Source of the DNA: Tetradesmus obliquus
Lineage: Eukaryota; Chlorophyta; Chlorophyceae; Sphaeropleales; Scenedesmaceae
DNA: 64,000 nt
Assembly: GCA_030272155.1 (NCBI GenBank)
Contig: CP126195.1
Location: 5,377,001-5,441,000, forward strand
Direction of reading: 5' to 3'
This document shows positions 1 to 64,000 of the stretch, piece by piece; within the stretch, counting starts at the first letter, position 1, and the number at the start of each line of letters is the position of its first letter. The notes beneath the pieces were generated by a model, which worked only from the letters and a program-made list of their open reading frames with translations, was not told the DNA's origin and did not search any database. A program made the translations under genes and the position numbers.

Positions 1-193
1 CTACACCCATAGACCAGTGGTCTTCCAGCGGCTGACATGATGGGGGCAGCAGCTGTGACTGCAACTCAAGGCTGCTGGCGTACGAGCTAGATCCAGTGTC
101 ATGACAGTGTTAACACATGTGCGTGCAGTGTACACGGCGCGCTTTTTCAGGGGTTGTTGATTCTTTGCTGAGTGAAGTTTGTTTTCATGCGTT

Positions 194-1132
194 ATGACGC
201 ATCTTGCACTGCAGATGAAGGCCTTTGCGCAGGGAAACAGCTCAGACGGTTCTGGGTCCTCTGGCACCGGCGCAATTGTAGCCAGCGTGGTTGGGGGGGT
301 GACGCAAGCAGCACTGTTCCCTGTGCTGGGCCCCTTTGCTGGCCCGCTTGGCGCGGGTGTGGGATTCCTGGTGGAGCAGGCATGGGACGCGTTCCGTGAC
401 GTGCTCAACAAGTACAAGGCTGAGTACAAAGCGAGGAAGGTGCAGCTGGGCTCCAGCCTGCCAGGTGAGTGTTGGAGCTGCAGCTAGCCTTCCCTGTTTA
501 GTACCAGTCTTTGCTTTGCATACCCTCCACTTAACACAGATGCAGGGGACCTCCTTGCATGGGGAAGACAGGTGTGTTGCAACTGCCGCTGTGGCATATA
601 ACCTGCCATGCCAGGACTCCCAGCTCGAAGCCTGTAGTAGTGTGACGCTATGTGCTAATGCCTCCAACCGTGATTGGCGCAGTGTACGACAAAAAAAAGC
701 ACTGCAGTTCTTTGCACACGGTCCAGACTGCTCAGCATTGTTTGTAAGTGCAAATGGTGTTCAGGCAACTAGAAGTCCGCAGACGTAACATGTAGGTTCC
801 AGCAAACAAGACGCGTCGAAAGCTAGCCATGGCTCAACATTGGTTACTATCAACAAACATGCTGCATGCTCGTAGTACCATGGCAGCAACTGCAATAATA
901 CCAAGGGGCTGTATACGTTGAAGATGTGTATCTGACAGCTTTGTTTGCTGTCACTGCTGTTGCAGACTACGATGTCAGCTTGTTTGAGAAGGACATGGTG
1001 CCCCTGCCCTGGCCTAAGGGCGCAGGTGTGTGTGGTAAACCAAGCTTCTCATGAATGACGATGTCCTGCAACTGTTAGAGAACGACAGGCATCAGGCCAG
1101 CATCAGCAGCAGCAGCAGCAGCCGCCGCCGCC

Positions 1133-1172
<40 letters not shown>

Positions 1173-1814
1173 GTGCGTCTATGATTTAGTCACGCATGAA
1201 CCACCCATGAGAAGCACGGCACAGAACCGATGATCAGGTGCTGCTGCGAAACGTGAAGCCACACAATGCTGAGACACAATGCTGAGTCATTTCATTTGTG
1301 CCAGCAACACCACAACATGTGTGCTGGCGCTCGTTGCACCGCAGACCCCATGACTTCCTTCGAGCTGATGTGCAAGATGATGAACTGCGACCCAGGCTAT
1401 GTGGTGGAGGCGCTGGGCCGCTACTACGAGGCTTTCGGGAAAAAGCTCGAGGAGAAGCAGCCGGATGGAACGTCCCTGTCCAGCAAATTTGACGCCGTGC
1501 AGCTGCAGCGGCAGCTGATCGCGTGCCTCAGCCGCATGCTGTGCACGCACCACTCCATGACAGAGTCTGTGACGAAGCTGGTGCGCATGCGGCTGATGTC
1601 CACGCACATCTCACAGGAGCGTCCTGACAGGCCGGGGCTGTCCCTGCCAGCCAAGCTGGACACGCTGCTGCTGCAGCAGCTCAAGGCCAACCACCAGGGC
1701 CAGCTGCTGCCGCTGCTGGTGACGAAGCAGACGCTCGAGGCCAGGGCCAAGCTGAGGCAGCAGAAAGTAGGCGTGGAAGAGGCAATGAAGCACCTGCAGA
1801 AGGCTTTTGAATAG
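194..1814 (+). CDS. Unidentified protein, 3 exons, possibly 5'-partial
   Basis: I do not recognise this family. Exons 194-464, 966-1025 and 1345-1814 join in phase (1,1) to give 266 residues ending at TAG 1812-1814. Splice sites are canonical (CCAG|GTGAGT, TTGCAG|AC, GCAG|GTGTGT, CCGCAG|AC). Residues about 15-55 form a Gly/Ala/Val-rich hydrophobic stretch (GAIVASVVGGV onwards) that could pack in or on a membrane. The rest is a charged, predicted helical domain with Leu/Gln repeats (LLLQQLKANHQGQLLPLL) and a Lys-rich C-terminus. The first in-frame ATG is at 194, but a good acceptor, ACTGCAG|ATG, precedes the ATG at 215, so the real first exon may lie left of the window. The exon edges are not duplicated here, unlike the larger genes. 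Confidence 0.55.
1092..1170 (+). repeat. (CAG/CCG)n tract in intron 2 of the first gene
   Basis: A run of AGC/CAG units is interrupted by a short CCG block. It lies between the exon ending at 1025 and the exon starting at 1345. It is open in all frames, so the Ser/Arg-rich reading frame here is not a gene. Confidence 0.8.
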
Positions 1815-3587
1815 GTACGCTGCAGGTGGTGCGGCTGCCACAGTGCAGCAGCGGCAGCTCTGATGGTTGGCACAGCTGTTACACAGTGAAGATCGTGCAA
1901 GGCATGCATGAAGACGTGAAAAGGCAGGATTATGTTGAAAATGTCTGCATCTCCTGCAGTTGGTGCTGCGCCTGTCAAGCATATGTATGATTAGCGAGCG
2001 TGTCAGCCGCCATGCACTGCAAGCCTCCTTTTGTACAGTTCCATTTGCAAGTATGTTTAGTACCGCTGGCAAGCTGGTGCGGCTAGCTTGGCTGCCTGCA
2101 CTCACATTTCCCAGCATCCAATCGCCCAGAATGTTAACGTTTGTCGCAGGCATGCCAAGCTGGCGTGCAGTTCTGCCTCAAGCAGCTCCAACAAATGCGG
2201 GTGCACCTGCACCTGCACCTGCACACGTCTGTTGAGAGTGTGCTTGGTATAGTGTACACACATGTGCTGGGTTGCGGGAGATGATTTGCAGGTATGGAAA
2301 GGCGCCTGCCATGCGGCTTTAGACAATCTATGGCATGGTGGTAATAAATGCATGTTTGCCTGAGAGGCACACCTGCAGCAGGCTTCTATACCAGGTGTGT
2401 GATATCCTTTTCTGGGTTGGGGTGTTGGTCAGCCTGCAGCAGCATTTTCCCTTTGCGTGGCACACGATGTGTAGGAACGTTACACATGAAGTGGGGTTTG
2501 ACTGCAGCGGCGATTGAAGATATTTGTGCAAGCTACTATAGCATGGCATATGCATCCATGGCAGCAGCAACATGAAAAATTCTGCACGATGCGTTGATTC
2601 ACGTTTCAAGCAGGGATCTGGGGTCACTACAAATGTTCTGCTCAGTTGGGTTGTGGGTGCAAAGCAAGGGATGTCTTCTGCACAGTTCCAGCATACATCG
2701 CCCATGTAGGGCAAGTCCGCTACGGTGAACACACCTTTTCTACCTGTTGGTTTTACCAATGTACATAGCACCGCATACACGTATCAACAGGCCCCTTGCA
2801 GGCACCACATGTGTTCTTGCACTGCATACGCATGTCAGCCTGCAGTGCGTCATGGCTGGCAAGCAACATCCCACAGCTGCCTACATGTGCGTACGGATGC
2901 AGCTGTTTCTTCACGTGCTTGACTGCATGGGTGCCAAGGGCACAACGTCACGTGTGTAAGGACCTTAGTATGGTTGAGATGCAGTGCAGTTGCGCCAGTG
3001 TGCTGCGGGCAGCCCACTGCAATTTGGCCAAGCTGTTGTGCTGTCTATGTACCAAATAGGGCCCCATGCTTGTTTAGCTCCTCGTTCTGCTGCATCAGAG
3101 TTTGAAGACATGGTGAATGTTCGATGGTTTTGTGGCTGGACTGGTAACATGAGGCTGAGCCCTGAGCTTGAGCTGATAAGCAGATGCCTGTTGAACCTGA
3201 AACAAGTTGATTGGTGGTGAATTGGTTGGGTTCTCTTCTGCGGCATCGCTTGAGATAAACGGCAAAACGACTCTTGCCAACAAAGTGGCTTTGGCATGCC
3301 AAATATGCGCATATTCGAAGACGTGCACTGTAAACGGCCAACGCCTCAACCAGGAAAAGGCTGCCATTAACCACGTGCTCTTAACAGCAGATCAGCCGCC
3401 CCTATGCCGGTGATCAGTCCAAGCGCAGACCTCCAAAGTGGTCAAGGATCAAAATTACAGCCTATGTCGTAATTAGCAGTGACGCAACTGAAACCTACAA
3501 GACAGGCTGCCTCTGCTGCGGCGACATGCAGCACAGATTATGACCTGGAGCAGAGACAAAACAGATCAAGGGTATCGTCAGTACTGC
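1815..3587. other. Intergenic, convergent 3' ends; no gene seen
   Basis: This stretch separates the TAG of the first gene from the minus-strand NOL6 stop. It holds only short reading frames on both strands, without recognisable domains or paired splice sites. There is a short (ACCTGC)n run near 2200-2222. The NOL6 polyadenylation signal candidate lies at its right end. Confidence 0.5.
3455..3459 (-). terminator. Candidate TGTAA polyadenylation signal for NOL6
   Basis: TTACA on the plus strand reads TGTAA in the NOL6 direction, about 130 bases after the stop codon. UGUAA is the usual poly(A) signal of chlorophycean algae. The motif is short and could be chance. Confidence 0.3.
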
Positions 3588-6500
3588 TCACTGCAGCAGC
3601 ACCACCTGCTGCACCAGCCCCAGGCCCATCTCAGCAACCTCACCCAGCACCTGACACACATTGGGCACCACCAACCCCACATGCTGGCCCCGCCTCACCA
3701 CCCCAGCACCCTTCTGCTTGCCTCCTGCTGCTGCTGCTGCTGTCCCTGCTGCTGTTGCGCCAATTGCCAGCATCCCATGGGCGTGATTTGGCCGCAGCGG
3801 GGCTGGTAAGAAGGCCTCAGGCTTCCATTTTATGCCGATTGCGCCAAAGCCTCCAGAAGGGTCCGCACAGAATGTGGCGAGGTGGCCGTAGCGCTCGCAG
3901 CAGAGGTTTAGGAAGAGTGACACGGGGTCAAACCCTACCAGCAGCTCCGAGCGCAGCTTGTCAGCTGACTTTGTGAGCAGCAGCTGCAAGAGCAGGAGAA
4001 GAGAGAGTGCAGGCGCAGGGCAGGGAACGAATGGTGTCAGCATGTGCATGGCATCATCAGCAATACAGCTTATCGGCAGTATATGCAGAGCACACCCCCA
4101 TACACGCAGATGACCGAGCGATATCATGAAAACATTCTAACCCTCACCTGCTCAGGGTTGCTGCGGAGCAGCACGGGAGGCGTTGGGAGCCCACATGCAA
4201 GACAAATTCGTTCTTATACATGTCAACATACTGTAAACACGCAAGCACGCCCACGTGTCAAGTGTAAAGCAGCATTGCGCAGCCCTAAGAAAATGCCTCA
4301 CCTGCTCAGGGATGCTGTGCAGCACAGACCCCAGCACCCAACCACTTACAAAGCACACGCTGCTTCACAGGCCGCACAAAAAACAGACAAAACGCAACTT
4401 TTTGAATCCTAATTTCCTCACCTGTTCAGGGATGCTGCGCAGCACAGCCCGGGAGGCCTTGGGAGCCTCAACCAGCCCCAGCCCAGCCGCAGCAGCTGGA
4501 CCCTACACCATAAACTATAACCTGAAACCATGTTACACATGCACATTCGGCCTCACCTGTCCGGGGATGCTGCGCAGCACAGCCCGGGAGGCCTTGGGAG
4601 CCTCAACAAGCCCCAGCCCAGCCGCCAGCAGTGCACCCAGCGCGCCATGCGCACCGCTGCCGCTGCTGCCGCTGCCAACACCATTCACTGCTGCAGCCTG
4701 GTTTTCCCCGTCATTGTGCTTCCGCTTCTTCTGTGCCGCCTGATCATCTGCTGCAGCCTCTGCTGCTTCCGTGGCTGATTGTAAGATTGCCTCGCAGCGC
4801 CGCCGCTGCGCCTTCAGCTGCTGCTGCAGCTGCGCAGCCGCCAGCGGATCACCCCGGCCGGCAAATGGCAGCGCCTCGGGCCTCAGCAGCACCCAGGCAT
4901 CAAAACCTGCGAGGTTTGGCCCGCAGACAGACCTCCAGGCCCTTGCTAATGCAGCCATCTCATCCCGCTGCTGCTGCTGCTGCTGCAGCTGCTGCTGCTG
5001 CTGCTGCTGCTCAGGGGAGGCTGCATTGTCTGCATGTGTTTGCTTCAGCTTCTTGGCTGCGAGCCGCCGCTGCTGCTGCTGCAGCTGCTGCAGCTGCTGC
5101 TGCGCCAGCGGTGCATCTGGCCCCAACAGCAGCAGCTGGCTGAGCTGCTGGTGGGCTGCGCGGGCCAGGCTGACAAGGTGGTGGGCCACTGACTGGCTGG
5201 GCTGGTGGGCGGTCCTGCAAGCAGCCAACAGCAGCAGCAGCAGCAGCAGCAGCCAGCAGCAGTGCATTGGAGGATGACAGCTATATGACGATTTATATGA
5301 CAGTTCAGATGCAAGTCACACCATGTGGCGGGCCACTGACTGGCTGGGCTGGTGGGCGGTCCTGCAAGCAGCAGCAGCGCAGGATCGATGTATATTACAG
5401 CCGTATTTGCAAAACGTAGCTACATACATACTAGAGATATAACATAGCGGCAGGTGCAGCGCTGCAGTGCTGAGTGTGCGGGTGCTGAGTAGTGTGTGAC
5501 GGGCTGGCTGGGCCATGCGTTGCAGGCAGCAGCATGCTGCTCAGCAAGCGCAAGGCATGTGCTGCAGAGGATGCCTGGCAAGCAGCTGCACATCAAAAGT
5601 AGTGTTCCGGCACTAGGCATGCTGCACAGCAGGCAGCATGCGTGCTCGGCAGGCAGCCAAGTCAGGTTGCCTCACCATTTGCTGCTGTGCAGGTCGTAGG
5701 GGGTGGCCAGGAACATGCCTGGCAGCGTGCCTGCTGCGCGGCGCGCCTCAAACTCCACCTGCAGCGGGCAGCAGCAGCAGCAGCAGCAGCAGCAGCTGAT
5801 GTTCAGCTGTGAGGACTGAGCAGATGTGTCTTGCATAGCATGGGTCAATCACATTGTGATGGGCAACAGCCATTGCTTCAAGATCAGCGAAGTGCAGCAA
5901 ACCACTCACCGCAACAGCAGCTGAGGCAGACACCGAAACAGCATCAGTCCTTCTCACCACATAACAGTGTGATAACTATTCAGATTCATCATCTGCTGTT
6001 TAGTTTTTTCGTGCCTCACCTGCAGGGCCCTGCGTGCGTCTGGCTTCACGTCCCGTGCTGGGTCGATCAGCAGCGGGGCAGCAGCCCAGGGGTGGCTGGC
6101 CAGCAGCTGCAGGAAGCGCAGCAGGCCTGGCACAGCAGCAGCAGCAGCCGCAAAAGAAGAAGACACTGAGTATGTTGTGTGGCACTGCAACATATGCACG
6201 TGCTAGTTACACGCTGCCCATGTTATGACAGCAACGTTGTCTGCTCATTTGGCCGGTGACAGAGACACTGGAGGTGCGGGAAAAGTGCCAGACACTCGGC
6301 AGGTGTGAATTTGATCGCAAACAGATGACCGCACAGCTATGTCACAGGTGCTTCAGCAACCACTGTTGCATGAGGCATTGTAAGCTCACCGCTGATGCGT
6401 GAGGCTGGTGGCGGGCAGCTGCTGGGCCCCTGGAACACGCCAGCCACCAACAGCTCAACTGCCTCCTCACACACCTGATGCAATGGCGGCGGCAGCAGCA

Positions 6501-7283
6501 GCAGCAGCAGCAGTCGGTGCTATATACAAAGGCATCAGCCACCAGCAGCTCAACTGCCTCCTCACACACCTGATGCACGAAGCACAGCCAGCACAGCCAG
6601 CCGCAGCTGCAGCAGCCCCAGCCCCAGCCCCGGCCAGCTTAAACCAACTTGGTGCATAAGTACATCAACCTGCTGCGGCCCCAGCCATGCCATCCATGCT
6701 GCAAGCGACCCTTGAGCAGCAGCAGCAGCCAATCACACTCACCTGTGTTGGCCCAGCAGCAGCTGCAGCCCCAGCCAGCGCTTAGCCAGCCTCACAGTAG
6801 GCCCATAGCCTGGCACACACAGCTCAACAGCATCTCACGGACCCAATGCATGCGGCCTTTTCGAGAGAGGATAGTTGCAGTGCATGCGGCCCGTTTACAA
6901 AACACCTCAGCCGACACAGCAAGCTGCACGCAGCAGCAACACACACAACACACACTGCAGCCGTACCTGTGTGGGCCCCAGCAGCAGCTGCAGCCCCAGC
7001 AACTCGCCGATCGGCAGTCTTTCAACTTGGTGCGCCGTCCCCGCTAGCACACAGCATACACAAGCATACACACATCATTGCATTCTTACCTGTGTTGGCC
7101 CCAGCAGCAGCTGCAGCCCCAGCCATCGCTTAGCTAGCCGCACAGTAGGACCATATGCTGCGTGCGCCGCCTCCAGGCTGCTGATGAGGCCGTGGTGCCG
7201 CGACAGCAGCAGCGGCAGCGGCACGTGCGAGCCTGCTGCTGCGTCTGCGCCGAGCATAGGCGTGTCCCTACAGGTGGTTGCGC

Positions 7284-7355
<72 letters not shown>

Positions 7356-8955
7356 TGAGAGAAATAAGACAAGTTTACTAAGGGGTGGGGGTGCTGAAGG
7401 CCGCCTCCAGGCTGCTGATGAGTCCGTGGTGCCGCGACAGCAGCAGCGGCAGAGGCACGTGCGAGCCTGCTGCTGCTGCGTCAGCGCCAAGCATGGGCGT
7501 GTCCCTGCAGGAGCAGCAGCGTACAAGCGCATGACTTCAGGCGGTAAGATGAGACTAGAAGCATGTGCCGTAAGGCAGCTGCCAGGTGTAGCAGCAAACA
7601 GCAGTTGCACAAGACAGAAGCAGCAGCAGCAAGCGGCAGCCTGTCATAGCACTGGCCGACACCATGCACACTTGTAAAAAAACTCCGTTTGGTAACATGA
7701 ACACTGTTGAGCATACCAGAACATGACAAATCTAACAGTCTTTGCCGCTCCAGCAACCACCGCTCACCTGCCCATCAACAGCAGCAGCTTGAATGCAAAG
7801 CCCTGCCACAATCCTCCACGGCGTCCTCAGCGACACTTGCAAGCAAAACCCCTGCCAAGTTATTACGCTGCGACCCACCTGTCCATGAACAGCAGCAATT
7901 TGAATGCAAAGCCCTGCCACAGAACCTCCACGGCAACCTCCGTGACACTTGCAAGCCAAAACCCCTGCCAAACAAAACCCCCGCAACCCACCTGTCCATG
8001 CATAGCAGCAGCTTGAATGCAAAGCCCTGCCACAGAACCTCCACGGCATCCTCCGTGACACTTGTAAGCCAAAACCCCTGCCAAACAAAACCCCCGCAAC
8101 CCACCTGTCCATGCATAGCAGCAGCTTGAATGCAAAGCCCTGCCACAGAACCTCCACGGCATCCTGAGTGGCTGTTGCAAGCCAAAACCTCAACCCCTAC
8201 CAAGTAAAACCACCGCAACCCACCTGTCCATGAACAGCAGCAGTTTGAATGCAAAGCCCTGCCACAAAACCTCCACAGCATCCTCCGTGGCTGTTGCAAG
8301 CTGAAACCCTAAACCCTGCCAAGTTAAACAACCGCAACCCACCTGTCCATGAAAAGCAGCAGTTTGAATGCAAAGCCCTGCCACAGCACCTCCACAGCGT
8401 CCTCAGTGGCTGTTGCGTGTGCGCCGCAGGCAGCAGCAAGCGCGTCTGCCAGCTGCACACCAAGCGCTGCCTTGGTCTTGGCGAAAGCAGCAGCATCAGA
8501 CGGCATGCGGCCTGCAGATCAGAGATGACGGGACACAGCACCATGCAGTGTTAGCAAAAGCTACCCTTTTTCGCAGGGTGCACCCCAAGCGCTGCCTTGG
8601 TCTTAGCAGACGCAGCAGCATCACACGGCATGCAGCCTGTGGCAGATGGCAGGATCAACACAAAAAAAAACACAAAAAACTGCTGCTTGAAAATCATGCT
8701 GTTGTATGCTGCTTCGAAAGTGACTGCACACCAAATCCAGCCCAGCCATGTACCCAAATAATACACTTGCCGTTGCTGCCTTAGTTTTGCAACATTCCGC
8801 ATGACCCAACCCCAGCTGTTAGATGTGCAGCATACAGATACACCCACCCTCACATTTGATATGCCTGTCTCAAATATGTGTTACTTGTAACCTCACCTGT
8901 GCCTTCCAGTTGCACCATGACATCAATCGCCTCCAGCACCCGCGGCACCTTGCCC

Positions 8956-8988
<33 letters not shown>

Positions 8989-9586
8989 CCAGACCCTAAA
9001 CCCTCCGCCAGCGGGTGCGGTTCAGGGTAGAAGCAGCACGTGTGGCGGCTGACAGCAGACAGCGGCTGCACACCAACCACTTTCAAAGCTAGCTCAGACA
9101 GCCCCCTCAGCTGCTTGCCTAAAGCATCTAGAGCAGCATCTGCTGCCCTGCTGGCAGCTGTAGCAGCAGCAGCGCCGCCGCTGCTGCCGCCCAGCGCTAC
9201 AGCCACTGAAGCTGTACTGCCTGCTGTACCGCCTGCTGTACCGCCGGCTGTACTGCCTGTTGTACTGCTGACAGGAGTCCAGGTCAGCGCATCCTGCAGC
9301 CCCTTTGTACTGCCTGCAGGGTGTAGCAGGGGGTCCAATGCCATGGAGCAGGATTGTACAATTGTACCGCCTGGCAGGTGGCGCAGCAGCAGGTGTTGTA
9401 CTGCCATGTCTGGCACCCTGTGCCGCTCCCCTGGTGCCACACCCTCCCACACGAGTGCCTCATTGATCTTGCCGTCTTGGAATCTATGAAAAACAGCAGC
9501 AGATTGTTACAAAAAATGACTGTTACATCTCAATTAGCCTCCCACACTAGCACCTCGGTGATCTTGCCATCTTGGAACATGTTATC

Positions 9587-9631
<45 letters not shown>

Positions 9632-10413
9632 CAGATGACCACATGACTGCACATATGTCATGTTGGTTGCTGATGTGCTACATTGCATGTGGTGGCCTGA
9701 GCTGTTGCAGCAGGTTGTGAAAGGCAAGCAATCCAATGTGTCGCTCAACACCTCCCGCGTCTCATGCAGACCTTTCCAACTGCTTCCCACAGCGCCTCAA
9801 CCACAACAACAAGCATAAACCCTGGGCGTTGAGACCTAAACCTAAAAAACCTAACAGCTTAACCCCACCTGCGCAGCTCCGACTTGTCTCCCCACAGCGC
9901 CCTGAACTTAGCAGCAGCAGCAGCATCGTCAGCAGCAGGGCCCACATCTACTGCCCTCAGCGCAGCCACAGGATCTGCAATCACACCCACAAGAATGCGG
10001 CGAGGCACAGCCACAGGCCCCACTGCTGCTGCTGCTGTTGCTGCTGCCGGCTGCTGCTGCTGCTGCTGCTGCTGTGGTGAGTAGGATGGCGGCTGGCGTA
10101 TGGTTTTGACCAGCAGGGCTCTGGTGGTTAGGGCCTGGCGCACTAAGCCCTCAACCTGAGCCTCTGCAAGCCTGCAGGACAGACCACACAGCAGCAGCAG
10201 CAGCAGGTGGTAGTGTGATGACAGTGGATTGCAAGATGCTTATGAACTGTCAGCATGAAACAGCAGCAGCACCAGCATGCTACGCCAGGAATAAGCAGCC
10301 CTTGCCCTTGCTGCACATGTGCAATTACTGATTTTCTGATTTGAGAGAGGGCACTGAACGTATGACATAGCAATGTGTGCGGATGCCTCACCGCATGGGG
10401 TGCTGGTCTCCCA

Positions 10414-10451
<38 letters not shown>

Positions 10452-11907
10452 GGCAGCTCCACACTCCACCAGTAGTCAAACAGCCCAGCTAGGCCCAGCC
10501 CCGGCCTAAACACCGCGTCATAAACCGCATCAGGCTCCAGATCAGCGCGGGTTAGGATCGCCAAAGACCTAGCCGCCGCCATCTGAGCCAGCTGCAGGGA
10601 AGATCTGGACACTGCTGCTGCCAGATTCAAGTGTCCGCTGCAATCCAGCAGCACAGCATCAAACGCCTTGCGCGCCGCCGCTGCTGCTGCTGCAGGTGAC
10701 GGCAGCTGCTGCAGCTGCTGCTGCAGCTTCTGCTGCAGCTTGGCTTGATCCTTGGACACCTTTCCTGGGACTGCTGCTGCTGCTGCGTTTTGTCGCTGCT
10801 CTGCCTGCTGCAGCAGCCTGAGCTCTACAGGCACACTACCGTCACGTGCAACTGCCAGGCTGCCTTTTGACCAGGCCTTTTTGTCAGCTAGCAGCTGCAG
10901 CGTACAGCGCAGCTGCTGCAGGGGACTCATGGCTGCTGCTGCTCCAGGCCCCGACTGCTGCACTGCTGCCAGCAGCAGCTGCGCCAGCAGGTACCCACCA
11001 AAGCCATCTGCTTGTGCTGCTGCAGCAGCAGCGAGCGCCGCATTACTGCTGCTGCTGCTGCAGGGGTAGCAGGATCGGCTGTCTGCTGGCAGGACCCCGT
11101 GTACTGCTATGCCCTGCTGCTGTGCCCAGAGCTTCAACAGCAGCAGCGCATCTGCAAACCTGGGGCCTGCTGCTGCTGCTGCAGCCTGCAGCCGTTGCTG
11201 CCCCAGCAGCAGCAGCATGTCTTGCAGGACACCTGCATTGTAATGCGGCGTTGGCAGCAGATCCTGCTCCTGCTCCTGCTGCTGCTGCTGCTGCGCTGCT
11301 TTCTTGCTGCTGCTGTTGCCGGCAGCTGTCACCCACCTGACGTTATTCCTGTCCGGTGACAGCTTTGAAAATTCAAACGCATCCAGCCCGACAGCTGGCA
11401 GCAGCCGCAGCACTAAACCCTCCTGCCCAAACCCTGCTGCTGCTGAACCCTGCTGCTGCAGCGCTGCTGCTAGGGCTTTGGGGTTTAGGTGCAGCAGCAG
11501 CACTGGCCGGCAGGGGTCCCCTGCCATGGGTGCTAGCTGCTGCTCTGCTGCTGCAAACAGGGGGTGTGCTGCAAGCTGTGCTGCAAGTGCTGACAGGAAG
11601 ACTGCGCGCTTGGCATGGTACCTGTTTGCACATGGATTTGCAAAACATGGTGTTGCAGAACAGGCAGCATGCAGAAGTGCCAGGCCTTGGAGCAGAACCG
11701 CTTCTATTTGTTTGACAAATTGTGTGAAAACAGTGGAAACAAATCAAACTCATGCGGCACAAGCCAGGGACTGCGCTACGTCTAAAGCCGCATACATATA
11801 GAAAAGCACGATGCACATGATGAGCACAAAGTGAGCGCGAAAGCAGCATCATGCAGCTGCAGATAGGACGCTGCGGCCACCACCACCCTACACACTCCCC
11901 TGACACC

Positions 11908-11960
<53 letters not shown>

Positions 11961-13400
11961 CCAGCAGCAGCAGCAGCAGCAGCGCCGCACCTGTAGTTGA
12001 GTATGTCCTTGTGGTGCAGGCAGCTGCTGGGCATCTGCACCGCCACGTCAACAGCAGCAGCACCAGGCAGCCGCCCTGCAGCCCCCAGCGCCCAACTGCC
12101 AATTAGCTGCACTGCTGCTGGAGGGGAAATGCTGCAGGACACACCCTGTAACCGACATATCAGAAATGAGAACAGCAGCAGCAGCAGCAGGTTTAGCAAG
12201 TAGGTGATAGCGTGTCTTGCAGCCCCCAGGGCACAACTGCCAACCAGCTGCACTGCTGCTGGAAAGGAGATGCTGCAGGACACACCCTGTCATGGTTTAG
12301 CAGGCATGCCCAGAAACAGCAGCAGCAGGGGTTCAGCGGCAGCAGCAGGAGGTTTAGCGGGTAGGTGATAGCGTGTTTTGCGTTTTTGCGTGCTGCGGCA
12401 GCGTACAAGGTGTAAGCTAGCTGCAGCACTGAAGTAGCAAGGCAGCATGCTTGCAGCAGCAGAAGCGCTGTGCCTGTCTTCTGCGTCCAGGTCTCAACCC
12501 ACCTGCGGCTCTAAACCCCAGCTGCTGATGAGTGCTGCTAAACCCTGGTCAGCGTCGCCGGTCAAAACCCTGGCTGGTGTTCCTGCAAGCGCCTTCTGCA
12601 GCTGGCCCACAAGTGCCTCTGCTGCTGCCTGCAGGCCTGGCTGCTTGGAGAGAGACACCTCTGACAGCAGCTCCGACAGCTGCAGGAGCAGGACACAAGC
12701 AAAACAACAAGCAACATCAGTGTTTAGCAAGTGCATTTGCTTGTTTGAACAAGGTTGTAGAATGGTGGAGCAAATGCGTGATAGGCGCAGGGTTGTGGGC
12801 TGCGTTTGCTAATTGAAATGGCGAGTACCATCCACAGCAATTGACAACTGCAGACATGCATACAAATGCAGCTGTTGCAGAGCGGCAGTACTGCAGTTGC
12901 AGTCAGAGTCAAAACCAAAGTGGTGGCAGCCGTGATAGCCAGCCAGCATGCATGCAAAGTCTGCAAGCCCTACAACGCCTGACTACACGAGCAAACAACA
13001 CATTTGCAACTTGAACCAGATCCCAGCCTGCATTATACTATTGTGGCCTTGTTCCTGTCCTGCAACTGCCCCTCGTGGCCTGACAGGGACATTGCAGGAC
13101 TGGCAGCAGTCACAAAGCATAAGCAGCAGCGCGCACCTGCAGCTGCAGCAGGGCTGCGTTGGTAGAGATCTCTCCACCAAGCAAAGCATCTTGCGCTGCT
13201 TGCACCTCCTGCCGGCCCGCTACTGGCTTTGCAGCTGCTGCAGCTGCTACTGCTTGAGCCTGGGGCATATCTGCATCCCCTGCTTCATCAGAGTCAGAGC
13301 CCGCTGCATCGCTGTCGTCCTGCTCAAAATCAGCGTTGTCGTTTCCATCGTGCTCCAGCTCATCACCGGAAGCTGAAACATCGTCGTCTGAGAAGTCCAT
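3588..13400 (-). CDS. NOL6: Nucleolar protein 6 (Nrap/Utp22), 13 exons
   Basis: This is a small-subunit processome component for 18S rRNA maturation in the nucleolus. Exons in order: 13400-13137, 12679-12503, 12145-11991, 11621-10392, 10171-9869, 9483-8897, 8511-8343, 7267-7090, 6474-6390, 6126-6020, 5758-5676, 5214-4557, 3983-3588. All phases agree, giving 1463 residues. Nrap landmarks appear in order: an acidic N-terminus; AVQLIGSW (about 160); YHAKRAVFLSAL (about 200); NNVRW and the TPHYNAGVLQD block; CSGHLNLAA; FRALWGDKSELRRFQDG (about 700); TATEDAVEVLWQGFAF; VRLAKRWLGLQLL; LLRFLQLLASHPW; and a C-terminus with CCERYGHLATF, GIKWKPEAF and VPNVCQVLGE. The length exceeds the usual 1100-1200 because of polyQ and polyA inserts. 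Nearly every intron holds copies of its flanking exon edges. Confidence 0.95.
4145..4620 (-). repeat. Tandem copies of NOL6 exon 12 3' edge plus donor
   Basis: The true exon end (Arg-Ser-Ile-Pro-Gly-Gln then GTGAGG) at 4557-4620 is followed, in the gene direction, by three diverged copies near 4418-4495, 4296-4335 and 4142-4200. Each still ends in CAG or CAGCA followed by GTGAGG. They lie inside the last intron. Confidence 0.85.
4965..5012. repeat. (CTG)n, sense CAG coding polyQ in NOL6 exon 12
   Basis: An interrupted CTG run on the plus strand. In the NOL6 direction it is CAG and encodes a polyglutamine segment in a Gln-rich linker. Confidence 0.8.
5316..5376 (-). repeat. Copy of NOL6 exon 12 acceptor and 5' edge
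   Basis: About 55 bases starting GCTTGCAGGACCGCCCACC on the minus strand repeat the true start of exon 12 (5214 downward) with few changes. The copy sits about 155 bases upstream in the preceding intron and retains the AG acceptor. Confidence 0.8.
6520..6577 (-). repeat. Copy of NOL6 exon 9 acceptor and 5' edge
   Basis: The minus-strand reading CATCAG followed by VCEEAVELLVA recurs about 95 bases upstream of the true exon 9 start (6474). Between them is a (CAG)n tract on the plus strand. Confidence 0.8.
6738..7145 (-). repeat. Copies of NOL6 exon 8 3' edge plus donor
   Basis: The true exon end (LGLQLLLGPTQ, then GTAAGA at 7089-7084) is repeated at about 7010-6960 and 6800-6738 inside the downstream intron. 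The GT donors are preserved (GTACGG, GTGAGT). Confidence 0.8.
7285..7354. repeat. (CAG)23 immediately upstream of NOL6 exon 8
   Basis: A pure AGC/CAG tract of about 70 bp. In the gene direction it is (CTG)n, occupying the polypyrimidine position just 5' of the exon 8 acceptor at 7268. Confidence 0.9.
7405..7512 (-). repeat. Copy of NOL6 exon 8 acceptor and 5' half
   Basis: About 105 bases (Asp-Thr-Pro-Met-Leu-Gly-Ala-Asp-Ala onward to Leu-Glu-Ala-Ala) repeat the start of exon 8 upstream of the (CAG)23 tract. The acceptor CTGCAG|GG is intact. Confidence 0.85.
7766..8420 (-). repeat. Six tandem copies of NOL6 exon 7 3' edge plus donor
   Basis: The end of exon 7 (LWQGFAFKLLLFMDR then GTGGGT) is present six times. 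The true copy ends at 8343. Five diverged copies start near 8219, 8101, 7988, 7875 and 7766, spaced about 109-121 bp. Four of the five keep ATGGACAG|GTGGGT and the outermost has GTTGATGGGCAG|GTGAGC. Reading frames that cross the array (for example 7732-8193) are artefacts of it. Confidence 0.9.
8572..8650 (-). repeat. Copy of NOL6 exon 7 acceptor and 5' edge
   Basis: A GGCTGCATGCCG start followed by Asp-Ala-Ala-Ala and TKAALGV repeats the true exon 7 start (8511) about 130 bases upstream, with an intact AG acceptor. Confidence 0.8.
9525..9632 (-). repeat. Copy of NOL6 exon 6 5' edge next to (CAG)n
   Basis: FQDGKITEVLVWE at about 9583-9540 copies the true exon 6 start (9483). It is immediately preceded by a 9588-9630 CAG tract, which reads CTG in the gene direction. 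Confidence 0.8.
11909..11985. repeat. (CAG)n in NOL6 intron 3, donor side
   Basis: An interrupted CAG tract of about 75 bp begins a few bases after the exon 3 donor. In the gene direction it reads (CTG)n. Confidence 0.85.
12205..12298 (-). repeat. Copy of NOL6 exon 3 acceptor and 5' edge
   Basis: The minus strand at 12298-12205 repeats the start of exon 3 (TACAGGGTGTGTCCTGCAGC at 12150-12131, then the VQLIGSWALGAA region) with scattered substitutions. It lies upstream in intron 2. Confidence 0.8.
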
Positions 13401-14118
13401 GTGCTGCTGTTATGCTGCTGCTGCTGCCCTTGTCCCGGACGAAGTCCAGCTTGCAATACGAGTGCGGTAGATCAAATCAAATTAGTATTGCGTGTTTAAA
13501 CCTACTGTGGAAACGACTTGTCAGCCCGCAAGGTGCCAGGAAGTTGTGTCGGCAGCAGCCACAGCAGTGACAACACGAACACTTGAGGTTGAGGCAATAG
13601 ATAGTTGTTTGGTGCTACATATAAGCCTTCCTGCAGGGTTCGGCGTTGACCGCTATCACTCCTGCATGTGACACTGGTACAAACATAATTGAACATCTGC
13701 AGCACGGCGCAGAGCTGAGTATTTGAGTGCTGGGCTACGTGCAGAGCTATCAGACTTACCGAGTAATAGCTTCAGTCCTTTCACATTGAACCCTCTCGTA
13801 TGTCTGACGTGGTGAACGCTTCAGCTGCGAACACGGAACAATGAGCCCATTACACGCGCGCCTGACTATATCAAAAGGTGTTATACTGTTTAAGCTGCTT
13901 ATGTTTATGTTATCAGTCGTTGGCATAGAGTTCTTGCTTCCTGCTACGACTGCGCGCGAGATGTGTACCTTGGCGCGCTAAGCCCGGCACTCAAGGGGTT
14001 GTGCTGCTTTCACACGGCTGTTGAGAGAAACATACATAAAACTAAATGATCTGACTTTTGTTCTGCTGCTGCTGCAGGCCGAACGGGCAACAAGCCGGAG
14101 GCAGATGCCGCCCTCGCG
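13401..14118. promoter_or_regulatory. Divergent intergenic region (NOL6 / Gln-Ala-rich gene)
   Basis: About 0.7 kb lies between two divergent start codons, so it must hold the NOL6 promoter and probably that of the plus-strand gene. I see no convincing TATA box or operator. CTGCTGCAG at about 14068-14076 could be a 3' splice site for an upstream noncoding or short coding exon of the plus-strand gene. Confidence 0.4.
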
Positions 14119-14948
14119 ATGCAGCCTTCTCAGGAACAGCCAGCTGCACCCAGGCCATTTTTCAGGGCTCTACTAAGCCCCAAGTCACGACGGATAGCCG
14201 AGCGAGATCAGGCGGAGCAGCACAGAATGACAGATGGCCTGGACCGCGCCATCTGTCGGAACACTTCCGTGAACAGCTCACAGGCCGACAACGCAGCTGG
14301 CTCTTCGATAGATCACAACAGCAGCAACTCCGAGGCAGGTAGCAGCAGAGCAGCAGAGACTAGGTCCCTGATACTGCCTCCAGGCCAGCACCCCTACCGC
14401 CAGCCAGCAGATGCTGTGCAGGCTGCAGCAGCAGCGGAAGCAGCAGCAGGACCACCACCACCGCCGGCAGCAGTACACGCACTGTACCATGATGCTTCAA
14501 CAGCAGAAACAGCAGCAGCGGCGGCAGCAGCAGCAGCGGGGTACCACCACGCAGATTATCTGATGGCTCAGGCCTCAGACGAGTACAGTGAGGGCAGCAG
14601 CAGTGAGGAGTCTGAGCAGCTGCTTCCTGCTGACTCAGACATGTCAGACGGCTATGGAACTTCAGAAGAGGAGGAGGAAAACAACTCCTACATCGAGTCA
14701 GAAGAAATGGAGTACGAGCAGCCAGCAGCAGCCGCAGCAGTAGCAGCAGTTGTGCCTGGAGTAGCTCATGCTGCTGCTGTTGTTGCTGAGCAGACAGCGG
14801 CGGCGGCGGCAGCAGCAGCAGCAGCAGCAGCAGCGTGGGGTCAGTTGGAACCAAGCACTGCATTTGCTGGCGTATTGTCTCACCCCCTCAGCAGCTTCTC
14901 TGGTAGCCAGCAGCAGCACCAGCAGCTGCTGCAGCAGCTGCAGGAGAG

Positions 14949-15005
<57 letters not shown>

Positions 15006-15426
15006 CCCCCAGCAGCAGCACAGCAGGGACGGCACATCGGCTGCTGATGCAGCAGCAGCTGCAGCAGCAGCGGCGCAGCTCCTCGGCCAGCAGCAGCAGC
15101 ACCATCAGCATGCATCAAATTCACCCCGCCACCCCATCACTCCCCCGCCTAGTCCGGCAGGACCTGCACCTACCCAGCAGCAGCAGCAGCAGCAGCAGCA
15201 GGGCCCCACCTCGCAGCCGCCGGCAGTGGCCACCAGCACAGAAGCACTGTCCTACCCCTTGCCGCGCAGAGGCAGTACGCCCAGCGGCAGGCGAGGCAGT
15301 ACACCTGGGAGGTGGTCATGGGCCTGGGGTGTTGCGTGGCTCAGTGGGGAGGTCGCAGGGTCTCCCAGAGCCACAGTGCCTGTGGCCGCAGCAACACCTC
15401 CACCCTCGCCAGCTGTGATGCAGTAG
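14119..15426 (+). CDS. Low-complexity Gln/Ala/Ser-rich protein
   Basis: The 435-residue open frame from ATG 14119 to TAG 15424 has no recognised family. Features in order: a basic, Ser-rich N-terminus with RALLSPKSRRIAERDQ (about 16-31); an acidic tract with EESEQLLPADSDMSD and a Glu run (about 155-200); polyA blocks; polyQ of about 18 residues near 277-294; a PITPPPSP motif; and two RRGSTP repeats near 378-392, which resemble basophilic kinase sites. The frame may extend upstream through a 3' splice site at about 14076. It would be almost wholly disordered, perhaps a nuclear regulator; that is only a guess. Coding is supported by the long frame and by the non-repeat acidic and Ser-Pro segments, but repeat-driven open frames are common here. 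Confidence 0.5.
14950..15002. repeat. (CAG)18 coding polyglutamine
   Basis: A pure CAG run in frame within the Gln/Ala-rich ORF encodes about 18 consecutive Gln. Confidence 0.85.
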
Positions 15427-17221
15427 CCGTAGCTACAACCTGGCGAAACAGGTGGAGGCTTTGGGTGTGCCCTTGAGTGAGCACACGGGCGATCATGGAT
15501 GAGCACATTGGGTCTTCAGGTAGTGGCAGGCCAGCCACGGTTGCTGCCAGCTGGTGCCGTGCACAGCTCGGCCAAAGTTCTAGTAGCGGCAGCACAGCGT
15601 GAGGCAGTTACTCATTGTGCCATTGTCTGAGGCGACAGTCCAGCTGTTCAAGTGTCAAAACAGTAGCGAGTCAGTGTTGCTGCCAGCTGGCGGCATGCAG
15701 CAACCCACAGTGTGAGGCTGGTGGCGCTGTGTAGGGCTGCCGGGTGCTGTTGCCTGAGCTCGGTTGCGGCAAGCTGCCGCTTGCAATCTGCTAGCAGCTG
15801 CTGTATAGCTGGCGTATCCCTGTCTGGGGACAGGCTCAGCATGCTGTTGTACTTGGCAGTTAGGCTGGCTTCACCAGCTTGATGAGGCACACACAGCCCT
15901 CACGGTGGGTGCAGCCGCTGCCGCTGTGTATCGCCGGTGTGATGATCAGCAGCAGCAGCTGGCCGGGCGGGTGTGCTGGCGCAACACCTGACAGTTGAAT
16001 GGCAGGCAATTGTTTTGTCATAGTGTTACGAGCTTGGTGTCAACACAATTCCGCTAGTTGCAGCACCTGCAGCACTGACAGCAGCAGGGCCGGCAGCAAC
16101 CTGGCAGCCACACAACCCAATGGCAAACCAAGCCTGTTAGTGAGACCCATGCTCTTTTGTTGATGGTGGCTGTGCTCAGAAACAGTTGTGCTGCCAGCTA
16201 ATCCCGGCTGGCTGTGCAAGTGCTGCAGCATTGTTTCTCTGGTGTTGCTGCAACATTGATTGCTGAGGCACTGTGCAGCACATCTTGATGTCAGCATCCT
16301 CTGCAGCTGTGCACGATGAGGCAACAGCAGCACAATTGATTGACTGGTTCAGATTGCCTCAAACCTCCCCCAGCTGAGTGCAGCACATCTGTTGTGAGGC
16401 ATGGTATGCCTATAGCTCTAGGGCCGGCTTATGTAAAGGCCTTGACCTTTCAGCATTCGTATGATCAGCCTGAGATGCAGTGATTGAAAGGGTTGTGACT
16501 GCTGTGCTGCAGCAGGTCAGCTCTTTGGAAAGAACCCAGTCACTGGCTGGCGGCTGACTGATCACAAGCGGTTCAGCATCGCCATGGTCGATCATGAAGT
16601 GCTGTTTTTATTGTCGTATAAGGACTCAGCAATTACGCATGCACCCATCAGGTGGCATCTGAAGAACTGCTTACTCACTGAGCTGTGGATGTGAAACGTC
16701 CAAAGTCGGCCACAACGGCAGCCAGTGGACGCAAGCTTGCAGGCAGAAGTCTGTTGCTTGCAGACAAACTGTCATGTCATAACCTCATCAGGCCAAGGGC
16801 TTATCTCCTGAAGCAGACACAGTCGGTCTGCACAGCAATGCACAGCAAGGGTTGTCTTGGAGGGAAAGGGCCACTACTGCGCGAGCCAACCAAGCGCACA
16901 GCAGGCGCTGAGCTACGTTTGTATTATTGCATTTCAGTATACTTTATGTTGATGCCGTGAATCGCGTAGGTTTGCGTAGGCCGTGCACACATCATCAAAG
17001 ACCTGGTCTGACGAATGACCACCTAGGACTGTCCCAGCTCTGACAGCGCTACTACGCAGCACGCGGTCAGCGCTCAAGCTGTCGAACTGCGCGGATCGGT
17101 GCAAGGTAGCTGTGTTTGTGGAAGAGGACAGGGCTGTCTGGAGCCCGTTGTTGTTGCTTGCCCAGCATACCCGTACTTACTTGGAGACTTCCAACGCAAT
17201 CAAAGAGTTTAGAAGTACGTT
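15427..17221. other. Intergenic; no gene seen
   Basis: About 1.8 kb between the Gln/Ala-rich ORF and the CtpA start codon. Frames are short on both strands and lack domains. The last 400 bp before 17222 would contain the CtpA promoter, but I cannot point to a motif. Confidence 0.5.
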
Positions 17222-20200
17222 ATGAAGACGTCTTCCTTTGCAGGCAGCAGCTGCCTGCAGGCTGCTGCACCAACCACGTGTGTGCAGCGCAATGCTCTCA
17301 TCAGGGCCGCAGCAAGAACGTCAAGCAGCAGGACAGGCGTAGTGGCTCCTGCATTCAACGACAAGTCAGCACCTGAGCTGCTGCAGCGTGAGTGCTGCAC
17401 ATAAACGCCAGCAGTGCGCTGCAGCAGAGCGTTGATATAGCGGGCACGTTTGAGCATCGATCTGGTCGTGCCTGCAGGCGTCCAAGAGGCCGTTCAAAGT
17501 GGCCTGCAGAAGGCTGCGGCCCTGGGCCTTGCAGCCTCACTGCTGCTGAGCAGTCCAGCAGCAGCAGAAGACGCGCCTGGGGGTCGCAGCCTGCTCAGGT
17601 CTGAGCACTCTGCTGCACGATGCCTCAGCAGCTTTGCAGCCCAACGCATACTGCAGCTGTTTCTTCCAGTCTCTTGATGCATCAGTAGCAGGCCTGTGGG
17701 CGTTCTGCAAGCAGTGCGCATGCAAAACATGCGATTGTCTCACTGTTTCATTCTCACCACCACTGAACTATCTGGTCAACCCTTGTAACCTGCAACAACC
17801 TACTGTCCTGCAGGCTGCCTGCCTCGGATGACTCTGAGGTCTTCCAGGCGCAGCAGACGCTGCTGGAGGCGTGGAGCATCGTGGGTGAGCTGCATAAGCA
17901 CAGCAGCGGCAGCAGCTGCTGCTGCCTGGCTGGCTGGCTGCAGGAGGCGCGCCTGTGATCCACAATGATTGTGTAGCTGCAATGCACTGCTGCAGCTAGA
18001 AGCAGCAGCAACACAGCAACAAGAAGCTAACAGATCACTGTAGAACTTGCGGAGCCCCTCTCTGGTGTCTTGCGATGTGCGGGTGGCTAGCAGCAGCAGA
18101 AGCATACGCTGTTATCAATGGTCGTGTAGCTGCAATGCGGCGTCACGGCAGCATTACGCAAAACAGCAGTGGCACGTGCAGCAGCAATGCAGCAGTGTCC
18201 CCTCTTGCAAGTTTGCTGCATTCTGCGCTTGACTGCGCTGCTGAACCCAAACCATTGCATTCCCCCCGTCTCCGCTACGCATGTTGTGTGCATGGCGGGA
18301 GACTCAATCTATAACGACGTTTTCAACCGCCACTACTGCAGCCCTGGACGCTCTCTCATAATGCACAATGATGCTTGCAGGAGACTCCTTTGTTGACGAC
18401 TCCTTCAACGGCCACTACTGGCCCGATGAGCTCAAGCAGCACATGCTGGCGGCCTTTGCCTCCAAGGACGGCCGCGCTGCCTTCCACGAGATAGAGACCA
18501 TGCTGGGCGAGCTGGGCGACCCCTACACACGCATCATTCACGCAAAGTGAGCGCTGTCAGTGATACGTTGCGGCAATCATGACTTGTGAAAGGGGGGGCT
18601 TGTGTGTAGCTGCAATGCAAGACCACAGCGCGCTGTGTGCCTGCGTGATGTTCTTCTTTCAGGCTTGATCTTGTGCTGGTGTTGCACGTGGGTGTGGCTG
18701 CGGTGCTGGCTGAAGCTGCCGCGTTGCGGCTTTGAGCATATGTACTGTCCTAGGGCAGCAGCGTGCATGCGAGTCTGCACTGGGAGCTTCCCACTGACAC
18801 CTTTTGCCACGCTGCGTATTGCTGTGCTGTGCTCTGCGGCTTGTGCTGCATTGCGCATGCCTTGGGCGCTGTGCGTTGCAATGCTCCATTCTGCATCGCA
18901 CTGCTGCTCAATGCACACTCGGCAGCACTACATGCCACCACGAGCGATGTCCGATAGCCGCTATGTTCCTCACCCTGTTGCTGCTGCTGCTGCCGCTGCT
19001 GCTACTGCAGTGAGTACGCAGACTTCCGTGTGAGCAGCGATGGCGAGCTGCAAGGCGTGGGGCTGCTCATTGCCAACGAGCCCTACAACAACCACCTGCT
19101 GGTGCTCAGCGCCATCAAGGGTGGCCCAGCTGACAGGGCGGGCATGACAACAGGTGGGCACGTTACTAACATGTCATGTGACATGTTACATTTGAACCAA
19201 GCTGCTTTTCAATGCTGATGAGCCCTACAACAACAACCTGCTGGTGCTCAGCGCGATTCAAGGGCGGCCCCGCTGACAGAGCGGGTATGACAACAGGTGG
19301 GTCACTAACATGTCATTCAACATGTTATATAACATCTTGCGCTTGGTTCTACCACTGTACCATGCTGCAGGCTGGCCACAGGCATGAGGGGCGCCGAGTG
19401 CTGCTGTTGCCACTGCTGCTGCTGTGGCTGCTGCTGCTGCTGCAGGCGACGAGGTCATCTCCATCAACGACCAGCCCATTGAGGGCTGGACCGGCGACAT
19501 GGCCGCAAAGCTGCTGAGGGGCAAGGGAGGCACAGAGGTGCGGGCGCGCTGCTCTGCTGCTGCTGCTGCTGCTGCCTGATGTTGATTTGAGCACTTTTTT
19601 TTGTGTTGGAGGCAGCTGTGAGGATGTGTCGCTTGCTCCAGCATACTCACATGTGTGCAGCTGTCTCACTGTGGCTGCAGCGGTTACCGCTGCCATCGGC
19701 ACCTGCTGTTGACAGTGTATTGTATGTATTGCTGCTGCAGGTGCGCGTGCGCTTTGCGCGCCGCACCGACGGCATCCCTGGCGTGCCTGGCCGCCCCGAG
19801 CCGCCGCTGGAGAGCCTGGAGACAGTGAAGGAGGTGAAGCTGCGGAGGGAGAAGGTGGCCCTCAGCCCGCTGTACTACACTGCACTGCAGGTGGGCGCTA
19901 TGTTTCTGTTTGTGTAAAGCGGTGTGCAGTGAGGGCTGTGTGTGCATGTGGGTGGGTGGGCCTTGCAGCAATGCAGTGTGCTGTGTCGCGTGTCTGTTGT
20001 ACTACACTGCACTGCAGGGCTCTGTTTCCGTTTTTGCAAGGGGTGTTGTTAAGTTCAATGTGAAGGAGGTGAAGCTGCGGCGGGAGAAGGTGGCGTTGAG
20101 CCCATTGTACTACACCGCACTGCAGGTGGGTTGGGGGGGGGGGGGGGGGGCTGTGTTTCTGTATGTGCAATGTGTGCTGTCCAGCGGCGCTCAGCCCGCT

Positions 20201-22225
20201 GTACTTCACTGCGCTGCAGGTAGGCTGCTGATGTGTGCGTGCTTGGGGGAGGTGGTGTTTCTGTGTGGGGTCTGTGCACTGTGCCTGCCAGAGGCCGACT
20301 AGATGGTGTCTTTGGCACCCACAGCAGCCCCACATCAAACTTCATGTTGCTGTACCATGCTCAGGCTGCTTGTCTGGTCTTGTGATACGTCTGATGTGTG
20401 TTGCTTTCCTTTGGCTCACCCTGTTTACCATATGCGTGTCGTGTTTGGCATGCTGCTGTCCTGCAGGTGCCTGAGCTGGGTACCCCCAGCAGCCTGGGCA
20501 TCACCCTTGCAGCTGCGCCACCGGCCCCGCAGCTGTCATCTTCATCAGCAGCAGCGCCTGCAGGCAAGCTGTCTTCTAGCGCCTTCACGAGCAGCAGCAG
20601 CAGCAGCAGGAGCATCGCCTCCTCGCCTGCTGCAGCGCTCGCTGCGCCGCAGCAGCCGCAGTGGGCGGCTGACCGCAGCAGCATGAGCGACACTGCTGCC
20701 CCTGCTCCAGCGGAGCAGCGTTTGGGCTACCTGCGCCTCAGCAGCTTCAGCAGCAACGCAGCTAATGACATGCACCGCGCGATTGCGGAACTGGAGCGCA
20801 GCGGCGTGGCTGGTTACATCTTGGATCTGCGAGACAACCCTGGCGGCCTGGTCAAGAGTGGAATTGATATTGCGCGGCTGCTGCTGGACGGCCATCCCAC
20901 GCTGTTTGCGATTACCGGCAGGGACGGCGAGCCGCTGCAGGAGGTGAGGCCGTTACACCGTAATTGAGAGGAGATAGTTACCGCATGTTGGTCCGGGCGC
21001 CAGCTGAGGCGAAATTTTTATGTACAAGTGTGGCGGTTTTTTGTAGCAGCATCCGGCAGGAGGAACGTTTATGTCATAACATATTGCTGCTGCTGCAGCA
21101 GCTTTTCTTTGAACAGTGCTGCATCCGAGAGCGCCTCAGCGGCTTGACTGTCTCTGTTGGCTGCTTGGTGATGTGTGGAGCCACACATCCGCAGCTGCCC
21201 TTGCACCACACATCTGCACACTCCATCTGAGTGTACTGCTCTCGCCTACCGGTCTGGTCTGTCATGTGTGCAACAGGTGACGCTGGGCTCTGATGAGGAT
21301 GATGCTGCAGGCCCTGCTGCTGCAGCTGAGGCGCTGACTCACCGGCCGCTGGTAGTGCTGGTCAACAAGGGCTCCGCAAGCGCAAGCGAGATCCTGTCTG
21401 GCGCGCTGCATGACAACCAGCGTGCGATGATCATCGGCGACACGCCCACCTACGGTGAGCCTGTAATTGGCTTGAAAAGCGGGATGTTGTCCTGTCTTGT
21501 AAATCACACATTGTGAGGGGGATTCAAGGATGTAGGGTGGGGCAGCTGATGTGCTTTTGGTCAGGCGCGCTGCACGACAACAGTCAGCGCGCGATGGCCA
21601 TCAACGACACGCCCAGCCAGGCATCCAAGTAACTAGAACTGACAAGTTTTGAATGTCTCCTGCATGCATGCAGGCAAGGGCCGCATCCAGTCAGTGTACG
21701 AGCTGCAGGTTCAGCAGGAAGTTGACGATCTGACATATTTCAAATGTGCTACATTGTGCCTCGATGCATGCAGGCAAGGGCCGCATCCAGTCGATGTACG
21801 AGCTGCATGTTCAGCTCGTCAAAGCAACGACACCAACCTTATACTATTTCATCTGATCATGCATGCCTGCAGGCAAGGGCCGCATCCAGTCGGTGTACGA
21901 GCTGCACGACGGCTCCGCGCTGTTTGTGACGGTGGCCAAGTACGTCACGCCAGCCGGCACGCAGATTGACACGAAGGGCATCCGCCCAGACAGCAGCTGC
22001 AGCGTCTCACCCAGCAGCAATGCAGATGAGGACAACCCTTTCAAAGACGGCACGCTGGCTGCATTCATTCCCGGGCTGTCTATTGGGCCGAGCAGTGAGG
22101 AGCAGCTTGCGGCGTCGCTGGCGAATGACAAGTGCGTGCTGACGGCGGCGAGCGTGATTCAGCAGAAGGCTGGCATGGTGCGCGCCACGTCGCGGCTGGC
22201 TGCGCAGCTGCCGCGGAGTTTCTGA
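17222..22225 (+). CDS. CtpA-type carboxyl-terminal processing protease, lumen-targeted
   Basis: This is a serine protease of the tail-specific/D1-processing family (S41A), probably in the thylakoid lumen. Exons: 17222-17387, 17478-17598, 17814-17884, 18381-18546, 19011-19153, 19446-19537, 19741-19890, 20467-20943, 21277-21454, 21873-22225, giving 638 residues in phase. Residues 1-90 look like a bipartite transit peptide: Ser/Ala/Arg-rich, then LGLAASLLLSSPAAAE with an AxA-type site. The mature part has a helical segment (TLLEAWSIVGDSFVDDSF), GDPYTRI, a PDZ domain (about 180-250; GVGLLIANEP, GGPADRAGM, GDEVISI) and a protease core with LGYLRLSSFSSN and LDLRDNPGG. The catalytic Ser is in NKGSASASEI (about 497) and Lys in YGKGRIQ (about 523). 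It is not the classical Scenedesmus D1 protease but a diverged paralogue. The Ser/Ala-rich segment at about 315-385 is an insert. Confidence 0.92.
18288..18345 (+). repeat. Degenerate copy of CtpA exon 4 5' edge
   Basis: GGCGGGAGACTC followed by a reading like GDSIYNDVFNRHY repeats the true exon 4 start (GDSFVDDSFNGHYW at 18380) 85 bases upstream in the intron. Confidence 0.75.
19208..19300 (+). repeat. Copy of CtpA exon 5 3' edge plus donor
   Basis: This repeats about 75 bases ending in GCGGGCATGACAACAG|GTGGG of exon 5 (true end 19153). The copy ends GCGGGTATGACAACAG|GTGGG, carries a 1-base frame change, and lies in the intron. Confidence 0.85.
19988..20222 (+). repeat. Copies of CtpA exon 7 3' edge plus poly-G tract
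   Basis: The exon 7 end (KEVKLRREKVALSPLYYTALQ region, true end 19890) recurs with CTGCAG|G donors near 20018, 20125 and 20220. The middle copy covers about 65 bases. An 18-G homopolymer at 20133-20150 follows that copy's donor. Confidence 0.85.
21560..21825 (+). repeat. Copies of CtpA exon 9 and exon 10 edges
   Basis: A degenerate piece of exon 9 (GCGCGCTGCACGACAACAG region) lies at 21565-21615. Two copies of the exon 10 start (GCAAGGGCCGCATCCAGTC) lie at about 21673 and 21777, before the true one at 21873. Each is preceded by GCATGCAG or CCTGCAG. Confidence 0.85.
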
Positions 22226-22625
22226 GGCGCTGCTTTTGAAGCGCTGCTGGCAGCTGAGAGCCTTGCTGCTGTTGAAGGTTATGCCGGCAGCTGACAGCAG
22301 AAGGCTGGCATGGTGCGCGCCACGTCGCGGCTGGCTGCGCAGCTGCCGCGGAGTTTCTGAGGCGCTGCTTTTGAGGCGCTGCTGGCAGCTGAAAGCCTTG
22401 CTGCTGTTGAAGGTTATGCCGGCAGCTGACAGCAGAAGGCGGGCATGGTGCGCGCCACGTCGCGGCTTGCTGCGCAGGTGCCGCGCTCCTTTCGAGGCGC
22501 CCCTATTGAGGCACTGCTGGCAGCTGACAGCCTTGCTGCTGTTGGTGTTGTTGCTGGCAGAGGTGATGCCGGCAGCTGACAGCAGAAGGCTGGCATGGTG
22601 CGCGCCGTGGCGTGTTACCGAGGCC
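22226..22625 (+). repeat. Three extra tandem copies of the CtpA 3' end
   Basis: The terminal coding segment around CAGAAGGCTGGCATGGTGCG (true copy at about 22162) is repeated at about 22297, 22432 and 22582, with period about 134-150 bp. The first extra copy even retains the stop TGA. The spacers carry GGCAGCTGACAGCAG. Confidence 0.9.
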
Positions 22626-24769
22626 AGCGATTGCCTTGTTTGTGGTGGTTGATGGTATTGGGTGCAGGTGGTTTGGGGCCGGTTCTGGGATGGGGCAGTG
22701 ACACAACAGACTTTAGATTGTATGGCGAGCGAGGGAGGGAGGGTGGGTGGGATAGGGTGGGTGGGTGTTTGCAATTCAGGAAAATGCCTGTCTTGGGTGC
22801 TGCGTTTGTGCTTGAGGATGCGGGTTGCACCAGCCGGAGCAGTTGTGGCTGGTTGTGGTTGGCAGAAAGTTTTGATGTTGTTGCTGGTGTTGAAATCGTG
22901 GAGCTACTGCGGTCGTGGGGTGAGGCGCTGTGAGCATGCGCTGTTGTTAAAGCTGGTTTGAAGGTATGTACACTAGTATTTGCACCTGCACTGAACTTCA
23001 ACCGTGCAAGGCATGCTGTTTTTTACACTGTACAATTGGCAGCCACAGGTGTTGGCAGATCATGAGAGCGGCCGTTGAGAGTGGTTCCGGCACGCACAGC
23101 AGCAGTGTAGCTTGTTCTGTACACTACATGTACCCTTGGCGAGCTGAGCAGGAGTGACGCGACATTGTACACCACCCTCGTGTTGTGTGTTTGACCATCG
23201 TTTGACCGAGTTTGACCATCCTTCAAAACCCCGGTTGACTAAATGACAACTCCGCATCTCACCTGGAGTTGCAGCCGACACCATCATTGGCTTGGATGAG
23301 TCTGGTTGTGGGGGTTGTGCCATTGGTTGTTTGCACTGCACATGACGGCACAGCAGTGCATGCGGTGCACGTGTGCAGATGCTGCAGAGTGTGCGGCACG
23401 CTGGTGTCAACCCTTCTTCTACAATTCTTTACATGAGTATGGGTGCGTGGCTCTTGCTGCGCTGGAGAACATGTGTTGTCAAGAAGCCAGCTGGATGCTC
23501 AGGGGGTTGCAGCGCCTGAGCATATTGGACGTCATTTCCAGCTGGCACAGGGGCTTGCAGTGCAACACATCACATGCGTGCACCCCTGCTGCAGTGTATA
23601 CTACTTCGCGGCCTGCAAAGGCTGCCGGCTTTGCTTTTCCATGTTTCTTGTAGCACTGTGCTTGCCATCTTTGCCTTGTTTGCATGTTGCATGCGTATGT
23701 TGCATTCATGCATGCCGCTTTGTATACTATTGGTGGATGCATGCGCAGTTTGCAGCTGGCGTCTGTGGAAACCTCTGTGTGGTTTGGGGCTTCCATGCAC
23801 TTCTGCTGGCGCACACATGTGGCCAGGATTGATTTGCAGCAGGAGGCCATAGGCTTCATGTCTATCTGCTGCTATGTTGCAGGACTGCAACTGAGAGTGT
23901 ATCTCAACCGGCAGAAGCGTGTCCCTCTTGTCCAATGCATGCTCTGCCGATGTTACAGTATGTGACCGTAGCATGTGTCCCAGAGCATGCGTGCACCCAT
24001 CACGTGATGGGGCGCGGGGTGCCCTTGGGCCTGCTTGGACACACGTACTGTACTGTGTCTTCCAGTGTATGCCAGGATCTCTTGTGTTTGTTGGCAAAGA
24101 AGCAGCTGCATGTGGGATGCACGCCATGCTGCTGCAGTTTATGTATGCTGATGCATGCTCACAGCATGTGAAGTGAGCCTGTCAGGCAGATGGCTGGCTG
24201 TAGTGCAGCAAGGTGCCAAGTGGCATGTTGATGCTTGCTGGTGCAGTCATGCTGACTCGCATCTCCTTTGATCACGCATGCCGCATCATTTCTTCAAGGA
24301 AGTTTGCAATGCCTTCGCAGCTTGTATGTATGCCGAGAAGTGGCATGAAAATCCAAGCAGCATGAGGAACGCCTCGGGAGATGGAAGACATGTGCTGTGG
24401 CGCAGTAAATGCCATGCGCTTCTGTCACTGCACCATACATACAGCACATTGCAATTGCGCCTTTCCGGCCATATCAGAGGGCCGTGTAACACAGCAATGT
24501 GCACTCGCAGTGGCCGGATCAGGAGAGCAATATTGGCTGGTGACGCGCCATGGCAAGTTGCCTGGCTGCAGGCGATTGCAGATTGTGCTGTAACAAGACA
24601 GCAGCAAACCCAGTGTTACAGGCCTGCCTCACATGTGCATGAACACTCGTGTCTGCCATCAGCTTTTCAACATCATTGCCATTGAGCCATACCAACGCCA
24701 TCGGCCCCGCACCCAACTGGCCAGCAGTGCGTGCAGCAGATGCAACACAGGCTACGCGGTGGCGTGCAC
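22626..24769. other. Intergenic between convergent genes; no gene seen
   Basis: About 2.1 kb lies between the CtpA 3' duplications and the SUV3 3' duplications. I find no domain-bearing frame and no consistent exon chain on either strand. Short frames here (for example 23060-23410 minus, 23443-23832 plus) lack any recognisable protein signature. Confidence 0.45.
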
Positions 24770-25270
24770 TGACATTGCTGCTGCATCACCCCCACCTGCT
24801 GCTGCTGCTGCTGTTGGTGCTTTTGGTGGTATAAACCTGGGCCATGGCTTCCACCTCACAAACGGAGCCATGCTGGGATCATACTCGGGCATAATCAGCC
24901 TCTCAAGCACCTCAACAGAATGACACCACACCGTCCCTGTGAGGCTGTCATAGCCTCTGATCAGAGACGCAGTGTCCTACAATCAGCAGCTGCCTTGCAG
25001 CAACCGATCACGCGGTGGCCTGCATTGGCATCGCTGCTGCACCACCTCCACTTGCTGCTGCTGCTGCTGCTGCTGCTGTTGGTGCTGGCTGTGGTATACA
25101 CCTGGGCCGTGTCCTCCACTTCACAAAAGGAGCAATGCTGGGATCATACTCAGGCATGGTCAGCGGCTCCAAAACCTCAACAGACTGACACCACACCGTC
25201 CCTGTGAGGCTGTCATAGCCTCTGATCAGACGCAGTGTCTTGCAATCAGCAGCTGCCCTGCAGCAACCGA
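24770..25270 (-). repeat. Two extra tandem copies of the SUV3 3' end
   Basis: The last coding segment of SUV3 ([20 protein letters not shown] region, true copy 25443-25271) is repeated at about 25185-25010 and 24920-24770, with (CTG)n-rich joins. The 490-residue plus-strand frame crossing this region is antisense. Confidence 0.85.
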
Positions 25271-25661
25271 TCATGCGGTGGCCTGCATTGGCATCGCTGC
25301 TGCACCACCTCCACCTCCACCTGCTGCTGCTGCTGCTGTTGGTGCTGGCGGCGGCCTGAACCTGGGCCGTGTCCTCCACCTCACAAAAGGAGCCATGCTA
25401 GGATCATACTCAGGCATAATCAGCCGCTCTAGCACCTCAACAGAATGGTTCGTGCCTGCTGCATATGACGTCTCAAGCGACTCAGCAGATGGCAGCAGCC
25501 GCTCTGGCCCTACTGCTGCTTCCTCACCCCACAAGCCACTGCTGCTGCTGCTGCTGCCGGTGCTCCTGAAGACTGCACTCCCAGAGGAGCTGGCAGGCCC
25601 AGTCATGCCCACACTGACAGAGCTGCCCCAGTTGATGTATGGCACTGGCTGCAGCTCCTCA

Positions 25662-25699
<38 letters not shown>

Positions 25700-26054
25700 T
25701 TCCGCAGCGTCATCACTGCTGCCTAGCGCAGCCTGTGCAGCAGCAGCACTGCCAGCAGCAGCTACCTCCACTACTGGCGTCCTGAAAACACTCTCATTGA
25801 TCTCGTCCGCGTCACTGCTGTCCGCTCCATCGCTGCTGCTGTCTACACTGCTGCTGCTGTCAGGCCGCTCCACTGCTGACACAGCAGCAGCCAGCCCCTT
25901 GACGGCTGCAGCAGCTGCTGCTGACTGGATGTTCTGCAGTCCGAGGTTTAGCCAATGGCTGATCTGGCGTGCCATGGCCTGCACGCGCTCCCTGCCTGGA
26001 AAGGTCCCTTCCTCGCAGCGGTACGACAGCCACAGCCACAGGCCCAGGATCTGC

Positions 26055-26131
<77 letters not shown>

Positions 26132-29100
26132 GCAGCCAAAGGTCGCACCACCGCCACCACCGCGGAAACAGCTCAGCACACCTCAGCACCACACCAGCAG
26201 GCCCGCCAAAAGAGCACAACGCAAGCTCGGCAGCACCTCACACGTTAGCTGTGTTCAACACCCGCCACCAAACCGTGTGCTAGATATCATCCGCGCCTCG
26301 CGCGCTGGTAGCCCTACTGTCAGCAGTCACACGCAAACACACCCACAGCACCATAGGTTTCACCGTCCAGGTTCTTTTCAGGCACACACCTTGTGCAGGC
26401 TCTCCGCGTCAGCCATCTGCGGCTCGCTGGCGGGCGGCCCTTAGGCATGAGCCTAGCCGCACAAAAGCACAACACACGCCAAAAACACAGCCCAACCAGC
26501 CCGCTATTTGCTGAGCAGCCCACTTTGTGCAGGCTTTCAGCATCCGCCATTTGCGGCTCGCTGGAAAGCGGCCCTGGAGGCATGAGCCCCTCGTTGAACA
26601 GCATGACAGGCACACCCACAACATCATAGCACCTCACCACGTGCTTTAATGAACACCAGCCGTCCCACCATGTGCAAGCGCTCAGCACGCACCAGCAGGC
26701 AGCTGACGACAACGGAAAACAGTACATCCACACAGACTGGCAAAAGAATCCACTCCAAACGCCGCACCTTGTGCAGGTTCTCCGCGTCAGCCATCTGCGG
26801 CTCGCCAGCTGGCCCTGCAGGCATGAGCCTAGCCGCACAACAGCACGACAGACACACCCACATCTCCACGTCGACTCACAATACGTGTCTGTCCAAAACA
26901 CCGGCCGTCAACTTGTGCAGGCTCTCAGCACGCACCAGCAGGCAAGCTGATGACAGCGGAAAACAGTACGTCCACACAGACTGGCAATAGGAACCCTCTA
27001 GACTCCCCACCTTGTGCAAGCTTTCAGCGTCAGCCATCTGCGGCTCACTGGCAGGCGGCCCCGCAGGCATCAACCCCTCGTTGAACAGCACCGGCTGCCC
27101 CGCTGCGTATGCGCCCGTGAACTCCAGGAAGGCCCCACGCTGGCGCGGGTCAAAGGGGTCGATTGGGGCGTTGACCAGCGTGAACTGCTCGGGAAGAGAC
27201 AGCCCAGGTACCTGCAGTGAAGGCACAACAGCGGCGGATAGGGATCAACAAGTGGTGATTTGTGTTGTGCTGCCATGACAAAGGGGCCGACGGGTGCACC
27301 CACCGCGAACTAGATGCATGCACGTCAACGTTCAAACCATGACACAGTAAGGTTGCAGGTGTCGCGCAGCGCACCTTGCCCAGCACATGTCTGCAAATTT
27401 TGCACACAAACGCATGTCCCAAACCACCACAGCCACATTACATCAAATTTACAAACACCACCATACCTTGCCCAGCCAGTGAGCCGTCTCCAGCAGCTGC
27501 TCCTGGTTGCACAGAAAGTAGCGCCCATCCAGCCTTGCCTCCGCGTCCAGCTTGCGCAGCAGCGCCTGCAGCGAAAGCTCCGGAAACTGCGCAGACAGCA
27601 GCTCCACTGTTTCGTATTCAGGGGCCAGGCCTGCTGCTGGTGTGGCCAGCTTCTCTAGCGGCACTGCCAGGGCCTTTTGCAGGGTGCGGAGGTCCCGCGC
27701 ATGCAGCGTGGTGACACAGCCCTCCGGGTAGATGCTGCGCAGGACAAAAAAAGAGCATGCGGCAGCAGGCGGTCAATAAGACAATCCATGTAGCCAAAAG
27801 CTTGGGCAGCAGCGCCTGCAGAGGCAGATCAGAGAGTTTGCGCCGACAGCAGCTCCACTGTTTCATATTCAGGGGCCAGGCCTGCTGCTGGTGTGGCCAG
27901 CTTTTCTAGCGGCACTGCCAGGGCCTTTTGCAGGGAGGGCAGGTCCCGTGCGTGTAGTGTGGATGCTGCAAGAAGATGGCCAAGCAAGATACAGGTGTGT
28001 GGACAGACGCTTGCTGTCAGTGATGGGCGGCACGTGCAGGGGTGGAGTTGGCAGGAAAGCGTGCTGACACAGCCTTCCGGGTAGATGCTGCAGGAAAGAA
28101 GGGAAGAAGCAAGCGGCAGAAGGCTGTCAAAAGAGTGTGGTGCGCAGAGTGCAGTGCAGAAAGCCGTGTGGGCAGCAGGTTGCGTTGAGGGACGGCGCGT
28201 GAGCTGGCAGTACAGCGTGACCTTGTGGCAGCGTGGTAAGTCAGCGCATTGCATTGTAACACAGTGTGTGCGTCAGTGCAATGCCGCTCCATTGGCACAG
28301 AACGTGTGCGGCAGCGCGTTGGAACGTGGCTCTGAGTGTGTGCGCAATGCGCGGCACCGCACCTGTTGCGCCTGCCGGCCCTGCCGGATATTTGCTTTCA
28401 CGAGTGACACCTGCACCTTTCACGAGTGACACCTGCACCTTTCACGAGTGACACCTGCACCTTTCACGAGTGACACCTGCACCTTTCATGAGTGACACCT
28501 GCACCTTTCACGAGTTACACCTGCACCTTTCACGAGTGACACCTGCACCTTTCACGAGTGACACCTGCACCTTTCACGAGTGACACCTGCACCTTTCACG
28601 AGTGACACCTGCACCTTTCACGAGTGACACCTGCACCTTTCACGAGTGACACCTGCACCTTTCACCAGTGACACCTGCACCTTTCACGAGTGACACCTGC
28701 ACCTTTCACGAGTGACACCTGCACCTTTCACGAGTGACACCTGCACCTTTCACGAGTGACACCTGCACCTTTCACGAGTGGCACCTGCACCGGCACCTTG
28801 CTGCAGCCGTCCCTGCCGCACGCGCTTGCTCAAATATTCAAACCACCCGGAACAAGGTGAAGGTAGACAATGCAGCAGCATGCTGCCGATTGCCCTCCAT
28901 GCTCGCAACAAGCCAAAGCATGCCACACAGCACGCTGGGAGTGCCAAAACCTGACTGCACCCACCTGTTGCGCCTGCCTGCCCTGCCGGAGATCTGCTCC
29001 ACGAGTGACACCGGCACCGGCACCTTGCCGCGGCCCCACTGGCCGCGCTTTGTCTGGCTCATGCATGCCATACTTGCAGCAATGCTGCAGGTGCCATCCC

Positions 29101-32100
29101 AATGCAACAGCTGAGATGACTTGCACGTCCTTCTGCAGCCGCACCTGTTGCGCCTGCCGGCCCTGCCGGAGATCTGTTTGACGAGTGACACCGGCACCGG
29201 CACCTTGCCGCGGCCGCCGCGCGCAAACTTCTGCATGGTGGTGAAGATAACGCGCCGTATGTTGAAGTTGAGGCCGAGGCCGATGGCGTCACTCGCGATG
29301 AGGATGTTGGCCCCGGAGTGCGGGTCATTAAAGAGGCGCGCCTGATGCACACGATAAACATCAGGCAGCGGTACAGGAGAGCGCAGCTATGATGAGTACG
29401 CAGGAGGTCGGTGGGGATGGCACAAAGGCGCCTGGCACGGTCATGCAAAGTGACGAGGTGGTTGCGGTCAGCTCAATCATTGGATGATCAGTAGGCAGCC
29501 CTGAAGGGGTGAAGTGCATGATCAGATGTTGAAGTTGAGCCCCAGGCCGATGGCGTCACTCGCAATGAGAATGTTGGCGCCTGAGTGGGGGTCGTTGAAG
29601 AGGCATGCCTGGCGCAAGAAGCAATACCCATCAGGAAAAAGCAGGTGGAAAGGCCAGTGCATCCTTCACAATGATGTAAAGCGAGTCAGTCATTGAGTAT
29701 ATGGCATACAGAGTGGATTTGGCAGCTCATGGCGTTAGTGCATCAAGCAGCAACCAAGACATGCAGTCCTGCAAGGTACAGGCATCAATGGTAATGCAAT
29801 CAAATGCAATGCGAGTGGCCGCGCATTGCTGGACCAAATCCAGGCCCGATAAGGAAATCCCAGGTTGCCGGTGCGCTGGTGCATTGGTACTCAAGGTTAT
29901 GAGAATTCTCTTGCCTTCTTTGGCTGCGCACCTGCTGCCTGCGTGTCTCAGCGGGTAGTGCGCCATACACGATGCACGTGCGCTGCCCTGTCGCCGCCTC
30001 GATGGCCTGAAGCAGCAGCACCACCACCACCAGCAGCAGCAGCAGCAGCAGCAACAGCAACAGCAGAGATGATCTGGCAGCAGTGCTGTGATCGAAGTTC
30101 CAAGCAGGTTCCTGCGCCGCACATTGTGTCTGCTGATATGATGGTGAATTACGATCGTCATGCTGTGCCAGCTGTCACGTTGCAGGTGATCAAACGGATC
30201 AGCCAACGTAAACCAACGTAAACCAACACAGCCATAACACAACAAAACAATAACGCCCCACGTTGCGCGCTTTGTAGATGTCCTTCCTGCTGAAGGCCAC
30301 CACAAACAATTGTATTCACAAAATCAAGCAAAAGAAAGTGAATTAACTTTGAAAATAATAACATAACAATAACAACTACACCCCACCTTCCGCGCACTGT
30401 AGATGTCCTTCCTGCTGAAAGCCACCACAGCATCCCCAGGCGCCACGTCAGCCCAGCCATTGGGCAGGCCAGCAGGGTCCACGCGCAGCGGCGTCATGCT
30501 GCCAAATAATACAGAAAACAAGCAGTGAGGCAGATGCACACAGGTCTGTTAGCGGGACCAGGGGCCGCGTCAGCCCAGCCATTGGGCAGGCCGGCAGGGT
30601 CCACGCGCAGCGGCGTCATGCTGCAAAAGCAAGTCAAAGAGCAGCAAGAAATGTAATCGGGGGCACACCACAGTATGTTGCAGTGCGATGATAGCAGCCC
30701 AGCCGTTGGGCAGGCCAGCAGGGTCCACCCGCAGCGGCGTACTGCTGTACAAATGTACATACACGACCAGTGGGCACACACGATTGTTGCAGTGCAACGA
30801 TAGCTTATCTTGCAGGCCGGCAGGGTCCACCCACAGCGGCGTCATGCTGCACACACACAAAATTGAGCAGATGATGATGAGCCTATAAAATTGCCATCAG
30901 CCCAGCCGTTGGGCAGGCCAGCAGGGTCCACCCCCAGCGGCGTCATGCTGCATATAGCAAAAAGGCCCAGGTGGAGACAAGCAGCACTGAGGCGTACTAT
31001 GTTATAGTATGCACACAGGTAGATCAGCAGTGCGCGAGAGCACATGCAGGCAGTTTCGTGTGCAGCTCAAACTTATTGTGCACGAGGCAATAGCAGTCTG
31101 TAACAGCAGTCTACACAGCGCATGCAACTGCTCAGCCGCTCACCGTTCATATGTGTGCAGCTCAAACTCATCGCCGCACAGTGCCGCCATGTATCGCACC
31201 AGCGGCACGGCTGACGTGTCGCCACACACGTGGATGGTGTTGGCTGGCAGCCCCAGCAAGGCCCTGCTCCACGCAAAACCCCGCTGGTCATCACCTATGA
31301 GCTGCAGCAGCAAAAACAGTTGGAAACAGGCAGTACAACGAACAGCAGCAGCAGCAGCAGCAGGAGCAGCAGCAGTTCAAATGGGACGCAAGCAAGGATG
31401 AAGCGAGCGTTGCCGTTGTTATTTTGTTATGCTGGCAGATCATGTGGTGGATGGTGTTGGCTGGCAGCCCCAGCAGCGCCCTGCTCCATGCAAAACCCCG
31501 CTGGTCATCACCGATGAGCTGCAGCAGTACAAGAAGCAGCCGCATGAGCAGCAGCAGCAGCAGCAGCAGCAGGAGCAGCAGCATCGATTGGATATGGACG
31601 CAGGCAAGGATGAAGCAAGCGATGTCGCTGCTATTTTGTCATGCTGGCAGAACATGTGATGGATGGTGTTGGCTGGCAGCCCCAGCAGCGCCCTGCTCCA
31701 CGCAAAACCCCGCTGGTCATCGCCTATCAGCTGCAGCAGTGCAAGCAGCAGGGCAAATGCGGTTGTACTCGTCACCGGTGTGGAGTCACTGACAGCCAAG
31801 TCAGCGTGCAAGCTCAGGCAGGCCATCTCCACTGTGCAGGCCATCTGGAGTTTCATATTACATCAGTCGGTGACATGTTGCATTGGGTTGCAACAAGTTA
31901 CTTTGTACCTGGATCTCATAAATGACGGCCACATCAGCGTGCATGCCCAGGCTGGCCATCTCCACCATGCAGGCCACATGAGGAAATGCCCACAGCAACC
32001 AGCAAAATGTTACATCAAGTAGTAACATGTTATATTGTTGTTACCTGGATCTCGTCGATGACGGCCACATCAGCGTGCATGCCCAGGCTGGCCATCTCCA

Positions 32101-32157
32101 CCGTGCAGGCCACATGGCCGCTGCCCGGCACGCGCAGCACCTCCTGCCCCGTCACCT

Positions 32158-32231
<74 letters not shown>

Positions 32232-34974
32232 TGTGCGCATCAAACACAACTGCATACACAATGCTTCATTTGTTGCTGAGAACATGTTGCACATGGTGCT
32301 GCGGCGGCGAGTCTGACCAACTCAATTGACAAGCCCCCTTCAGTTACTCTCAAGAGCAGGGCCGCTTAGAACTACATGGCAAACATGCACAAAGCAACCC
32401 GCAACTCGGCTTCAACCGCCACAACAGCTGCGCACATCACCAACAAGCGGCAAAACCCCAGAGCTGCCAGAACCCTACCAGGTCGCAGTACACCCCCATG
32501 TGGTTCAGGGTTTCATAGACCTCCATGGCCAGCAGCCGCAGCGGGGCACAGTACACGCCACGCTCCGCTGCCGCCAGCGCCTGCAGCGCGTTGTAAGTCT
32601 TGCCGCTGTTGGTGGGGCCTGCGGGCACCATAACTGTTACTTGAACTATAAATAAAATAGCTGTGTGACGCCTGCAGCGCGTTGCAAGAACTGCCACTAT
32701 CGGAACCAGCTAGGGTTGCCGGCAGTGCGCATGTGGAGATGCGCAGCATTCGCGCAGCTCAAGCGGCACTGATGCGCAAACAGCAAGCAACACCACAAAA
32801 CATCTTGACTACCTTTGACCACTGCCAGTGAATCCCCTTCGAATGTTTCAACATTGACCATCACATCTGTATAGGAAACCTGTGACCCCTCACCGCCATG
32901 GTAGATGATCTTGCGCTGTATGGAGCGTGCGTAGGGGTACCAGGTATGCGGTGACCGCAGGTCCAGCGTGGCCACAGCAGCAGCATACGCCTCGATCTCC
33001 TGCCTGCGCAGCACAGTGCAGTGAAACGGATGTGGGATATCAAGTTCCAAGGTGATGTAGGCCCAGCGTGGCCACAGCAGCAGCATACGCCTCGATCTCC
33101 TGCCTGCGCAGCACAAGGCAGTGCAGCAGATTGGATTGGTCACGTTCCAAGGGAATGAGGTCCAGCGTGGCAACTGCAGCAGCATACGCCTTGATCTCCT
33201 GCCTGCACATCACAATGCAGTGTAGCATAGCGCAGTGCAGTGCAGGAGATACGAATGGTTGATGTTACAAGGTATGGATGCACATGTATGTACTGCTGCT
33301 AGCAGAACGTTGGGAAGCACGGCTACAGAGGTCAGCATACATGGCTGGCCACACTGCAGCTGCATGCCTAAGCACCACACACGTAAGTGAAACAGTGCGC
33401 CACATCATGCGACGCTACATCTACTCACTTGTACTGCTGCAAACATAACTCCAGGAAGTACGGCATCAGCATCAGCATACATGGCCAAAACGAAATGTCA
33501 CGCCAAAGCACTACAATGCGGAAAACATTGAAAGACGCGTCATTTACCGCTCACTTGTACTGCTGCTGGCAGAACTCCAGGAAGTACGGCATCAGACATC
33601 AGCGCTACACCATAGCTCTGACCGTAACAAAATAACATATCATTTACCACTCACTTGTACTGCTGCTGGCAGAACTCCAGAAAGTACGGCATCAGCAGTG
33701 CCTCCACAGCAGGCGTGTAGCCCATGCCCCCAGGCCCCTGCTGCTGCTGCTGCTGCTGCTGCTCGCTCCCTGCTGCTGCGTCATCTGCCGCTGCGTCTGG
33801 TGCAGCTGGCGGTGCTGCTGCTGCCATGAAGAGAGCTGCTGTGAAGCCCGGTGTTGCTGCCCGCTGCATGTACTTGCGGAAGGTGGAGCTGGCATGCGGC
33901 AGCAGCTGCAGGGTACACAGGGTTTGCAACATAGTGCTTGTGTCAAGATTTGATGCAAAAGGAGGTGCATGGCAGCTGCCATGAGGTCCGGCACATATTT
34001 GCGGAAGGTGGAGCTGGCAGCGGCAGTAGCTGCAGGGTTCGCAACGCAGTGCATGGGTCAGAGTTTGAGGCAAAGGGGAAGACATGGCTGCTGACATGAG
34101 GTCTGGCATATACTTGCGGAAGGTGGAGCTGGCATGCGGCAGCAGCTGCATGCCACGGCAGCAGGTTTTGCGTCGTGAATACACTGGGTCAGAGGTTGGG
34201 GCAAAAGGGACGGCATGGCAATTGACACGAGGCAGCAAGGCTATGGATCTTCACAAACACGAATGCACCTCAGCAACAGCTGTACACCTGCCTTGCTGCA
34301 CATGCTCAGGCGTTAAAAGCAACCAGCACTGCCACTTGAAACAAATCCTGACACCCCAGGCGCACCCAAAACATCAAACCCCAACCTCACTCACCGCCTT
34401 TAGCACGTGAGCGGCCCCGCCTCTTCCCGCAGGCTGATGCCAATACTGCAAACGCACCCAACACGTCAAGCCCCCTAACCATTTGACCCTGGCCTCACTC
34501 ACCGCCTTGGGCACTTGCACGGCCCGCGCCTGCTGGGCCAGCATAGCAATATGATATAGATCCTACGCACACTAAGCGCATCCAAAACCCAAAACCACAA
34601 CCTCACTCACCGCCTTGGGCACTTGCGCGGCCCGTGCCTGTTGCGCCAGCACTGCAATCTGAAACCATTCCTAAGCAACCCAAGTGCGCCCATAACTCCT
34701 AGCCCCAAACAACCAAGCAACTCACCGCCTTGGGCACTTGTGCGGCCCGTGCCTGCTGCGCTAGCGCCCTGCTCTGGCAGAACCTCCGCAGCAGCTGCAG
34801 CAGCTGGTCGTACGCCTCATCGCTGATCCTGTTGCCTTTCTGGCTTCCGGAGAGCTTCAGGCGCTCGTGCTGCTGCAGCTGCTGACCTGTCGGCTGCAGG
34901 GCTCGCTGCCACGGCAGCAGGCGCTCCGGGTGGGCCACGATTAGCTGCAGCAGGCCTTGGTAAGCGTCTGGCCC

Positions 34975-35007
<33 letters not shown>

Positions 35008-35034
35008 ACTGTCCCTTGTCTGCCGCTGCACACT

Positions 35035-35068
<34 letters not shown>

Positions 35069-35192
35069 GGGAAGAGGAGTTGCAGCTGCAATGTCTGCCC
35101 TGAGGATGCAGGCGCTGCTGCTGCTGCTGCTGTGGTGGCCAGAACTGAGGCTCTGCTGCCTTGACTGCGCAGCAGCGGTAAACCCCCTGCTA

Positions 35193-35224
<32 letters not shown>

Positions 35225-35305
35225 AGGGCTGCAAATGGCTCAGCACGTGCATCGTCAAAGTTGAAGGCAGCAGCAGAGAGTGCAGAGCGGCGCGCTGCCG
35301 CCCCC

Positions 35306-35345
<40 letters not shown>

Positions 35346-35778
35346 TACTGGTTGAAGCAGTTTCAGCTGCATCCTGGTGCAGCTGTTGCTGCTGGGTGCT
35401 TTCAGGACTTGCAGCTGTGTCGCTGCTGCTGCTGTGATGCCTGATGGCCTGTTGGAAGCTGCTCCATGTCACCTGCAGTGATGAATGTGCAGAGTGGTTT
35501 GCATGGGTTCATAAGTTTCCAGCTGAATGCGATTGCTCAGTACAGCACATGTTTGATGCAGCAGCAAGTCAGGCTGCAGCAGCACAGCAGGGGAGGCACT
35601 TCAGCCCTACTGCTGTAGCAGCAGCTGCTGCATCACGATTCAGCCCACGCACCTGCTGGTTGCCCAAAGCAGCAGACCATAGCAAGCTTGATGCCGCTAG
35701 CACGGCTTGAGGTAGACGATCAGGCGCCGAGTGTGCTGCCTGCTGTAGCTGTGTCGCCGCAAGCCCTAGGCGCCTCAT
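25271..35778 (-). CDS. SUV3: SUV3-type DExH-box RNA helicase, mitochondrial
   Basis: An ATP-dependent RNA helicase of organellar RNA turnover, which partners an exoribonuclease in the degradosome. Exons: 35778-35653, 35472-34726, 33905-33655, 33003-32894, 32618-32479, 32155-32045, 31301-31144, 30498-30387, 30006-29932, 29341-29145, 27734-27467, 27211-27011, 26050-25271. All are in phase, giving 1091 residues. The N-terminus ([19 protein letters not shown]) looks like a mitochondrial presequence. Motifs: [20 protein letters not shown]; Walker A GPTNSGKT (about 412, created by splicing exons 4 and 5); [20 protein letters not shown] (about 492); [52 protein letters not shown]; and QISGRAGRR (motif VI). 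The C-terminal region has GLWLWLSYR followed by a long Ser/Asp-rich tail. The N-terminal Gln/Ala expansions are unusual. Confidence 0.95.
25668..25697. repeat. (CTG)10, sense CAG coding polyQ in SUV3 last exon
   Basis: A plus-strand CTG run. In the gene direction it encodes about 10 Gln in the C-terminal tail. Confidence 0.8.
26054..26137. repeat. (CAG)n abutting the SUV3 last-exon acceptor
   Basis: About 80 bp of CAG. In the gene direction it is (CTG)n ending in the CTTGCAG acceptor of exon 13 (first base 26050). Confidence 0.9.
26380..26960 (-). repeat. Copies of SUV3 exon 12 3' edge plus donor
   Basis: The exon end ([12 protein letters not shown], true end 27011) recurs at about 26770-26830, 26523-26600 and 26390-26445. 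Each keeps a CACAAG or TGCACAAG|GTG donor. Shorter copies of the last 20 or so bases lie near 26910-26945 and 26668-26690. Confidence 0.9.
27795..28095 (-). repeat. Copies of SUV3 exon 11 5' part
   Basis: Exon 11 starts at 27734 with [16 protein letters not shown]. About 150 bases of it ([15 protein letters not shown] onward) are repeated at 27970-27820 and its first 35 bases again at 28090-28050, both upstream in the intron with CTGCAGCAT acceptors. Confidence 0.9.
28350..28395 (-). repeat. Copy of SUV3 exon 10 3' edge plus donor
   Basis: A copy of the Gly-Arg-Ala-Gly-Arg-Arg codons ending CGCAACAG|GTGCGG lies directly beyond the minisatellite. It links the minisatellite array to the helicase exon end. 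Confidence 0.8.
28396..28790 (-). repeat. 22-bp minisatellite, about 18 copies, exon-derived
   Basis: A near-perfect head-to-tail array with core CACGAGTGACACCTGCACC (plus strand) in a 22-bp period. On the minus strand the core GGTGTCACTCGT matches the SUV3 exon 10 codons for Pro-Val-Ser-Leu-Val (CCGGTGTCACTCGTCAAA at about 29192-29175). Only four units carry an obvious substitution. Confidence 0.9.
28970..29045 (-). repeat. Copy of SUV3 exon 10 3' edge plus donor
   Basis: About 65 bases reading [20 protein letters not shown], then CAACAG|GTGGGT, duplicate the true exon end at 29145. There is one Lys-to-Glu change. Confidence 0.9.
29525..29615 (-). repeat. Copy of SUV3 exon 10 5' edge
   Basis: About 80 bases ([19 protein letters not shown] region) lie upstream of the true exon start 29341, with a CGCCAG acceptor and then a stop codon in the copy. 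Confidence 0.9.
30255..30300 (-). repeat. Copy of SUV3 exon 8 3' edge plus donor
   Basis: A reading like [12 protein letters not shown] followed by GTGGGG repeats the true end ([12 protein letters not shown], 30387). Confidence 0.8.
30565..30958 (-). repeat. Four copies of SUV3 exon 8 acceptor and 5' edge
   Basis: CAGCATGACGCC followed by [11 protein letters not shown] is repeated upstream of the true exon (30498). Copies start near 30620, 30745, 30848 and 30952. The acceptor AG is intact in three copies and becomes CAGTA in one. Confidence 0.9.
31440..31740 (-). repeat. Two copies of SUV3 exon 7 acceptor and 5' edge
   Basis: [18 protein letters not shown] codons with CTGCTGCAG acceptors recur at about 31525-31440 and 31735-31650, upstream of the true exon start 31301. 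(CAG)n-rich spacers lie between them. Confidence 0.9.
31798..31990 (-). repeat. Copies of SUV3 exon 6 3' edge plus donor
   Basis: The exon end ([19 protein letters not shown], true end 32045) recurs at 31985-31905 with Asp-to-Tyr in the DEIQ position. A more degenerate copy lies at 31855-31798. Confidence 0.85.
32157..32231. repeat. (CAG)24 abutting SUV3 exon 6 acceptor
   Basis: A pure CAG tract of about 72 bp. In the gene direction it is (CTG)n running directly into the CTGCAG acceptor of exon 6 (first base 32155). Confidence 0.92.
33055..33215 (-). repeat. Two copies of SUV3 exon 4 acceptor and 5' edge
   Basis: CAGGAGATCGAGGCGTATGC and following codons for Ala-Ala-Ala-Val-Ala-Thr-Leu recur at about 33105-33055 and 33205-33155, upstream of the true start 33003. 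Confidence 0.9.
33425..33605 (-). repeat. Two copies of SUV3 exon 3 3' edge plus donor
   Basis: The sequence coding for [12 protein letters not shown] with an AAGTGAG donor (true end 33655) recurs at about 33590-33550 and 33470-33425. Confidence 0.85.
33975..34165 (-). repeat. Two copies of SUV3 exon 3 acceptor and 5' edge
   Basis: [12 protein letters not shown] codons with ATGCAG or CCTGCAG acceptors lie at about 34155-34105 and 34030-33980, upstream of the true start 33905. Confidence 0.88.
34385..34655 (-). repeat. Three copies of SUV3 exon 2 3' edge plus donor
   Basis: The exon end (AQVPKA, then GTGAG, true end 34726) recurs near 34612-34650, 34497-34535 and 34392-34425. All keep the GTGAG donor. 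Confidence 0.85.
35030..35068. repeat. (CTG)n, sense CAG coding polyQ in SUV3 exon 2
   Basis: Encodes about 11 Gln in the N-terminal region. Further Gln and Ala runs lie at 35195-35222 and 35308-35342. Confidence 0.85.
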
Positions 35779-36860
35779 GGTGTCCGCTCGGCGTGCTTAA
35801 AAATGTTACAACCATAACCCTTTCAGCAAAAACGGTATGACATCACCAGCAGCTTCGTGAGACGAGCAGTTTGACAGCTGCACTGTGCAGCCTGCACACT
35901 ACAGGCACGTCTGCTCAGGAACACCCATCAGAACTATCTGATAATAGCAGCAGCAAGCAATACGTTGTTTGCTTGATGTCACAGGCGGGGTCACTGACGA
36001 TCGTGTCACTGCGGATCACTTCAGGTCCCAGCCCAAACGGCCCCTAGTGGCTTGGCTGCGAAAAGGCACAGCACCCGCCTCGCTACTCAGCTGTAGCTGC
36101 GATTCTTACTCTATCACACTTACTTCAGTACGCGCAGCTCAGCACAGGCATGCGCCCTGCTCTCAGCACCCCCACATGTACAGTACTTTGTACTTGAGCA
36201 CAGGTTGCTGGGTTAGCACACAGCATACAATGGCCCTGTGGCTTTTAAATGGCTGCACTAGCTGTTATAATGCAACTAAGTCAGCGCACAGGTGCATGTC
36301 TTGTAGTGATGATTAGCTTAGGACTTGGTAGCCATGGGCATGCACAGGACACTTCAAGTTTTGTCACCCACGCATCACATCATAACTGCAACCACCACTG
36401 TGTTGAGTTGCACAGTTCGACAAAGTATATATAGTTGCTGTGTTCTGTCCGTTGGAACTGCTCAGTAGCACATACAAAGCTACAGGACTGCAGGGAACAG
36501 CTGCAGCTGCACATCTCCAGAGGAGATTGACATGAGCTGCTCACTTCTTTGACAAGCTTAGGAGTTAGCAACGCACTCTTCAATCTATTGAGCGGCAGAA
36601 TTATACGATCGCACGTGCACTGCAAGGCATGCTGTGATACGAGCCGGCGTGCGTGACACACTGCCCATGCCTGCTCTGCCTGCAGCAGTACCTGTACCTT
36701 CTAAGCTCGCACCTTCAGCTGACTTATACCCCTGTTTGTTTGTAACTATATATAGGTCACTTGATCAAGTGCGATTGGTCTGTCCTGCCCGCCCGCCACA
36801 TAGGGCGGGAAGACGCGGGAGGTCTCCTGGCACGCGCTGCATGGCTTCGACGTAGTAGCA
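35779..36860. promoter_or_regulatory. Divergent promoter region (SUV3 / TBL-1)
   Basis: About 1.1 kb between divergent start codons with no supportable gene. It is AT-richer than its surroundings around 36360-36430 and contains the TATA-like element listed separately. Confidence 0.45.
36746..36756 (+). promoter_or_regulatory. TATA-like box upstream of TBL-1
   Basis: CTATATATAGG lies about 105 bases before the TBL-1 ATG at 36861. A second TATATATAG lies near 36425-36433. No transcription start data are available. Confidence 0.4.
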
Positions 36861-40614
<3,754 letters not shown>

Positions 40615-40920
40615 TGTTCCAGCCAAACCCCTATGCTTCAGCAACTTTTTGTGTGTATATGTTGATGTTGCCCTGTAGAAAATTGTGTTGGATGTAGGAT
40701 GCTGTCAGTGCTTGATGGACCACCTGCAGCAGTCAACCCGCCATACAACATCAGGAGGCAGTGCCCTGATGTTGGCACTGCTACAGCACATCCTGGCTCT
40801 CAGAGTAGTACAAACTCTCTGTTTCCAAATCCATGGTTTTGCTGATGACACTAGCCCTGTTATCAGGTTTTTATACAACGTGAAGTGTAACATGATGACA
40901 AGGTATGGCTTACAAGAAGA

Positions 40921-40921
40921 C

Positions 40922-40962
<41 letters not shown>
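40921..40962. repeat. (TTA/ATT)14 microsatellite
   Basis: A perfect ATT run in the convergent 3' intergenic region. It is unlike the CAG/CTG repeats of the rest of the window. Confidence 0.92.
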
Positions 40963-40964
<2 letters not shown>

Positions 40965-41308
40965 GTGACGTGTAACATAACGTAGCAAATGAGTCTCGTC
41001 TTGACAACTGTTCTTCGCATGCCACATGCTGCTGCTGAAATGCCCCGGCAGCATGTCAACTGCCTCCGCATGTAAGATGCTGGCTGCGGTGCCAGGCCCT
41101 GACATGGGTCCCATTGTCAAAGGCAGTCATTAACATCATGTTACCATGTTACCATGTAATAATGAGCCGACAGCTTGATGCGTGTTTTGAATCAATCGGA
41201 TGCGTAAATGCTGCTAGATGTGCAAAAACATCTGCCAAACTAGACTGCAATGACTGCGCTGTGGGCCACCTGCAGCGCTGCTAGTTGTCGCTGCTGCTGC
41301 AGCTGTAC

Positions 41309-41309
<1 letters not shown>

Positions 41310-41386
<77 letters not shown>
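41310..41386. repeat. (CTG)25, sense CAG directly after the stop of the FucT-like gene
   Basis: In the direction of the 41387-42613 gene, the TGA stop is followed immediately by about 25 CAG units, so the tract is in the 3' UTR. Confidence 0.92.
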
Positions 41387-41387
<1 letters not shown>

Positions 41388-41858
41388 CACCCGGAGCACA
41401 TTGCACTGTGTGGATCCGCCTGGCAGCTCTGCACGCAGTGCCGCACATCTAGCGTGCAGCTCCTGCCACCACTCAAAAACCAAGCAGTCGTGCTAAACCC
41501 CGAAGGACTTAGCATAACACACTGAGCCCTAGCCAGCAGTGCAATGTCAACAAACACCGAGTATCTTTCCTGCAAAGTCGAGTTTTTTGCTACACCAAAA
41601 TGCACCGCATCAAAGCTGCTGGTTGTAACACCTGCCAGCCGCCCATGCTGCACAAAGCGACGCAGCTCGTTATTGTCTGTTAGTAACAGCAGCGGCGTGT
41701 TATTCGTGTCAATGCCGGCTGTGCCTGCTAGCCAGACACCGCATGTCACTGCGCTCATGAGTGTGGTTAGCTTGGAAGTGTCAAAGCGGTAGCTCATCTC
41801 TTCAGGCTCGCCTGCTTGGCCGCCTAGCCGCAGGTGCAGCGCTGCATAACTGCCATTC

Positions 41859-41893
<35 letters not shown>

Positions 41894-42613
41894 AGCTGCT
41901 GCTGCTGGTGCTGCTTCTGCTGCTGCTGGTGCTGCTGCAGCAGCAGCTGTTTCTGCTGCTGTGCTGCTGCCTCCATACAGCTTCGCCAGCTGTGCATCTG
42001 CCTGCCTGCGCACTTCATCTGATGCCTGGAACAGAAACTGGAAGACGCAAACACTATCCATTGAGCTTGCCACATCTGGGCAGCCTTTGCAAGTTGCATT
42101 TGGGTGCTCATTTGAACGCATCACCAGGAATCGCTTGTCTGATGCAAAGCCTCCGTTGGTTACCAGCTGCCGCTCCTGAATCAGCTGCTGCCGCTTGCGG
42201 CTAACTCCCCACACGTGGATGTCGACGTCTGCTGATGCAGTATCCAAGTCTAGCTGCTCTGCTGGCGTTCCTGCAAGCGTCCAATCGATGCCTCTAGAGG
42301 GCTTGAAGAAATAGCTAAGGTCCACTTCAGGTGCTGTCCATGTGAGCAGCAGCACTCTGCCTGTGGCCGCTGCCACGCGTACTGCATACAGCATGCCCCG
42401 CACACGATCGCCTAATCCGTTTTTGGTTTCAACTTGCTGCGCGGCCACGAGGTAGCGTGCATCCGGAGACCCTCGCTGCTGCCGATGGAACTTTTCATAT
42501 TCTTCGAGCCACGGTGGACATTGGCTGAAGTCAAAAGCCAAGCTTTGTACTGTGAGACCTGTTGCCAGCGTCAACAGCAGCAAGAGCGAAGGCTGGCTGT
42601 TTTGGCGCCTCAT
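41387..42613 (-). CDS. Fucosyltransferase-like secreted/Golgi glycosyltransferase, intronless
   Basis: A 408-residue single-exon frame; the only in-frame ATG upstream of the conserved part is at 42613. The N-terminus MRRQNSQPSLLLLLTLATGLTVQS is a signal peptide or short anchor. A GDP-fucose-binding-like block is visible: KNGLGDRVRGMLYAVRVAAA (about 70), with a GRVLLLTW strand. Later come ALHLRLGG, LLLLTDNNELRRF and VFVDIALLARAQCVMLSPSGFS, which correspond to the O-/alpha-fucosyltransferase-like fold. N-glycosylation sequons are present (NGS, NAT). A polyA/PAAAE insert lies at about 235-262. The exact acceptor and linkage are unknown. It is the only complete carbohydrate gene here without introns. 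Confidence 0.75.
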
Positions 42614-43475
42614 CTGTACCGCATCAATGCTGTCGAACACGCCTGAAACGATGCATAGAAGATACAAATTGACGTATATTGTTGGTTTTAAAGTGTCTGG
42701 ACGTGTTCATTTTCGACAACTTGGTTGTCACCCCGCCCTGCCAGCTGGCAGGTGTCCCTTCTCCTTCTGCGTTAGAGAAATCACGCTGCATCGCTGCCAA
42801 GAATCGTTCCAAAAGCGACGAAACTATTGATCAGTCACATAACAACAACATCTTTAGGTGGAGCGCTGCTTGCAATCCTGCAGCGTGCGAGAGCAGATTT
42901 GCTGTGCTGCAGCCGCAGCAGTGGAGCCCGTGCCTCGGCGCAAATTGCCTGCAACATTGCTAGCCCCTCGCCAGCGCTCTGACCACAAGTGCTTGCAGCA
43001 ACGCAAAACTCGTGTGCGCTAGTATTGCCAATGTTTATGCCAGCTCAGCCTGACCACCACCTCAAATAATCACCAACATGTGAGGTGTCACACACCTCCT
43101 TGTGCCTGACCAGCTGCTCAACGCATCATCAATCATGCACCCTAGCTGTTCACTAGCTCTGTCAGCATGCGCAGAAAGCAACGATGTGAGTGGACCGCTG
43201 CCAGACGGCAACCTTGCTTGGGGCAGCACATGAACTTGCTGCAACACCACTTACAAAACATAGCCTTGATGGGTAACATGCATGATATATGATGATGTTG
43301 AAAACATAGCCTGCCAGCTGACAGCACCATACGCGTGGCGCTGCCGCACGCATGGTGCGCACCAGGCTGACTAATTTGCGCATGCGCATGTAATCAAGCC
43401 GCGACCTGCGCTCTGCCGGCAGAACCAGCACACAATATCAAACACACACCTACAACTACACCTACATTCATGCAG
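42614..43475. other. Intergenic; no separate gene seen
   Basis: Contains the upstream region of the fucosyltransferase-like gene and the 3' end of the sulfotransferase/GT77 gene. A minus-strand segment at 43420-43320 (RRSRLDYMRMRKLVSLVRTM) has an acceptor-like start, but in the phase offered by the preceding exon it stops almost at once, so I do not count it as an exon. Confidence 0.4.
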
Positions 43476-44480
43476 CTACCTGCGCGTTGCTGCTGCCTGG
43501 CGTACCAGCTTCTGCTGTGTATACGCCAGCTCCTCCTCCCACGCAGCACCCAACTGCTCAGCTAGCTGCAAATACCCAACCTTCTGCAGCAGCTGCAACG
43601 TGGCTTGCTTGTGGGGCTCGTAAAACTGCACTAGCTGCTCGAATAGCCACGCAGGCATGGGCTGATCATCCGGATAGCTGCGCTCGTGGATCTTTACGAA
43701 ATCGATTCTGCGGTTGATTTCGGCGGGATCGAGGCCCAGCCAGCCGACGAGGTGCTCCAGGTGCTGCTTCGGGGCGAGGCTGAAGGCTCGGCTGGACCAG
43801 ATTAGGGTTTGCTCGGGTTCGAAGTGGTCGAACCAGCGCTGCAGGTGGAGGTCGTACAGGCCCTTGTAGAGGTCGTACTCATTGATGTCCCTGCAGGGCC
43901 GGTGCAGCGGCGGCGGCGACAGCAGCAGAAGCGGTGGCGGCAAGAGCAGACGGTCCAAGATTTGCTCAGCATCAGGCAAAACCCCGCTTTGAAGCGCAAA
44001 AGCCGGCAAGACTCAAGGGTGGCAGCAGCAGGGCGCACAGTCGGCCTACAGGCTGGCTGCTTCAAGCTTGCAACAGTGGATGTTCCTCTGTAAGCGAAGC
44101 CTCTGCCAGTTGATTGGATGCCCAGCAAGTGACGCTAAGGCATCGCAGGCAGGGATTCAGCCTTGCTCTCACCGTGACACTGGCAGTCCAAACAGGCAGT
44201 TGGCCAGCTGTGTGTAAGCTGGCACAGGCGAGTGCCTGCTGATGCGGGCGCTGCATTTGTTGAGCGTGCTCATCTGCCTGCAAGCCGGCACAGCAGTTCC
44301 ATACAAAGCGGGAAGCGAGGACAGGCTGGTCAATGCTGTGCCGAACTTGACTGTGCATGATCTGTTCTGGTGACCCAAACAGATCACATTCAGTGCCACC
44401 ATGCTTGCTGAACTGTCCTGCAGCTTCTGTGGACTGCATTTTACTGCATGCTACATGTAAACAACCAGTCTCTTACTAGA

Positions 44481-44512
<32 letters not shown>

Positions 44513-47456
44513 ACGCACCTCTCCACCTCTGACGCGATGTAGTCCGCCCAGCCGCTGCTGTAGTTGCCCGGGGCCACCTCGTCCAGCAGCGCTTGGCCCT
44601 GGATGCGCATGTTGAAGTGGCTGATCACACGGGACACCGGCTCACGCAGCAATACAAGATAGCGCGCCTGCAGGCATGTTTGCGAGGGCAGCAGAATGAG
44701 GCAACTTGAATTGCTTGATCACGCAAGACACAGGCTCACGCAGCAACACCAGATAGCGTGCCTGCAGGCGATTGTGAAGGGGCAAGGCAGCAGGCTTGTG
44801 AGGCTAGTGTTTGCAGGAAGTGTGTGTGGATGCACATGTTCAGGTGGCTGGTGACGCGAGACACAAGCGCACGCAGCAGTGCCAAGTACCGCGCCTGCAG
44901 GCAACAATCGGGAGCCGCCACTTACCTGCGGCAGCAGCTCCTTCAGTTGTGTAACAGCCAGCGCTGTGTGGAGGTACGCAGGTGTGGCCTCAAACCGGAC
45001 CAAAGCAGGGCAAGCAGGAGCACTGGAACTGGCTCCATCATCACTACTGGTGGCTGCTGTACTGCTTGCAGGCCCTGTGGAGCTTGCCTCTGCTGCAACC
45101 GGGATGCTGCTGCTGTCACTGTTGCTGGTGGCTGTGCTTCTTGCAGCCCCTGAGGGGCTGGCCTCTTCGGCAATAGGGGTGGTGCTGTCACTGATGCTGC
45201 TGCTGCTATCCAAAACTGCTGCTGGCCTGGCAGCTTTTGTGGCAGCTTCAGAGCTGGCTGTGCTGCTTGAGGCATCTGCAGGAGTGCCAGCAGCTGCATC
45301 AACAGATGCTGTGGCAGCTGCATTGGCTGCAGCAGAGGCTTCATAGATTGATGGGGATGCGTCTATAGGAGCACTGCTGCTGCTGCTGTCAGCATGGGCA
45401 GCAACTGCAGCAGCATCTGCAACTGCACTGTAATCAGCCACACCAACTACAGCTGCACCTACACCTGTACTAGCTGCTACTGGTGCTCCACTGCTGCTGC
45501 CAGAAACAGCAACAGCATGTTCAGAGGCACCTGCCGCCACTGCCTGCTCGCTGCTTTCATGTAGAAGTGTGCGGGCCTCAACCACTGGTGCAGGCCCCAG
45601 CACTGCATTGCTGCCACTATCAGTGCCGCCAGGGACGGCCACACTGCTGCTGCCATCGTCTGTAGGAGGTGCAGATAATGCTGTAGTGTGTTCACCGCTG
45701 CTGCCTTCTGCACTTTCAGCAGGCAGGTTATGCTGTGCAAAACCACTGGCAGCAACCTGGCTGTTGCTGCTGCTGCTGCTGCTGTCAGTGCTCCCGGCAG
45801 CCTCACTAGAAGGAGCAGCGTAGACAAGCTCTCCTGTGTTGCTGGTGCTGCTGCTTAGCAGCAGTGCATTGCCATCGTGCTGCTCAACACCTGCGGCAGC
45901 TGCACTGCTGCCGGCCACCTCACCAACCTCCTCTACACTGCCATGAGTTGCAGCAGAAGAAGCAGCAGCAGCAGCTGCTGCAGCAGCTGTAGGTTCACTC
46001 GTAGCAGCCGCACTATTGACACCACTTACTGCACCCTGCTGCTCATTTGCTGCGGCGCCATCGCCGCCGCTGCTGGTGCTGCTGCTGCTGCTGCTGCTGT
46101 CTGCCGCATCACTCAGCTCAGCGCTAGCCGCAGGCTGCTGCGGCAGCCCAAATGCAGCAGCTTCAAAGCTGCAGATGCCTGCCAGGGGGTCATCTGTTGC
46201 TGCGTTGATGCCCGGGAACTGCTTGAGGCGCTCAGGGATGAGGCTGATGTTGCTGTCAAAGATGTGCATCTCTTTCAGGAAGGAGCCGGCTAGCCGGGGG
46301 TGGAACCTGCATGCCACGTCAGCCGAAATAAATAACAATAACAAAGTGACACAATGCAGTGAGGCTATAGTTGCCGTCAAAGATGTACATCTCTGTGAGG
46401 AAGGAGCCCGCCAGCCGGGGGTGGAACCTGCATGCCATGACATGTCACAAGCAATAGCAACCAAAACTTACAACACAGTGATGTTCCGGTTTAGCAGTCA
46501 TCATGTACGATGACAGCATGTCATCTCATAGTACCAGACTTGTGCAATTTGGGGACAGTAACACCTGTAACAGAGAGAGCAATCGCATACTTCTCTTGCT
46601 CCGGAGTGGCTCTAAGACTCATGCACGCTCAAGTACATATGTGACAGCAATGACGTGTGCGTTATGTCTTTCAATTGTGTGGTCACACAGCTAGCTGCTT
46701 GATGCGCACCTCCTCTTCTCTTCCGGCAGCTTCCTGAACTCTGTCATGTACTGCTTGCTCGCCTCGCTGCCATTCAAAAAGTGTACCGCCTCGCTGTGCA
46801 CTGTGAACCCTGCAATCGTGCCGTTCAAATAATCGTACACAGCCGTCGTGCCGGCTTTGGGAGCCGCGATGATTAGCAGCTGAGGGGTGCAAGCCAAGGG
46901 GTTTAGGGGTGGGGGCGTGCCAATCCAGGGGGGTGGAAGCCAGAAGTCTGGGCTCCTAACAATGGGTTCTGGGGATGGTGATGGCAGCAGCCAGTCCCGG
47001 GTCTCTGCAAGCATTGCATACAGCAGCAATACGCAGGGAACAGTGGGCCAGAGGTGTCTGCCAGTGCTGCGAACCGGCTGACGAATGGCTCTGGGGATGG
47101 TGATGGCAGCAGCCAACTCCGGGTCTCTGCACGCATGCCATGAGGCAGCAATATGCGCCTGAGCTGCTTAGCCGCGCACCTTTCTTCCACAAGCCCATGC
47201 TTTTCATGAGCTGCTGCTTCATCTGCGGCGTCTTGAAGTTCTGCACGTCCCGGATCCTGCAGTGGCCCACCACTGCATTCTTCATTGTGGCATCATCACA
47301 GAAGCGCTGGTACTGCACGTGTGGCAGGAACAGCACGCGGAGCGGGTCCGGTGCTGTTGTAATCTGGCTGCCGATGACGACGCTGTCTTGTAGGCCTGAG
47401 GGCGCTGGCGTTGTGGAGTTGACAAGCAGATTGGCCTGCAGTGGTACGTCATGATT

Positions 47457-47524
<68 letters not shown>

Positions 47525-50500
47525 TTGTCGGCTTAGGAAGACGAGGCATGTTGTGTGTGTGGAGTTGACCAGCAGGTTGGCCTGCAATGGTGTGTTACAT
47601 CGGACCAGGGGCAGCAGCGGCGGCCGGGTGAGGCAAGTGAGCTTGAGATACATCGTGATGTTGCTGTGGGAGCCACAGGTGGAATGCAGCACAGAAACAT
47701 GCCGCGTACTGCTGCTGTTGCACATGTTTGCAGCACACTGTGTAGCAGCTGACAGTTGCCCTGTTTGCTGAGCATGCTGCTGACCAGCACATTCATTGGG
47801 GCTGTCATTCTTCAAAACGCATTGATAAAGCACCTGATCACCAGCTGCCTTCACATCAGAATGGCAGAACACCAGAACACCCACCATGACCAGCTGGTGG
47901 TTGAGCGCCTGCTGGTCGTTACATTGTCAAAGCAAGCATTTGTTTCTGACTGGCGACGGCTACTTAATAACACAGTTCAAATGGGCTTGCTGACAGCTCA
48001 CCATGACCAGCTGGTGGTTGAGCGCCTGCTGGTCGTCAAACATGAGGTGCATGTTGCGCTGCGCATGCGCCAGCATGTGGCGCAGCACTGCCCTGCTGCC
48101 CGCAGTGGCGTTGAAGAAGGCCAGGCCCAGGCAACCTGGTAAACGAAATGACAAAAACATGACAGGCGGGCAGGCAGTCAGGGCAGGCAGGGAGGCAGGC
48201 AGGGCAGGCAGGCAAGTGTGCTGAGTGCAGTGCTGCATACATAGAAGAAAGCCAGGCCCAGGCAGCCTGCGCAAACGGTACCGGCAGCGGCAGCGGCAGC
48301 AAGATCGACATGCAGGTGCAGGCAGGCAGGCACGCAGGCAAGCTACATGCATGGTGAGCGCAGTGCTGATCCGATGTGTGCATGCCGCCCGCCGTGGTGT
48401 TGGAGAAGGCCAGGCCCAGGCAACCTGGCAAACGAAACAGCAGCAGCGGCAGGCGATCCAGGATGTGTGTGCAGAGTGACGAAGGCAGAGGGTGATGAAG
48501 ACAGAGCTCTGTCAGGCAAGCCGGTTACACAGCAGGTGACACTGCAGTGCTGCCCCCCTGCTTCCAAATATTGATGACTGTGAAGCCCCAAAGTTCTTGC
48601 AGCAGGATGTTTTCATATAAAGCACAACACAAACTGCGCAGCAGCGAGTGTGCAGCAGAACCTTGCATCTCAACCACAATCACCTGATGTCCTGAACACC
48701 CTGTATGTCTCAGGCGGCCACATGCCCTGGCTCAGTGCCATGTCAAAGCCACCCGGCTGCGCAGCAGCCTTGGCCTGCATGTGACACAAGCACATGGTTA
48801 TGCAGATGTCCACCTGGCATGCTGTGCCAATGTTTGGTGCACTACACTTGGTTGTCGCATGTCCTGCCTGATTTGGACAATCCTGCTGTGCCCAGTGCTA
48901 GCATGCACCACTGCATATCAGCATTGCACGCAGCACTGTAGATGCGTACGAACATAAAGCATGCTGTTGTTGGTGGTTTCAGATCACCACCGCACTCACC
49001 TCGATGTCAGCCAAGGCATGCCTGAACCAGATGGTGTCCAGGTCTGACATGAAAACAGCATTGAAATTGAATCGTACGGTATGCAGCAGTTTGACATTCT
49101 TAAATACTGCTGCTGCTGCTGCCGCCGCACCCACCTCGATGTCACTCAAGGCATCCCTGAACCAGATGGCGTCCAGGTCTGACATCACCACCGGCACGCC
49201 AGCGCCCACAATCTCGTACAGCATGCGCATGCGCTCCACCCACAGCCTGCACAGCAGCAGCAGCAGCAGCAGATGATGATGATGATGATGATGTATACGT
49301 GCACGAGCATTCTGTGCAGTGGTTCAAGCTGAGGTGCACATTAGCTGAGCCAGATGCAATGCTGAAGCAGCATGATGCAGCAACACACATCTTGCAGTCC
49401 TGCCAAACCGGCACCCAAAAAGCATGCCCTGCAGCTCTGTCACAAGTGAAAGATCATTCAAGATGCAGACCTGCAACTGGCATGATGCCGCTCACGTGTT
49501 CAGCACAGGGTCGTCATTCTTGTTCATGATGGTGATCTCCGGTGTCTCCAGCGGCGGCATCTCATACACCGACGGCCCCATGCCATCCACAATCGCCTTC
49601 ACGCTCGCCGCACTGCTGCCTTTCGTAACCACCAGCACTCTCGTCAAATCCACTCCGCCAGCCTGTAGCCAGTTCAACCAGTTTTCGAGTACTGCCTCAT
49701 AGCCGTTTGATACTTCGGTGAGGATGATGGGGCGAGCTGGAGGGATGCTGCCGTCCCATTCGGGGATGGCGCGGGCCGTGTACAGTGCCACCTCACGCAG
49801 GCCGGTCATGACGGCCGGTGCGGCCAACCAGCTTTGCATCTCTGCGGGCATGAGTGCGGGTGCAGCATCGGCAGTGGTGGTGGGTGCGCGTGCAGGCCGG
49901 CCAAGGAAGGTGCGACCTCGCGCAGGCCGGTTGTGACGGCTGGTGCCGCAAGCCAGCTTTGCATCTCTGCAAATGCCAGTGGGGTGGCGGCAGCAGCAGC
50001 GGTGGCAGTGGTGGTGGTGTGAGCATGCACAGAGCGACCTCTGGTGAGCCGCAGGCCGGTCATGACGGCCGGTGCGGCCAGCCAGCTTTGCATCTCTGCG
50101 GGCATGAATGATGGTGCAGCGGCAGCGGCGGTTGTTGGAATGCAACGGCGGCTGCAGGGCGGCCATGACGACTAGCACTGCCAGCTGTCTGCAGCCTGTT
50201 CCATAATAGCAGTAGCAGCGCTGGCAGTGGCAGCATAAGATTACAACTATTTTTGGAGGACGAAGAGAGTTGAGCCGAACACGCCAGCTGAAGGCAGCAG
50301 TGCTGTGCCTTGAACTTTGCAACAGACTCTGGCTCAGTGCCAGAGAGTCCTGCAGCTTTGGCAAACGTTTCAAGCCGACAAACAACACAGAAGTGTAGCC
50401 AGGCCCGCTTACAGGCCAGTAACATATGCAAGTGAGCGCAGCAGTGCCTGCCGCATTCATGAATTACATTTGGAAGTTACTCACCCAATGGGCTTTGGCT

Positions 50501-52445
50501 GCGGTAGTTGAATGCCTCCAGTGCTCCGCCAATGGATGCGTCAATGTTGCGGATGGCTGCCGCCAGCACCTCATCGTCAGCATCCCAGGCGGCCTGCAGC
50601 AAGTGGCAGCAGTTATTTCAGCGAGGGCAGCACAGCAGCGTGTGTTGGCATGCTCAGCTACTGATGCCAGTGGCATGCAAGACATGGCTGCCACGCATGC
50701 ATTGCTGCCAAGCAACAAACTCAGACGCCACAGCCTATCTAGTTGATCGCCATCTGGAGCTCGCGGCTTTAAAACGCTTCTGTATGCGCAGCTGGAAGCA
50801 GATGTTCTGGTTTGCGGCCTAAGTTTGGCATGTGTCTGTCTACTGTACACATGCGAACAATTTCAGAGATGCTGGCTGGTGCTCACCTTCCACCTGTCTG
50901 TCTCGCACTTGCGCGGGTCAATGGCGGCTGCTGCGCGCCTGACGCTGGCCTGGTTGCAGGGCACGCCTGCGTTGCTGAACATGGTCCGGATAGCAACGTG
51001 GATGCTGGCTGGATCACAAAAGTCCTCCAGCCTGCAGATGCAGCACAGCCCAGTGTTATGTTCTGTAGCACAAGAGGGTCTTTATAGCGGCATAAATGCT
51101 GGCTGGGTCACAAAAAGTCCTCCAGCCTGCAGGCAGAGCACAGTGAACAGTGTGAACTTCTCATGAGCACGTGCTGTGCTGCACAGTGAACTTCCTGGTT
51201 ACTCGAGCTGCACAATGATGTTGCTGACAGCCTCGATCTAGCCTCGATCAAGATCTTTGCCAAGCACAGCGTGCCAAATACCATGAAACAACCAAGCAGA
51301 ACAGCCAACCCTGCCCACCCACCGTGTTACGGAGTACTGTCCCTTCATGCCCCAGCCCGCCTCAATGGCCCACTTAGGCAAGCAACAGCACGTGAATAAA
51401 TTGGAGAAATGCACCACAACCCACCGTGTGATGGAGTACAGTCCCTTCATGCCCCAGCCTGCCTCACTGGCCCACTTGGGCAAGTGACATCCATCCAAAT
51501 GCTACAATAGGGTGCCTCTACACACAGCTTGTCAAGTCTATGCCCTGAAGAATTCAAGTCTTCAAAGTTCAAAATGCCAACAACTCACCGTGTGATGGAG
51601 TACTGTCCCTTCACGCCCCAGCCCGCCTCAGTGGCCCACTTTTTTGCGTTGAGGTTGACCTGGGCCCAGGCCCCTGCAGCAGCCTTAGAGAAGTGGTGCG
51701 TGGTCAGCTGCCAGTCGCTGTACTCCCTCCCTGCAGGCACAGCAATTGGAAACAGCACAACATTCATAAAACGTGAGCAATATGAAGCAGGCAATGCAGC
51801 TGCCAGTGGCTGTGCTCCCTCCCTGCAAGGGTGCAGCAGCTTGAACTCATCAAAACATGCGCGCAGACATGAAAGTGCGCATTGAATGCGCATTGGATGC
51901 GCAAAGTGAGCATTGTTACACAGCCAATGCAGCTGTCAGTCGCTGTACTCCCTCCCTGCAGAACAGCAAACAGACATGCATGCAATGGCAGTAATCGAGT
52001 AATACATGCAAAGTATGCACTGTTACTTCAAGTCGCGCAGCAGCTGGCTGCCCAGCTGCGGAGGAAACCAAGCAGAGTCTGGGTGCTTGTTGCATATGCT
52101 GGACGCATGCTTGGCATGCAACATGCATGCAGGTGCTTATGTGACATCAACCGCATGCGGTACCAATGTCTGCTGCTGTAGCATGTATAACCATGGCATG
52201 CAGCACTAGCTGGGCTTCTTTCAGGTGCAAAGCAACGGCAGCAGCAACAGTGTCAACACACTGAAAGGGCACACCAGCATCTAACACCACAGCAGCACAC
52301 ACCCACAAGCATACCTGCAAAGGTCTGGATGTAGTAGCGCTGGAACTTGCGCGTGGTGCGCAGGTTGGTGCTGTTGAGGTTGCTCAGCGCCACGTCACGC
52401 CCGTCACGCACCTCGTGGATGACGTGCAGGTTGGGGAACACCTGC

Positions 52446-52502
<57 letters not shown>

Positions 52503-53934
52503 CAGACAGAATCCGCGGGTGCAGCTGCACGTCGTTGTCACACACTGCCCGCGGACATAAATGGCCATACAGGTGTGCTGCAGCAACTGCTGCACAGCCT
52601 GCCAACATGTTCTGCTGGCTGCACGTGCACTGCCTCTGCTGCACATGGTTCTGTCCGTGCATCAAGCCCGTGGTCAAGTGCCAAGCATGGCTGCTATGCC
52701 ACTGCTGCTGCTGCTGCTGCTGCTGCTTAGGCATGTCATCCTCGTGGACAGCCTCACCCTGTACAGGAAGGGCAGCGTGTAGATGGCCACAATCAAGCAA
52801 CATCAAATGCTACTATGCTGCTGCTGTTGCTGTTGTATCACCTCACCCTGTACCGGAAGGGCAGACTGTAGATGGCCATGATACAACACTACTAGAAGCT
52901 AAAGCTGTTGCTGGCGCTAATGCAGGTCCTTCTCATCATCATTATTTTACAACCAAATAATCCTCCTGCATGTCATCCTCATTCATAACACCTCACCCTG
53001 TACAGGAAGGGCAGCGTGTAGATGGACTGCGGCTCCTTCCAGCCCCACACCGCCACGTCATCAGGCACGCTTGCCAGCAGCTCCTCAGCAGCCTGCGCGC
53101 GCAGCAGCAGCAGCAGCAGCAGCACCAGCAGCAGCAGTGGCAGCAGCAGCAGCGGCAGCAGCAGCGACAGCAGCAGCGGCAGCAGCAGCAGCAGCGGCAG
53201 CAGCAGTGGCAGCGGCGCAGGTGGTGGAAAAGCAAGCACAATTAAGACAATCAACGAAGCTTGATGCTGAAATTGACCCGCTTCAGTGCGCTAGTGTTGC
53301 AGCTCATCATGCACGTACTCCGCATCTGCTTATGGGTGCCGTCGACGTGCTCAACGGTCGCAGTGCAACCTTGGTGGTTATGGCCTCCTGCTGCTGCTGA
53401 AGCTTCTGTTTTTCATAGCGGGTTTCCTACTCTGCTGCTTTCTCCCCTTTCTTTGCTGCTGCTGCTGCTGCTGCTGCAAGTTTCTAGTGCCCGATTCTGT
53501 AAATGTCATGTTGCTGTTGCTACTGGTGCAAGTCAGCAGGCGTTTTTGCAGCAGAAACACGCCGTCCACTTGATGTGGCTGCTGCTGCTGGTGCTGCTGC
53601 TTCCGTCACAAATATAAACGTGCATCAGCAGCGCTGCCTACCTGTATGTGTCCCTGCAGCAGTTCGCTGTACACGTCAGCGCTGAGGCTGTCCAGCCGGT
53701 AGTCAGCAGGGCTGGCACGCGTCTCCCAGATCAGGCCAGACTGGCTGCCTGCAGAAGCGGAACGGCGGGAGGGGCATATCCGTGACAAGCAGTGCTTGTG
53801 CGTAGACCACTGCTGTTGTGCATCAACTGTTTGTCAACGCTACTGCCGCTGCAACTGTCTCGCACTCATCAATACAGCGGCCGTTTGTCTGCACTCGGCT
53901 TGAGATATGCTGCTAGCACTTCAAACCAGGCCTG

Positions 53935-53979
<45 letters not shown>

Positions 53980-54249
53980 AACTGCTACTACTGCTGCCTC
54001 CCGCCTCAAACCTTCCATAAGCACAGCAGTCACTGCCTCGCACCTGGCAGGCCGAATGCGGGCGTCTCCTTGACCCTCTTGATGAACACATTCGAGTCAA
54101 ACTCCTTGTTTGTATCTGGGTGCATCCACACGCCTGCTGCTGCCAGCAACGAGTGGATGTTGCGGGTGCCAGAGCCTGCAGGAGACACAGCGTGGCAGCA
54201 TGCAGGGTGGCAGCAGGATGTGTTCAACATGACATGCAGCTGAGTATTG

Positions 54250-54280
<31 letters not shown>

Positions 54281-55107
54281 CAGCAGCGAGTGGATGTTGC
54301 GGGTGCCAGAGCCTGCAAGGGCACAAAGACATGCAGCTTTGACAGGACATGCAGCTGAGTAGGTCTACTGCTGCTGCTGCTACCAGCAGGGAGTGAATGT
54401 TGCGGGTGCCACAACCTGCACATGCACAGCGTGGCAGCGTGCGGAATGGCCGCAGCAAATGTCAACAGGACATGCAGCTGAGCAGGTGTACTGCTGCTGC
54501 TGCCAGCAGGGAGTGGATGCTGCGGGCAGCAGAGCCTGCAGGCACAGGGTGGCAGTGTGGGTCATGCTATCACAGCATGCGGCTGGGTGGGCGCATTGCC
54601 TCAGGCGCTTGGCAGTACAAGAGCATCAATCCTTTTGCTGCTGCTGCCGCAGCTGCAGCACCTGCTGCTGCCTCCGCCACCGCTGCTTCAGCTGCTGCTG
54701 CTGCTGCTACTGCTGCTGCTGCTGCTGCTGTTGCTGCTGCTGGTGGTGGTGGCAGTGTACTTTCTATTTCAGCTGCTGACCGGACTCCTCCACTTCTGCT
54801 GACGTTCCCTGCACACAGGCTATGCTTAGATGGTAGTAGCAGTTGTGGCATGCAACCGTGCATGCACTGCGTGTTTCTTCCATGACACATCTGCAATGCA
54901 GCTGCAAAAGGGCTCAAAGAACTTCATGTTTTCTATGCCAGGTGTACTAGGGTACTATACCTGCAGTTCCCACAATGACAATGACACGCTTCTCCCGCTT
55001 GTGTGCTGCAGCTCCTGTGAACCATCCTTTAGCCTCCTGCTCCGCTGCTGCTGCTGCTTCTGCTGCGGTTGCGGCCCCTGCTGCTGCTGCTCCTGCCACT
55101 GCTGTTG
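43476..55107 (-). CDS. Sulfotransferase-GT77-sulfotransferase multidomain protein, 17 exons, N-terminus unresolved
   Basis: Exons: about 55107-54961, 54175-54044, 53748-53642, 53092-52997, 52441-52315, 51730-51589, 51031-50887, 50593-50485, 49841-49496, 49246-49135, 48774-48684, 48135-48002, 47435-47180, 47004-46710, 46306-44926, 44667-44519, 43890-43476. All 16 junctions keep frame (about 1390 residues). Domain 1 (1-335): VIVIVGTAGSGTRN (PAPS 5' loop), VWGWKEPQSIYTLPF, RDGRDVALS (3' loop). Domain 2 (335-648): a GT77-type fold with ILTEVSNGYEAVLENWLNWL, VMSDLDAIWF (DxD), LGLAFFNATAGS and DDQQALNHQL. Domain 3 (648-1393): LLIIAAPKAGTT, RFEATPAYL, REPVSRVISHF and WSSRAFSLAPKQHLEHL. It would act in the Golgi on sulfated glycans. 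A start codon and signal anchor must lie upstream of 55107. Three separate genes remain possible. Confidence 0.72.
44695..44905 (-). repeat. Two copies of sulfotransferase exon 16 5' edge
   Basis: ARYLxLLRxxVSR-like codons with CTGCAG acceptors recur at about 44897-44825 and 44763-44705 upstream of the true exon (44667). The SRVISHFNM region is degraded in both. Confidence 0.88.
46365..46438 (-). repeat. Copy of sulfotransferase exon 15 acceptor and 5' edge
   Basis: CATGCAGGTTCCACCCCCGG and codons for RLAGSFLTEMYIFDGN repeat the true start at 46306 (RLAGSFLKEMHIFDSN). Confidence 0.9.
47075..47135 (-). repeat. Copy of exon 14 acceptor and 5' edge
   Basis: TGCAGAGACCCGG and the codons following recur about 125 bases upstream of the true acceptor (exon first base 47004), with the ATCACCATCCCCAGA string conserved. 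Confidence 0.85.
47457..47522. repeat. (CAG)22 upstream of exon 13
   Basis: In the gene direction this is (CTG)n ending about 20 bases before the CACTGCAG acceptor (first exon base 47435). Confidence 0.9.
47540..47935 (-). repeat. Copies of exon 13 5' edge and exon 12 3' edge in one intron
   Basis: About 47585-47545 copies CTGCAG + ANLLVNST of exon 13. About 47930-47885 copies the exon 12 end (DDQQALNHQLVM, then GTGGGT). Both edges of the same intron are duplicated inward. Confidence 0.88.
48235..48445 (-). repeat. Two copies of exon 12 acceptor and 5' edge
   Basis: An AG acceptor followed by LPGxGLAF-type codons (TTGCCTGGGCCTGGCCTTCT; one copy starts CTGCCTGGGCCTGGCTTTCT) recurs at about 48270-48235 and 48430-48385 upstream of the true exon at 48135. 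Confidence 0.88.
48995..49072 (-). repeat. Copy of exon 10 3' edge plus donor
   Basis: The MSDLDTIWFRHALADIE then GTGAGT block duplicates the true GT77 DxD exon end (MSDLDAIWFRDALSDIE, 49135). Confidence 0.9.
49895..50115 (-). repeat. Two copies of exon 9 acceptor and 5' edge
   Basis: GCAG then AGATGCAAAGCTGG and LAAPAVMTGLR codons recur at about 50098-50050 and 49970-49920 before the true start at 49841. Confidence 0.9.
51085..51135 (-). repeat. Copy of exon 7 acceptor and 5' edge
   Basis: CTGCAGGCTGGAGGACTTTT and the following bases duplicate the true start at 51031. Confidence 0.85.
51320..51490 (-). repeat. Two copies of exon 6 3' edge plus donor
   Basis: KWASEAGWGMKGLYSITR and KWAIEAGWGMKGQYSVTR copies, each with an ACGGTGGGT donor, follow the true exon end at 51589 (KWATEAGWGVKGQYSITR). 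Confidence 0.92.
51805..51965 (-). repeat. Two copies of exon 6 acceptor and 5' edge
   Basis: CAGGGAGGGA followed by Glu-Tyr-Ser-Asp- or Glu-His-Ser-His-Trp-Gln-Leu-like codons recurs at about 51830-51800 and 51960-51925, upstream of the true start 51730. Confidence 0.85.
52446..52496. repeat. (CAG)16 abutting exon 5 acceptor
   Basis: In the gene direction (CTG)n runs into CTGCCGCAG, the acceptor of the exon starting at 52441. Confidence 0.9.
52750..52895 (-). repeat. Two copies of exon 4 3' edge plus donor
   Basis: ATCTACxxxCTGCCCTTCC and TACAGG|GTGAGG recur at about 52880-52845 and 52787-52750 after the true exon end at 52997. Confidence 0.9.
53100..53215. repeat. Interrupted (CAG)n upstream of exon 4
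   Basis: About 110 bp of CAG with TGG/CGG interruptions. In the gene direction it is CTG-rich and runs into the CGCGCAG acceptor (exon first base 53092). Confidence 0.85.
54265..54548 (-). repeat. Three copies of exon 2 acceptor and PAPS-loop codons
   Basis: CTGCAGGCTCTG (or the TGCAGGTTGTGG variant) followed by GSGTRNIHSLL-type codons recurs at about 54315-54275, 54420-54375 and 54540-54495 before the true start at 54175. Confidence 0.9.
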
Positions 55108-56325
55108 CTGCATGACAGCAAACAAAAGTCGAACACACTTCCAAGCACTATTCTATTAAATCCACGCGATGGTGTAAGTTATAAGTGGACGTTGGTGGAT
55201 GCCACAGTGTCTGCAGAGATGCTGTAGTGAAGGCTCATGCCAGTGCTGCCAACATACCATGCAAGGCGATCCAGAACACCGCCAGCGATACTACAGCTAC
55301 TCTGTTCATCAAACAGGGCTTTGAAGGAGTGTTTACTAGCTCTTCTCATCGGTTTGCATACTTGCGGGGTGTCCCGTTGTACTGCTTCCGTCAGCTTTTC
55401 TTAGCGCAGCATTGAACTTTGAACTTGATGGCCTGTTTCAAGAAATGGTATTCGATTTAGCAATGCAGCCAACGTGTTCGCAAGTTGCAAGCCGCTTCGA
55501 CCAGCCAGAAACGGAGACGTAATGGATCAGTCCGTGCTTTCGCGATCCATTTACATGGCGTGCATACATAACATGCAGCGCAAAGCAGCCTATACAATAG
55601 AACTACCAGTTTTCAAGCTCAATGAAGGTGGACCAGTGGTTGTTATTAGTCATCCCTCGCACACCTCCCGCCTTCAGCACCAGAGTCCCCTGCCCAAGAC
55701 TGCACGCAGGGTCCCAGCAGATATCATTTCACGAGCCCATCATGTTCGAGTATAGAATTGGCATAAGGCGTTGGCTTGATGCACCAGCTGGGCCCTGCCG
55801 GACACTTGTTCAGCACATGAGCTGCTGCTGCTGCTGCTGCAGTGCTCTCATGGCGTGCATTGCTGAAGGCTGTTGTGAATACGCATTTACTTCGCCAGGT
55901 TATGATTCATTACAGCTGTCGTGTAATCTTTCCCAGCAAGGTGTTGGACCCGGCCAGAATCATCAAGCATGCGCGCATGCACGGCGCTAGCCGGCAGCTT
56001 CGCAGGCATGCCTGCAGGTGTCTGTGAGGCCACTCCCCACTTTTCGGGATCCTTCAAAACAAGGTTGGAGAAACTCAAATCACTGTTTGAGAACGGTCTG
56101 TGCTTTACGTGGCTATGCATGCCATGATGGTCGTCTTGCAGCAGCACAGGGCCCCTCTCAATCCACCCGAAGCAGTACATGTGTCACCATCTGTTACACT
56201 GCACGACGCTGGCAGATTCAACCCAAGTATCGTGACGAAAACACATTTTTGAATAATCATTTTTGATATGTGTAAGAATAGAAAGCCCGACCGGAAGCAG
56301 CCTTCTGGCGGGCGCGCGAAAAGCC
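55108..56325. promoter_or_regulatory. Divergent region between sulfotransferase/GT77 gene and TBL-2
   Basis: It must hold the missing 5' exon of the minus-strand gene and the TBL-2 promoter. A minus-strand ATG frame at 56180-55887 (97 residues, with FSNLVLKDPEKWGVASQTP) is the best but weak candidate for part of that N-terminus. I could not find a donor joining it in phase. Confidence 0.35.
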
Positions 56326-59300
56326 ATGGGTACCGACGCAACAATATCGCGCCATGTAGGAGCTGCCATTATAGCACTGTTACTCGTGAACACATGCAGC
56401 GCCGAAGATGCGGTTGCTGTCGCTGCTGCCGATGCTGCAGCAGCGAACGACGGGTGTGCAGCGATGTACTCGCATGCTGATAGGCCTTTGCTGTTTGGAG
56501 GGGTGCACGGAGGCTGCACTGGCAGCAGGTGCCAGCCCCGAGGGGATGAATGGTGAGCAGTCGATGCAGCAGTTTCAATCTGCTGCTGGTCAGTGGCAGC
56601 AGTGACTTGATTTGGTCATGCTTCAGGGCATCTGGCACTTGTTGCAGCAGAAGTGTTGATTGCCTTTTTGCATCAAATGAAGGCCAGCTGCCCTGCCTGA
56701 CATCTGCGTAACACAAGGCACAGCAGCAGCAGCAGCATTGGCAGCAGCAGCAGCAGCAGCAGTCACTCATATCTTTTGCACATATCTGGTGGTGCGCATG
56801 CCTGTTGCAGGAGCGAAATCTGCAACCCAGAGCAGCAGCCCCCGCCCTTCCGCGGCTATGCCGTGTGCAAAGCAGGACAAACAGAGGAGGTGATGCAGCG
56901 CCTCAAACAGGAACCTGACTTTGCAACATTGAGCAACTTCACGCCTTGCGCGCTGTACAAATACCTCAAGGGCAGGACCCTCTGGGTGATGGGGTGAGCG
57001 AGCAGGGCAGTTGCAGTATGGGAAGACTATGGTTGCATCTGCAGCAATGAATATGGCTGCATCAATGACCGGGATTGGCGCTGCTGCCATGATCAGCGTG
57101 CACATGAGAAGTATTGTACGCAGCTCTGGCATACATGGGAGGTGTGACAGCAGCCTGCTGCCTCAAGTGGAGTGGCTGCCGACTGCATCAAGAGTACAGG
57201 GGTTGTTAAGCTGCACACCAGCAGGAGCACCAGCAGCAGCAGCAGCAGCACCAGCAGCAGCAGCATATAGATGCAGTTGCTCTGCAAGGATGGTGCCAGC
57301 TTTCACGTCACATTGCTCCAAGCAGCAGAGTATCTGCAGCACCTGCCAAAGCATGACCGCATCGTTCAACGTTCAAGGTGCCACTGCCGCTGCAACGCAG
57401 GGACTCCCTCATGCGCAACTACTACTATGCTCTGCGCTGCTTCATGCTGGACTTCTGGAACCACTCCCTTGGCGAGTGCGCACCAAACCCTAGGACAGCG
57501 GTTCAGCGCGCGATCTACAGGGCAGCAGACACCAACATCAGCAGCAGCATGGGCAGCAGGGCCGTCACAGATGTGCCAAAGTGCTTGTACCTGTTGGATG
57601 GCGGGCGTATCTGCTGGGTGCAGAGTGTGAGGGGAGAGGAGTTTGCGGCTCCTGACCAACAGGTAGGAGCGTGTGTGCTGCAGCTAGTATGACACAGGAT
57701 ATGGCACATGATATGACACATAGCATCACACACATTGCACATGAAACTGGTCCTTGCAAGTGCATGCTGACAGCGGGTGCATGCAAGAGGCCAAAAAACC
57801 ACCACCCTCCATGTGCAAGGGATCAGACTATGCTTGGCAGGGTGTGTAGCGTTTAGCAGGTGTACAATATTGCAAAGCAGTTGGTGACGTAAGCGCAAGC
57901 TCATCTATAATTCATCGAGTGCATTGTTGCTTGCAGTAGCTGTGTCAGCTGCTTTGTCACCACACCCTACGCTACTACACTCCTCTGCTGCGCTGACAAC
58001 ACAGACTTTCCCCATGCTGTCATGTTTCTGCACACTGCAGAACCCTGGCGTCCTGCAGGTGCTGCAGAACACTGTTGCCAGCTCAGATGACATCTTCTAC
58101 CTGAACTTTGGGCGCTGGCACTACACCAACTGCTACGGCCTGCAGGATGGCCCCTACAGACAGTCCCTGAATGAGCTGGGTGCACTGTACCAGGTGAGCA
58201 ATGAGCTGCAGGGGGCCCAGCGTCTTTATATGAAGTTGTTGGCAGCTGCTGCCTGCAGCTCACAACAGAGTACGTTGGTAAACGTGCTAACACTAAGACA
58301 TCTGCATGTGCTTTTGCCTAGCAGTCCTAATCTAAGCTATGACATGTAGCACAACATGCCCATGGATATTCCCAGGCTAGCAGGCTGCAACTTACCCTTT
58401 ACTTTTGCGTTTTCTGTGCCTGTTGCTGGCCTGTTTCACTGCCAGAGGACCAAGGCCCAGTTCCCCAACATGATCTTCAAGACCATCTCAGCCGACCACA
58501 CCGCCTGCAGGCCCAGCGCGGCCCTGGTCAAGGAGCAGTGCCTGCCCTCTGAGCAAGGTGAGGGGCGGCATGACAAAAACAACACAACAAAACATGCTGT
58601 TGGAGATGTTGTGTTACCTGGCAAATCAAGATTCGAGGTGTGTGTCCAATGCTGTGCCTGCCCTCTGAGCAAGGTGAGGGGCTTCAGGCACGTACATGCT
58701 TCTGAAAGTGGTGCAGTACCTATCAAGGCATAGAATGGGGCGTGGCTGCTATGCTGTGTCAGGCCCACCTCGGCCCTGGTCAAGGACCAGTGCCTGCCCT
58801 CTGAGCAAGGTGATGGGCGTCATGACAAAAACAACACAACAATACATGCTGTTGGAAATGTTGTACCTGGCTAATCAAGAATCGAGGCGTGTGTGCGTGC
58901 TGTGCCTGCCGTCTGAGCAAGGTGAGGGGCCACGTGACAGAAGAGAAACATATCTCCATGAAAGAGCAGCATACGATCAGTGCCTTTTGAGCAAGGTGGG
59001 GGGCTTCAGGAGCATACATGCTTCTGAAAGTGGTGCAGTGCCTATCAAAGCATAGAATGGGGCGTGGCTGCAATGCTAGTCAAGGATCAGTGCCTGCCCT
59101 CTGAGCAAGGTGAGGCGCCTAGAACTGGGAACATTGAATTGTGAGTAACCGTAGATGTACACATTTCTTGTGTTGAGTATGTTGTCTGCTGCTGGCTTTG
59201 GAGCAGCTCGTGACAGCTGTACTTTTGTTACTGTGCTGTGCTGTGCTGCAGGGTCGTATTCACCCATGCTGGCTTTGGAGCAGTGTGTGACAGCTGTTCT

Positions 59301-59404
59301 TCTGTCACCAAGCTGTGCTGTGCTGTGCTGTGCTGCAGGGTCGTATCCGCCAATGCTGGGGAGGCGTGTGGTCAGCATTGCAGAGGAAATCCTTGGCAGG
59401 TGAG

Positions 59405-59450
<46 letters not shown>

Positions 59451-59919
59451 GAGGCTAGCCACCACTGCACAACAGCAGTCGCAGTGCTGCCACGCACGGG
59501 GACTGAAGCCGATCTGAACCCTTAAGCGAGGTTCAGTAAACCTCCGCTACAGCACTGGCCTCTCACCGCCGGCAACCAACAGGCCTTCAACGAGTCCGCA
59601 TGTAATGCTTGAACAGCCTGCAGCTGCTGCTGCCGCCGCTGCAGGTACGGCGTGCCAATCCTTGACACCTACAACGTGACATAAAAAGTGCACCTGGGCC
59701 ACATCTCACCAACTGCCACAAACCCCACACCAACCAGAACACTTAAAAAGCCTGACTAGCCTCTTGCTGCTGCCGTTGCTGCTGCTGCTGCTGCTGCTGC
59801 AGGTACTGCGTGCCCGTCCTTGAAACCTACAACGTGACAAAAGAAGCACACCTGGGCCACATCTCACCCAATGTCACAAACCACATCAACATCTACGCCT
59901 GCAATGCCTGACCCGCATC

Positions 59920-59965
<46 letters not shown>

Positions 59966-61592
59966 AGGTATGGCGTGCCCATCCTTGACACCTACAACGT
60001 GACAAGAGAAGTACACCTGGGCCACATCTTGCTGCCGGAGGGAGGCGTGCAGGACTGCACACACTACTGCTCCCCGGGAGTGCCTGAGGTAAGACGGGCT
60101 GCTGCTGCTGTTGCCAGAGTTGATGCACTTCATGGTTGCAATGCGATTCACCGAGCATGCCCAGGACTGCAGACACTGCTGCTCCTGGAGTGCCTGAGGT
60201 ACGGCGTCTGGCTGCTGTATGTTGTGCTGACCTATCAGTCAAAGCATATGGGCTTGCCGTAGTGAGTCACAGTACCTGGATGTCGCCTGCGCCTCTGCTC
60301 TTCTGTTTGTCCTGCTGTAGATTTGCGCTGCATGGGCAGATTTGGATCATGCACCTGACGTTGCATTTAGTCACCTGATCCCACTAATGTAGTTGTTTGG
60401 TTGCGGCCTGCTTGCTCTGTCAGCTCAGCAGCAGCTTGTCTACTGGGCTAGTGCCTCAGTTTAAACCGACTGTGCTTACATGTCGCCTTGTGCTGCAGTG
60501 GGTGATGACGTACATGTACAAAGCTGTCCTCAGGTTTGCCATCGCCCCATTACAGCTTTTTTGGTGCCTCATTTTTAACCGATTGTGTCTGTATGTTGCC
60601 GTGTGCTGCAGTGGGAGATCTGGCACATGTACAAGGCCTTCCGCAAGTTTGGCATCACCCCACTGCAGCCAGGGGCAGCAGTGCAGGAGCTGCCGGCCTG
60701 CACAGCAGTCACTGACATCAGGCCTCCCCCAGGTGGGTCCCTGAGCTGATGAACGGCCATATACAGCATTTGCAATGCAGACAGTGCATTCCAACACCCC
60801 ACAGCGCAGAAGTCACAGACAACAGGCCTCCCCCCAGGTGAGCCTGACAGCTGACTATTTGCACTTGACGGCATGCTATGCACATATGCAGACAGCATTG
60901 AACACCCAACAGTGCAGCAGTCGCCGACATCAGGCCTCCCCCAGGTGAGCCCCTGAGCTGGTGATCGGCAGTATGCGGCATGCAGAATGCACATAAGCAG
61001 ACATAGTAATGCACGTACCGCAGCGCAGCAGTCACTGACATCAGGCCTCCCCCAGGTGAGCCCCTGAGATGATGAACGGCACATGCAGTACTATGGCGTT
61101 GATGCTACGGCGTTGAAGGGTAACATGATTATGATAAACGGCACATGCAGTGCTGTGCAAAGAGTGCAGCACACACACCACAGCATTGCTTGCTATGACA
61201 GCCCGCCATCCTGCCAGAGGTGCCACGTCACGCAACGTGATATGTTGCAGAAACTGCACAAGTGCAGTCGTGTTGGGACCCTTGTGTGACCAGTGCAGGC
61301 ATGTTGCTGCTGCACCCACTACACACTCCGTGCAACATTTCACAGCCTTTCCACATCTGCCTGCCTTTGTGCTGAAACCAGGCTGGTCTTACTACTTTGA
61401 TGAAGTCAGCCGGAACAAGAGCAGAGCAGCAAACAACAAGCCACACCAGCAGCCGAAGCAGCCGCAGCAGCCGCAGAAGCGGCAGCCACATGCACAAGAC
61501 CAGCTGCTGGCAAAGCAGCAGCAGCAGCAGCCTGGGACAGTTAGCCGTGTTCAAAGCACAGCACCTGGTGCTCCCAGCAAGCCTAGCAATCA

Positions 61593-61655
<63 letters not shown>

Positions 61656-61734
61656 GCAGCAGCAGTCCAGCAAGGATGCAGTGCAAAGCAAGCAGGGGCA
61701 GCCAGCAGCCAAGAAGAAGCCGGCACCCAGCTAG
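56326..61734 (+). CDS. TBL/PC-esterase-like secreted protein 2
   Basis: Paralogue of the gene at 36861. Exons: 56326-56552, 56811-56993, 57401-57662, 58041-58193, 58446-58557, 59339-59399, 59968-60088, 60612-60732, 61346-61734; 542 residues in phase. Exons 1, 3, 4, 5 and 6 have exactly the lengths of TBL-1 exons (227, 262, 153, 112, 61). The signal peptide VGAAIIALLLVNTCSAEDA is followed by C-rich blocks, LWVMG|DSLMRN (the GDS motif split by an intron), ALRCFMLDFWNHSLGEC, GRICWVQSVRGEEF, FYLNFGRWHYTNC, YGVPILDTYNVTREVH and DCTHYCSPGVPE (Asp-x-x-His). The C-terminus differs: AFVLKPGWSYYFDEVSRNK and then a Gln/Lys-rich, basic tail with about 20 Gln. It is probably a Golgi or extracellular polysaccharide acyltransferase or esterase. 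Confidence 0.85.
58505..59118 (+). repeat. Five extra copies of TBL-2 exon 5 3' edge plus donor
   Basis: CTGCCCTCTGAGCAAGGTGA (true edge 58557) recurs near 58680, 58810, 58922, 58994 (short, TTGAGCAAGGTGGG) and 59110. Two of the units also share CTTCTGAAAGTGGTGCAGT. Confidence 0.93.
59235..59285 (+). repeat. Copy of TBL-2 exon 6 acceptor and 5' edge
   Basis: CTGCAGGGTCGTATTCACCC at about 59246 duplicates the true exon start at 59339 (CTGCAGGGTCGTATCCGCC). The two are separated by a repeated GCTGTGCTGTGC run. Confidence 0.88.
59413..59449. repeat. (CAG)12 after TBL-2 exon 6 donor
   Basis: A pure CAG run starting about 13 bases after the donor. Confidence 0.88.
59630..59885 (+). repeat. Two copies of TBL-2 exon 7 acceptor and 5' edge
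   Basis: CTGCAG then GTACGGCGTGCCAATCC and about 70 further bases recur at 59645 and 59803 before the true exon at 59968. Each is preceded by its own CTG-rich tract. In the first copy the codon after AACGTGACA has become a stop. Confidence 0.92.
59920..59966. repeat. (CTG)14 abutting TBL-2 exon 7 acceptor
   Basis: A pure CTG tract ending in CTGCAG, the acceptor of the exon starting at 59968. Confidence 0.93.
60155..60560 (+). repeat. Copies of TBL-2 exon 7 3' edge and exon 8 5' edge
   Basis: 60160-60200 repeats the exon 7 end (GACTGCA...GAGTGCCTGAG|GTACGG). 60494-60548 repeats the exon 8 start (CTGCAG|TGGGTGATGACGTACATG). Both lie in intron 7. Confidence 0.85.
60790..61068 (+). repeat. Three copies of TBL-2 exon 8 3' edge plus donor
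   Basis: GCCTCCCCCAGGTGAGCC-type units, preceded by GCAG/AGTCxCxGACATCA, end near 60838, 60949 and 61056 after the true exon end at 60732. Period is about 105-110 bp. Confidence 0.93.
61598..61663. repeat. (CAG)n coding polyQ in TBL-2 last exon
   Basis: In-frame CAG/CAA encodes about 20 Gln in the C-terminal tail. Confidence 0.88.
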
Positions 61735-62698
61735 CACTCAATGGAGACAGGACAGCATAGGACAGCAGTGAGTCCTGGGCGTTTAACACGAAGGATGGCA
61801 TGCAGCAGCGTGCACGCTGTTGCTCTTGAGCTCTGATGCATGTGCATATTCTCACACCGTATGGCCGGTCATTGCCAATGAGAGTTGCTGGCCAGCAAAC
61901 TTCGCAGGACATACCCTGCTGAGCAAGCAGCATTGTCAAAGTTGGCTCAATCACGGCTTGCGTGTGGTTGAACAGCAGAAAAGAACACTAAGCTTTGCTA
62001 CAGACAAAAGATCAGGGTATTCAGCAAGCAACTCACACTGCACGGTAGGCCAGCATTTGAATCATCATCATCATCATGTTACCCATCAAGCATCAGCTTA
62101 CTTTATATGGGAGGGTGTCCCCGTTGTAACCTGCATGCGATGTGATTTGTAAGTTATTCTGATGTAGAGCAAGCCTGGGCCTTTCCAGCTCCACACAAAT
62201 CTACGGCACGCCACGTCCTCAAACCTTCATGGTATCATCTAACACAATGAGCTTCAATCACTTCAAAACTGCTGGGCTAGCTGCAGCTGCAGGTGCTGCT
62301 GCCCAACAACAGTGCACAGTTGCAGGTGACGCTGTGTTGTTTCAACAGCCTCCTGCTTTCAAAAACAGGTTCATACTATATAAATTTAAAGGTTGTCTGT
62401 TAGGCGAGATACGGACCAACCAGTCGCCTGCATTGCGTAGCGCGCGCTGGGGGGCGAACCGGTACCGCTCGTCTGACGAATGACACTAGATGTCAACAGC
62501 AGATCAGTGACGTTAACTAGACGCATTTCAACCGCATTAGGCAACGCAATTGAAGCAATCGTGTCGGGACAACTGCTCTTCTGTTGACAGAAACAGTCTG
62601 GCTTTCCAACGGAGTCGGAGTGCCGCGTCGACATGAAATGTGCCCCTCGCACTGCCGAACAGCTATCATAGTGTCACCTCGGATTTACTATTTCAGAC
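61735..62698. other. Intergenic; TBL-2 3' region and promoter of last gene
   Basis: No supportable gene. A TATATAAAT at 62377-62385 and a short (ATC)n near 62057-62074 are visible. The TATA-like element is about 315 bases before the last start codon, so it could serve that gene only with a long 5' UTR. Confidence 0.4.
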
Positions 62699-63272
62699 AT
62701 GCAGCGCAACAGATCCCTCATCATCCCCAGCAGCAGCAAGTGCACTCAGCAGCAGCAGCTGCCATGCAGCACACCCCCAAGCAGCGGCGTCGGCACCAGC
62801 AGCAGCAGCAGCAACGACGATGAAAAAAGGTCGCAAATATGGTCTATGGTGCAGTTTGGCGTGCTGCTGATGCTGGCAGGCGTGCTGCTCCTCATCACAA
62901 CTGGCAACATACAGTTGCACCCTTGCTTTACATTTCCAAAGGGCACAGCAGCTGCAGTAGCAGCTCCAGCAGCACCTCAGCAGTGGCAGCAGGCAGCAGT
63001 AGACTACACAAAAGAGACGGCTCAAGCAACGGCAGCAGCAGCGGCCGCGCTGGCAGCAGCAGCAAATGGCTCGGCAGTAGACCCGTTGCTGCTCCATGCC
63101 TTCCCACAGCCGATTGTGGACAGTTTCCCTCAACTGACACACTGTGGGCTTGCTGGAATTGGAGGCCCCAGGCGCTGGATGCAGCAGTATGCGCAGCTGC
63201 ATGCAGACATCATATACTCAACGCTGCAGCAAGAACGAAGTGAAGAAGGCAGCAGTGAGGGTAACACCAGCA

Positions 63273-63304
<32 letters not shown>

Positions 63305-64000
63305 GGTAGCAGCAGCAGCAGCAGCAGCAGCAGCAGTGCCAGCATGCTGCTGCCACGCAAGCAGCAGCGCTACCTGGTATCCATCCCGCACCTCTCAGGG
63401 ACAGCAGATCACGTCATTGGCATGGTCACGCAGTTCTACCTAGCGTTGCTAGGGCAGCGAGCTTTTACTGAGTTCTCCCCTCCAGACCACCCTCCTGGCC
63501 TCGCAGCAGCATGTGACTTCCCATTCTTCAACTGGACGCATCCACAGCAGCTGCCAGATGCATTGCTATCGCCTCTCCCCAAGGAAGCTACCAGCAGGAC
63601 AGATATGGACCCAAATCAAGCGGCAATCTACCCAGATCCATATGACAACTACGCGTTACATAACATGGTGAACCCGCTGGATTCACAGTTGGAAGTTCTC
63701 AGCCGCGCCAACCTCACAAACTTCCCAGTGGGAAATCCCACTGTGCAGTATGTGCTTTCGACAACAAACCGCGGCGCGAGTTACGCATTGCTGCGCAACC
63801 CGCGGCACAAGGAGCAGTTTTGGCGGGAGTACGGGCTGCGCCCCGAGACTGCGTTCATGTGTGGCTTCTGGTCGCTGTGCTCGCCCAATGCAGCAGTACA
63901 AAACATGTATGCGGAGCGCTACTGGACGCCGCTGCGGCAGCCACAAGTGCTGAAAATCGGCATCCAAGTGCGGTTTGGGGATCAGCTGGCATTCCTGCAC
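62699..64000 (+). CDS. Fucosyltransferase-like type II membrane protein, 3'-partial
   Basis: An uninterrupted frame of 434 codons from ATG 62699 to the right edge of the window. A short Ser/Gln-rich cytosolic tail is followed by a signal-anchor at about 50-70 (FGVLLMLAGVLLLI). An Ala-rich stem follows, then a Ser run at about 190-220. The lumenal domain has GTADHVIGMVTQFYLALLGQ (about 240), equivalent to the G-GD-RIxG block of fucosyltransferase-like enzymes with the usual Gly-Asp weakened. It also has TNRGASYALLRNP, CGFWSLCSPN and, at the edge, IGIQVRFGDQ, the usual strand carrying the HxR/RxGD-like motif. NGS, NTS, NWT and NLT sequons fit a Golgi lumen location. It appears intronless so far, like the 41387 gene. 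Specificity cannot be told from this. Confidence 0.7.

Follow-up and report, generated by a model that had tools for sequence, protein, structure and literature searches.

Tandem copies of coding-sequence edges accumulate in the long introns of the green alga Tetradesmus obliquus

Many introns of Tetradesmus obliquus contain diverged copies of the edge of the adjoining exon. These copies lie in direct orientation next to their source, are anchored at the edge, occur genome-wide and are associated with greater intron length. They probably arose by small tandem duplications straddling the edge of a coding sequence, be it a splice junction or a stop codon, and such edge duplication may be a main route of intron growth in this species. 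The pattern was analyzed in one window, i.e., the whole stretch of 64,000 nucleotides (G000:C5:5377001-5441000), and in a sample of the 104.66-Mb assembly, which consists of 17 contigs.

Exon models for the window were drawn separately from the repeats and comprise 57 introns in six genes, with support from homologs or paralogs; GT and AG are present at all 57 introns, as the modeling methods require. The exons of NOL6 (13 exons, 12 introns; 3588–13397, minus strand) were obtained from spliced alignments of the same-species protein P0121 (OEZ85_003130) and the Monoraphidium protein P0128, and those of a sulfotransferase/nucleotide-sugar transferase gene (“GT77”; 19 exons, 18 introns; 43476–55309, minus strand) from the spliced alignment of the T. 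obliquus protein P0131 (OEZ85_003134). For the 3′ part of the SUV3 helicase gene (12 exons, 11 introns; 25271–34905, minus strand) four homologs were used (P0001, P0002, P0003, P0008), all of which agree on the conserved exons. A CtpA-like protease gene (7 exons, 6 introns; 18381–22225, plus strand) was modeled from an HMM draft and its similarity to the PDB protease 1fc6. The partial models of TBL-1 (5 introns; 37985–40410, plus strand) and TBL-2 (5 introns; 57402–60671, plus strand), whose name was taken from the preliminary description of this DNA, are HMM drafts that have equal internal exon lengths of 126, 112, and 61 bp; paralog alignment confirmed TBL-1 and, in part, TBL-2. A gene finder earlier than the final HMM, which merged genes, was used to draft the CtpA, TBL, and transferase exons. 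Two HMM exons in CtpA (20018–20125, which repeats an exon edge, and 21102–21167) and one in the transferase gene were left out for want of protein support. Also not counted were two introns that the same-species proteins place within open exons, namely 10392–11621 of NOL6, where P0121 puts the extra intron, and 44926–46306 of the transferase gene, which was kept as a single open exon despite the intron in the P0131 alignment. The public NOL6 model P0121 lacks sequence at 10392–11621 and 8897–9483, both of which are open here and align to Monoraphidium NOL6, and the public annotation of this T. obliquus gene thus seems incomplete. Within aligned blocks, NOL6 and the transferase gene differ from the same-species proteins in 31 of 2,147 codons. 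The mean length of the 57 curated introns is 465 bp; the accessible text of PMC5966456 gives mean intron lengths of 462 bp for T. obliquus, 230–302 bp for three other Sphaeropleales, and 270 bp for Chlamydomonas.

Repeats were identified by self-comparison of the window after masking of 4,433 bp of short-period repeats, and direct and inverted pairs were counted within 2 kb. (CAG)n/(GCT)n microsatellites are very numerous in the window, in both exons and introns. The masked window yielded 124 direct repeat pairs and not a single inverted one. Local direct repeats were present in 34 of the 57 introns, and the adjacent exon edge was involved in every case; the repeat spans the junction itself in 33 of these introns and begins 1 bp inside the exon edge in NOL6 intron 5. 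Nothing was detectable by the same search in the other 23 introns. By row count, 25 of the 29 introns of at least 400 bp bear copies, as do 9 of the 28 shorter ones. Stricter mapping retained 79 copies at 45 junctions (40 donor-side and 39 acceptor-side, none inverted), with exonic parts of 20–102 bp and a spacing of 89–167 bp in 67 of the 79. The splice dinucleotide is retained in 76 copies (GT in 38/40, AG in 38/39) compared with 83% retention of dinucleotides in the neighboring exon part, a comparison that favors GT and AG through matches at alignment ends. These figures bear out the preliminary description, which had reported, from the sequence alone, that copies of adjacent exon edges lie in most long introns of the six named genes, that there are at least 80 of them, always in the same orientation and next to their source, with a typical period of 90–160 bp, and that GT or AG is usually kept. 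The 79 copies come close to its number; its range of roughly 30–150 exonic bases has to be revised to the measured one.

Repeat-free introns are on average 297 bp long (n = 23), compared with 605 bp for those with more than 20% repeat coverage (n = 28), and the Spearman coefficient of the association with length is 0.70. The repeat-free introns measure at least 150 bp, with a median of 273 bp. When repeats were grouped into clusters, 47 of 48 in the curated introns contained the junction and one was purely intronic. In 29 of the 79 copies the homology reaches into the intron by more than 25 bp. Being direct and adjacent, and holding an exon edge together with an intron edge, the 79 copies are tandem duplications spanning the exon–intron boundary. 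The same-species proteins of the two genes for which these are available (NOL6 and transferase) contain no copy-encoded sequence.

Copies were found in seven introns of NOL6, eight of SUV3, and 11 of the transferase gene, in introns 2, 4, and 6 of CtpA, introns 1 and 3 of TBL-1, and introns 3, 4, and 5 of TBL-2. In NOL6 intron 7 (array at 7765–8408, minus strand) the units of approximately 113 bp consist of up to 74 bp of the exon 3′ end, the donor, and the intron start; the array comprises 5.6 copies according to TRF (87% matches), includes five donor-edge copies, and overlaps the real exon edge at 8343–8408. By self-comparison and intron mapping, the 3′ edge of exon 4557–5214 was found to be copied three times in NOL6 intron 12 (4142–4503, minus strand). 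Acceptor-side arrays that overlap the exon edge are exemplified by SUV3 intron 6, with four copies of the acceptor and the 5′ start of exon 30387–30498 (30436–30952, minus strand), and by transferase intron 9, with two copies of the acceptor and the 5′ start of exon 49496–49841 (49785–50132, minus strand). SUV3 intron 9 also contains a minisatellite (28395–28791; 18 copies of a 22-bp unit, 98% matches) that adjoins an exon-edge copy and whose unit resembles, by eye, part of the copied edge.

Splice junctions are not the only edges affected. At the CtpA CDS 3′ end (22160–22606, plus strand) the repeated sequence comprises the final 66 bases of coding sequence together with the stop codon and 3′ flank, the first copy being 98.5% identical over 136 bp and representing the one near-identical full unit among the closely inspected cases. 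In a corresponding array at the SUV3 CDS 3′ end (24754–25447, minus strand), 147 bases of coding sequence are repeated along with the stop codon and 3′ flank, and there are partial copies besides. These are two of the four CDS ends tested; NOL6 and the transferase gene lack such copies where their CDS ends, and of two 5′ ends tested one gave only weak matches of 17–21 bp and the other none. Duplication thus also affects stop-codon edges, and its target is the coding-sequence edge rather than the splice junction as such. In the 23,180 bp outside the six models, which include some unmodeled genes, repeats were confined to the CtpA and SUV3 CDS ends and to an additional TBL-2 donor near 60732, which is followed by three downstream copies of the exon end (60700–61081, plus strand; TRF and a scan of the remaining window). 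The earlier statement that stretches without introns are free of copies therefore holds for nearly all of the remaining window, but not for the 3′ ends of CtpA and SUV3.

To cover the genome, 28 stretches of 10 kb were sampled at round-number positions on all 17 contigs. They contained 519 direct and 53 inverted pairs, and 51 of the inverted pairs fell into the two stretches L007 and L026, which have a G + C content of 0.48–0.49, are covered to more than 70% by near direct repeats, contain many inverted pairs, and represent a different kind of repeat region. These two were dropped from the intron, age, rate-correction, and by-place counts, which leaves 26 stretches with 384 direct and two inverted pairs. 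Introns were predicted by an HMM trained on the six genes, which in leave-one-gene-out runs recovered 46 of the 57 introns and added 12 false ones. Predicted genes scoring below 15 and two genes without an open frame were excluded from the intron count, and 40 exon–exon pairs from the clusters. Repeats were present in 83 of the resulting 211 predicted introns and involved the exon edge in 78 of the 83. Clusters with an edge numbered 98 compared with 10 without. In total, 188 copies were mapped in 19 of the 26 stretches, with GT retained in 51/68 and AG in 111/120. Five stretches (L005, L008, L009, L014, L022) contain no near direct repeats, and since four of them have predicted introns, the copy load must differ strongly among genes. 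Sorted by place, 87 of 117 clusters touch a predicted exon, 10 are exon-only, 8 intron-only, and 12 lie outside genes (82 kb). The last two groups are codon-periodic as well (z = 3.2 and 3.3), so some of them probably represent missed exon edges. By our own arithmetic on imperfect gene models, which assigns roughly 100 start positions to every one of 422 edges and corrects for the lower simulated detectability of purely non-coding repeats, cluster density at edges is approximately eight times that outside genes.

The exon-derived and intron-derived parts of the copies diverge unequally, contrary to the prediction for a single event. In the 29 copies with homology of more than 25 bp into the intron, the exon-derived sequence is 9.5% different with 3 indels in 1,463 bp, and the intron-derived sequence 22.6% different with 52 indels in 1,318 bp. 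The window shows no link between the two parts: among 25 copies whose exon part differs by less than 6%, not one reaches an identity of 0.8 on the intron side. In the sample, 18 of 48 low-difference copies reach it, compared with 25 of 30 simulated ones. Where BLAST alignments stop early, anchored alignment revealed residual intron-side similarity in 22 of 39 cases at p ≤ 0.2 and in 12 of 39 at p ≤ 0.05, which indicates that the copied units did span the junction. The units contained intron sequence, and their exon-derived part stayed much more alike.

Differences between exon and copy are concentrated at third codon positions. For positions 1, 2, and 3 they amount to 5.9, 5.7, and 16.8% in the window and 6.1, 5.9, and 15.7% in the sample, and copies compared with each other differ by 6.2, 9.3, and 18.6%. 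An artifact at third positions was excluded, as the intron-derived part of these alignments shows no such rise (18.4, 18.0, and 17.5%, with extrapolated phase) and the contrast in the window survives correction for base and context. A model-free test likewise found the mismatches of near direct repeats to be three-periodic in the window (z = 4.5) and the 26 stretches (z = 15.5), the periodicity in L007 and L026 being unclear (z = 1.8). The ratio of non-synonymous to synonymous differences (N/S) between exon and copy is 0.285 in the window (bootstrap over introns 0.21–0.40; 0 of 2,000 replicates at 0.5 or above) and 0.320 in the sample, compared with 0.62–0.66 in neutral simulation. For a same-chromosome copy that is non-coding from birth a value of at least 0.5 is expected, because the copy alone gains non-synonymous and synonymous changes alike. 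After base and context correction, third positions in the window fit two neutral lineages (202 vs. 189) and first plus second positions reach 0.67 (CI 0.54–0.84) of the expectation for a neutral copy alone. With the same correction the sample differs from the window, showing an excess at third positions and first plus second positions at the neutral-copy level (1.14, 0.91–1.38; 0.94, 0.74–1.16 without the five richest introns). The codon-position asymmetry itself is robust: either the copy changed too little or the silent sites of the exon too much, and today’s exon may not be the direct parent of the copy. The idea that copies start out with a fixed allelic divergence of about 0.09 was considered and dropped, as the youngest sample copies have S of 0.028 and N of 0.008. 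Conversion of exons by copies was rejected as well, since codons covered by copies show no excess of strain differences over the others (6/350 vs. 25/1,797). In two of these six codons, starting at 4562 and 49146, the intronic copy encodes the residue of the other strain, and the change therefore probably occurred in the exon of the genome analyzed here after copying.

The preliminary description attributed the pattern to a mutational process that prefers segments spanning junctions. For comparison, a null model was simulated in which duplications occur uniformly, purifying selection acts on exons, and copies decay neutrally, with similar detection applied. Starting from the present repeat-free introns it gave a junction share of 0.61–0.65, well below the observed 47/48 and 98/108; with ancestral introns capped, the share was 0.88–0.98 at 120 bp, 0.88–0.92 at 150 bp, and 0.72–0.81 at 200 bp. 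As the share depends on ancestral intron length, it is by itself no proof of a targeted process, for which a better argument is how rarely repeats lie elsewhere than at coding edges. The dominance of junction repeats thus stands, but the proposed preference is qualified by the stop-codon edges, by a null share close to the observed one for introns of up to 150 bp, and by the codon-periodic differences. It is possible, though somewhat unlikely, that no preference exists at all and that duplication strikes evenly, with exonic duplicates purged, intronic ones decaying fast, and exon-overlapping ones staying recognizable through exon conservation. The simulations with introns capped at 120–150 bp would allow this, and stop-codon edges should act like splice edges if selection only sorts tolerated events; however, repeat-free introns are as long as these caps or longer, repeats of this kind are few in non-genic DNA, and the observed N/S lies far below that of the simulation.

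The low N/S, together with the contrast in indels between exon-derived and intron-derived bases and the retained splice dinucleotides, could also be read as codon-level selection on copies that function as parts of alternative or poison exons. Stop codons (2 vs. about 5.7 expected) point weakly in the same direction. Such a function is nevertheless very improbable: the copies are partial exons with one edge each, 10 of 13 indels break the frame, their length not being divisible by three, offsets that are multiples of three are not in excess (25/79), and the same-species proteins of two genes lack the copies. Offsets and indels do not fit in-frame alternative exons in particular, and whole-exon duplication or mutually exclusive exons are rejected because each copy is partial and maps at one edge. 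Still less can be said for introns newly gained, either by tandem duplication of AGGT-containing exon segments as in the Rogers model or from introner-like mobile elements, which we regard as extremely improbable. Intron gain by tandem duplication has been published (described in the accessible part of PMC4974935), but this route requires an upstream exon-end copy at the 3′ end of the intron, and no copy offset equals the length of its intron; in a genome search that skips simple repeats, neither of the two introns used as queries matched anything beyond itself and its own exon edges. That the copies are assembly errors, i.e., haplotypic or stutter duplications, is scarcely credible. Divergence between exon and copy far exceeds the protein difference between the two strains (31/2,147 codons) and is codon-periodic, and copies occur in 19 of 26 sample stretches, which agrees with the preliminary view that the copies are no simple assembly stutter.

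Under the favored explanation, a tandem duplication, mostly with the observed spacing of 89–167 bp, would straddle a splice junction or stop codon. The outer edge, joined to the remaining exon, would stay in use and leave the protein unchanged, and the inner copy would come to lie in the intron or 3′ flank and lengthen it. Exclusive use of the outer edge seems likely and is backed by the same-species proteins of two genes. Because repeats away from the edges are much rarer, such duplications appear to be favored at coding edges, in arising or in surviving. The stepwise intron lengthening proposed earlier fits the twofold length of repeat-bearing introns and the genome-wide pattern, but an origin by plain duplication and neutral decay conflicts with the codon periodicity. 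Low-difference copies without similar intron flanks likewise speak against simple recent duplication, and an N/S below 0.5 against a copy that is non-coding from birth. Instead, the codon-periodic differences suggest that copy and present exon separated at a time when the copy was still coding. Because position in the array determines which copy codes, no exchange on the same chromosome could let a copy serve as coding sequence once it has parted from the present exon; exchange between diverged alleles, or function, could. The leading, if unproven, candidate is misaligned exchange between diverged alleles whose exons pair and whose introns do not, which would produce codon-periodic differences. 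An N/S below 0.5, as found in the window (CI 0.21–0.40) and the sample, is consistent with inter-allelic exchange and could also have other causes; a rough derivation predicts approximately 0.3 if copies leave coding service at a random time after the allele split. Exon-anchored inter-allelic exchange would account jointly for edge anchoring, codon signature, and unlike intron flanks. A more far-reaching and rather unlikely suggestion is that introns archive past alleles, with out-of-register rejoining at coding edges leaving the exon edge of the other allele behind the working one. Each event would then lengthen the intron and freeze former coding sequence.

Intron lengthening is poorly explained beyond the insertion of mobile elements, and a moderate-size genome in which many long introns visibly hold coding-edge copies makes the process countable, datable, and testable. 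The copies also form a natural set of decoy splice sites. They call for caution with gene finders, as the HMM mistook copies for exons and the public NOL6 model lacks homolog-aligning sequence. If the codon signature does reflect allelic exchange, introns would keep a readable record of past coding alleles.

Among known systems, introner elements resemble the process described here in adding intron sequence genome-wide, but they form dispersed families, whereas the two T. obliquus introns tested match nothing elsewhere. Minisatellite arrays consist of head-to-tail copies with a regular period; some introns analyzed here share this property, but their copies are anchored at coding edges, and many are single and diverged. 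The model of intron gain by tandem duplication (Rogers, 1989; Hellsten et al., 2011, as described in PMC4974935) likewise duplicates exon sequence and leaves the protein unchanged, but it turns a duplicated exonic AGGT segment into an intron, whereas the units found here include existing intron edges or stop codons. In the potato RdRp gene a tandem duplication across an intron–exon boundary created a new intron (PMC4974935). This is, in the accessible part of that source, a single intron-creating case, whereas T. obliquus has many copies per gene that lie inside introns and add length. The accessible part of PMC5552973 makes no mention of introns, and no prior report of such density, stop-codon edges, or codon signature was found in the literature searched, which lay outside subscription journals and preprints. 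Single boundary-crossing tandem duplications are thus known, as far as the accessible part of PMC4974935 goes, and what T. obliquus adds to them is their density, their occurrence at stop-codon edges, and the codon signature of the copies.
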